In this document: piece by piece, positions 1 to 64,000 of the stretch
Position numbering within the stretch: position 1 is the first letter of the stretch
How the letters are laid out: each line of letters begins with the position of its first letter
DNA from: Sipunculus nudus
Taxonomy: Eukaryota; Annelida; Sipuncula; Golfingiida; Sipunculidae
DNA length: 64,000 nt
Direction: 5' to 3'
NCBI GenBank assembly: GCA_026874595.1
Contig: CM049318.1
Span: forward strand, 45,488,456 to 45,552,455
Program-made: the position numbers and the translations under genes
The notes under the pieces: model-generated
Databases searched by the model: none
Seen by the model: only the letters and a program-made list of their open reading frames with translations
What the model was told of the DNA's origin: nothing

Positions 1-1640
1 CAGGTCGCAAACATGGCACAGACTTTCCCAAGCAAATTAACAAGCAAGTATAAAGGGTGTGTGTCACAAGATTGTCACTGTCACAAGATTGTCACAAACA
101 TGGCATAGACTTTCCCAAGCAAATGTACAAGCAAGTATAAAGGGTGTGTGTCACAAGATTGTCACTGTCACATGATTGTCACAAACATGGCATAGACTTT
201 CCGAAGCAAATTTACAAGCAAGTATAAAAGGTGTGTGTCACAAGATTGTCCCTGTCACAAGATTGTCACAAACATGGAACTGATTGTCCAAAGCAAATTT
301 ACAAGCAAGCATAAGGGGTGTGTGTTACAAGATTGTCACTGTCACAAACATGTCGCAAACTTGGCAGAGACCTTCCCAAGCAAATTTACAAGCAAATATA
401 AATGGTGTGTGTCACAAGATTGTCACTGTCACAAGATTGTCATAAACATGGCACAAACTGTCCCAAGCAAATTTACAAGCAAGTATAAAGGGAGTGTGTC
501 ACAAGATTGTCACTGTCACAAGATTGTCACAAACATTGCACAGACTGTCCCAAGCAAATTTAGAAGAAAACATAAAGGGTGTGTGTCACAAGATTGTCAC
601 TGTCACAAACAGGTCGCAAACATGGCACAGACTTTCCCAAGCAAATTAACAAGCAAGTATAAAGGGTGTGTGTCACAAGATTGTCACTGTCACAAGATTG
701 TCACAAACATGGCATAGACTTTCCCAAGCAAATGTACAAGCAAGTGTAAAGGGTGTGTGTCACAAGATTGTCACTGTCACAAGATTGTCACAAACATGGC
801 ATAGACTTTCCGAAGCAAATTTACAAGCAAGTATAAAGGGTGTGTGTCACAAGATTGTCACTGTCACAAGATTGTCACAAACATGGCATAGACTTTCCCA
901 AGCAAATTTACAAGCAAGAGTAAAGGGTGTGTGTCACAAGATTGTCACTGTCAAAAGATTGTCACAAACATGGCATAGACTTTCCAAAGCAAATTTACGA
1001 GCAAGTATAAAAGGTGTGTGTCACAATATTGTCACTGTCACAAGATTGTCACAAACATGGAACTGACTGTCCCAGGCAAATTTATAAGCAAGCATAAAGG
1101 GTGTGTGTCACAAGATTGTCACTGTCACAAACATGTCGCAAACTTGGCAGAGACTTTCCCAAGCAAATTTACAAGCAAATATAAAGGTTGTGTGTCACAA
1201 GATTGTCACTGTCACAAGATTGTTTCAAACCTTGCACAGACTTTCCCATGCAAATTTAAAAGCAAATATAAAAGGTGTGTCACAAGATTGTCACTGTCAC
1301 AAGATTGTCACAAACATGGCATAGACTGTCCCAAGCAAATTTACAAGCAAGTATAAAGGGATTGTGTCACAAGATTGTCACTGTCACAAGATTGTCACAA
1401 ACATTGCACAGACTGTCCCAAGCAAATTTAGAAGCAAGCATAAAGGGTGTGTGTCACAAGATTGTCACTGTCACAAACATGTCGCAAACATGACACAGAC
1501 TTTCCTAAGCAAATTAACAAGCAAGTATAAAGGGTACGTGTCATAAGATTGTCACTGTCACAAGATTGTCACAAACATGGCATAGACTTTCCCAAGCAAA
1601 TTTACAAGCAAGTATAAAGGGTGTGTGTCACAAGATGGTC
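1..1640 (+). repeat. HOR segment, type gamma (partial at window edge)
   Basis: The order of variant monomers from the window start to about 1,640 is the same as at about 30,942-32,580 (offset 30,941) and again at about 36,462-38,100. Shared markers are the CACAATATTG monomer at 1,021 followed by a GTCCCAGGC variant, an octamer-bearing 85-bp monomer and the GTACGTGTCATAAG variant near 1,535. A few single-base differences separate the copies. The segment from 1 to about 830 also matches 1,635-2,470 at an offset of 1,634 bp, so it is part of a local 19-monomer HOR as well. The left end is truncated by the window. Confidence 0.8.
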
Positions 1641-1707
1641 ACTGTCACAAGATTGTCACATACATGGCATAGACTTTCCCAAGCAAATTTACAAGCAATT
1701 ATTAAAG

Positions 1708-1777
1708 GTATGTGTCACAAGATTGTCACAAACATGGCATAGACTTTCCGAAGCAAATTTACAAGCAAGTATAAAGG
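1708..1777 (+). repeat. 70-bp monomer class (17-bp unit lost), example
   Basis: Landmarks at 1,715 and 1,785 are 70 bp apart. One of the two TGTCACAAGATTGTCAC copies is missing and the rest is normal. Further 70-bp monomers lie with landmarks near 2,829, 4,907, 6,377, 8,430, 9,899, 11,879, 13,689, 17,478, 19,112, 20,921, 26,801, 27,219, 29,470, 31,019, 32,739, 34,990, 36,539, 39,643, 40,754, 43,254, 45,150, 47,130, 55,419, 59,756, 60,867 and 63,365, among others. Most share an upstream CAATTATTAAAGGTATG, so one ancestral deletion has been carried along in the HORs. A second lineage with CATGTATTAAAGG and GTCATAAAC (2,829, 4,907, 8,430, 38,168, 41,870, 61,981) looks independent. Confidence 0.9.
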
Positions 1778-3587
1778 GTGTGTGTCACAAGATTGTCACT
1801 GTCACATGATTGTCACAAACATGGCATAGACTTTCCTAAGCAAATTTACAAGCAAGTATAAAAGGTGTGTGTCACAAGATTGTCCCTGTCACAAGATTGT
1901 CACAAACATGGAACTGACTGTCCAAAGCAAATTTACAAGCAAGCATAAAGGGTGTGTGTTACAAGATTGTCACTGTCACAAACATGTCGCAAACTTGGCA
2001 GAGACCTTCCCAAGCAAATTTACAAGCAAATATAAATGGTGTGTGTCACAAGATTGTAACTGTCACAAGATTGTCATAAACATGGCATAAACTGTCCCAA
2101 GCAAATTTACAAGCAAGTATAAAGGGAGTGTGTCACAAGATTGTCACTGTCACAAGATTGTCACAAACATTGCACAGACTGTCCCAAGCAAATTTAGAAG
2201 AAAACATAAAGGGTGTGTGTCACAAGATTGTCACTGTCACAAACAGGTCGCAAACATGGCACAGACTTTCCCAAGCAAATTAACAAGCAAGTATAAAGGG
2301 TGTGTGTCACAAGATTGTCACTGTCACAAGATTGTCACAAACATGGCATAGACTTTCCCAAGCAAATGTACAAGCAAGTGTAAAGGGTGTGTGTCACAAG
2401 ATTGTCACTGTCACAAGATTGTCACAAACATGGCATAGACTTTCCGAGGCAAATTTACAAGCAAGTATAAAGGGTGTGTGTCACAAGATAGTCACTGTCA
2501 CAAGATTGTCACAAACATGGCATAGACTGTCCCAAGGAAATTTACAAGCAAGTATAAAGGGAGTGTGTTACAAGATTGTCACTGTCACAAGATTGTCACA
2601 AACATTGCACAAACTGTCCCAAACAAATTTACAAGCAAGCATAAAGGGTGTGTGTCACAAGATTGTCACTGTCACAAACATGTCGCAAACATGGCACAGA
2701 CTTTCCCAAGCACATTAACAAGCAAGTATAAAGGGTGTGTGTCACAAGATTGTCACTGTCACAAGATTGTCACAAACATGGCATAGACTTTCCCAAGCAA
2801 ATTTACAAGCATGTATTAAAGGTGTGTGTCACAAGATTGTCATAAACATGGCATAGACTTTCCCAAGCAAATTAACAAGCAAGTATAAAGGGTGTGTATC
2901 ACAAGACTGTCACTGTCACAAGATTGTCACAAACATGGCATAGACTTTCCCAAGCAAATTTACAAGCAAGTATAAAGGGTGTGTGTCACAAGATTTTCAC
3001 TGTCACAAGATTGTCAAAAACATGGCATAGGCTTTCCCAAGCAAATTAACAAGCAAGTATAAAGGGTGTGTGTCATAAGATTGTCACTGTCACAAGATTG
3101 TCACAAACATGGCATAGACTTTCCCAAGCAATTTTACAAGCAAGTGTTAAGGGTGTGTGTCACAAGATTGACACTGTCACAAGATTGTTTCAAACCTTGC
3201 ACAGACTTTCCCAAGCAAATTTACAAGCAAATATAAATGGTGTGTGTCACAAGATAGTCACTGTCACAAGATTGTCACAAACATGGCATAGACTTTCCCA
3301 AGCAATTTTACAAGCAAGTGTAAAGGGTGTGTGTCACAAGATTGTCATTGTCACAGGATTGTCACAAACATGGCATAGACTTTCCCAAGCAAATTTACAA
3401 GCAAGTATAAAAGGTGTGTGTCACAAGATTGTCACTGTCACAAGATTGTCACAAACATGGAACTGACCGTCCCAAGCAGTTTTACAAGCTAGTGTAAAGG
3501 GTGTGTGTCACAAGATTGTCATTGTCACAGGATTGTCACAAACATGGCATAGACTTTCCTAAGCAAATTTACGAGCAAGTATAAAAG

Positions 3588-3685
3588 GTGTGTGTCACAA
3601 TATTGTCACTGTCACAAGATTGTCACAAGATTATCACAAACATGGAACTGACTGTCCCAAGCAAATTTATAAGCAAGCATAAAGG
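3588..3685 (+). repeat. 98-bp monomer class (11-bp duplication), example
   Basis: Landmarks at 3,595 and 3,693 are 98 bp apart. The extra 11 bp are an imperfect copy of AAGATTGTCAC (here AAGATTATCAC) directly before AAACATGGAACTG. The same monomer occurs at 5,666, 9,189, 28,763, 34,283, 38,935, 42,633, 59,048 and 62,746, always right after the GCTAGTGTAAAG and CATTGTCACAGG variants. It is the best marker of the alpha HOR. Confidence 0.92.
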
Positions 3686-3772
3686 GTGTGTGTCACAAGG
3701 TTGTCACTGTCACAAACATGTCGCAAACTTGGCAGAGACTTTCCCAAGCAAATTTACAAGCAAATATAAAGA

Positions 3773-3857
3773 TTGTGTGTCACAAGATTGTCACTGTCAC
3801 AAGATTGTTTCAAACCTTGCACAGTCTTTCCCATGCAAATTTACAAGCAAATATAAA
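3773..3857 (+). repeat. 85-bp monomer class carrying ATGCAAAT octamer, example
   Basis: Landmarks at 3,780 and 3,865 are 85 bp apart because the following GT run has lost one GT. This monomer has GTTTCAAACCTTGCACAG in place of the usual middle, and CCCATGCAAATTTAC in place of CCCAAGCAAATTTAC. The octamer ATGCAAAT is at 3,833-3,840. The two features travel together: the octamer is also at 1,248-1,255 and 5,911-5,918, and equivalent monomers recur about once per HOR throughout. An exception is near 24,320, where the GT loss is present without the octamer. Confidence 0.88.
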
Positions 3858-4117
3858 TGGTGTGTCACAAGATTGTCACTGTCACAAGATTGTCACAAAC
3901 ATGGCATAGACTGTCCCAAGCAAATTTACAAGCAAGTATAAAGGGATTGTGTCAAAAGATTGTCACTGTCACAAGATTGTCACAAACATTGCACAGACTG
4001 TCCCAAGCAAATTTAGAAGCAAGCATAAAGGGTGTGTCACAAGATTGTCACTGTCACAAACATGTCGCAAACATGGCACAGACTTTCCTAAGCAAATTAA
4101 CAAGCAAGTATAAAGGG

Positions 4118-6196
4118 TGTGTGTCACAAGATTGTAACTGTCACAAGATTGTCATAAACATGGCATAAACTGTCCCAAGCAAATTTACAAGCAAGTATAA
4201 AGGGAGTGTGTCACAAGATTGTCACTGTCACAAGATTGTCACAAACATTGCACAGACTGTCCCAAGCAAATTTAGAAGAAAACATAAAGGGTGTGTGTCA
4301 CAAGATTGTCACTGTCACAAACAGGTCGCAAACATGGCACAGACTTTCCCAAGCAAATTAACAAGCAAGTATAAAGGGTGTGTGTCACAAGATTGTCACT
4401 GTCACAAGATTGTCACAAACATGGCATAGACTTTCCCAAGCAAATGTACAAGCAAGTGTAAAGGGTGTGTGTCACAAGATTGTCACTGTCACAAGATTGT
4501 CACAAACATGGCATAGACTTTCCGAAGCAAATTTACAAGCAAGTATAAAGGGTGTGTGTCACAAGATAGTCACTGTCACAAGATTGTCACAAACATGGCA
4601 TAGACTGTCCCAAGGAAATTTACAAGCAAGTATAAAGGGAGTGTGTTACAAGATTGTCACTGTCACAAGATTGTCACAAACATTGCACAAACTGTCCCAA
4701 ACAAATTTACAAGCAAGCATAAAGGGTGTGTGTCACAAGATTGTCACTGTCCCAAACATGTCGCAAACATGGCACAGACTTTCCCAAGCACATTAACAAG
4801 CAAGTATAAAGGGTGTGTGTCACAAGATTGTCACTGTCACAAGATTGTCACAAACATGGCATAGACTTTCCCAAGCAAATTTACAAGCATGTATTAAAGG
4901 TGTGTGTCACAAGATTGTCATAAACATGGCATAGACTTTCCCAAGCAAATTAACAAGCAAGTATAAAGGGTGTGTGTCACAAGACTGTCACTGTCACAAG
5001 ATTGTCACAAACATGGCATAGACTTTCCCAAGCAAATTTACAAGCAAGTATAAAGGGTGTGTGTCACAAGATTTTCACTGTCACAAGATTGTCAAAAACA
5101 TGGCATAGGCTTTCCCAAGCAAATTAACAAGCAAGTATAAAGGGTGTGTGTCATAAGATTGTCACTGTCACAAGATTGTCACAAACATGGCATAGACTTT
5201 CCCAAGCAATTTTACAAGCAAGTGTTAAGGGTGTGTGTCACAAGATTGACACTGTCACAAGATTGTTTCAAACCTTGCACAGACTTTCCCAAGCAAATTT
5301 ACAAGCAAATATAAATGGTGTGTGTCACAAGATAGTCACTGTCACAAGATTGTCACAAACATGGCATAGACTTTCCCAAGCAATTTTACAAGCAAGTGTA
5401 AAGGGTGTGTGTCACAAGATTGTCATTGTCACAGGATTGTCACAAACATGGCATAGACTTTCCCAAGCAAATTTACAAGCAAGTATAAAAGGTGTGTGTC
5501 ACAAGATTGTCACTGTCACAAGATTGTCACAAACATGGAACTGACCGTCCCAAGCAGTTTTACAAGCTAGTGTAAAGGGTGTGTGTCACAAGATTGTCAT
5601 TGTCACAGGATTGTCACAAACATGGCATAGACTTTCCTAAGCAAATTTACGAGCAAGTATAAAAGGTGTGTGTCACAATATTGGCACTGTCACAAGGTTG
5701 TCACAAGATTATCACAAACATGGAACTGACTGTCCCAAGCAAATTTATAAGCAAGCATAAAGGGTGTGTGTCACAAGATTGTCACTGTCACAAACATGTC
5801 GCAAACTTGGCAGAGACTTTCCCAAGCAAATTTACAAGCAAATATAAAGATTGTGTGTCACAAGATTGTCACTGTCACAAGATTGTTTCAAACCTTGCAC
5901 AGTCTTTCCCATGCAAATTTACAAGCAAATATAAATGGTGTGTCACAAGACTGTCACTGTCACAAGATTGTCACAAACATGGCATAGACTGTCCCAAGCA
6001 AATTTACAAGCAAGTATAAAGGGATTGTGTCACAAGATTGTCACTGTCACAAGATTGTCACAAACATTGCACAGACTGTCCCAAGCAAATTTAGAAGCAA
6101 GCATAAAGGGTGTGTGTCACAAGATTGTCACTGTCACAAACATGTCGCAAACATGGCACAGACTTTCCTAAGCAAATTAACAAGCAAGTATAAAGG
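4118..6196 (+). repeat. 2,078-bp tandem duplication, copy 2
   Basis: Second copy of the 24-monomer unit. It tracks copy 1 through the 98-bp monomer at 5,666 and the octamer-bearing monomer, with private changes such as CACAATATTGGCAC and CACAAGGTTG near 5,680-5,700. Near 6,113 it has GTGTGTGTCAC where copy 1 has GTGTGTCAC at 4,035, so the 2-bp GT loss is private to copy 1. Past about 6,200 the order no longer follows copy 1. Confidence 0.86.
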
Positions 6197-9100
6197 GTGT
6201 GTGTCATAAGATTGTCACTGTCACAAGATTGTCACAAACATGGCATAGACTTTCCCAAGCAAATTTACAAGCAATTATAAAGGGTGTGTGTCACAAGATG
6301 GTCACTGTCACAAGATTGTCACATACATGGCATAGACTTTCCCAAGCAAATTTACAAGCAATTATTAAAGGTATGTGTCACAAGATTGTCACAAACATGG
6401 CATAGACTTTCCGAAGCAAATTTACAAGCAAGTATAAAGGTGTGTGTCACAAGATTGTCACTGTCACATGATTGTCACAAACATGGCATAGACTTTCCTA
6501 AGCAAATTTACAAGCAAGTATAAAAGGTGTGTGTCACAAGATTGTCCCTGTCACAAGATTGTCACAAACATGGAACTGACTGTCCAAAGCAAATTTACAA
6601 GCAAGTATAAAGGGTGTGTGTTACAAGATTGTCACTGTCACAAACATGTCGCAAACTTGGCAGAGACCTTCCCAAGCAAATTTACAAGCAAATATAAATG
6701 GTGTGTGTCACAAGATTGTCACTGTTACAAGATTGTCACAAACATGGCATAGACTGTCCCAAGCAAATTTACAAGCAAGTACAAAAGGAGTGTGTTACAA
6801 GATTGTCACTGTCACAAGATTGTCACAACATTGCACAGACTTTCCCAAGCAAATTTAGAAGCAAGCATAAAGGGTGTGTGTCACAAGATTGTCACTGTCA
6901 CAAACAAGTCGCAAACATGGCACAGACTTTCCCAAGCAAATTAACAAGCAAGTATAAAGGGTGTGTGTCACAAGATTGTCACTGTCACAAGATTGTCACA
7001 AACATGGCATAGACTTTCCCAAGCAAATTTACAAGCAAGTATAAAGGGTGTGTGTCACAAGATTGTCACTGTCACAAGATTGTCACAAACATGGCATAGA
7101 CTGTCCCAAGCAAATTTACAAGCAAGTATAAAGGGATTGTGTCACAAGATTGTCACTGTCACAAGATTGTCACAAACATTGCACAGACTGTCCCAAGCAA
7201 ATTTAGAAGCAAGCATAAAGGGTGTGTGTCACAAGATTGTCACTGTCACAAACATGTCGCAAACATGACACAGACTTTCCTAAGCAAATTAACAAGCAAG
7301 TATAAAGGGTACGTGTCATAAGATTGTCACTGTCACAAGATTGTCACAAACATGGCATAGACTTTCCCAAGCAAATTTACAAGCAAGTATAAAGGGTGCG
7401 TGTCACAAGATGGTCACTGTCACAAGATTGTCACATACATGGCATAGACTTTCCCAAGCAAATTTACAAGCAATTATTAAAGGTATGTGTCACAAGATTG
7501 TCACAAACATGGCATAGACTTTCCGAAGCAAATTTACAAGCAAGTATAAAGGGTGTGTGTCACAAGATTGTCACTGTCACATGATTGTCACAAACATGGC
7601 ATAGACTTTCCTAAGCAAATTTACAAGCAAGTATAAAAGGTGTGTGTCACAAGATTGTCCCTGTCACAAGATTGTCACAAACATGGAACTGACTGTCCAA
7701 AGCAAATTTACAAGCAAGCATAAAGGGTGTGTGTTACAAGATTGTCACTGTCACAAACATGTCGCAAACTTGGCAGAGACCTTCCCAAGCAAATTTACAA
7801 GCAAATATAAATGGTGTGTGTCACAAGATTGTCACTGTCACAAGATTGTCATAAACATGGCATAAACTGTCCCAAGCAAATTTACAAGCAAGTATAAAGG
7901 GAGTGTGTCACAAGATTGTCACTGTCACAAGATTGTCACAAACATTGCACAGACTGTCCCAAGCAAATTTAGAAGAAAACATAAAGGGTGTGTGTCACAA
8001 GATTGTCACTGTCACAAACAGGTCGCAAACATGGCACAGACTTTCCCAAGCAAATTAACAAGCAAGTATAAAGGGTGTGTGTCACAAGATTGTCACTGTC
8101 ACAAGATTGTCACAAACATGGCATAGACTTTCCCAAGCAAATGTACAAGCAAGTGTAAAGGGTGTGTGTCACAAGATTGTCACTGTCACAAGATTGTCAC
8201 AAACATTGCACAAACTGTCCCAAGCAAATTTACAAGCAAGCATAAAGGGTGTGTGTCACAAGATTGTCACTGTCAAAAACATGTCGCAAACATGGCACAG
8301 ACTTTCCCAAGCACATTAACAAGCAAGTATAAAGGGTGTGTGTCACAAGATTGTCACTGTCACAAGATTGTCACAAACATGGCATAGACTTTCCCAAGCA
8401 AATTTACAAGCATGTATTAAAGGTGTGTGTCACAAGATTGTCATAAACATGGCATAGACTTTCCCAAGCAAATTAACAAGCAAGTATAAAGGGTGTGTGT
8501 CACAAGACTGTCACTGTCACAAGATTGTCACAAACATGGCATAGACTTTCCCAAGCAAATTTACAAGCAAGTATAAAGGGTGTGTGTCACAAGATTTTCA
8601 CTGTCACAAGATTGTCAAAAACATGGCATAGGCTTTCCCAAGCAAATTAACAAGCAAGTATAAAGGGTGTGTGTCATAAGATCGTCACTGTCACAAGATT
8701 GTCACAAACATGGCATAGACTTTCCCAAGCAATTTTACAAGCAAGTGTTAAGGGTGTGTGTCACAAGATTGACACTGTCACAAGATTGTTTCAAACCTTG
8801 CACAGACTTTCCCAAGCAAATTTACAAGCAAATATAAATGGTGTGTGTCACAAGATAGTCACTTTCACAAGATTGTCACAAACATGGCATAGACTTTCCC
8901 AAGCAATTTTACAAGCAAGTGTAAAGGGTGTGTGTCACAAGATTGTCATTGTCACAGGATTGTCACAAACATGGCATAGACTTTCCCAAGCAAATTTACA
9001 AGCAAGTATAAAAGGTGTGTGTCACAAGATTGTCACTGTCACAAGATTGTCACAAACATGGAACTGACCGTCCCAAGCAGTTTCACAAGCTAGTGTAAAG

Positions 9101-11189
9101 GGTGTGTGTCACAAGATTGTCATTGTCACAGGATTGTCACAAACATGGCATAGACTTTCCTAAGCAAATTTACGAGCAAGTATAAAAGGTGTGTGTCACA
9201 ATATTGTCACTGTCACAAGATTGTCACAAGATTATCACAAACATGGAACTGACTGTCCCAAGCAAATTTATAAGCAAGCATAAAGGGTGTGTGTCACAAG
9301 ATTGTCACTGTCACAAACATGTCGCAAACTTGTCAGAGACTTTCCCAAGCAAATTTACAAGCAAATATAAAGATTGTGTGTCACAAGATTGTCACTGTCA
9401 CAAGATTGTTTCAAACCTTGCAGAGTCTTTCCCATGCAAATTTACAAGCAAAAATAAATGGTGTGTCACAAGATTGTCACTGTCACAAGATTGTCACAAA
9501 CATGGCATAGACTGTCCCAATCAAATTTACAAGCAAGTATAAAGGGATTGTGTCACAAGATTGTCACTGTCACAAGATTGTCACAAACATTGCACAGACT
9601 GTCCCAAGCAAATTTAGAAGCAAGCATAAAGGGTGTGTGTCACAAGATTGTCACTGTCACAAACATGTCGCAAACATGGCACAGACTTTCCTAAGCAAAT
9701 TAACAAGCAAGTATAAAGGGTGTGTGTCATAAGATTGTCACTGTCACAAGATTGTCACAAACATGGCATAGACTTTCCCAAGCAAATTTACAAGCAATTA
9801 TAAAGGGTGTGTGTCACAAGATGGTCACTGTCACAAGATTGTCACATACATGGCATAGACTTTCCCAAGCAAATTTACAAGCAATTATTAAAGGTATGTG
9901 TCACAAGATTGTCACAAACATGGCATAGACTTTCCGAAGCAAATTTACAAGCAAGTATAAAGGGTGTGTGTCACAAGATTGTCACCGTCACATGATTGTC
10001 ACAAACATGGCATAGACTTTCCTAAGCAAATTTACAAGCAAGTATAAAAGGTGTGTGTCACAAGATTGTCCCTGTCACAAGATTGTCACAAACATGGAAC
10101 TGACTGTCCAAAGCAAATTTACAAGCAAGTATAAAGGGTGTGTGTTACAAGATTGTCACTGTCACAAACATGTCGCAAACTTGGCAGAGACCTTCCCAAG
10201 CAAACTTACAAGCAAATATAAATGGTGTGTGTCACAAGATTGTCACTGTTACAAGATTGTCACAAACATGGCATAGACTGTCCCAAGCAAATTTACAAGC
10301 AAGTATAAAAGGAGTGTGTCACAAGATTGTCACTGTCACAAGATTGTCACAAACATTGCACAGACTTTCCCAAGCAAATTTAGAAGCAAGCATAAAGGGT
10401 GTGTGTCACAAGATTGTCACTGTCACAAACATGTCGCAAACATGGCACAGACTTTCACAAGCAAATTAACAAGCAAGTAAAAAGGGTGTGTGTCACAAGA
10501 TTGTCACTGTCACAAGATTGTCACAAACATGGCATAGACTTTCCCAAGCAAATTTACAAGCAAGTATAAAGGGTGTGTGTCACAAGATTGTCACTGTCAC
10601 AAGATTGTCACAAACATGGCATAGACTTTCTCAAGCAATTTTACAAGCAAGTGTAAAGGGTGTGTGTCACAAGATTGTCATTGTCACAGGATTGTCACAA
10701 ACATGGCATAGACTTTCCTAAGCAAATTTACAAGCAAGTATAAAAGGTGTGTGTCACAAGATTGCCACTGTCACAAGATTGTCACAAACATGGAACTGAC
10801 TGTCCCAAGCAATTTTACAAGCAAGTGTAATGGGTGTGTGTCACAAGATTGTCATTGTCACAGGATTGTCACAAACATGGCATAGACTTTCCCAAGCAAA
10901 TTTACAAGCAAGTATAAAAGGTGTGTGTCACAAGATTGTCACTGTCACAAGATTGTCACAAACATGGAACTGACTGTCCCAAGCAAATTTATAAGCAAGC
11001 ATAAAGGGTGTGTGTCACAAGATTGTCACTGTCACAAGATTGTCACAAACATGGCATAGACTTTCCCAAGCAAATTTACAAGCAAGAGTAAAGGGTGTGT
11101 GTCACAAGATTGTCACTGTCAAAAGATTGTCACAAACATGGCATAGACTTTCCAAAGCAAATTTACGAGCAAGTATAAAAGGTGTGTGT

Positions 11190-14100
11190 CACAATATTGT
11201 CACTGTCACAAGATTGTCACAAACATGGAACTGACTGTCCCAAGCAAATTTATAAGCAAGCATAAACGGTGTGTGTCACAAGATTTTCACTGTCACAAAC
11301 ATGTCGCAAACTTGGCAAAGACTTTCCCAAGCAAATTTACAAGCAAATTTAAAGGTTGTGTGTCACAAGATTGTCACTGTCACAAGATTGTTTCAAACCT
11401 TGCACAGACTTTCCCATGCAAATTTACAAGCAAATATAAAAGGTGTGTCACAAGATTGTCACTGTCACAAGATTGTCACAAACATGGCATAGACTTTCCC
11501 AAGCAAATTTACAAGCAAGTATAAAGGGATTGTGTCACAAGATTGTCACTGTCACAAGATTGTCACAAACATTGCACAGACTGTCCCAAGCAAATTTAGA
11601 AGCAAGCATAAAGGGTGTGTGTCACAAGATTGTCACTGTCACAAACATGTCGCAAACATGACATAGACTTTCCTAAGCAAATTAACAAGCAAGTATAAAG
11701 GGTACGTGTCATAAGATTGTCACTGTCACAAGATTGTCACAAACATGGCATAGACTTTCCCAAGCAAATTTACAAGCAAGTATAAAGGGTGTGTGTCACA
11801 AGATGGTCACTGGCACAAGATTGTCACATACATGGCATAGACTTTCCCAAGCAAATTTACAAGCAATTATTAAAGGTATGTGTCACAAGATTGTCACAAA
11901 CATGGCATAGACTTTCCGAAGCAAATTTACAAGCAAGTATAAAGGGTGTGTGTCACAAGATTGTCACTGTCACATGATTGTCACAAACATGGCATAGACT
12001 TTCCTAAGCAAATTTACAAGCAAGTATAAAAGGTGTGTGTCACAAGATTATCTCTGTCACAAGATTGTCAGAAACATGGAACTGACTGTCCAAAGCAAAT
12101 TTACAAGCAAGTATAAAGGGTGTGTGTTACAAGATTGTCACTGTCACAAACATGTCGCAAACTTGGCAGAGACCTTCCCAAGCAAATTTAGAAGCAAGCA
12201 TAAAGGGTGTGTGTCACAAGATTGTCACTGTCACAAACATGTCGCAAACATGGCACAGACTTTCCCAAGCAAATTAACAAGCAAGTATAAAGGGTGTGTG
12301 TCACAAGATTGTCACTGTCACAAGATTGTCACAAACATGGCATAGACTTTCCCAAGCAAATTTACAAGCAAGTATAAAGGGTGTGTGTCACAAGATTGTC
12401 ACTGTCACAAGATTGTCACAAACATGGCATAGACTTTCCCAAGCAATTTTACAAGCAAGTGTAAAGGGTGTGTGTCACAAGATTGTCATTGTCACAGGAT
12501 TCTCAAAAACATGGCATAGACTTTCCTAAGCAAATTTACAAGCAAGTATAAAAGGTGTGTGTCACAAGATTGCCACTGTCACAAGATTGTCACAAACATG
12601 GAACTGACTGTCCCAAGCAATTTTACAAGCAAGTGTAAAGGGTGTGTGTCACAAGATTGTCATTGTCACAGGATTGTCACAAACATGGCATAGACTTTCC
12701 CAAGCAAATTTACAAGCAAGTATAAAAGGTGTGTGTCACAAGATTGTCACTGTCACAAGATTGTCACAAACATGGAACTGACTGTCCCAAGCAAATTTAT
12801 AAGCAAGCATAAAGGGTGTGTGTCACAAGATTGTCACTGTCACAAGATTGTCACAAACATGGCATAGACTTTCCCAAGCAAATTTACAAGCAAGAGTAAA
12901 GGGTGTGTGTCACAAGATTGTCACTGTCAAAAGATTGTCACAAACTTGGCATAGACTTTCCAAAGCAAATTTACGAGCAAGTATAAAAGGTGTGTGTCAC
13001 AAATATTGTCACTGTCACAAGATTGTCACAAACATGGAACTGACTGTCCCAAGCAAATTTATAAGCAAGCATAAACGGTGTGTGTCACAAGATTGTCACT
13101 GTCACAAACATGTCGCAAACTTGGCAGAGACTTTCCCAAGCAAATTTACAAGCAAATATAAAGGTTGTGTGTCACAAGATTGTCACTGTCACAAGATTGT
13201 TTCAAACCTTGCACAGACTTTCCCATGCAAATTTACAAGCAAATATAAATGGTGTGTCACAAGATTGTCACTGTCACAAGATTGTCACAAACATGGCATA
13301 GACTGTCCCAAGCAAATTTACAAGCAAGTATAAAGGGATTGTGTCACAAGATTGTCACTGTCACAAGATTGTCACAAACATTGCACAGACTGTCCGAAGC
13401 AAATTTAGAAGCAAGCATAAAGGGTGTGTGTCACAAGATTGTCACTGTCACAAACATGTCGCAAACATGGCACAGACTTTCCTAAGCAAATTAACAAGCA
13501 AGTATAAAGGGTACGTGTCATAAGATTGTCACTGTCACAAGATTGTCACAAACATGGCATAGACTTTCCCAAGCAAATTTACAAGCAAGTATAAAGGGTG
13601 TGTGTCACAAGATGGTCACTGTCACAAGATTGTCACATACATGGCATAGACTTTCCCAAGCAAATTTACAAGCAATTATTAAAGGTATGTGTCACAAGAT
13701 TGTCACAAACATGGCATAGACTTTCCGAAGCAAATTTACAAGCAAGTATAAAGGGTGTGTGTCATAAGATTGTCACTGTCACATGATTGTCACAAACATG
13801 GCATAGACTTTCCTAAGCAAATTTACAAGCAAGTATAAAAGGTGTGTGTCACAAGATTGTCCCTGTCACAAGATTGTCACAAACATGGAACTGACTGTCC
13901 AAAGCAAATTTACAAGCAAGCATAAAGGGTGTGTGTTACAAGATTGTCACTGTCACAAACATGTCGCAAACTTGGCAGAGACCTTCCCAAGCAAATTTAC
14001 AAGCAAATATAAATGGTGTGTGTCACAAGATTGTCACTGTCACAAGATTGTCATAAACATGGCATAAACTGTCCCAAGCAAATTTACAAGCAAGTATAAA

Positions 14101-14980
14101 GGGAGTGTGTCACAAGATTGTCACTGTCACAAGATTGTCACAAACATTGCACAGACTGTCCCAAGCAAATTTAGAAGAAAACATAAAGGGTGTGTGTCAC
14201 AAGATTGTCACTGTCACAAACAGGTCGCAAACAGTGCACAGACTTTCCCAAGCAAATTAACAAGCAAGTATAAAGGGTGTGTGTCACAAGATTGTCACTG
14301 TCACAAGATTGTCACAAACATGGATTAGACTTTCCCAAGCAAATTTACAAGCAAGTATAAAGGGTGTGTGTCACAAAATTGTCACTGTCACAAGATTGTC
14401 ACAAACATGGCATAGACTTTCCCAAGCAATTTTACAAGCAAGTGTAAAGGGTGTGTGTCACAAGATTGTCATTGTCACAGGATTGTCACAAACATGGCAT
14501 AGACTTTCCTAAGCAAATTTACAAGCAAGTATAAAAGGTGTGTGTCACAAGATTGTCACTGTCACAAGATTGTCACAAACATGGAACTGAGTGTCCCAAG
14601 CAATTTTACAAGCAAGTGTAAAGGGTGTGTGTCACAAGATTGTCACTGTCACAGGATTGTCACAAACATGGCATAGACTTTCCCAAGCAAATTTACAAGC
14701 AAGTATAAAAGGTGTGTGTCACAAGATTGTCACTGTCACAAGATTGTCACAAACATGGAACTGACTGTCCCAAGCAAATTTATAAGCAAGCATAAAGGGT
14801 GTGTGTCACAAGATTTTCACTGTCACAAGATTGTCACAAAGATGGCATAGACTTTCCCAAGCAAATTTACAAGCAAGAGTAAAGGGTGTGTGTCACAAGA
14901 TTGTCACTGTCACAAGATTGTCACAAACATGGCATAGACTTTCCAAAGCAAATTTACGAGCAAGTATAAAAGGTGTGTGT
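11190..14980 (+). repeat. 7,233-bp-offset segmental duplication, copy 1
   Basis: Landmarks at 11,271, 11,443, 11,789, 12,037, 12,296, 12,818, 13,080, 13,341, 13,598, 13,846 and 14,107 each recur 7,233 bp downstream, including the rare 1-bp insertion in the CACAAATATTG monomer at 12,997. About 3.8 kb is therefore copied as a block. The offset equals the sum of the four intervening HORs (1,982 + 1,809 + 1,808 + 1,634). Visible differences are few, for example CATAAAGGG at 12,808 versus CATACAGGG at 20,041. Confidence 0.85.
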
Positions 14981-17900
14981 CACAATATTGTCACTGTCAC
15001 AAGATTGTCACAAACATGGAACTGACTGTCCCAAGCAAATTTATAAGCAAGCATAAACGGTGTGTGTCACAAGATTTTCACTGTCACAAACATGTCGCAA
15101 ACTTGGCAGAGACTTTCCCAAGCAAATTTACAAGCAAATTTAAAGGTTGTGTGTCACAAGATTGTCACTGTCACAAGATTGTTTCAAACCTTGCACAGAC
15201 TTTCCCATGCAAATTTACAAGCAAATATAAAAGGTGTGTCACAAGATTGTCACTGTCACAAGATTGTCACAAACATGGCATAGACTGTCCCAAGCAAATT
15301 TACAAGCAAGTATAAAGGGATTGTGTCACAAGATTGTCACTGTCACAAGATTGTCACAAACATTGCACAGACTGTCCCAAGCAAATTTAGAAGCAAGCAT
15401 AAAGGGTGTGTGTCACAAGATTGTCACTGTCACAAACATGTCGCAAACATGTCATAGACTTTCCTAAGCAAATTAACAAGCAAGTATAAAGGGTACGTGT
15501 CATAAGATTGTCACTGTCACAAGATTGTCACAAACATGGCATAGACTTTCCCAAGCAAATTTACAAGCAAGTATAAAGGGTGTGTGTCACAAGATGGTCA
15601 CTGTCACAAGATTGTCACATACATGGCATAGACTTTCCCAAGCAAATTTACAAGCAATTATTAAAGGTATGTGTCACAAGATTGTCACAAACATGGCATA
15701 GACTTTCCGAAGCAAATTTACAAGCAAGTATAAAGGGTGTGTGTTACAAGATTGTCACTGTCACAAACATGTCGCAAACTTGGCAGAGACCTTCCCAAGC
15801 AAATTTACAAGCAAATATAAATGGTGTGTGTCACAAGATTGTCACTGTCACAAGATTGTCATAAACATGGCATAAACTGTCCCAAGCAAATTTACAAGCA
15901 AGTATAAAGGGAGTGTGTCACAAGATTGTCACTGTCACAAGATTGTCACAAACATTGCACAGACTGTCCCAAGCAAATTTAGAAGAAAACATAAAGGGTG
16001 TGTGTCACAAGATTGTCACTGTCACAAACAGGTCGCAAACAGTGCACAGACTTTCCCAAGCAAATTAACAAGCAAGTATAAAGGGTGTGTGTCACAAGAT
16101 TGTCACTGTCACAAGATTGTCACAAACATGGATTAGACTTTCCCAAGCAAATTTACAAGCAAGTATAAAGGGTGTGTGTCACAAAATTGTCACTGTCACA
16201 AGATTGTCACAAACATGGCATAGACTTTCCCAAGCAATTTTACAAGCAAGTGTAAAGGGTGTGTGTCACAAGATTGTCATTGTCACAGGATTGTCACAAA
16301 CATGGCATAGACTTTCCTAAGCAAATTTACAAGCAAGTATAAAAGGTGTGTGTCACAAGATTGTCACTGTCACAAGATTGTCACAAACATGGAACTGACT
16401 GTCCCAAGCAATTTTACAAGCAAGTGTAAAGGGTGTGTGTCACAAGATTGTCACTGTCACAGGATTGTCACAAACATGGCATAGACTTTCCCAAGCAAAT
16501 TTACAAGCAAGTATAAAAGGTGTGTGTCACAAGATTGTCACTGTCACAAGATTGTCACAAACATGGAACTGACTGTCCCAAGCAAATTTATAAGCAAGCA
16601 TAAAGGGTGTGTGTCACAAGATTTTCACTGTCACAAGATTGTCACAAAGATGGCATAGACTTTCCCAAGCAAATTTACAAGCAAGAGTAAAGGGTGTGTG
16701 TCACAAGATTGTCACTGTCACAAGATTGTCACAAACATGGCATAGACTTTCCAAAGCAAATTTACGAGCAAGTATAAAAGGTGTGTGTCACAATATTGTC
16801 ACTGTCACAAGATTGTCACAAACATGGAACTGACTGTCCCAAGCAAATTTATAAGCAAGCATAAACGGTGTGTGTCACAAGATTTTCACTGTCACAAACA
16901 TGTCGCAAACTTGGCAGAGACTTTCCCAAGCAAATTTACAAGCAAATTTAAAGTTTGTGTGTCACAAGATTGTCACTGTCACAAGATTGTTTCAAACCTT
17001 GCACAGACTTTCCCATGCAAATTTACAAGCAAATATAAAAGGTGTGTCACAAGATTGTCACTGTCACAAGATTGTCACAAACATGGCATAGACTGTCCCA
17101 AGCAAATTTACAAGCAAGTATAAAGGGATTGTGTCACAAGATTGTCACTGTCACAAGATTGTCACAAACATTGCACAGACTGTCCCAAGCAAATTTAGAA
17201 GCAAGCATAAAGGGTGTGTGTCACAAGATTGTCACTGTCACAAACATGTCGCAAACATGACATAGACTTTCCTAAGCAAATTAACAAGCAAGTATAAAGG
17301 GTACGTGTCATAAGATTGTCACTGTCACAAGATTGTCACAAACATGGCATAGACTTTCCCAAGCAAATTTACAAGCAAGTATAAAGGGTGTGTGTCACAA
17401 GATGGTCACTGTCACAAGATTGTCACATACATGGCATAGACTTTCCCAAGCAAATTTACAAGCAATTATTAAAGGTATGTGTCACAAGATTGTCACAAAC
17501 ATGGCATAGACTTTCCGAAGCAAATTTACAAGCAAGTATAAAGGGTGTGTGTCACAAGATTGTCACTGTCACATGATTGTCACAAACATGGCATAGACTT
17601 TCCTAAGCAAATTTACAAGCAAGTATAAAAGGTGTGTGTCACAAGATTATCTCTGTCACAAGATTGTCAGAAACATGGAACTGACTGTCCAAAGCAAATT
17701 TACAAGCAAGTATAAAGGGTGTGTGTTACAAGATTGTCACTGTCACAAACATGTCGCAAACTTGGCAGAGACCTTCCCAAGCAAATTTAGAAGCAAGCAT
17801 AAAGGGTGTGTGTCACAAGATTGTCACTGTCACAAACATGTCGCAAACATGGCACAGACTTTCCCAAGCAAATTAACAAGCAAGTATAAAGGGTGTGTGT

Positions 17901-18422
17901 CACAAGATTGTCACTGTCACAAGATTGTCACAAACATGGCATAGACTTTCCCAAGCAAATTTACAAGCAAGTATAAAAGGTGTGTGTCACAAGATTGTCA
18001 CTGTCACAAGATTGTCACAAACATGGAACTGACTGTCCCAAGCAATTTTACAAGCAAGTGTAAAGGGTGTGTGTCACAAGATTGTCACTGTCACAGGATT
18101 GTCACAAACATGGCATAGACTTTCCCAAGCAAATTTACAAGCAAGTATAAAAGGTGTGTGTCACAAGATTGTCACTGTCACAAGATTGTCACAAACATGG
18201 AACTGACTGTCCCAAGCAAATTTATAAGCAAGCATAAAGGGTGTGTGTCACAAGATTTTCACTGTCACAAGATTGTCACAAAGATGGCATAGACTTTCCC
18301 AAGCAAATTTACAAGCAAGAGTAAAGGGTGTGTGTCACAAGATTGTCACTGTCACAAGATTGTCACAAACATGGCATAGACTTTCCAAAGCAAATTTACG
18401 AGCAAGTATAAAAGGTGTGTGT
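14980..18422 (+). repeat. Two tandem beta HORs of 1,808 and 1,634 bp
   Basis: Landmarks at 14,980, 16,788 and 18,422 delimit one 21-monomer and one 19-monomer HOR. The first lacks, near 15,735, two monomers found in the preceding unit: the ATGATTG monomer and the TTGTCCCTG monomer. There the array passes directly to the GTGTTACAAG monomer. The second lacks two monomers near 17,960 that are present at 16,160-16,330. The shortenings are in different parts of the HOR, so they are independent two-monomer losses. Confidence 0.8.
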
Positions 18423-21400
18423 CACAATATTGTCACTGTCACAAGATTGTCACAAACATGGAACTGACTGTCCCAAGCAAATTTATAAGCAAGCATAAAC
18501 GGTGTGTGTCACAAGATTTTCACTGTCACAAACATGTCGCAAACTTGGCAGAGACTTTCCCAAGCAAATTTACAAGCAAATTTAAAGTTTGTGTGTCACA
18601 AGATTGTCACTGTCACAAGATTGTTTCAAACCTTGCACAGACTTTCCCATGCAAATTTACAAGCAAATATAAAAGGTGTGTCACAAGATTGTCACTGTCA
18701 CAAGATTGTCACAAACATGGCATAGACTGTCCCAAGCAAATTTACAAGCAAGTATAAAGGGATTGTGTCACAAGATTGTCACTGTCACAAGATTGTCACA
18801 AACATTGCACAGACTGTCCCAAGCAAATTTAGAAGCAAGCATAAAGGGTGTGTGTCACAAGATTGTCACTGTCACAAACATGTCGCAAACATGACATAGA
18901 CTTTCCTAAGCAAATTAACAAGCAAGTATAAAGGGTACGTGTCATAAGATTGTCACTGTCACAAGATTGTCACAAACATGGCATAGACTTTCCCAAGCAA
19001 ATTTACAAGCAAGTATAAAGGGTGTGTGTCACAAGATGGTCACTGTCACAAGATTGTCACATACATGGCATAGACTTTCCCAAGCAAATTTACAAGCAAT
19101 TATTAAAGGTATGTGTCACAAGATTGTCACAAACATGGCATAGACTTTCCGAAGCAAATTTACAAGCAAGTATAAAGGGTGTGTGTCACAAGATTGTCAC
19201 TGTCACATGATTGTCACAAACATGGCATAGACTTTCCTAAGCAAATTTACAAGCAAGTATAAAAGGTGTGTGTCACAAGATTATCTCTGTCACAAGATTG
19301 TCAGAAACATGGAACTGACTGTCCAAAGCAAATTTACAAGCAAGTATAAAGGGTGTGTGTTACAAGATTGTCACTGTCACAAACATGTCGCAAACTTGGC
19401 AGAGACCTTCCCAAGCAAATTTAGAAGCAAGCATAAAGGGTGTGTGTCACAAGATTGTCACTGTCACAAACATGTCGCAAACATGGCACAGACTTTCCCA
19501 AGCAAATTAACAAGCAAGTATAAAGGGTGTGTGTCACAAGATTGTCACTGTCACAAGATTGTCACAAACATGGCATAGACTTTCCCAAGCAAATTTACAA
19601 GCAAGTATAAAGGGTGTGTGTCACAAGATTTTCACTGTCACAAGATTGTCACAAACATGGCATAGACTTTCCCAAGCAATTTTACAAGCAAGTGTAAAGG
19701 GTGTGTGTCACAAGATTGTCATTGTCACAGGATTCTCAAAAACATGGCATAGACTTTCCTAAGCAAATTTACAAGCAAGTATAAAAGGTGTGTGTCACAA
19801 GATTGCCACTGTCACAAGATTGTCACAAACATGGAACTGACTGTCCCAAGCAATTTTACAAGCAAGTGTAAAGGGTGTGTGTCACAAGATTGTCATTGTC
19901 ACAGGATTGTCACAAACATGGCATAGACTTTCCCAAGCAAATTTACAAGCAAGTATAAAAGGTGTGTGTCACAAGATTGTCACTGTCACAAGATTGTCAC
20001 AAACATGGAACTGACTGTCCCAAGCAAATTTATAAGCAAGCATACAGGGTGTGTGTCACAAGATTGTCACTGTCACAAGATTGTCACAAACATGGCATAG
20101 ACTTTCCCAAGCAAATTTACAAGCAAGAGTAAAGGGTGTGTGTCACAAGATTGTCACTGTCAAAAGATTGTCACAAACTTGGCATAGACTTTCCAAAGCA
20201 AATTTACGAGCAAGTATAAAAGGTGTGTGTCACAAATATTGTCACTGTCACAAGATTGTCACAAACATGGAACTGACTGTCCCAAGCAAATTTATAAGCA
20301 AGCATAAACGGTGTGTGTCACAAGATTGTCACTGTCACAAACATGTCGCAAACTTGGCAGAGACTTTCCCAAGCAAATTTACAAGCAAATATAAAGGTTG
20401 TGTGTCACAAGATTGTCACTGTCACAAGATTGTTTCAAACCTTGCACAGACTTTCCCATGCAAATTTACAAGCAAATATAAATGGTGTGTCACAAGATTG
20501 TCACTGTCACAAGATTGTCACAAACATGGCATAGACTGTCCCAAGCAAATTTACAAGCAAGTATAAAGGGATTGTGTCACAAGATTGTCACTGTCACAAG
20601 ATTGTCACAAACATTGCACAGACTGTCCGAAGCAAATTTAGAAGCAAGCATAAAGGGTGTGTGTCACAAGATTGTCACTGTCACAAACATGTCGCAAACA
20701 TGGCACAGACTTTCCTAAGCAAATTAACAAGCAAGTATAAAGGGTACGTGTCATAAGATTGTCACTGTCACAAGATTGTCACAAACATGGCATAGACTTT
20801 CCCAAGCAAATTTACAAGCAAGTATAAAGGGTGTGTGTCACAAGATGGTCACTGTCACAAGATTGTCACATACATGGCATAGACTTTCCCAAGCAAATTT
20901 ACAAGCAATTATTAAAGGTATGTGTCACAAGATTGTCACAAACATGGCATAGACTTTCCGAAGCAAATTTACAAGCAAGTATAAAGGGTGTGTGTCACAA
21001 GATTGTCACTGTCACATGATTGTCACAAACATGGCATAGACTTTCCTAAGCAAATTTACAAGCAAGTATAAAAGGTGTGTGTCACAAGATTGTCCCTGTC
21101 ACAAGATTGTCACAAACATGGAACTGACTGTCCAAAGCAAATTTACAAGCAAGCATAAAGGGTGTGTGTTACAAGATTGTCACTGTCACAAACATGTCGC
21201 AAACTTGGCAGAGACCTTCCCAAGCAAATTTACAAGCAAATATAAATGGTGTGTGTCACAAGATTGTCACTGTCACAAGATTGTCATAAACATGGCATAA
21301 ACTGTCCCAAGCAAATTTACAAGCAAGTATAAAGGGAGTGTGTCACAAGATTGTCACTGTCACAAGATTGTCACAAACATTGCACAGACTGTCCCAAGCA

Positions 21401-22213
21401 AATTTAGAAGAAAACATAAAGGGTGTGTGTCACAAGATTGTCACTGTCACAAACAGGTCGCAAACAGTGCACAGACTTTCCCAAGCAAATTAACAAGCAA
21501 GTATAAAGGGTGTGTGTCACAAGATTGTCACTGTCACAAGATTGTCACAAACATGGATTAGACTTTCCCAAGCAAATTTACAAGCAAGTATAAAGGGTGT
21601 GTGTCACAAAATTGTCACTGTCACAAGATTGTCACAAACATGGCATAGACTTTCCCAAGCAATTTTATAAGCAAGTGTAAAGGGTGTGTGTCACAAGATT
21701 GTCATTGTCACAGGATTGTCACAAACATGGCATAGACTTTCCTAAGCAAATTTACAAGCAAGTATAAAAGGTGTGTGTCACAAGATTGTCACTGTCACAA
21801 GATTGTCACAAACATGGAACTGACTGTCCCAAGCAATTTTACAAGCAAGTGTAAAGGGTGTGTGTCACAAGATTGTCACTGTCACAGGATTGTCACAAAC
21901 ATGGCATAGACTTTCCCAAGCAAATTTACAAGCAAGTATAAAAGGTGTGTCACAAGATTGTCACTGTCACAAGATTGTCACAAACATGGAACTGACTGTC
22001 CCAAGCAAATTTATAAGCAAGCATAAAGGGTGTGTGTCACAAGATTTTCACTGTCACAAGATTGTCACAAAGATGGCATAGACTTTCCCAAGCAAATTTA
22101 CAAGCAAGAGTAAAGGGTGTGTGTCACAAGATTGTCACTGTCACAAGATTGTCACAAACATGGCATAGACTTTCCAAAGCAAATTTACGAGCAAGTATAA
22201 AAGGTGTGTGTCA
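18423..22213 (+). repeat. 7,233-bp-offset segmental duplication, copy 2
   Basis: Second copy of the 3.8-kb beta segment, carrying the same shared ACAAATATTG insertion at 20,230. It has private changes: CAATTTTATAAG near 21,661 and a GT loss near 21,946 that shortens one monomer and shifts later offsets to 7,231. The insertion shared by both copies dates the duplication after that insertion arose, while the GT loss came later in this copy only. Confidence 0.85.
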
Positions 22214-22462
22214 CAATATTGTCACTGTCACAAGATTGTCACAAACATGGAACTGACTGTCCGAAGCAAATTTATAAGCAAGCATAAAGGGTGTGTGTCA
22301 CAAGATTGTCACTGTCACAAACATGTCGCAAACTTGGCAGAGACTTTCCCAAGCAAATTTACAAGCAAATATAAAGGTTGTGTGTCACAAGATTGTCACT
22401 GTCACAAGATTGTTTCAAACCTTGCACAGACTTTCCCATGCAAATTTACAAGCAAATATAAA

Positions 22463-22566
22463 TGGTGTGTCACAAGATTGTCACTGTCACAAGATTGTCA
22501 CTGTCACAAACATGTCGCAAATATGGCACAGACTTTCCCAAGCAAATTAACAAGCAAGTATAAAGG
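22463..22566 (+). repeat. 104-bp monomer (extra 17-bp unit)
   Basis: TCACAAG landmarks at 22,470 and 22,574 are 104 bp apart, 17 more than normal. The run of TGTCACAAGATTGTCAC units has an additional partial copy before AAACATGTCGC. The same variant in the same context occurs at 48,588-48,691, 52,131-52,234 (with one ACTATCAC change) and 56,962-57,065. All four follow the octamer-bearing monomer, so they are copies of a single event rather than four independent expansions. Confidence 0.9.
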
Positions 22567-25500
22567 GTGTGTGTCACAAGATTGTCACTGTCACAAGATT
22601 GTCACAAACATGGCATAGACTTTCCCAAGCAAATTTACAAGAAAGTATAAAGGGTGTGTGTCACAAGATTGTCACTGTCACAAGATTGTCCCAAACATGG
22701 CATAGACTTTCCCAAGCAAATTTACAAGCAAGTATTAAAGGTGTGTTTCACAAGATTGTCACAAACATGGCAGAGACTTTCCCAAGCAAATTTACAAGCA
22801 AATATAAAGGTTGTGTGTCACAAGATTGTCACTGTCACAAGATTGTTTCAAACCTTGCACAGACTTTCCCATGCAAATTCACAAGCAAATATAAATGGTG
22901 TGTCACAAGATTGTCACTGTCACAAGATTGTCACAAACATGGCATAGACTGTCCCAAGCAAATTTACAAGCAAGTATAAAGGGAGTGTGTCACAAGATTG
23001 TCACTGTCACAAGATTGTCACAAACATTGCACAGACTGTCCGAAGCAAATTTAGAAGCAAGCATAAAGGGTGTGTGTCACAAGAGTGTCACTGTCACAAA
23101 CATGTCGCAAACATGGCACAGACTTTCCCAAGGAAATTAACAAGCAAGTGTAAAGGGTGTGTGTCATAAGATTGTCACTGTCACAAGATTGTCACAAACA
23201 TGGCATAGACTTTCCCAAGCAAATTTACAAGCAAGTATAAAGGGTGTGTGTCACAAGATGGTCACTGTCACAAGATTGTCACATACATGGCATAGACTTT
23301 CCCAAGCAAATTTACAAGCAAGTGTAAAAGGTGTGTGTCACAAGATTGTCACAAACATGGCATAGACTTTCCGAAGCAAGTTTACAAGCAAGTATAAAGG
23401 GTTTGTGTCACAAGATAGTCACTGTCACAAGATTGTCACAAACATGGCATAGACTGTCCCAAGCAAATTTACAAGCAAGTATAAAGGGAGTGTGTCACAA
23501 GATTGTCACTGTCACAAGATTGTCACAAACATTGCACAAACTGTCCCAAGCAAATTTACAAGCAAGCATAAAGGGTGTGTGTCACAAGATTGTCACTGTC
23601 ACAAGATTGTCACAAACATGGCATAGACTTTCCCAAGCAAATTTACAAGCAAGTATAAAGGGTGTGTGTCACAAGATTTTCACTGTCACAAGATTGTCAA
23701 AAACATGGCATAGGCTTTCCCAAGCAAATTTTCAAGCAAGTGTAAAGGGTGTGTGTCACAAGATTGTCACTGTCACAAGATTGTCACAAACATGGCATAG
23801 ACTTTCCCAAGCAAATTTACAAGCAAGTGTAAAGGGTGTGTGTCACAAGATTGTCACTGTCACAAGATTGTCATAAACATGGCATAGACTGTCCCAAGCA
23901 AATTTACAAGCAAGTATAAAGGGAGTGTGTTACAAGATTGTCACTGCCACAAGATTGTCACAAACATTGCACAAACTGTCCCAAGCAAATTTACAAGCAA
24001 GCATAAAGGGTGTGTGTCACAAGATTGTCACTGTCACAAACATGTCGCAAACATGGCACAGACTTTCCCAAGCACATTAACAAGCAAGTATAAAGGGTGT
24101 GTGTCACAAGATTGTCACTGTCACAAGATTGTCACAAACATGGCATAGACTTTCCCAAGCAAATTTACAAGCAAGTATTAAAGGTGTGTGTCACAAGATT
24201 GTCACTGTCACAAGATTGTCACAAACATGGCATAGACTTTCCCAAGCAAATTTACAAGCAAGTATAAAGGGTGTGTGTCACAAGATTTTCACTGTCACAA
24301 GATTGTCAAAAACATGGCATAGGCTTTCCCAAGCAAATTTACAAGCAAATATAAATGGTGTGTCACAAGATTGTCACTGTCACAAGATTGTCACAAACAT
24401 GGCATAGACTGTCCCAAGCAAATTTACAAGCAAGTATAAAGGGAGTGTGTCACGAGATTGTCACTGTCACAAGATTGTCACAAACATTGCACAGACTGTC
24501 CCAAGCAAATTTAGAAGCAAGCATAAAGGGTGTGTGTCACAAGATTGTCACTGTCACAAACATGTCGCAAACATGGCACAGACTTTCCCAAGGAAATTAA
24601 CAAGCAAGTGTAAAGGGTCTGTGAAATAAGATTGTCACTGTCACAAGATTGTCACAAACATGGCATAGGCTTTCCCAAGCAAATTTACAAGCAAGTATAA
24701 AGGGTGTGTGTCACAAGATGGTCACTGTCACAAGATTGTCACATACATGGCATAGACTTTCCCAAGCAAATTTACAACCAAGTGTAAAAGGTGTGTGTCA
24801 CAAGATTGTCACAAACATGGCATAGACTTTCCGAAGCAAATTTACAAGCAAGTATAAAGGGTGTGTGTCACAAGATAGTCACTGTCACAAGATTGTCACA
24901 AACATGGCATAGACTGTCCCAAGCAAATTTACAAGCAAGTATAAAGGGAGTGTGTCACAAGATTGTCACTGTCACAAGATTGTCACAAACATTGCACAAA
25001 CTGTCCTAAGCAAATTTACAAGCAAGCATAAAGGGTGTGTGTCACAAGATTGTCACTGTCACAAACATGTCGCAAACATGGCACAGACTTTCCCAAGCAC
25101 ATTAACAAGCAAGTATAAAGGGTGTGTGTCACAAGATTGTCACTGTCACAAGATTGTCACAAACATGGCATAGACTTTCCCAAGCAAATTTACAAGCAAG
25201 TATAAAGGGTGTGTGTCACAAGATTTTCACTGTCACAAGATTGTCAAAAACATGGCATAGGCTTTCCCAGGCAAAGTTACAAGCAAGTGTTAAGGGTGTG
25301 TGTCACAAGATTGTCACTGTCACAAGATTGTCACAAACATGGCATAGGCTTACCCAAGCAAATTTACAAGCAAGTGTAAAGGGTGTGTGTCACAAGATTG
25401 TCACTGTCACAAGATTGTCACAAACATGGCATAGACTTTCCGAAGCAAATTTACAAGCAAGTATAAAGGGTGTGTGTCACAAGATAGTCACTGTCACAAG

Positions 25501-26234
25501 ATTGTCACAAACATAGCATAGACTGTCCCAAGGAAATTTACAAGCAAGTATAAAGGGAGTGTGTTACAAGATTGTCACTGTCACAAGATTGTCACAAACA
25601 TTGCACAAACTGTCCCAAGCAAATTTACAAGCAAGCATAAAGGGTGTGTGTCACAAGATTGTCACTGTCACAAACATGTCGCAAACATGGCACAGACTTT
25701 CCCAAGCACATTAACAAGCAAGTATAAAGGGTGTGTGTCACAAGATTGTCACTGTCACAAGATTGTCACAAACATGGCATAGACTTTCCCAGGCAAATTT
25801 ACAAGCAAGTATTAAAGGTGTGTGTCACAAGATTGTCATAAACATGGCATAGACTTTCCCAAGCAAATTAACAAGCAAGTATAAAGGGTGTGTGTCACAA
25901 GACTGTCACTGTCACAAGATTGTCACAAACATGGCATAGACTTTCCCAAGCAAATTTACAAGCAAGTATAAAGGGTGTGTGTCACAAGATTTTCACTGTC
26001 ACAAGATTGTCAAAAACATGGCATAGGCTTTCCCAAGCAAATTTACAAGCAAGTGTAAATGTGTGTGTCACAAGATTGTCACTGTCACAAGATTGTCACA
26101 AACATGGCATAGGCTTTCCCAAGCAAATTAACAAGCAAGTATAAAGGGTGTCTGTCATAAGATTGTCACTGTCACAAGATTGTCACAAACATGGCATAGA
26201 CTTTCCCAAGCAATTTTACAAGCAAGTGTTAAGG

Positions 26235-26277
26235 GTGTGTGTCACAAGATTGACAAGATTATAAGCAAGCATAAAGG
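26235..26277 (+). repeat. 43-bp truncated monomer (deletion junction)
   Basis: TCACAAG landmarks at 26,242 and 26,285 are only 43 bp apart. The sequence passes from ACAAGATTGACA, typical of the variant seen at 3,161 and 28,425, straight into ATTATAAGCAAGCATAAAG, typical of the monomer after the 98-bp class (around 3,666). The missing material is several monomers and is not a whole-monomer number, so the array register is broken here. This is the only out-of-register junction of this size I saw in the window. Confidence 0.9.
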
Positions 26278-27285
26278 GTGTGTGTCACAAGATTGTCACT
26301 GTCACAAACATGTCGCAAACTTGGCAGAGACTTTCCCAAGCAAATTTACAAGCAAATATAAAGATTGTGTGTCACAAGATTGTCACTGTCACAAGATTGT
26401 TTCAAACCTTGCATAGTCTTTCCCATGCAAATTTACAAGCAAATATAAATGGTGTGTCACAAGATTGTCACTGTCACAAGATTGTCACAAACATTGCATA
26501 GACTGTCCCAAGCAAATTTACAAGCAAGTATAAAGGGATTGTGTCACAAGATTGTCACTGTCACAAACATGTCGCAAACATGGCACAGACTTTCCTAAGC
26601 AAATTAACAAGCAAGTATAAAGGGTGTGTGTCATAAGATTATCACTGTCACAAGATTGTCACAAACATGGCATAGACTTTCCCAAGCAAATTTACAAGCA
26701 AGAATAAAGGGTGTGTGTCACAAGATGGTCACTGTCACAAGATTGTCACATACATGGCATAGACTTTCCCAAGCAAATTTACAAGCAATTATTAAAGGTA
26801 TGTGTCACAAGATTGTCACAAACATGGCATAGACTTTCCGAAGCAAATTTACAAGCAAGTATAAAGGGTGTGTGTTACAAGATTGTCACTGTCACATGAT
26901 TGTCACAAACATGGCATAGACTTTCCTAAGCAAATTTACAAGCAAGTATAAAAGGTGTGTGTCACAAGATTGTCCCTGTCACAAGATTGTCACAAACAAG
27001 GAACTGACTGTCCAAAGCAAATTTACAAGCAAGTATAAAGGGTGTGTGTTACAAGATTGTCACTGTCACAAACATGTCGCAAACATCGCACAGACTTTCC
27101 CAAGCAAATTAACAAGCAAGTATAAAGGGTGTGTGTCACAAGATGGTCACTGTCACAAGATTGTCACATACATGGCATAGACTTTCCCAAGGAAATTTAC
27201 AAGCAATTATTAAAGGTATGTGTCACAAGATTGTCACAAACATGGCATAGACTTTCCGAAGCAAATTTACAAGCAAGTATAAAGG

Positions 27286-27372
27286 GTGTGTGTCACAAGA
27301 TTGTCACTGTCACATGATTGTCGCAAACTTGGCAGAGACCTTCCCAAGCAAATTTACAAGCAAATATAAATG
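27286..27372 (+). repeat. Hybrid monomer at an in-register recombination junction
   Basis: This monomer joins the left part of the ATGATTG variant (usually followed by TCACAAACATGG) to the right part of the CGCAAACTTGGCAGAGACC variant. Total length stays 87 bp, which fits unequal exchange between aligned monomers with net loss of whole monomers. The identical hybrid is at 32,806-32,892, copied with the 5,520-bp unit. Similar in-register hybrids occur at 47,285-47,371 and 55,154-55,240. Confidence 0.85.
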
Positions 27373-27895
27373 GTGTGTGTCACAAGATTGTCACTGTTAC
27401 AAGATTGTCACAAACATGGCATAGACTGTCCCAAGCAAATTTACAAGCAAGCATAAAAGGAGTGTGTCACAAGATTGTCACTGTCACAAGATTGTCACAA
27501 ACATTGCACAGACTTTCCCAAGCAAATTTAGAAGCAAGCATAAAGGGTGTGTGTCACAAGATTGTCACTGTCACAAACATGTCGCAAACATGGCACAGAC
27601 TTTCCCAAGCAAATTAACAAGCAAGTATAAAGGGTGTGTGTCACAAGACTGTCACTGTCACAAGATTGTCACAAACATGGCATAGACTTTCCCAAGCAAA
27701 TTTACAAGCAAGTATAAAGGGTGTGTGTCACAAGATTTTCACTGTCACAAGATTGTCAAAAACATGGCATAGGCTTTCCCAAGCAAATTTACAAGCAAGT
27801 GTAAATGTGTGTGTCACAAGATTGTCACTGTCACAAGATTGTCACAAACATGGCATAGGCTTTCCCAAGCAAATTAACAAGCAAGTATAAAGGGT

Positions 27896-28763
27896 GTGTG
27901 TCACAAGACTGTCACTGTCACAAGATTGTCACAAACATGGCATAGACTTTCCCAAGCAATTTTACAAGCAAGTGTTAAGGGTGTGTGTCACAAGATTGAC
28001 ACTGTCACACGATTGTTTCAAACCTTGCACAGACTTTCCCAAGCAAATTTACAAGCAAGTGTAAAGGGTGTGTGTCACAAGATTGTCATTGTCACAGGAT
28101 TGTCACAAACATGGCATAGACTTTCCCAAGCAAATTTACAAGCAAGTATAAAGGGTGTGTGTCACAAGATTTTCACTGTCACAAGATTGTCAAAAACATG
28201 GCATAGGCTTTCCCAAGCAAATTTACAAGCAAGTGTAAATGTGTGTGTCACAAGATTGTCACTGTCACAAGATTGTCACAAACATGGCATAGGCTTTCCC
28301 AAGCAAATTAACAAGCAAGTATAAAGGGTGTGTGTCATAAGATTGTCACTGTCACAAGATTGTCACAAACATGGCATAGACTTTCCCAAGCAATTTTACA
28401 AGCAAGTGTAAAGGGTGTGTGTCACAAGATTGACACTGTCACACGATTGTTTCAAACCTTGCACAGACTTTCCCAAGCAAATTTACAAGCAAGTGTAAAG
28501 GGTGTGTGTCACAAGATTGTCATTGTCACAGGATTGTCACAAACATGGCATAGACTTTCCCAAGCAAATTTACAAGCAAGTATAAAAGGTGTGTGTCACA
28601 AGATTGTCACTGTCACAAGATTGTCACAAACATGGAACTGACCGTCCCAAGCAGTTTTACAAGCTAGTGTAAAGGGTGTGTGTCACAAGATTGTCATTGT
28701 CACAGGATTGTCACAAACATGGCATAGACTTTCCTAAGCAAATTTACGAGCAAGTATAAAAGG
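27896..28763 (+). repeat. 434-bp local tandem duplication inside the 5,520-bp unit
   Basis: Five monomers (435 bp, minus 1 bp for a GTAAATGTGTGTG variant) are repeated: landmarks at 27,896 and 28,330 start the same series, including ATTGACACTGTCACACG and the CATTGTCACAGG variant. The same pair is present at 33,416 and 33,850 in the other 5,520-bp copy, so this small duplication is older than the 5,520-bp one. Confidence 0.85.
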
Positions 28764-31700
28764 TGTGTGTCACAATATTGTCACTGTCACAAGATTGTCA
28801 CAAGATTATCACAAACATGGAACTGACTGTCCCAAGCAAATTTATAAGCAAGCATAAAGGGTGTGTGTCACAAGATTGTCACTGTCACAAACATGTCGCA
28901 AACTTGGCAGAGACTTTCCCAAGCAAATTTACAAGCAAATATAAAGATTGTGTGTCACAAGATTGTCACTGTCACAAGATTGTTTCAAACCTTGCATAGT
29001 CTTTCCCATGCAAATTTACAAGCAAATATAAATGGTGTGTCACAAGATTGTCACTGTCACAAGATTGTCACAAACATGGCATAGACTGTCCCAAGCAAAT
29101 TTACAAGCAAGTATAAAGGGATTGTGTCACAAGATTGTCACTGTCACAAGATTGTCACAAACATTGCACAGACTGTCCCAAGCAAATTTAGAAGCAAGCA
29201 TAAAGGGTGTGTGTCACAAGATTGTCACTGTCACAAACATGTCGCAAACATGGCACAGACTTTCCTAAGCAAATTAACAAGCAAGTATAAAGGGTGTGTG
29301 TCATAAGATTATCACTGTCACAAGATTGTCACAAACATGGCATAGACTTTCCCAAGCAAATTTACAAGCAAGAATAAAGGGTGTGTGTCACAAGATGGTC
29401 ACTGTCACAAGATTGTCACATACATGGCATAGACTTTCCCAAGCAAATTTACAAGCAATTATTAAAGGTATGTGTCACAAGATTGTCACAAACATGGCAT
29501 AGACTTTCCGAAGCAAATTTACAAGCAAGTATAAAGGGTGTGTGTCACAAGATTGTCACTGTCACATGATTGTCGCAAAGATGGCATAGACTTTCCTAAG
29601 CAAATTTACAAGCAAGTATAAAAGGTGTGTGTCACAAGATTGTCCCTGTCACAAGATTGTCACAAACATGGAACTGACTGTCCAAAGCAAATTTACAAGC
29701 AAGTATAAAGGGTGTGTGTTACAAGATTGTCACTGTCACAAACATGTCGCAAACTTGGCAGAGACCTTCCCAAGCAAATTTACAAGCAAATATAAATGGT
29801 GTGTGTCACAAGATTGTCACTGTTACAAGATTGTCACAAACATGGCATAGACTGTCCCAAGCAAATTTACAAGCAAGTATAAAAGGAGTGTGTCACAAGA
29901 TTGTCACTGTCACAAGATTGTCACAAACATTGCACAGACTTTCCCAAGCAAATTTAGAAGCAAGCATAAAGGGTGTGTGTCACAAGATTGTCACTGTCAC
30001 AAACATGTCGCAAACATGGCACAGACTTTCCCAAGCAAATTAACAAGCAAGTATAAAGGGTGTGTGTCACAAGATTGTCACTGTCACAAGATTGTCACAA
30101 ACATGGAACTGACTGTCCCAAGCAAATTTATAAGCAAGCATAAAGGGTGTGTGTCACAAGATTGTCACTGTCACAAGATTGTCACAAACATGGCATAGAC
30201 TTTCCCAAGCAAATTTACAAGCAAGAGTAAAGGGTGTGTGTCACAAGATTGTCACTGTCAAAAGATTGTCACAAACATGGCATAGACTTTCCAAAGCAAA
30301 TTTACGAGCAAGTATTAAAGGTGTGTGTCACAATATTGTCACTGTCACAAGATTGTCACAAACATGGAACTGACTGTCCCAGGCAAATTTATAAGCAAGC
30401 ATAAAGGGTGTGTGTCACAAGATTGTCACTGTCACAAACATGTCGCAAACTTGGCAGAGACTTTCCCAAGCAAATTTACAAGCAAATATAAAGGTTGTGT
30501 GTCACAAGATTGTCACTGTCACAAGATTGTTTCAAACCTTGCACAGACTTTCCCATGCAAATTTACAAGCAAATATAAAAGGTGTGTCACAAGATTGTCA
30601 CTGTCACAAGATTGTCACAAACATGGCATAGACTGTCCCAAGCAAATTTACAAGCAAGTATAAAGGGATTGTGTCACAAGATTGTCACTGTCACAAGATT
30701 GTCACAAACATTGTACAGACTGTCCCAAGCAAATTTAGAATCAAGCATAAAGGGTGTGTGTCACAAGATTGTCACTGTCACAAACATGTCGCAAACATGA
30801 CACAGACTTTCCTAAGCAAATTAACAAGCAAGTATAAAGGGTACGTGTCATAAGATTGTCACTGTCACAAGATTGTCACAAACATGGCATAGACTTTCCC
30901 AAGCAAATTTACAAGCAAGTATAAAGGGTGTGTGTCACAAGATGGTCACTGTCACAAGATTGTCACATACATGGCATAGACTTTCCCAAGCAAATTTACA
31001 AGCAATTATTAAAGGTATGTGTCACAAGATTGTCACAAACATGGCATAGACTTTCCCAAGCAAATTTACAAGCAAGTATAAAGGGTGTGTGTCAGAAGAT
31101 TGTCACTGTCACATGATTGTCACAAACATGGCATAGACTTTCCAAAGCAAATTTACAAGCAAGTATAAAAGGTGTGTGTCACAAGATTGTCCCTGTCACA
31201 AGATTGTCACAAACATGGAACTGACTGTCCAAAGCAAATTTACAAGCAAGCAAAAAGGGTGTGTGTTACAAGATTGTCACTGTCACAAACATGTCGCAAA
31301 CTTGGCAGAGACCTTCCCAAGCAAATTTACAAGCAAATATAAATGGTGTGTGTCACAAGATTGTCACTGTCACAAGATTGTCATAAACATGGCATAAACT
31401 GTCCCAAGCAAATTTACAAGCAAGTATAAAGGGAGTGTGTCACAGGATTGTCACTGTCACAAGATTGTCACAAACATTGCACAGACTGTCCCAAGCAAAT
31501 TTAGAAGAAAACATAAAGGGTGTGTGTCACAAGATTGTCACTGTCACAAACAGGTCGCAAACATGGCACAGACTTTCCCAAGCAAATTAACAAGCAAGTA
31601 TAAAGGGTGTGTGTCACAAGATTGTCACTGTCACAAGATTGTCACAAACATGGCATAGACTTTCCCAAGCAAATGTACAAGCAAGTGTAAAGGGTGTGTG

Positions 31701-32619
31701 TCACAAGATTGTCACTGTCACAAGATTATCACAAACATGGCATAGACTTTCCGAAGCAAATTTACAAGCAAGTATAAAGGGTGTGTGTCACAAGATTGTC
31801 ACTGTCACAAGATTGTCACAAACATGGCATAGACTTTCCCAAGCAAATTTACAAGCAAGAGTAAAGGGTGTGTGTCACAAGATTGTCACTGTCAAAAGAT
31901 TGTCAAAAACATGGCATAGACTTTCCTAAGCAAATTTACGAGCAAGTATAAAAGGTGTGTGTCACAATATTGTCACTGTCACAAGATTGTCACAAACATG
32001 GAACTGACTGTCCCAGGCAAATTTATAAGCAAGCATAAAGGGTGTGTGTCACAAGATTGTCACTGTCACAAACATGTCGCAAACTTGGCAGAGACTTTCC
32101 CAAGCAAATTTACAAGCAAATATAAAGGTTGTGTGTCACAAGATTGTCACTGTCACAAGATTGTTTCAAACCTTGCACAGACTTTCCCATGCAAATTTAC
32201 AAGCAAATATAAAAGGTGTGTCACAAGATTGTCACTGTCACAAGATTGTCACAAACATGGCATAGACTGTCCCAAGCAAATTTTCAAGCAAGTATAAAGG
32301 GATTGTGTCACAAGATTGTCACTGTCACAAGATTGTCACAAACATTGCACAGACTGTCCCAAGCAAATTTAGAAGCAAGCATAAAGGGTGTGTGTCACAA
32401 GATTGTCACTGTCACAAACATGTCGCAAACATGACAAAGACTTTCCTAAGCAAATTAACAAGCAAGTATAAAGGGTACGTGTCATAAGATTGTCACTGTC
32501 ACAAGATTGTCACAAACATGGCATAGACTTTCCCAAGCAAATTTACAAGCAAGTATAAAGGGTGCGTGTCACAAGATGGTCACTGTCACAAGATTGTCAC
32601 AAACATGGCATAGACTTTC

Positions 32620-35600
32620 CCAAGCAAATTTACAAGCAAGTATAAAGGGTGTGTGTCACAAGATGGTCACTGTCACAAGATTGTCACATACATGGCATAG
32701 ACTTTCCCAAGGAAATTTACAAGCAATTATTAAAGGTATGTGTCACAAGATTGTCACAAACATGGCATAGACTTTCCGAAGCAAATTTACAAGCAAGTAT
32801 AAAGGGTGTGTGTCACAAGATTGTCACTGTCACATGATTGTCGCAAACTTGGCAGAGACCTTCCCAAGCAAATTTACAAGCAAATATAAATGGTGTGTGT
32901 CACAAGATTGTCACTGTTACAAGATTGTCACAAACATGGCATAGACTGTCCCAAGCAAATTTACAAGCAAGTATAAAAGGAGTGTGTCACAAGATTGTCA
33001 CTGTCACAAGATTGTCACAAACATTGCACAGACTTTCCCAAGCAAATTTAGAAGCAAGCATAAAGGGTGTGTGTCACAAGATTGTCACTGTCACAAACAT
33101 GTCGCAAACATGGCACAGACTTTCCCAAGCAAATTAACAAGCAAGTATAAAGGGTGTGTGTCACAAGACTGTCACTGTCACAAGATTGTCACAAACATGG
33201 CATAGACTTTCCCAAGCAAATTTACAAGCAAGTATAAAGGGTGTGTGTCACAAGATTTTCACTGTCACAAGATTGTCAAAAACATGGCATAGGCTTTCCC
33301 AAGCAAATTTACAAGCAAGTGTAAATGTGTGTGTCACAAGATTGTCACTGTCACAAGATTGTCACAAACATGGCATAGGCTTTCCCAAGCAAATTAACAA
33401 GCAAGTATAAAGGGTGTGTGTCATAAGATTGTCACTGTCACAAGATTGTCACAAACATGGCATAGACTTTCCCAAGCAATTTTACAAGCAAGTGTTAAGG
33501 GTGTGTGTCACAAGATTGACACTGTCACACGATTGTTTCAAACCTTGCACAGACTTTCCCAAGCAAATTTACAAGCAAGTGTAAAGGGTGTGTGTCACAA
33601 GATTGTCATTGTCACAGGATTGTCACAAACATGGCATAGACTTTCCCAAGCAAATTTACAAGCAAGTATAAAGGGTGTGTGTCACAAGATTTTCACTGTC
33701 ACAAGATTGTCAAAAACATGGCATAGGCTTTCCCAAGCAAATTTACAAGCAAGTGTAAATGTGTGTGTCACAAGATTGTCACTGTCACAAGATTGTCACA
33801 AACATGGCATAGGCTTTCCCAAGCAAATTAACAAGCAAGTATAAAGGGTGTGTGTCATAAGATTGTCACTGTCACAAGATTGTCACAAACATGGCATAGA
33901 CTTTCCCAAGCAATTTTACAAGCAAGTGTAAAGGGTGTGTGTCACAAGATTGACACTGTCACACGATTGTTTCAAACCTTGCACAGACTTTCCCAAGCAA
34001 ATTTACAAGCAAGTGTAAAGGGTGTGTGTCACAAGATTGTCATTGTCACAGGATTGTCACAAACATGGCATAGACTTTCCCAAGCAAATTTACAAGCAAG
34101 TATAAAAGGTGTGTGTCACAAGATTGTCACTGTCACAAGATTGTCACAAACATGGAACTGACCGTCCCAAGCAGTTTTACAAGCTAGTGTAAAGGGTGTG
34201 TGTCACAAGATTGTCATTGTCACAGGATTGTCACAAACATGGCATAGACTTTCCTAAGCAAATTTACGAGCAAGTATAAAAGGTGTGTGTCACAATATTG
34301 TCACTGTCACAAGATTGTCACAAGATTATCACAAACATGGAACTGACTGTCCCAAGCAAATTTATAAGCAAGCATAAAGGGTGTGTGTCACAAGATTGTC
34401 ACTGTCACAAACATGTCGCAAACTTGGCAGAGACTTTCCCAAGCAAATTTACAAGCAAATATAAAGATTGTGTGTCACAAGATTGTCACTGTCACAAGAT
34501 TGTTTCAAACCTTGCATAGTCTTTCCCATGCAAATTTACAAGCAAATATAAATGGTGTGTCACAAGATTGTCACTGTCACAAGATTGTCACAAACATGGC
34601 ATAGACTGTCCCAAGCAAATTTACAAGCAAGTATAAAGGGATTGTGTCACAAGATTGTCACTGTCACAAGATTGTCACAAACATTGCACAGACTGTCCCA
34701 AGCAAATTTAGAAGCAAGCATAAAGGGTGTGTGTCACAAGATTGTCACTGTCACAAACATGTCGCAAACATGGCACAGACTTTCCTAAGCAAATTAACAA
34801 GCAAGTATAAAGGGTGTGTGTCATAAGATTATCACTGTCACAAGATTGTCACAAACATGGCATAGACTTTCCCAAGCAAATTTACAAGCAAGAATAAAGG
34901 GTGTGTGTCACAAGATGGTCACTGTCACAAGATTGTCACATACATGGCATAGACTTTCCCAAGCAAATTTACAAGCAATTATTAAAGGTATGTGTCACAA
35001 GATTGTCACAAACATGGCATAGACTTTCCGAAGCAAATTTACAAGCAAGTATAAAGGGTGTGTGTCACAAGATTGTCACTGTCACATGATTGTCGCAAAG
35101 ATGGCATAGACTTTCCTAAGCAAATTTACAAGCAAGTATAAAAGGTGTGTGTCACAAGATTGTCCCTGTCACAAGATTGTCACAAACATGGAACTGACTG
35201 TCCAAAGCAAATTTACAAGCAAGTATAAAGGGTGTGTGTTACAAGATTGTCACTGTCACAAACATGTCGCAAACTTGGCAGAGACCTTCCCAAGCAAATT
35301 TACAAGCAAATATAAATGGTGTGTGTCACAAGATTGTCACTGTTACAAGATTGTCACAAACATGGCATAGACTGTCCCAAGCAAATTTACAAGCAAGTAT
35401 AAAAGGAGTGTGTCACAAGATTGTCACTGTCACAAGATTGTCACAAACATTGCACAGACTTTCCCAAGCAAATTTAGAAGCAAGCATAAAGGGTGTGTGT
35501 CACAAGATTGTCACTGTCACAAACATGTCGCAAACATGGCACAGACTTTCCCAAGCAAATTAACAAGCAAGTATAAAGGGTGTGTGTCACAAGATTGTCA

Positions 35601-38150
35601 CTGTCACAAGATTGTCACAAACATGGAACTGACTGTCCCAAGCAAATTTATAAGCAAGCATAAAGGGTGTGTGTCACAAGATTGTCACTGTCACAAGATT
35701 GTCACAAACATGGCATAGACTTTCCCAAGCAAATTTACAAGCAAGAGTAAAGGGTGTGTGTCACAAGATTGTCACTGTCAAAAGATTGTCACAAACATGG
35801 CATAGACTTTCCAAAGCAAATTTACGAGCAAGTATTAAAGGTGTGTGTCACAATATTGTCACTGTCACAAGATTGTCACAAACATGGAACTGACTGTCCC
35901 AGGCAAATTTATAAGCAGGCATAAAGGGTGTGTGTCACAAGATTGTCACTGTCACAAACATGTCGCAAACTTGGCAGAGACTTTCCCAAGCAAATTTACA
36001 AGCAAATATAAAGGTTGTGTGTCACAAGATTGTCACTGTCACAAGATTGTTTCAAACCTTGCACAGACTTTCCCATGCAAATTTACAAGCAAATATAAAA
36101 GGTGTGTCACAAGATTGTCACTGTCACAAGATTGTCACAAACATGGCATAGACTGTCCCAAGCAAATTTACAAGCAAGTATAAAGGGATTGTGTCACAAG
36201 ATTGTCACTGTCACAAGATTGTCACAAACATTGTACAGACTGTCCCAAGCAAATTTAGAATCAAGCATAAAGGGTGTGTGTCACAAGATTGTCACTGTCA
36301 CAAACATGTCGCAAACATGACACAGACTTTCCTAAGCAAATTAACAAGCAAGTATAAAGGGTACGTGTCATAAGATTGTCACTGTCACAAGATTGTCACA
36401 AACATGGCATAGACTTTCCCAAGCAAATTTACAAGCAAGTATAAAGGGTGTGTGTCACAAGATGGTCACTGTCACAAGATTGTCACATACATGGCATAGA
36501 CTTTCCCAAGCAAATTTACAAGCAATTATTAAAGGTATGTGTCACAAGATTGTCACAAACATGGCATAGACTTTCCGAAGCAAATTTACAAGCAAGTATA
36601 AAGGGTGTGTGTCAGAAGATTGTCACTGTCACATGATTGTCACAAACATGGCATAGACTTTCCAAAGCAAATTTACAAGCAAGTATAAAAGGTGTGTGTC
36701 ACAAGATTGTCCCTGTCACAAGATTGTCACAAACATGGAACTGACTGTCCAAAGCAAATTTACAAGCAAGCAAAAAGGGTGTGTGTTACAAGATTGTCAC
36801 TGTCACAAACATGTCGCAAACTTGGCAGAGACCTTCCCAAGCAAATTTACAAGCAAATATAAATGGTGTGTGTCACAAGATTGTCACTGTCACAAGATTG
36901 TCATAAACATGGCATAAACTGTCCCAAGCAAATTTACAAGCAAGTATAAAGGGAGTGTGTCACAGGATTGTCACTGTCACAAGATTGTCACAAACATTGC
37001 ACAGACTGTCCCAAGCAAATTTAGAAGAAAACATAAAGGGTGTGTGTCACAAGATTGTCACTGTCACAAACAGGTCGCAAACATGGCACAGACTTTCCCA
37101 AGCAAATTAACAAGCAAGTATAAAGGGTGTGTGTCACAAGATTGTCACTGTCACAAGATTGTCACAAACATGGCATAGACTTTCCCAAGCAAATGTACAA
37201 GCAAGTGTAAAGGGTGTGTGTCACAAGATTGTCACTGTCACAAGATTATCACAAACATGGCATAGACTTTCCGAAGCAAATTTACAAGCAAGTATAAAGG
37301 GTGTGTGTCACAAGATTGTCACTGTCACAAGATTGTCACAAACATGGCATAGACTTTCCCAAGCAAATTTACAAGCAAGAGTAAAGGGTGTGTGTCACAA
37401 GATTGTCACTGTCAAAAGATTGTCAAAAACATGGCATAGACTTTCCTAAGCAAATTTACGAGCAAGTATAAAAGGTGTGTGTCACAATATTGTCACTGTC
37501 ACAAGATTGTCACAAACATGGAACTGACTGTCCCAGGCAAATTTATAAGCAAGCATAAAGGGTGTGTGTCACAAGATTGTCACTGTCACAAACATGTCGC
37601 AAACTTGGCAGAGACTTTCCCAAGCAAATTTACAAGCAAATATAAAGGTTGTGTGTCACAAGATTGTCACTGTCACAAGATTGTTTCAAACCTTGCACAG
37701 ACTTTCCCATGCAAATTTACAAGCAAATATAAAAGGTGTGTCACAAGATTGTCACTGTCACAAGATTGTCACAAACATGGCATAGACTGTCCCAAGCAAA
37801 TTTTCAAGCAAGTATAAAGGGATTGTGTCACAAGATTGTCACTGTCACAAGATTGTCACAAACATTGCACAGACTGTCCCAAGCAAATTTAGAAGCAAGC
37901 ATAAAGGGTGTGTGTCACAAGATTGTCACTGTCACAAACATGTCGCAAACATGACAAAGACTTTCCTAAGCAAATTAACAAGCAAGTATAAAGGGTACGT
38001 GTCATAAGATTGTCACTGTCACAAGATTGTCACAAACATGGCATAGACTTTCCCAAGCAAATTTACAAGCAAGTATAAAGGGTGCGTGTCACAAGATGGT
38101 CACTGTCACGAGATTGTCACAAACATGGCATAGACTTTCCCAAGCAAATT
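32620..38150 (+). repeat. 5,520-bp tandem unit, copy 2
   Basis: Second tandem copy. It keeps the same hybrid monomer (32,806-32,892), the same internal 434-bp duplication (33,416 / 33,850) and the same 98-bp monomer (34,283). Private differences include GCAGGCATAAAG near 35,916 and CACGAGATTG near 38,109. Agreement with copy 1 ends near 38,150, where the sequence turns into a GCATGTATTAAAGG variant instead of the expected consensus. Confidence 0.93.
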
Positions 38151-38199
38151 TACAAGCATGTATTAAAGGTGTGTGTCACAAGATTGTCATAAACATGGC

Positions 38200-41100
38200 A
38201 TAGACTTTCCCAAGCAAATTAACAAGCAAGTATAAAGGGTGTGTGTCACAAGACTGTCACTGTCACAAGATGGTCACAAACATGGCATAGACTTTCCCAA
38301 GCAAATTTACAAGCAAGTATAAAGGGTGTGTGTCACAAGATTTTCACTGTCACAAGATTGTCAAAAACATGGCATAGGCTTTCCCAAGCAAATTAACAAG
38401 CAAGTATAAAGGGTGTGTGTCATAAGATTGTCATTGTCACAAGATTGTCACAAAAATGGCATAGACTTTCCCAAGCAATTTTACAAGCAAGTGTTAAGGG
38501 TGTGTGTCACAAGATTGACACTGTCACAAGATTGTTTCAAACCTTGCACAGACTTTCCCAAGCAAATTTACAAGCAAATATAAATGGTGTGTGTCACAAG
38601 ATAGTCACTGTCACAAGATTGTCACAAACATGGCATAGACTTTCCCAAGCAATTTTACAAGCAAGTGTAAAGGGTGTGTGTCACAAGATTGTCATTGTCA
38701 CAGGATTGTCACAAACATGGCATAGACTTTCCCAAGCAAATTTACAAGCAAGTATAAAAGGTGTGTGTCACAAGATTGTCACTGTCACAAGATTGTCACA
38801 AACATGGAACTGACCGTCCCAAGCAGTTTTACAAGCTAGTGTAAAGGGTGTGTGTCACAAGATTGTCATTGTCACAGGATTGTCACAAACATGGCATAGA
38901 CTTTCCTAAGCAAATTTACGAGCAAGTATAAAAGGTGTGTGTCACAATATTGTCACTGTCACAAGATTGTCACAAGATTATCACAAACATGGAACTGACT
39001 GTCCCAAGCAAATTTATAAGCAAGCATAAAGGGTGTGTGTCACAAGATTGTCACTGTCACAAACATGTCGCAAACTTGGCAGAGACTTTCCCAAGCAAAT
39101 TTACAAGCAAATATAAAGATTGTGTGTCACAAGATTGTCACTGTCACAAGATTGTTTCAAACCTTGCACAGTCTTTCCCATGCAAATTTACAAGCAAATA
39201 TAAATGGTGTGTCACAAGATTGTCACTGTCACAAGATTGTCAGAAACATGGCATGGACTGTCCCAAGCAAATTTACAAGCAAGTATAAAGGGATTGTGTC
39301 ACAAGATTGTCACTGTCACAAGATTGTCACAAACATTGCACAGACTGTCCCAAGCAAATTTAGAAGCAAGCATAAAGGGTGTGTGTCACAAGATTGTCAC
39401 TGTCACAAACATGTCGCAAACATGGCACAGACTTTCCTAAGCAAATTAACAAGCAAGTATAAAGGTGTGTGTCATAAGATTGTCACTGTCACAAGATTGT
39501 CACAAACATGGCATAGACTTTCCCAAGCAAATTTACAAGCAATTATAAAGGGTGTGTGTCACAAGATGGTCACTGTCACAAGATTGTCACATACATGACA
39601 TAGACTTTCCCAAGCAAATTTACAAGCAATTATTAAAGGTATGTGTCACAAGATTGTCACAAACATGGCATAGACTTTCCGAAGCAAATTTACAAGCAAG
39701 TATAAAGGGTGTGTGTCACAAGATTGTCACTGTCACATGATTGTCACAAACATGGCATAGACTTTCCTAAGCAAATTGACAAGCAAGTATAAAAGGTGTG
39801 TGTCACAAGATTGTCCCTGTCACAAGATTGTCACAAACATGGAACTGACTGTCCAAAGCAAATTTACAAGCAAGTATAAAGGGTGTGTGTTACAAGATTG
39901 TCACTGTCACAAACATGTCGCAAACTTGGCAGAGACCTTCCCAAGCAAATTTACAAGCAAATATAAATGGTGTGTGTCACAAGATTGTCACTGTTACAAG
40001 ATTGTCACAAACATGGCATAGACTGTCCCAAGCAAATTTACAAGCAAGTATAAAAGGAGTGTGTCACAAGATTGTCACTGTCACAAGATTGTCAAAAACA
40101 TTGCACAGACTTTCCCAAGCAAATTTAGAAGCAAGCATAAAGGGTGTGTGTCACAAGATTGTCACTGTCACAAACATGTCGCAAACATGGCACAGACTTT
40201 CCCAAGCAAATTAACAAGCAAGTATAAAGGGTGTGTGTCACAAGATTGTCACTGTCACAAGATTGTCACAAACATGACATAGACTTTCCCAAGCAAATTT
40301 ACAAGCAAGTATAAAGGGTGTGTGTCACAAGATTGTCACTGTCACAAGATTGTCACAAACATGGCATAGACTGTCCCAAGCAAATTTACAAGCAAGTATA
40401 AAGGGATTGTGTCACAAGATTGTCACTGTCACAAGATTGTCACAAACATTGCACAGACTGTCCCAAGCAAATTTAGAAGCAAGCATAAAGGGTGTGTGTC
40501 ACAAGATTGTCACTGTCACAAACATGTCGCAAACATGACACAGACTTTCCTAAGCAAATTAACAAGCAAGTATAAAGGGTACGTGTCATAAGATTGTCAC
40601 TGTCACAAGATTGTCACAAACATGGCATAGACTTTCCCAAGCAAATTTACAAGCAAGTATAAAGGGTGTGTGTCACAAGATCGTCACTGTCACAAGATTG
40701 TCACATACATGGCATAGACTTTCCCAAGCAAATTTACAAGCAATTATTAAAGGTATGTGTCACAAGATTGTCACAAACATGGCATAGACTTTCCGAAGCA
40801 AATTTACAAGCAAGTATAAAGGGTGTGTGTTACAAGATTGTCACTGTCACATGATTGTCACAAACATGGCATAGAATTTCCTAAGCAAATTTACAAGCAA
40901 GTATAAAAGGTGTGTGTCACAAGATTGTCCCTGTCACAAGATTGTCACAAACATGGAACTGACTGTCCAAAGCAAATTTACAAGCAAGCATAAAGGGTGT
41001 GTGTTACAAGATTGTCACTGTCACAAACATGTCGCAAACTTGGCAGAGACCTTCCCAAGCAAATTTACAAGCAAATATAAATGGTGTGTGTCACAAGATT

Positions 41101-43713
41101 GTCACTGTCACAAGATTGTCATAAACATGGCATAAACTGTCCCAAGCAAATTTACAAGCAAGTATAAAGGGAGTGTGTCACAAGATTGTCACTGTCACAA
41201 GATTGTCACAAACATTGCACAGACTGTCCCAAGCAAATTTAGAAGAAAACATAAAGGGTGTGTGTCACAAGATTGTCACTGTCACAAACAGGTCGCAAAC
41301 ATGGCACAGACTTTCCCAAGCAAATTAACAAGCAAGTATAAAAGGTGTGTGTCACAAGATTGTCACTGTCACAAGATTGTCACAAACATGGCATAGACTT
41401 TCCCAAGCAAATGTACAAGCAAGTGTAAAGGGTGTGTGTCACAAGATTGTCACTGTCACAAGATTGTCACAAACATGGCATAGACTTTCCGAAGCAAATT
41501 TACAAGCAAGTATAAAGGGTGTGTGTCACAAGATAGTCACTGTCACAAGATTGTCACAAACATGGCATAGACTGTCCCAAGGAAATTTACAAGCAAGTAT
41601 AAAGGGAGTGTGTTACAAGATTGTCACTGTCACAAGATTGTCACAAACATTGCACAAACTGTCCCAAGCAAATTTACAAGCAAGCATAAAGGGTGTGTGT
41701 CACAAGATTGTCACTGTCACAAACATGTCGCAAACATGGCACAGACTTTCCCAAGCACATTAACAAGCAAGTATAAAGGGTGTGTGTCACAAGATTGTCA
41801 CTGTCACAAGATTGTCACAAACATGGCATAGACTTTCCCAAGCAAATTTACAAGCATGTATTAAAGGTGTGTGTCACAAGATTGTCATAAACATGGCATA
41901 GACTTTCCCAAGCAAATTAACAAGCAAGTATAAAGGGTGTGTGTCACAAGACTGTCACTGTCACAAGATTGTCACAAACATGGCATAGACTTTCCCAAGC
42001 AAATTTACAAGCAAGTATAAAGGGTGTGTGTCACAAGATTTTCACTGTCACAAGATTGTCAAAAACATGGCATAGGCTTTCCCAAGCAAATTAACAAGCA
42101 AGTATAAAGGGTGTGTGTCATAAGATTGTCACTGTCACAAGATTGTCACAAACATGGCATAGACTTTCCCAAGCAATTTTACAAGCAAGTGTTAAGGGTG
42201 TGTGTCACAAGATTGACACTGTCACAAGATTGTTTCAAACCTTGCACAGACTTTCCCAAGCAAATTTACAAGCAAATATAAATGGTGTGTGTCACAAGAT
42301 AGTCACTGTCACAAGATTGTCACAAACATGGCATAGACTTTCCCAAGCAATTTTACAAGCAAGTGTAAAGGGTGTGTGTCACAAGATTGTCATTGTCACA
42401 GGATTGTCACAAACATGGCATAGACTTTCCCAAGCAAATTTACAAGCAAGTATAAAAGGTGTGTGTCACAAGATTGTCACTGTCACAAGATTGTCACAAA
42501 CATGGAACTGACCGTCCCAAGCAGTTTTACAAGCTAGTGTAAAGGGTGTGTGTCACAAGATTGTCATTGTCACAGGATTGTCACAAACATGGCATAGACT
42601 TTCCTAAGCAAATTTACGAGCAAGTATAAAAGGTGTGTGTCACAATATTGTCACTGTCACAAGATTGTCACAAGATTATCACAAACATGGAACTGACTGT
42701 CCCAAGCAAATTTATAAGCAAGCATAAAGGGTGTGTGTCACAAGATTGTCACTGTCACAAACATGTCGCAAACTTGGCAGAGACTTTCCCAAGCAAATTT
42801 ATAAGCAAATATAAAGATTGTGTGTCACAAGATTGTCACTGTCAAAAGATTGTTTCAAACCTTGCACAGTCTTTCCCATGCAAATTTACAAGCAAATATA
42901 AATGATGTGTCACAAGATTGTCACTGTCACAAGATTGTCACAAACATGGCATAGACTGTCCCAAGCAAATTTACAAGCAAGTATAAAGGGATTGTGTCAC
43001 AAGATTGTCACTGTCACAAGATTGTCACAAACATTGCACAGACTGTCCCAAGCAAATTTAGAAGCAAGCATAAAGGGTGTGTGTCACAAGATTGTCACTG
43101 TCACAAACATGTCGCAAACATGGCACAGACTTTCCTAAGCAAATTAACAAGCAAGTATAAAGGGTGTGTGTCATAAGATTGTCACTGTCACAAGATTGTC
43201 ACAAACATGGCATAGACTTTCCCAAGCAAATTTACAAGCAATTATTAAAGGTATGTGTCACAAGATTGTCACAAACATGGCATAGACTTTCCCAAGCAAA
43301 TTTACAAGCAAGTATAAAGGGTGTGTGTTACAAGATTGTCACTGTCACAAACATGTCGCAAACTTGGCAGAGACCTTCCCAAGCAAATTTACAAGCAAAT
43401 ATAAATGGTGTGTGTCACAAGATTGTCACTGTTACAAGATTGTCACAAACATGGCATAGACTGTCCCAAGCAAATTTACAAGCAAGTATAAAAGGAGTGT
43501 GTCACAAGATTGTCACTGTCACAAGATTGTCACAAACATTGCACAGACTTTCCCAAGCAAATTTAGAAGCAAGCATAAAGGGTGTGTGTCACAAGATTGT
43601 CACTGTCACAAACATGTCGCAAACATGGCACAGACTTTCCCAAGCAAATTAACAAGCAAGTATAAAGGGTGTGTGTCACAAGATTGTCACTGTCACAAGA
43701 TTGTCACAAACAT
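38200..43713 (+). repeat. Alpha block, copy 1 of the ~20.1-kb-offset repeat
   Basis: Landmarks at 38,415, 38,935, 39,035, 39,552, 40,061, 41,347, 42,113, 42,994 and 43,164 each recur 20,113 bp downstream. The 98-bp monomers at 38,935 and 42,633 (spacing 3,698) recur at 59,048 and 62,746 (spacing 3,698). Shared rare changes include CAGAAACATGGCATGGAC near 39,242 and the AATTGACAAG variant near 39,776. Visible differences are few: GATCGTC at 40,680 versus GATGGTC at 60,793, and CCTAAGC versus CCTTAGC near 40,880/60,993. After about 43,315 the match continues at offset 20,287 because this copy lacks two monomers. Confidence 0.92.
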
Positions 43714-46700
43714 GGCATAGACTTTCCCAAGCAAATTTACAAGCAAGTATAAAGGGTGTGTGTCACAAGATTGTCACTGTCACAAGATTGTCACAAACAT
43801 GGCATAGACTTTCCCAAGCAAATTTACAAGCAAGTATAAAGGGTGTGTGTCACAAGATTGTCACTGTCACAAGATTGTCACAAACATGGCATAGACTTTC
43901 CCAAGCAATTTTACAAGCAAGTGTAAAGGGTGTGTGTCACAAGATTGTCATTGTCACAGGATTGTCAAAAACATGGCATAGACTTTCCTAAGCAAATTTA
44001 CAAGCAAGTATAAAAGGTGTGTGTCACAAGATTGCCACTGTCACAAGATTGTCACAAACATGGAACTGACTGTCCCAAGCAATTTTACAAGCAAGAGTAA
44101 AGGGTGTGTGTCACAAGATTGTCATTGTCACAGGATTGTCACAAACGTGGCATAGACTTTCCCAAGCAAATTTACAAGCAAGTATAAAAGGTGTGTGTCA
44201 CAAGATTGTCACTGTCACAAGATTGTCACAAACATGGAACTGACTGTCCCAAGCAAATTTATAAGCAAGCATAAAGGGTGTGTGTCACAAGATTGTCACT
44301 GTCACAAGATTGTCACAAACATGGCATAGACTTTCCCAAGCAAATTTACAAGCAAGAGTAAAGGGTGTGTGTCACAAGATTGTCACTGTCAAAAGATTGT
44401 CACAAACTTGGCATAGACTTTCCAAAGCAAATTTACGAGCAAGTATAAAAGGTGTGTGTCACAATATTGTCACTGTCACAAGATTGTCACAAACATGGAA
44501 CTGACTGTCCCAAGCAAATTTATAAGCAAGCATAAACGGTGTGTGTCACAAGATTGTCACTGTCACAAACATGTCGCAAACTTGGCAGAGACTTTCCCAA
44601 GCAAATTTACAAGCAAATATAAAGGTTGTGTGTCACAAGATTGTCACTGTCACAAGATTGTTTCAAACCTTGCACAGACTTTCCCATGCAAATTTACAAG
44701 CAAATATAAATGGTGTGTCACAAGATTGTCACTGTCACAAGATTGTCACAAACATGGCATAGACTGTCCCAAGCAAATTTACAAGCAAGTATAAAGGGAT
44801 TGTGTCACAAGATTGTCACTGTCACAAGATTGTCACAAACATTGCACAGACTGTCCCAAGCAAATTTAGAAGCAAGCATAAAGGGTGTGTGTCACAAGAT
44901 TGTCACTGTCACAAACATGTCGCAAACATGGCACAGACTTTCCTAAGCAAATTAACAAGCAAGTATAAAGGGTACGTGTCATAAGATTGTCACTGTCACA
45001 AGATTGTCACAAACATGGCAAAGACTTTCCCAAGCAAATTTACAAGCAAGTATAAAGGGTGTGTGTCACAAGATGGTCACTGTCACAAGATTGTCACATA
45101 CATGGCATAGACTTTCCCAAGCAAATTTACAAGCAATTATTAAAGGTATGTGTCACAAGATTGTCACAAACATGGTATAGACTTTCCGAAGCAAATTTAC
45201 AAGCAAGTATAAAGGGTGTGTGTCACAAGATTGTCACTGTCACATGATTGTCACAAACATGGCATAGACTTTCCTAAGCAAATTTACAAGCAAGTATAAA
45301 AGGTGTGTGTCACAAGATTATCTCTGTCACAAGATTGTCAGAAACATGGAACTGACTGTCCAAAGCAAATTTACAAGCAAGTATAAAGGGTGTGTGTTAC
45401 AAGATTGTCACTGTCACAAACATGTCGCAAACTTGGCAGAGACCTTCCCAAGCAAATTTACAAGCAAATATAAATGGTGTGTGTCACAAGATTGTCACTG
45501 TTACAAGATTGTCACAAACATGGCATAGACTGTCCCAAGCAAATTTACAAGCAAGTATAAAGGGAGTGTGTCACAAGATTGTCACTGTCACAAGATTGTC
45601 ACAAACATTGCCCAGACTTTCCCAAGCAAATTTAGAAGCAAGCATAAAGGGTGTGTGTCACAAGATTGTCACTGTCACAAACATGTCGCAAACATGGCAC
45701 AGACTTTCCCAAGCAAATTAACAAGCAAGTATAAAGGGTGTGTGTCACAAGATTGTCACTGTCACAAGATTGTCACAAACATGGCATAGACTTTCCCAAG
45801 CAAATTTACAAGCAAGTATAAAGGGTGTGTGTCACAAGATTGTCACTGTCACAAGATTGTCACAAACATGGCATAGACTTTCCCAAGCAATTTTACAAGC
45901 AAGTGTAAAGGGTGTGTGTCACAAGATTGTCATTGTCACAGGATTGTCAAAAACATGGCATAGACTTTCCTAAGCAAATTTACAAGCAAGTATAAAAGGT
46001 GTGTGTCACAAGATTGCCATTGTCACAAGATTGTCACAAACATGGAACTGACTGTCCCAAGCAATTTTACAAGCAAGTGTAAAGGGTGTGTGTCACAAGA
46101 TTGTCATTGTCACAGGATTGTCACAAACATGGCATAGACTTTCCCAAGCAAATTTACAAGCAAGTATAAAAGGTGTGTGTCACAAGATTGTCACTGTCAC
46201 AAGATTGTCACAAACATGGAACTGACTGTCCCAAGCAAATTTATAAGCAAGCATAAAGGGTGTGTGTCACAAGATTGTCACTGTCACAAGATTGTCACAA
46301 ACATGGCATAGACTTTCCCAAGCAAATTTACAAGCAAGAGTAAAGGGTGTGTGTCACAAGATTGTCACTGTCAAAAGATTGTCACAAACTTGGCATAGAC
46401 TTTCCAAAGCAAATTTACGAGCAAGTATAAAAGGTGTGTGTCACAATATTGTCACTGTCACAAGATTGTCACAAACATGGAACTGACTGTCCCAAGCAAA
46501 TTTATAAGCAAGCATAAACGGTGTGTGTCACAAGATTGTCACTGTCACAAACATGTCGCAAACTTGGCAGAGACTTTCCCAAGCAAATTTACAAGCAAAT
46601 ATAAAGGTTGTGTGTCACAAGATTGTCACTGTCACAAGATTGTTTCAAACCTTGCACAGACTTTCCCATGCAAATTTACAAGCAAATATAAATGGTGTGT

Positions 46701-47700
46701 CACAAGATTGTCACTGTCACAAGATTGTCACAAACATGGCATAGACTGTCCCAAGCAAATTTACAAGCAAGTATAAAGGGATTGTGTCACAAGATTGTCA
46801 CTGTCACAAGATTGTCACAAACATTGCACAGACTGTCCCAAGCAAATTTAGAAGCAAGCATAAAGGGTGTGTGTCACAAGATTGTCACTGTCACAAACAT
46901 GTCGCAAACATGGCACTGACTTTCCTAAGCAAATTAACAAGCAAGTATAAAGGGTACGTGTCATAAGATTGTCACTGTCACAAGATTGTCACAAACATGG
47001 CATAGACTTTCCCAAGCAAATTTACAAGCAAGTATAAAGGGTGTGTGTCACAAGATGGTCACTGTCACAAGATTGTCACATAAATGGCATAGACTTTCCC
47101 AAGCAAATTTACAAGCAATTATTAAAGGTATGTGTCACAAGATTGTCACAAACATGGCATAGACTTTCCGAAGCAAATTTACAAGCAAGTATAAAGGGTG
47201 TGTGTCATAAGATTGTCACTGTCACATGATTGTCACAAACATGGCATAGACTTTCCTAAGCAAATTTACAAGCAAGTATAAAAGGTGTGTGTCACAAGAT
47301 TGTCCCTGTCACAAACATGTCGCAAACTTGGCAGAGACCTTCCCAAGCAAATTTACAAGCAAATATAAATGGTGTGTGTCACAAGATTGTCACTGTCACA
47401 AGATTGTCATAAACATGGCATAAACTGTCCCAAGCAAATTTACAAGCAAGTATAAAGGGAGTGTGTCACAAGATTGTCACTGTCACAAGATTGTCACAAA
47501 CATGGCACAGACTGTCCCAAGCAAATTTAGAAGAAAACATAAAGGGTGTGTGTCACAAGATTGTCACTGTCACAAACATGTCGCAAACATGGCACAGACT
47601 TTCCCAAGCAAATTAACAAGCAAGTATAAAGGGTGTGTGTCACAAGATTGTCACTGTCACAAGATTGTCACAAACATGGCATAGACTTTCCGAAGCAAAT
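43713..47700 (+). repeat. Tandem 1,982-bp beta HORs (23 monomers)
   Basis: Landmarks at 43,758, 44,280, 44,456, 44,541, 44,802 and 45,059 recur at 45,740, 46,262, 46,438, 46,523, 46,784 and 47,041, all with offset 1,982. The length is 23 x 87 minus 19, the same 19-bp deficit as the 1,634 and 1,808-bp units. CATAAACGG follows the CACAATATTG monomer in both copies. Copies differ by isolated changes such as GCAAGAGTAAAG at about 44,093 versus GCAAGTGTAAAG at about 46,075. Confidence 0.88.
43756..43842 (+). repeat. Representative consensus 87-bp monomer
   Basis: This copy and its neighbours match the majority base at essentially all positions. Starting at the GT run, the order of parts is: (GT)4; a 17-bp unit TGTCACAAGATTGTCAC overlapping the end of the GT run; a second perfect copy of that unit; AAACATGGCATAGACTTTCC; then CAAGCAAATTTACAAGCAAG and TATAAAGG. 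The hexamer TGTCAC therefore occurs four times per monomer. The second half holds a shorter internal echo (CAAGCAAA / CAAGCAAG). The frame beginning at the first GTG is free of stops over all 29 codons; the other two plus-strand frames stop at TAG in GGCATAGAC and TAA in GTATAAAG. The monomer start chosen is arbitrary because the array is cyclic. Confidence 0.95.
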
Positions 47701-49370
47701 TTACAAGCAAGTATAAAGGGTGTGTGTCACAAAATTGTCACTGTCACAAGATTGTCACAAACATGGCATAGACTTTCCCAAGCAATTTTACAAGCAAGTG
47801 TAAAGGGTGTGTGTCACAAGATTGTCATTGTCACAGGATTGTCACAAACATGGCATAGACTTTCCTAAGCAAATTTACAAGCAAGTATAAAAGGTGTGTG
47901 TCACAAGAGTGTCACTGTCACAAGATTGTCACAAACATGGAACTGACTGTCCCAAGCAATTTTACAAGCAAGTGTAAAGGGTGTGTGTCACAAGATTGTC
48001 ACTGTCACAGGATTGTCACAAACATGGCATAGACTTTCCCAAGCAAATTTACAAGCAAGTATAAAAGGTGTGTGTCACAAGATTGTCACTGTCACAAGAT
48101 TGTCACAAACATGGAACTGACTGTCCCAAGCAAATTTAAAAGCAAGCATAAAGGGTGTGTGTCACAAGATTTTCACTGTCACAAGATTGTCACAAAGATG
48201 GCATAGACTTTCCCAAGCAAATTTACAAGCAAGAGTAAAGGGTGTGTGTCACAAGATTGTCACTGTCACAAGATTGTCACAAACATGGCATAGACTTTCC
48301 AAAGCAAATTTAAGAGCAAGTATAAAAGGTGTGTGTCACAATATTGTCACTGTCACAAGATTGTCACAAACATGGAACTGACTGTCCCAAGCAAATTTAT
48401 AAGCAAGCATAAAGGGTGTGTGTCACAAGATTGTCACTGTCACAAACATTTCGCAAACTTGGCAGAGACTTTCCCAAGCAAATTTACAAGCAAATATAAA
48501 GGTTGTGTGTCACAAGATTGTCACTGTCACAAGATTGTTTCAAACCTTGCACAGACTTTCCCATGCAAATTTACAAGCAAATATAAATGGTGTGTCACAA
48601 GATTGTCACTGTCACAAGATTGTCACTGTCACAAACATGTCGCAAATATGGCACAGACTTTCCCAAGCAAATTAACAAGCAAGTATAAAGGGTGTGTGTC
48701 ACAAGATTGTCACTGTCACAAGATTTTCACAAACATGGCATAGACTTTCCCAAGCAAATTTACAAGAAAGTATAAAGGGTGTGTGTACAAGATTGTCACT
48801 GTCACAAGATTGTCCCAAACATGGCATAGACTTTCCCAAGCAAATTTACAAGCAAGTATTAAAGGTGTGTTTCACAAGATTGTCACAAACATGGCATAGA
48901 CTTTCCCAAGCAAATTTATAAGCAAGTATGAAGGGTGTGTGTCACAAGATTGTCACTGTCGCAAGATTGTCACAAACACTGCACAGACTGTCCCAAGCAA
49001 ATTTAGAAGCAACCATAAAGGGTGTGTGTCACAAGATTGTCACTGTCACAAACATGTCGCAAACATTGCACAAACTGTCCCAAGCAAATTTAGAAGCAAG
49101 CATAAAGGGTGTGTGTCACAAGATTGTCACTGTCACAAACATGTCGCAAACATGGCACAGACTTTCCCAAGCAAATTAACAAGCAAGTATAAAGGGTGTG
49201 TGTCACAAGATTGTCACTGGCACAAGATTGTCACAAACATGGCATAGACTTTCCCAAGCAAATTTACAAGCAGGTATAAAGGGTGTGTGTCACAAGATTT
49301 TCACTGTCACAAGATTGTCAAAAACATGGCATAGGCTTTCCCAAGCAAATTTCAGGCAAGTATAAAGGGT
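46320..49370 (+). repeat. 8,374-bp-offset duplication, copy 1
   Basis: Landmarks at 46,438, 46,523, 47,463, 47,635, 48,157, 48,333, 48,694 and 48,928 recur 8,374 bp downstream, including a 1-bp-short GTGTGTACAAG monomer near 48,784 and the CATTTCGCAAAC change near 48,448. Between 47,041 and 47,229 the offset is 8,287, so one monomer is lost in the downstream copy and another in this copy. The loss in this copy is at the hybrid monomer 47,285-47,371, where TGTCCCTG is joined to TCACAAACATGTCGC. Confidence 0.87.
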
Positions 49371-49619
49371 GTGTGTCACAAGATTGTCACTGTCACAAGA
49401 TTGTCACAAACATGGCATAGACTTTCCCAAGCAATTTTACAAGCAAGTGTAAAGGGTGTGTGTCACAAGATTGTCATTGTCACAGGATTGTCAAAAACAA
49501 GGCATAGACTTTCCCAAGCAAATTTACAAGCAAGTATAAAAGGTGTGTGTCACAAGATTGTCACTGTCACAAGATTGTCACAAACATGGAACTGACTGTC
49601 CAAAGCAAATTTATAAGCA

Positions 49620-50040
49620 AGCATGAAGGGTGTGTGTCACAAGATTGTCACTGTCACAAGATTGTCACAAACATGGCATAGACTTTCCCAAGCAAATTTA
49701 CAAGCAAGAGTAAAGGGTGTGTGTCACAAGATTGTCACTGTCAAAAGATTGTCACAAACATGGCATAGACTTTCCAAAGCAAATTTACGAGCAAGTATAA
49801 AAGGTGTGTGTCACAATATTGTCACTGTCACAAGATTGTCACAAACATGGAACTGACTGTCCCAAGAAAATTTATAAGCAAGCATAAAGGGTGTGTGTCA
49901 CAAGATTGTCACTGTCACAAGATTGTCACAAACATGGCATAGACTTTCCCAAGCAAATTTACAAGCAAGAGTAAAGGGTGTGTGTCACAAGATTGTCACT
50001 GTCAAAAGATTGTCACAAACATGGCATAGACTGTCCCAAG
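49620..50040 (+). repeat. 261-bp (three-monomer) local duplication
   Basis: The GCAAGAGTAAAGG monomer and the following GTCAAAAGATTG monomer appear at about 49,701 and again 261 bp later, at about 49,962. 261 is exactly three monomers. The second copy ends in a hybrid that goes from CATGGCATAG to ACTGTCCCAAG and CATAAACGG, joining into the beta order. Confidence 0.8.
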
Positions 50041-53000
50041 CAAATTTATAAGCAAGCATAAACGGTGTGTGTCACAAGATTGTCACTGTCACAAACATGT
50101 CGCAAACTTGGCAGAGACTTTCCCAAGCAAATTTACAAGCAAATATAAAGGTTGTGTGTCACAAGATTGTCACGGTCACAAGATTGTTTCAAACCTTGCA
50201 CAGACTTTCCCATGCAAATTTACAAGCAAATATAAATGGTGTGTCACAAGATTGTCACTGTCACAAGATTGTCACAAACATGGCATAGACTGTCCCAAGC
50301 AAATTTACAAGCAAGTATAAAGGGATTGTGTCACAAGATTGTCACTGTCACAAGATTGTCACAAACATTGCACAGACTGTCCCAAGCAAATTTAGAAGCA
50401 AGCATAAAGGGTGTGTGTCACAAGATTGTCACTGTCACAAACATGTCGCAAACATGGCACAGACTTTCCTAAGCAAATTAACAAGCAAGTATAAAGGGTA
50501 CGTGTCATAAGATTGTCACTGTCACAAGATTGTCACAAACATGGCATAGACTTTCCCAAGCAAATTTACAAGCAAGTATAAAGGGTGTGTGTCACAAGAT
50601 GGTCACTGTCACAAGATTGTCACATACATGGCATAGACTTTCCCAAGCAAATTTACAAGCAATTATTAAAGGTATGTGTCACATGATTGTCACAAACATG
50701 GCATAGACTTTCCTAAGCAAATTTACAAGCAAGTATAAAAGGTGTGTGTCACAAGATTGTCCCTGTCACATGATTGTCACAAACATGGAACTGACTGTCC
50801 AAAGCAAATTTACAAGCAAGCATAAAGGGTGTGTGTTACAAGATTGTCACTGTCACAAACATGTCGCAAACTTGGCAGAGACCTTCCCAAGCAAATTTAC
50901 AAGCAAATATAAATGGTATGTGTCACAAGATTGTCACTGTCACAAGATTGTCATAAACATGGCATAAACTGTCCCAAGCAAATTTACAAGCAAGTATAAA
51001 GGGAGTGTGTCACAAGATTGTCACTGTCACAAGATTGTCACAAACATTGCACAGACTGTCCCAAGCAAATTTAGAAGAAAAAAATAAGGGTGTGTGTCAC
51101 AAGATTGTCACTGTCACAAACATGTCGCAAACATGGCACAGACTTTCCCAAGCAAATTAACAAGCAAGTATAAAGGGTGTGTGTCACAAGATTGTCACTG
51201 TCACAAGATTGTCACGAACATGGCATAGACTTTCCCAAGCAAATTTACAAGCAAGTTTAAAGGGTGTGTGTCACAAAATTGTCACTGTCACAAGATTGTC
51301 ACAAACATGGCATAGACTTTCCCAAGCAATTTTACAAGCAAGTGTAAAGGGTGTGTGTCACAAGATTGTCATTGTCACAGGATTGTCACAAATATGGCAT
51401 AGACTTTCCTAAGCAAATTTACAAGCAAGTATAAAAGGTGTGTGTCACAAGATTGTCACTGTCACAAGATTGTCACAAACATGGAACTGACTGTCCCAAG
51501 CAATTTTACAAGCAAGTGTAAAGGGTGTGTGTCACAAGATTGTCACTGTCACAGGATTGTCACAAACATGGCATAGACTTTCCCAAGCAAATTTACAAGC
51601 AAGTATAGAGGTGTGTGTCACAAGATTGTCACTGTCACAAGATTGTCACAAACATGGAACTGACTGTCCCAAGCAAATTTATAAGCAAGCATAAAGGGTG
51701 TGTGTCACAAGATTTTCACTGTCACAAGATTGTCACAAAGATGGCATAGACTTTCCCAAGCAAATTTACAAGCAAGAGTAAAGGGTGTGTGTCACAAGAT
51801 TGTCACTGTCACAAAATTGTCACAAACATGGCATAGACTTTCCAAAGCAAATTTACGAGCAAGTATAAATGGTGTGTGTCACAATATTGTCACTGTCACA
51901 AGATTGTCACAAACATGGAACTGACTGTCCCAAGCAAATTTATAAGCAAGCATAAAGGGTGTGTGTCACAAGATTGTCACTGTCACAAACATGTCGCAAA
52001 CTTGGCAGAGACTTTCCCAAGCAAATTTACAAGCAAATATAAAGGTTGTGTGTCACAAGATTGTCACTGTCACAAGATTGTTTCAAACCTTGCACAGACT
52101 TTCCCATGCAAATTTACAAGCAAATATAAATGGTGTGTCACAAGATTGTCACTATCACAAGATTGTCACTGTCACAAACATGTCGCAAACATGGCATAGA
52201 CTTTCCCAAGCAAATTAACAAGCAAGTATAAAGGGTGTGTGTCACAAGATTGTCACTGTCACAAGATTGTCACAAACATGGCATAGACTTTCCCAAGCAA
52301 ATTTACAAGAAAGTATAAAGGATGTGTGTCACAAGATTGTCACTGTCACAAGATTGTCCCAAACATGGCATAGACTTTCCCAAGCAAATTTACAAGCAAG
52401 TATTAAAGGTGTGTTTCACAAGATTGTCACAAACATGGCATAGACTTTCCCAAGCAAATTTATAAGCAAGTATGAAGGGTGTGTGTCACAAGATTGTCAC
52501 TGTCGCAAGATTGTCACAAACACTGCACAGACTGTCCCAAGCAAATTTAGAAGCAAGCATAAAGGGTGTGTGTCACAAGATTGTCACTGTCACAAACATG
52601 TCGCAAACATTGCACAAACTGTCCCAAGCAAATTTAGAAGCAAGCATAAAGGGTGTGTGTCACAAGATTGTCACTGTCACAAACATGTCGCAAACATGGC
52701 ACAGACTTTCCCAAGCAAATTAACAAGCAAGTATAAAGGGTGTGTGTCACAAGATTGTCACTGGCACAAGATTGTCACAAACATGGCATAGACTTTCCCA
52801 AGCAAATTTACAAGCAAGTATAAAGGGTGTGTGTCACAAGATTTTCACTGTCACAAGATTGTCAAAAACATGGCATAGGCTTTCCCAAGCAAATTTCAGG
52901 CAAGTGTAAAGGGTGTGTGTCACAAGATTGTCACTGTCACAAGATTATCACAAACATGGCATAGGCTTTCCAAAGCAAATTAACAAGCAAGTATTAAGGG

Positions 53001-54690
53001 TGTGTGTCATAAGATTGTCACTGTCACAAGATTGTCACAAACATGGCATAGACTTTCCCAAGCAATTTTACAAGCAAGTGTTAACGGTGTGTGTCACAAG
53101 ATTGACATTGTCACAAGATTGTTTCAAACCTTGCACAGACTTTCCCAAGCAAATTTACAAGCATATATAAATGGTGTGTGTCACAAGATAGTCACTGTCA
53201 CAAGATTGTCACAAACATGGCATTGACTTTCCCAAGCAATTTTACAAGCAAGTGTAAAGGGTGTGTGTCACAAGATTGTCATTGTCACAGGATTGTCACA
53301 AACATGGCATAGACTTTCCTAAGCAAATTTACAAGCAAGTATAAAAGGTGTGTGTCACAAGATTGTCACTGTCACAAGATTGTCACAAACATGGAACTGA
53401 CTGTCCCAAGCAATTTTACAAGCAAGTGTAAAGGGTGTGTGTCACAAGATTGTCACTGTCACAGGATTGTCACAAACATGGCATAGACTTTCCCAAGCAA
53501 ATTTACAAGCAAGTATAGAGGTGTGTGTCACAAGATTGTCACTGTCACAAGATTGTCACAAACATGGAACTGACTGTCCCAAGCAAATTTATAAGCAAGC
53601 ATAAAGGGTGTGTGTCACAAGATTTTCACTGTCACGAGATTGTCACAAAGATGGCATAGACTTTCCCAAGCAAATTTACAAGCAAGAGTAAAGGGTGTGT
53701 GTCACAAGATTGTCACTGTCACAAAATTGTCACAAACATGGCATGGACTTTCCAAAGCAAATTTACGAGCAAGTATAAATGGTGTGTGTCACAATATTGT
53801 CACTGTCACAAGATTGTCACAAACATGGAACTGACTGTCCCAAGCAAATTTATAAGCAAGCATAAAGGGTGTGTGTCACAAGATTGTCACTGTCACAAGA
53901 TTGTCACAAACATGGCATAGACTTTCCCAAGCAAATTTACAAGAAAGTATAAAGGATGTGTGTCACAAGATTGTCACTGTCACAAGATTGTCCCAAACAT
54001 GGCATAGACTTTCCCAAGCAAATTTACAAGCAAGTATTAAAGGTGTGTTTCACAAGATTGTCACAAACATGGCATAGACTTTCCCAAGCAAATTTATAAG
54101 CAAGTATGAAGGGTGTGTGTCACAAGATTGTCACTGTCGCAAGTTTGTCACAAACACTGCACAGACTGTCCCAAGCAAATTTAGAAGCAAGCATAAAGGG
54201 TGTGTGTCACAAGATTGTCACTGTCACAAACATGTCGCAAACATTGCACAAACTGTCCCAAGCAAATTTAGAAGCAAGCATAAAGGGTGTGTGTCACAAG
54301 ATTGTCACTGTCACAAACATGTCGCAAACATGGCACAGACTTTCCCAAGCAAATTAACAAGCAAGTATAAAGGGTGTGTGTCACAAGATTGTCACTGGCA
54401 CAAGATTGTCACAAACATGGCATAGACTTTCCCAAGCAAATTTACAAGCAAGTATAAAGGGTGTGTGTCACAAGATTTTCACTGTCACAAGATTGTCAAA
54501 AACATGGCATAGGCTTTCCCAAGCAAATTTCAGGCAAGTGTAAAGGGTGTGTGTCACAAGATTGTCACTGTCACAAGATTGTCACAAACATGGAACTGAC
54601 TGTCCCAAGCAAATTTAAAAGCAAGCATAAAGGGTGTGTGTCACAAGATTTTCACTGTCACAAGATTGTCACAAAGATGGCATAGACTTT
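50040..54690 (+). repeat. Beta HOR remainder with nested partial duplications
   Basis: About 51,880-52,910 repeats 48,336-49,360 (offset 3,543, becoming 3,544 after the 1-bp-short monomer near 48,786). About 53,300-53,835 repeats the stretch near 51,390-51,925 at offset 1,910; from 53,871 the offset is 1,634 relative to 52,237. The 276-bp change equals 104 + 87 + 85 bp, the three monomers that are missing in the later copy around 53,850. Other private changes are GTATAGAGG near 51,604 and 53,514 and GAAAAAAATAAGG near 51,080. Confidence 0.8.
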
Positions 54691-57600
54691 CCCAAGCAAA
54701 TTTACAAGCAAGAGTAAAGGGTGTGTGTCACAAGATTGTCACTGTCAAAAGATTGTCACAAACTTGGCATAGACTTTCCAAAGCAAATTTACGAGCAAGT
54801 ATAAAAGGTGTGTGTCACAATATTGTCACTGTCACAAGATTGTCACAAACATGGAACTGACTGTCCCAAGCAAATTTATAAGCAAGCATAAACGGTGTGT
54901 GTCACAAGATTGTCACTGTCACAAACATGTCGCAAACTTGGCAGAGACTTTCCCAAGCAAATTTACAAGCAAATATAAAGGTTGTGTGTCACAAGATTGT
55001 CACTGTCACAAGATTGTTTCAAACCTTGCACAGACTTTCCCATGCAAATTTACAAGCAAATATAAATGGTGTGTCACAAGATTGTCACTGTCACAAGATT
55101 GTCACAAACATGGCATAGACTGTCCCAAGCAAATTTACAAGCAAGTATAAAGGGATTGTGTCACAAGATTGTCACTGTCACAAGATTGTCACAAACATTG
55201 CACAGACTGTCCCAAGCAAATTAACAAGCAAGTATAAAGGGTACGTGTCATAAGATTGTCACTGTCACAAGATTGTCACAAACATGGCATAGACTTTCCC
55301 AAGCAAATTTACAAGCAAGTATAAAGGGTGTGTGTCACAAGATGGTCACTGTCACAAGATTGTCACATAAATGGCATAGACTTTCCCAAGCAAATTTACA
55401 AGCAATTATTAAAGGTATGTGTCACAAGATTGTCACAAACATGGCATAGACTTTCCGAAGCAAATTTACAAGCAAGTATAAAGGGTGTGTGTCATAAGAT
55501 TGTCACTGTCACATGATTGTCACAAACATGGCATAGACTTTCCTAAGCAAATTTACAAGCAAGTATAAAAGGTGTGTGTCACAAGATTGTCCCTGTCACA
55601 AGATTGTCACAAACATGGAACTGACTGTCCAAAGCAAATTTACAAGCAAGCATAAAGGGTGTGTGTTACAAGATTGTCACTGTCACAAACATGTCGCAAA
55701 CTTGGCAGAGACCTTCCCAAGCAAATTTACAAGCAAATATAAATGGTGTGTGTCACAAGATTGTCACTGTCACAAGATTGTCATAAACATGGCATAAACT
55801 GTCCCAAGCAAATTTACAAGCAAGTATAAAGGGAGTGTGTCACAAGATTGTCACTGTCACAAGATTGTCACAAACATGGCACAGACTGTCCCAAGCAAAT
55901 TTAGAAGAAAACATAAAGGGTGTGTGTCACAAGATTGTCACTGTCACAAACATGTCGCAAACATGGCACAGACTTTCCCAAGCAAATTAACAAGCAAGTA
56001 TAAAGGGTGTGTGTCACAAGATTGTCACTGTCACAAGATTGTCACAAACATGGCATAGACTTTCCGAAGCAAATTTACAAGCAAGTATGAAGGGTGTGTG
56101 TCACAAAATTGTCACTGTCACAAGATTGTCACAAACATGGCATAGACTTTCCCAAGCAATTTTACAAGCAAGTGTAAAGGGTGTGTGTCACAAGATTGTC
56201 ATTGTCACAGGATTGTCACAAACATGGCATAGACTTTCCTAAGCAAATTTACAAGCAAGTATAAAAGGTGTGTGTCACAAGATTGTCACTGTCACAAGAT
56301 TGTCACAAACATGGAACTGACTGTCCCAAGCAATTTTACAAGCAAGTGTAAAGGGTGTGTGTCACAAGATTGTCACTGTCACAGGATTGTCACAAACATG
56401 GCATAGACTTTCCCAAGCAAATTTACAAGCAAGTATAAAAGGTGTGTGTCACAAGATTGTCACTGTCACAAGATTGTCACAAACATGGAACTGACTGTCC
56501 CAAGCAAATTTAAAAGCAAGCATAAAGGGTGTGTGTCACAAGATTTTCACTGTCACAAGATTGTCACAAAGATGGCATAGACTTTCCCAAGCAAATTTAC
56601 AAGCAAGAGTAAAGGGTGTGTGTCACAAGATTGTCACTGTCACAAGATTGTCACAAACATGGCATAGACTTTCCAAAGCAAATTTAAGAGCAAGTATAAA
56701 AGGTGTGTGTCACAATATTGTCACTGTCACAAGATTGTCACAAACATGGAACTGACTGTCCCAAGCAAATTTATAAGCAAGCATAAAGGGTGTGTGTCAC
56801 AAGATTGTCACTGTCACAAACATTTCGCAAACTTGGCAGAGACTTTCCCAAGCAAATTTACAAGCAAATATAAAGGTTGTGTGTCACAAGATTGTCACTG
56901 TCACAAGATTGTTTCAAACCTTGCACAGACTTTCCCATGCAAATTTACAAGCAAATATAAATGGTGTGTCACAAGATTGTCACTGTCACAAGATTGTCAC
57001 TGTCACAAACATGTCGCAAATATGGCACAGACTTTCCCAAGCAAATTAACAAGCAAGTATAAAGGGTGTGTGTCACAAGATTGTCACTGTCACAAGATTG
57101 TCACAAACATGGCATAGACTTTCCCAAGCAAATTTACAAGAAAGTATAAAGGGTGTGTGTACAAGATTGTCACTGTCACAAGATTGTCCCAAACATGGCA
57201 TAGACTTTCCCAAGCAAATTTACAAGCAAGTATTAAAGGTGTGTTTCACAAGATTGTCACAAACATGGCATAGACTTTCCCAAGCAAATTTATAAGCAAG
57301 TATGAAGGGTGTGTGTCACAAGATTGTCACTGTCGCAAGATTGTCACAAACACTGCACAGACTGTCCCAAGCAAATTTAGAAGCAAGCATAAAGGGTGTG
57401 TGTCACAAGATTGTCACTGTCACAAACATGTCGCAAACATTGCACAAACTGTCCCAAGCAAATTTAGAAGCAAGCATAAAGGGTGTGTGTCACAAGATTG
57501 TCACTGTCACAAACATGTCGCAAACATGGCACAGACTTTCCCAAGCAAATTAACAAGCAAGTATAAAGGGTGTGTGTCACAAGATTGTCACTGGCACAAG

Positions 57601-57740
57601 ATTGTCACAAACATGGCATAGACTTTCCCAAGCAAATTTACAAGCAGGTATAAAGGGTGTGTGTCACAAGATTTTCACTGTCACAAGATTGTCAAAAACA
57701 TGGCATAGGCTTTCCCAAGCAAATTTCAGGCAAGTGTAAA
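54690..57740 (+). repeat. 8,374-bp-offset duplication, copy 2
   Basis: Second copy of the 3-kb beta segment. It retains the ordinary TTGTCCCTGTCACAAGATTG monomer (near 55,580) that copy 1 has lost. It has its own one-monomer loss at 55,154-55,240, where an ATTGCACAGACTG left half is fused to an AAATTAACAAG right half. The TCACAATATT landmarks at 54,815 and 56,710 keep the same 1,895-bp spacing as 46,441 and 48,336 because the two losses cancel. Confidence 0.87.
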
Positions 57741-58399
57741 GGGTGTGTGTCACAAGATTGTCACTGTCACAAGATTGTCACAAACATGGCATAGGCTTTC
57801 CCAAGCAAATTAACAAGCAAGTATTAAGGGTGTGTGTCATAAGATTGTCACTGTCACAAGATTGTCACAAACATGGCATAGACCTTCCCAAGCAATTTTA
57901 CAAGCAAGTGTTAAGGGTGTGTGTCACAAGATTGACACTGTCACAAGATTGTTTCAAACCTTGCACAGACTTTCCCAAGCAAATTTACAAGCATATATAA
58001 ATGGTGTGTGTCACAAGATAGTCACTGTCACAAGATTGTCACAAACATGGCATAGACTGTCCCAAGCAAATTTACAAGCAAGTATAAAGGGAGTGTGTCA
58101 CAAGATTGTCACTGTCACAAGATTGTCACAAACATTGCACAAACTGTCCCAAGCAAATTTAGAAGCAAGCATAAAGGGTGTGTGTCACAAGATTGTCACT
58201 GTCACAAGATTGTCATAAACATGGCATAGACTTTCCCAAGCAATTTTACGAGCAAGTGTAAAGGGTGTGTGTCATAAGATTGTCACTGTCACAAGATTGT
58301 CACAAACATGGCATAGACTTTCCCAAGCAAATTTACAAGCAAGTATAAAGGGTGTGTGTCACAAGACTGTCACTGTCACAAGATTGTCACAAACATGGC

Positions 58400-61300
58400 A
58401 TAGACTTTCCCAAGCAAATTTACAAGCAAGTATAAAGGGTGTGTGTCACAAGATTTTCACTGTCACAAGATTGTCAAAAACATGGCATAGGCTTTCCCAA
58501 GCAAATTAACAAGCAAGTATAAAGGGTGTGTGTCATAAGATTGTCATTGTCACAAGATTGTCACAAAAATGGCATAGACTTTCCCAAGCAATTTTACAAG
58601 CAAGTGTTAAGGGTGTGTGTCACAAGATTGACACTGTCACAAGATTGTTTCAAACCTTGCACAGACTTTCCCAAGCAAATTTACAAGCAAATATAAATGG
58701 TGTGTGTCACAAGATAGTCACTGTCACAAGATTGTCACAAACATGGCATAGACTTTCCCAAGCAATTTTACAAGCAAGTGTAAAGGGTGTGTGTCACAAG
58801 ATTGTCATTGTCACAGGATTGTCACAAACATGGCATAGACTTTCCCAAGCAAATTTACAAGCAAGTATAAAAGGTGTGTGTCACAAGATTGTCACTGTCA
58901 CAAGATTGTCACAAACATGGAACTGACCGTCCCAAGCAGTTTTACAAGCTAGTGTAAAGGGTGTGTGTCACAAGATTGTCATTGTCACAGGATTGTCACA
59001 AACATGGCATAGACTTTCCTAAGCAAATTTACGAGCAAGTATAAAAGGTGTGTGTCACAATATTGTCACTGTCACAAGATTGTCACAAGATTATCACAAA
59101 CATGGAACTGACTGTCCCAAGCAAATTTATAAGCAAGCATAAAGGGTGTGTGTCACAAGATTGTCACTGTCACAAACATGTCGCAAACTTGGCAGAGACT
59201 TTCCCAAGCAAATTTACAAGCAAATATAAAGATTGTGTGTCACAAGATTGTCACTGTCACAAGATTGTTTCAAACCTTGCACAGTCTTTCCCATGCAAAT
59301 TTACAAGCAAATATAAATGGTGTGTCACAAGATTGTCACTGTCACAAGATTGTCAGAAACATGGCATGGACTGTCCCAAGCAAATTTACAAGCAAGTATA
59401 AAGGGATTGTGTCACAAGATTGTCACTGTCACAAGATTGTCACAAACATTGCACAGACTGTCCCAAGCAAATTTAGAAGCAAGCATAAAGGGTGTGTGTC
59501 ACAAGATTGTCACTGTCACAAACATGTCGCAAACATGGCACAGACTTTCCTAAGCAAATTAACAAGCAAGTATAAAGGTGTGTGTCATAAGATTGTCACT
59601 GTCACAAGATTGTCACAAACATGGCATAGACTTTCCCAAGCAAATTTACAAGCAATTATAAAGGGTGTGTGTCACAAGATGGTCACTGTCACAAGATTGT
59701 CACATACATGACATAGACTTTCCCAAGCAAATTTACAAGCAATTATTAAAGGTATGTGTCACAAGATTGTCACAAACATGGCATAGACTTTCCGAAGCAA
59801 ATTTACAAGCAAGTATAAAGGGTGTGTGTCACAAGATTGTCACTGTCACATGATTGTCACAAACATGGCATAGACTTTCCTAAGCAAATTGACAAGCAAG
59901 TATAAAAGGTGTGTGTCACAAGATTGTCCCTGTCACAAGATTGTCACAAACATGGAACTGACTGTCCAAAGCAAATTTACAAGCAAGTATAAAGGGTGTG
60001 TGTTACAAGATTGTCACTGTCACAAACATGTCGCAAACTTGGCAGAGACCTTCCCAAGCAAATTTACAAGCAAATATAAATGGTGTGTGTCACAAGATTG
60101 TCACTGTTACAAGATTGTCACAAACATGGCATAGACTGTCCCAAGCAAATTTACAAGCAAGTATAAAAGGAGTGTGTCACAAGATTGTCACTGTCACAAG
60201 ATTGTCAAAAACATTGCACAGACTTTCCCAAGCAAATTTAGAAGCAAGCATAAAGGGTGTGTGTCACAAGATTGTCACTGTCACAAACATGTCGCAAACA
60301 TGGCACAGACTTTCCCAAGCAAATTAACAAGCAAGTATAAAGGGTGTGTGTCACAAGATTGTCACTGTCACAAGATTGTCACAAACATGACATAGACTTT
60401 CCCAAGCAAATTTACAAGCAAGTATAAAGGGTGTGTGTCACAAGATTGTCACTGTCACAAGATTGTCACAAACATGGCATAGACTGTCCCAAGCAAATTT
60501 ACAAGCAAGTATAAAGGGATTGTGTCACAAGATTGTCACTGTCACAAGATTGTCACAAACATTGCACAGACTGTCCCAAGCAAATTTAGAAGCAAGCATA
60601 AAGGGTGTGTGTCACAAGATTGTCACTGTCACAAACATGTCGCAAACATGACACAGACTTTCCTAAGCAAATTAACAAGCAAGTATAAAGGGTACGTGTC
60701 ATAAGATTGTCACTGTCACAAGATTGTCACAAACATGGCATAGACTTTCCCAAGCAAATTTACAAGCAAGTATAAAGGGTGTGTGTCACAAGATGGTCAC
60801 TGTCACAAGATTGTCACATACATGGCATAGACTTTCCCAAGCAAATTTACAAGCAATTATTAAAGGTATGTGTCACAAGATTGTCACAAACATGGCATAG
60901 ACTTTCCGAAGCAAATTTACAAGCAAGTATAAAGGGTGTGTGTTACAAGATTGTCACTGTCACATGATTGTCACAAACATGGCATAGAATTTCCTTAGCA
61001 AATTTACAAGCAAGTATAAAAGGTGTGTGTCACAAGATTGTCCCTGTCACAAGATTGTCACAAACATGGAACTGACTGTCCAAAGCAAATTTACAAGCAA
61101 GCATAAAGGGTGTGTGTTACAAGATTGTCACTGTCACAAACATGTCGCAAACTTGGCAGAGACCTTCCCAAGCAAATTTACAAGCAAATATAAATGGTGT
61201 GTGTCACAAGATTGTCACTGTCACAAGATTGTCATAAACATGGCATAAACTGTCCCAAGCAAATTTACAAGCAAGTATAAAGGGAGTGTGTCACAAGATT

Positions 61301-64000
61301 GTCACTGTCACAAGATTGTCACAAACATTGCACAGACTGTCCCAAGCAAATTTAGAAGAAAACATAAAGGGTGTGTGTCACAAGATTGTCACTGTCACAA
61401 ACAGGTCGCAAACATGGCACAGACTTTCCCAAGCAAATTAACAAGCAAGTATAAAAGGTGTGTGTCACAAGATTGTCACTGTCACAAGATTGTCACAAAC
61501 ATGGCATAGACTTTCCCAAGCAAATGTACAAGCAAGTGTAAAGGGTGTGTGTCACAAGATTGTCACTGTCACAAGATTGTCACAAACATGGCATAGACTT
61601 TCCGAAGCAAATTTACAAGCAAGTATAAAGGGTGTGTGTCACAAGATAGTCACTGTCACAAGATTGTCACAAACATGGCATAGACTGTCCCAAGGAAATT
61701 TACAAGCAAGTATAAAGGGAGTGTGTTACAAGATTGTCACTGTCACAAGATTGTCACAAACATTGCACAAACTGTCCCAAGCAAATTTACAAGCAAGCAT
61801 AAAGGGTGTGTGTCACAAGATTGTCACTGTCACAAACATGTCGCAAACATGGCACAGACTTTCCCAAGCACATTAACAAGCAAGTATAAAGGGTGTGTGT
61901 CACAAGATTGTCACTGTCACAAGATTGTCACAAACATGGCATAGACTTTCCCAAGCAAATTTACAAGCATGTATTAAAGGTGTGTGTCACAAGATTGTCA
62001 TAAACATGGCATAGACTTTCCCAAGCAAATTAACAAGCAAGTATAAAGGGTGTGTGTCACAAGACTGTCACTGTCACAAGATTGTCACAAACATGGCATA
62101 GACTTTCCCAAGCAAATTTACAAGCAAGTATAAAGGGTGTGTGTCACAAGATTTTCACTGTCACAAGATTGTCAAAAACATGGCATAGGCTTTCCCAAGC
62201 AAATTAACAAGCAAGTATAAAGGGTGTGTGTCATAAGATTGTCACTGTCACAAGATTGTCACAAACATGGCATAGACTTTCCCAAGCAATTTTACAAGCA
62301 AGTGTTAAGGGTGTGTGTCACAAGATTGACACTGTCACAAGATTGTTTCAAACCTTGCACAGACTTTCCCAAGCAAATTTACAAGCAAATATAAATGGTG
62401 TGTGTCACAAGATAGTCACTGTCACAAGATTGTCACAAACATGGCATAGACTTTCCCAAGCAATTTTACAAGCAAGTGTAAAGGGTGTGTGTCACAAGAT
62501 TGTCATTGTCACAGGATTGTCACAAACATGGCATAGACTTTCCCAAGCAAATTTACAAGCAAGTATAAAAGGTGTGTGTCACAAGATTGTCACTGTCACA
62601 AGATTGTCACAAACATGGAACTGACCGTCCCAAGCAGTTTTACAAGCTAGTGTAAAGGGTGTGTGTCACAAGATTGTCATTGTCACAGGATTGTCACAAA
62701 CATGGCATAGACTTTCCTAAGCAAATTTACGAGCAAGTATAAAAGGTGTGTGTCACAATATTGTCACTGTCACAAGATTGTCACAAGATTATCACAAACA
62801 TGGAACTGACTGTCCCAAGCAAATTTATAAGCAAGCATAAAGGGTGTGTGTCACAAGATTGTCACTGTCACAAACATGTCGCAAACTTGGCAGAGACTTT
62901 CCCAAGCAAATTTATAAGCAAATATAAAGATTGTGTGTCACAAGATTGTCACTGTCAAAAGATTGTTTCAAACCTTGCACAGTCTTTCCCATGCAAATTT
63001 ACAAGCAAATATAAATGATGTGTCACAAGATTGTCACTGTCACAAGATTGTCACAAACATGGCATAGACTGTCCCAAGCAAATTTACAAGCAAGTATAAA
63101 GGGATTGTGTCACAAGATTGTCACTGTCACAAGATTGTCACAAACATTGCACAGACTGTCCCAAGCAAATTTAGAAGCAAGCATAAAGGGTGTGTGTCAC
63201 AAGATTGTCACTGTCACAAACATGTCGCAAACATGGCACAGACTTTCCTAAGCAAATTAACAAGCAAGTATAAAGGGTGTGTGTCATAAGATTGTCACTG
63301 TCACAAGATTGTCACAAACATGGCATAGACTTTCCCAAGCAAATTTACAAGCAATTATTAAAGGTATGTGTCACAAGATTGTCACAAACATGGCATAGAC
63401 TTTCCCAAGCAAATTTACAAGCAAGTATAAAGGGTGTGTGTCACAAGATTGTCACTGTCACATGATTGTCACAAACATGGCATAGACTTTCCTAAGCAAA
63501 TTTACAAGCAAGTATAAAAGGTGTGTGTCACAAGATTGTCCCTGTCACAAGATTGTCACAAACATGGAACTGACTGTCCAAAGCAAATTTACAAGCAAGT
63601 ATAAAGGGTGTGTGTTACAAGATTGTCACTGTCACAAACATGTCGCAAACCTGGCAGAGACCTTCCCAAGCAAATTTACAAGCAAATATAAATGGTGTGT
63701 GTCACAAGATTGTCACTGTTACAAGATTGTCACAAACATGGCATAGACTGTCCCAAGCAAATTTACAAGCAAGTATAAAAGGAGTGTGTCACAAGATTGT
63801 CACTGTCACAAGATTGTCACAAACATTGCACAGACTTTCCCAAGCAAATTTAGAAGCAAGCATAAAGGGTGTGTGTCACAAGATTGTCACTGTCACAAAC
63901 ATGTCGCAAACATGGCACAGACTTTCCCAAGCAAATTAACAAGCAAGTATAAAGGGTGTGTGTCACAAGATTGTCACTGTCACAAGATTGTCACAAACAT
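58400..64000 (+). repeat. Alpha block, copy 2 of the ~20.1-kb-offset repeat (cut by window end)
   Basis: Near-identical to 38.2-43.7 kb. It has two extra monomers at about 63,434-63,607 (the ATGATTG and TTGTCCCTG variants), after which the sequence again follows 43,323-43,713 to the last base of the window, with only an AACCTGGC/AACTTGGC-type difference seen near 63,651. The left boundary is near 58,330-58,400, where an alpha-like series replaces the preceding beta order. The right boundary lies outside the window. Confidence 0.92.

What the first reader, a model, noticed from the sequence alone, without database searches (positions are those of the whole stretch)
38200..64000. Third-tier repeat with a period of about 20.1-20.3 kb
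About 5.5 kb at 38.2-43.7 kb recurs at 58.4-64.0 kb with only a handful of base differences and one two-monomer indel (offset 20,113, then 20,287). The match runs to the last base of the window, so it is not a bounded insert. The simplest reading is a tandem super-unit of about 20 kb built of many HORs, above the 87-bp and 1.5-5.5-kb tiers. A concrete prediction is that the 14 kb after this window should resemble 43.7-58.3 kb.
Basis: partly seen in the sequence, partly recalled or inferred. Interest (0 to 1): 0.72.

Follow-up and report, generated by a model that had tools for sequence, protein, structure and literature searches.

The report
Recent large duplication inside satellite DNA
A stretch of about 5 kb or more of this repetitive satellite DNA occurs twice, 20 kb apart and almost identical, most likely because part of the array was copied once by an ordinary misaligned DNA exchange rather than because it has a regular 20-kb repeat layer.

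Summary
The window is one 87-bp satellite (742 monomers) in short higher-order repeats (HORs) that open with a 70-bp monomer. The reported pair is real: 38,273-43,328 recurs at 58,386-63,441 with 2 substitutions in 5,056 bp. The inferences drawn from it are weaker. (1) The last 420 bp, after the 'two-monomer indel', match two other places equally well; the last pair-specific site is at 43,204, so continuation to the window end is not shown. (2) Left of 38.2 kb there is no sign of a 20-kb period: the 233-monomer offset ranks 597th of 641. (3) A clean two-copy tandem duplication of 5,520 bp, of similar youth, lies directly to the left; other young pairs have offsets of 1.6, 1.8, 7.2 and 8.4 kb. 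Best reading: one recent two-copy duplication of about 20.1 kb by unequal exchange in monomer register, in an array that changes by duplications of many sizes. A bounded 5.1-kb copy, an assembly duplicate and a true third tier remain possible. The DNA to the right would decide; none is held. Interest is low to moderate.

The parts
38273..43328 (+). Copy A, the near-identical core of the pair
   Evidence: 2 substitutions in 5,056 bp against 58,386-63,441
58386..63441 (+). Copy B of the core
   Evidence: offset 20,113
38222..38434 (+). Interval that holds the left breakpoint, in copy A
   Evidence: last monomer-type difference at 38,221; first pair-private site at 38,434
58335..58547 (+). The same interval in copy B, inside a 29-monomer hybrid HOR (57,175-59,687)
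43294..43713 (+). Stretch of A after the 174-bp gap; not diagnostic for the pair
   Evidence: 0 mismatches to 29,685-30,104 and 35,205-35,624, 1 to 63,581-64,000
63407..63580 (+). 174 bp (two monomers' worth, types E and B) present in B and absent in A: an indel, or the place where the copy ends; its placement can slide by up to 35 bp
63581..64000 (+). Window tail; equally near three places
   Evidence: 1 mismatch each to 29,685, 35,205 and 43,294
27112..32589 (+). First copy of the neighbouring 5,520-bp tandem duplication
   Evidence: 5 substitutions in 5,478 bp
32632..38109 (+). Second copy of the 5,520-bp duplication
   Evidence: offset 5,520
4836..8184 (+). Older relative of the start of the A/B block, 33.3 kb to the left of A
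   Evidence: 99.22% to 38,105-41,454; from 4,906 on 99.21% to 58,288-61,567

Best explanation
The window is an 87-bp satellite array that changes by repeated duplications of very different sizes. The A/B pair is the left part of one recent two-copy tandem duplication of about 20.1 kb (233 monomers). It was made by exchange between misaligned sister chromatids or homologues, paired in the 87-bp monomer register but out of HOR phase, at monomers now at 38.2-38.4 and 58.3-58.5 kb. The second copy would then run to about 78.4 kb, and the 174-bp difference would be a later loss of two monomers in copy A. Shown: the near-identity, the left junction, the absence of the period on the left. Inferred: that copy B continues past the window, and the exchange mechanism.
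For: Near-identity. The left end is sharp: B's junction lies in a hybrid HOR of 29 monomers, while A keeps the order H-K that is also seen at 2,758, 4,836 and 8,359. The neighbouring duplication of similar age (5 of 5,478 against 2 of 5,056 substitutions; binomial p 0.46) has a match about as long as its period (5,478 of 5,520), as a simple tandem duplication should. The pair at offset 1,634 is exact over 1,659 bp. Monomer indels are common: 0.07-0.17 per substitution in the five classes from 0.1 to 2.5% divergence; HOR 15,603 lacks the same E-B monomers that its neighbour 13,621 has, at 0.27% divergence. [quoted passage not shown]
Against: Nothing after 43,328 / 63,441 is specific to the pair, so the copy may stop there. 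Other young pairs are shorter than their offset (7,233: 3,094 bp; 8,374: 2,056 bp), so not every copy here is a clean tandem duplication. In the youngest class of HOR pairs (under 0.1%, 5 pairs, all from the two duplications discussed) the one indel counted is the extra monomer at the 5,520-bp joint, so no later monomer loss is seen inside either pair of complete HORs. In one human pedigree study the de novo changes in alpha-satellite HOR arrays were integer HORs of 680 to 12,228 bp (PMC12240836, passages); here the junction is out of HOR phase.
Confidence: 0.55

Rival explanations
1. A bounded copy of about 5.1 kb (four HORs, 59-60 monomers) that ends at 43.2-43.3 / 63.3-63.4 kb, made by long-tract gene conversion, break-induced replication with template switching, or reinsertion of a circle. 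The 'indel' is then its right-hand breakpoint.
For: Last pair-private site at 43,204 and none afterwards. With the E-B monomers included, B's tail 63,300-64,000 aligns without gaps to 29,404-30,104 and 34,924-35,624, 5 mismatches of 701 each. Other young pairs shorter than their offset exist.
Against: A's tail is among the three nearest to B's tail (1 mismatch of 420), though such closeness is not rare: 18 of 120 pairs among 16 like stretches, which were picked as near matches. A lost monomer pair in A explains the gap with one common kind of event.
Confidence: 0.25
2. A false duplication in the assembly: two haplotypes or two read groups of the same place laid one after the other.
For: Divergence below 0.1% is what two alleles might show; near-identical tracts in a satellite are hard to assemble (established knowledge, not tested here).
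Against: No Ns in the window. Both copies carry private changes (40,682 in A; 60,996 and 63,651 in B) and the left junction is a hybrid HOR in monomer register. None of this excludes an artefact.
Confidence: 0.12
3. A true third tier: an array of several 20-kb super-units that starts at about 38.2 kb.
For: One step is present and copy B is not shown to end.
Against: No trace of the period left of 38.2 kb. Relatives of the block lie 33.3 kb and 20.1 kb apart, not evenly. Only two copies seen. In a toy model without any super-unit, such a pair appeared in 15, 28 and 30 of 60 simulated windows when duplications reached 300 monomers, 4, 4 and 5 of 60 at 150, and 0 of 60 three times at 64 (parameters arbitrary).
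Confidence: 0.08

Closest known systems
Germline gains in human alpha-satellite HOR arrays (PMC12746033 and PMC12240836; passages seen)
   Same: Kilobase to tens-of-kilobase gains of satellite units; germline insertions of about 1.2-7.5 kb and one of 56 kb are reported
   Different: Another satellite (87-bp against about 171-bp monomers); in PMC12240836 the changes in HOR arrays were integer HORs, here the junction is in monomer register but out of HOR phase
Cascading 58mer alpha-satellite superHOR of the orangutan Y (PMC12428378; abstract and introduction read)
   Same: Long unit of many monomers with monomer types repeated inside it; low divergence between copies
   Different: That array has 67 copies of about 10 kb (58 x 171 bp, my arithmetic); here there are two copies, the second only partly seen
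EulaSat5, an 87-bp larch satellite with signs of HORs (PMC8312256; passages seen)
   Same: Monomer length 87 bp; strong hexamer and heptamer bands
   Different: Stated G+C 50% against 39% here; its sequence was not compared

Membership tests
Satellite array with higher-order repeats | Head-to-tail monomers of one length on one strand | tested here: met
   639 of 742 anchor spacings are 87 bp and 41 are 70 bp; no 14-mer shared with the reverse strand
Satellite array with higher-order repeats | Multi-monomer units more alike than the monomers within them | tested here: met
   mean monomer distance 11.1 edits against 0.1-3.2 per monomer in the 60 listed collinear pairs; 41 units start with the 70-bp monomer
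Super-HOR / third-tier array | The same large unit repeated collinearly several times | tested here: not met
   one pair only; 233-monomer offset 597th of 641 left of 38.17 kb. Met or not to the right of the window could not be tested
Two-copy tandem duplication | Length of the match equals the period | tested here: inconclusive
   about met for the 5,520-bp neighbour (5,478 bp); for the 20,113-bp pair the window ends after 5.7 kb of copy B and the last 420 bp are not diagnostic
Unequal homologous exchange | Junction in monomer register between similar monomers | tested here: met
   left junction in monomers 38,175 (type K) and 58,288 (type A), which differ at 38,190 and 38,221; 5,520-bp joint within one 87-bp monomer. 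Gene conversion would look the same at one end
Centromeric satellite | Carries the centromeric histone | not testable with these tools
   species unknown; no exact CENP-B box by a recalled motif, which proves nothing

The most novel reading that the evidence does not exclude
A 233-monomer (20.1-kb) super-HOR array begins at 38.2 kb and continues rightwards: a third level of organisation seeded by one out-of-phase exchange and caught close to its birth, with copies under 0.1% apart.
Probability: 0.08. Interest if true: 0.55.

Novelty: new member of a known kind. Interest (0 to 1): 0.22.

Why it matters
Two very young duplications, of 5.5 and probably about 20 kb, lie side by side with readable joints in a satellite array, where such events are usually blurred. 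Both joints suggest exchange in monomer register rather than in HOR phase. The case also shows how a single large duplication can look like a new level of repeat order in a short window.

Tried and rejected
A duplicate that arose side by side as about 5 kb and was later pushed 20 kb apart: rejected as the main reading, because the DNA between the copies holds repeats more diverged than the copies themselves (47,306-49,361 against 55,680-57,735, 0.195%) and so seems mostly older. In the toy model, duplications of at most 64 monomers never gave such a distant pair (0 of 60 in each of three settings).

A genome, plasmid, phage or RNA-family source: no whole genome is held for the window. One 41-base and one 46-base exact pattern found nothing in prokaryote contigs, the first also nothing in viral contigs. 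A 1,301-base piece (38,273-39,573) found nothing in plasmids or phages at E 1e-5. The window has no Rfam match at gathering scores. The species stays unknown; I infer a eukaryote from the kind of repeat.

Papers: searches for pieces of the monomer sequence and for an 87-bp satellite showed no paper with this satellite. One search listed one paper on human chromosome 8 (listing only); led to larch EulaSat5, whose stated G+C does not fit. The library lacks most subscription journals, so this does not show that the satellite is unpublished.

The end of the 5.5-kb duplication (38,151-38,158, if it is a simple two-copy event) lies 64-284 bp from the start of the 20.1-kb one (38,222-38,434). That could mean a shared break site, but by my rough reckoning (no call) such nearness would arise by chance in about 5% of cases, so I claim nothing.

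Full report
WHAT THE WINDOW IS. All 64,000 bases are one satellite on one strand: 39% G+C, no Ns, no 14-mer shared with the reverse strand. Anchoring on a conserved stretch gives 742 spacings, of which 639 are 87 bp and 41 are 70 bp. Average-linkage clustering at 5 edits gives 33 monomer types. The 41 monomers of the 70-bp type (H) each open a HOR; the 40 units complete between two H monomers have 5 to 29 monomers. No relative was found in the collections searched and no genome is held, so the species is unknown; a eukaryote is inferred from the kind of repeat.

THE PAIR IS REAL. The core of 5,056 bp has 2 substitutions. By score it is second of 110 monomer diagonals, behind the 5,520-bp pair, and first of 26 base-level tracts, narrowly ahead of it.

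ITS LEFT END. Left of 38,175 the two copies fall out of step, because A has a 70-bp monomer where B has an 87-bp one. In the next monomer A is type K, identical to K at 4,906, 8,429 and others, while B is type A. The first site private to the pair is at 38,434 (all five k-mer sizes agree). The exchange point therefore lies at 38,222-38,434 in A and 58,335-58,547 in B. The A-G difference at 38,272 is private to A and counts as a later change. A's order, H then K, is also found at 2,758, 4,836 and 8,359, whereas B sits in a hybrid HOR of 29 monomers. B's left edge is thus the new joint.

ITS RIGHT END IS UNKNOWN. The last site private to the pair is at 43,204, and only in contexts of 61 bp or more; with 25- and 40-mers the last lies near 42,928-42,944. 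After the 174-bp gap, B's tail of 420 bp has one mismatch to A, but also one to 29,685-30,104 and one to 35,205-35,624. Of 120 pairs among 16 such stretches, picked as near matches and including copies made by the duplications, 18 differ by at most one base. With the two extra monomers kept, B's last 701 bp align without gaps to 29,404 and 34,924, 5 mismatches each. So the window does not show that the match continues, and the indel may be a breakpoint. On the other side, monomer indels are common here. Of the 286 HOR pairs that aligned over at least 70% of the longer unit (units under 11 monomers and the cut last unit dropped), the 160 under 2.5% divergence show 0.07 to 0.17 indels per substitution in five classes and 0.25 in the youngest. 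That last figure rests on one indel in 5 pairs, and it is the extra monomer at the 5,520-bp joint. With about four substitutions since the copying, one later indel is unremarkable but not demanded. I leave this open and lean to continuation.

NO 20-KB PERIOD TO THE LEFT. With copy A restricted to monomers left of 38.17 kb, the share of monomer pairs within 2 edits was ranked over offsets of 1 to 641 monomers. The 233-monomer offset came 597th of 641 with 1.1%; 231 monomers, the best of 231-235, came 108th with 5.6%; the top was 620 monomers with 29.5%. That test allows no indels, so gapped monomer alignments were also made: 18.0-38.1 kb against the stretch 20,113 bp further on matched best at an offset of about 26 kb (18,003-22,746 with 44,040-48,870; 45 edits in 54 monomers), and 0.1-18.0 kb at about 22.5-23.1 kb with 187 edits in 100 monomers and 29 gaps; only 38.1-43.7 kb matched at 20.1 kb (7 edits in 63 monomers). 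Relatives of the A/B block lie at 4.8, 38.1 and 58.3 kb, 33.3 and 20.1 kb apart.

A SPECTRUM OF DUPLICATIONS. Near-identical pairs occur at offsets of 5,520 (5,478 bp, 5 substitutions), 7,233 (3,094 bp, 5), 1,634 (1,659 bp, 0), 8,374 (2,056 bp, 4) and 1,808 (1,823 bp, 3) as well as 20,113. The 5,520-bp pair looks like a clean tandem duplication: match length and period nearly agree, both ends lie in the window, and its HORs of 26 and 18 monomers occur just twice. Its age cannot be told from that of the 20.1-kb pair (p 0.46 for 5 of 5,478 against 2 of 5,056; p 0.75 for 6 of 5,520 against 4 of 5,441, the latter counting 38,272 and the tail). The pairs at 7,233 and 8,374 are shorter than their offsets and do not fit a simple tandem copy.

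HOW IT MOST LIKELY WORKS. Misaligned pairing of sister chromatids or homologues in the 87-bp register, followed by exchange, duplicates the DNA between the two points. The joints at 32.6 and 58.3 kb fit this, since both lie within monomers in register. Published pedigrees show this class of event in human satellite arrays: germline insertions of about 1.2-7.5 kb and one of 56 kb (PMC12746033, passages), and integer-HOR changes of 680 to 12,228 bp (PMC12240836, passages). [quoted passage not shown] A toy model without any super-unit, asking for a pair of at least 58 monomers (6 misfits allowed) at 150 monomers or more, gave such pairs in 15-30 of 60 windows when duplications up to 300 monomers were allowed, in 4-5 of 60 at 150 and in none at 64 (an earlier run at 300 gave 27 of 60). 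Its parameters are arbitrary; it shows only that one pair does not need a third tier, and that in such a model it does need large events.

VERDICT. A real, very young, large duplication in a mosaic satellite array; ordinary in kind, with unusually readable joints. The third-tier reading is not supported by the window but could be settled by the next 20-40 kb.

Noticed in passing
27112-38158: A clean-looking 5,520-bp (64-monomer) two-copy tandem duplication, 5 substitutions in 5,478 bp, whose end lies 64-284 bp from the start of the 20.1-kb one; possibly a shared break site.
   Followed up: partly
22677-27151: An island of more diverged, irregular HORs with several monomer types seen once in the window and one anchor spacing of 43 bp near 26,205; probably an older layer.
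   Followed up: no
47064-58026: Two kinds of HOR, one ending in types QFA and one starting HACSFTU, follow each other three times at steps of about 3.5 and 4.7 kb, with one extra HACSFTU unit at 53,979.
   Followed up: no
1-64000: Many 87-bp monomers carry a 17-bp direct repeat (TRF lists it again and again); the 70-bp monomer that opens each HOR looks like a monomer that lost one copy of it.
   Followed up: partly
15603-15759 and 43187-43343: The same two monomers (E, B) are missing from two HORs whose following 420 bp differ by 10 mismatches, so the loss may have recurred, although both share a T at the joint.
   Followed up: partly
1-64000: Strong strand bias of A over T (22,925 against 16,075).
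   Followed up: no
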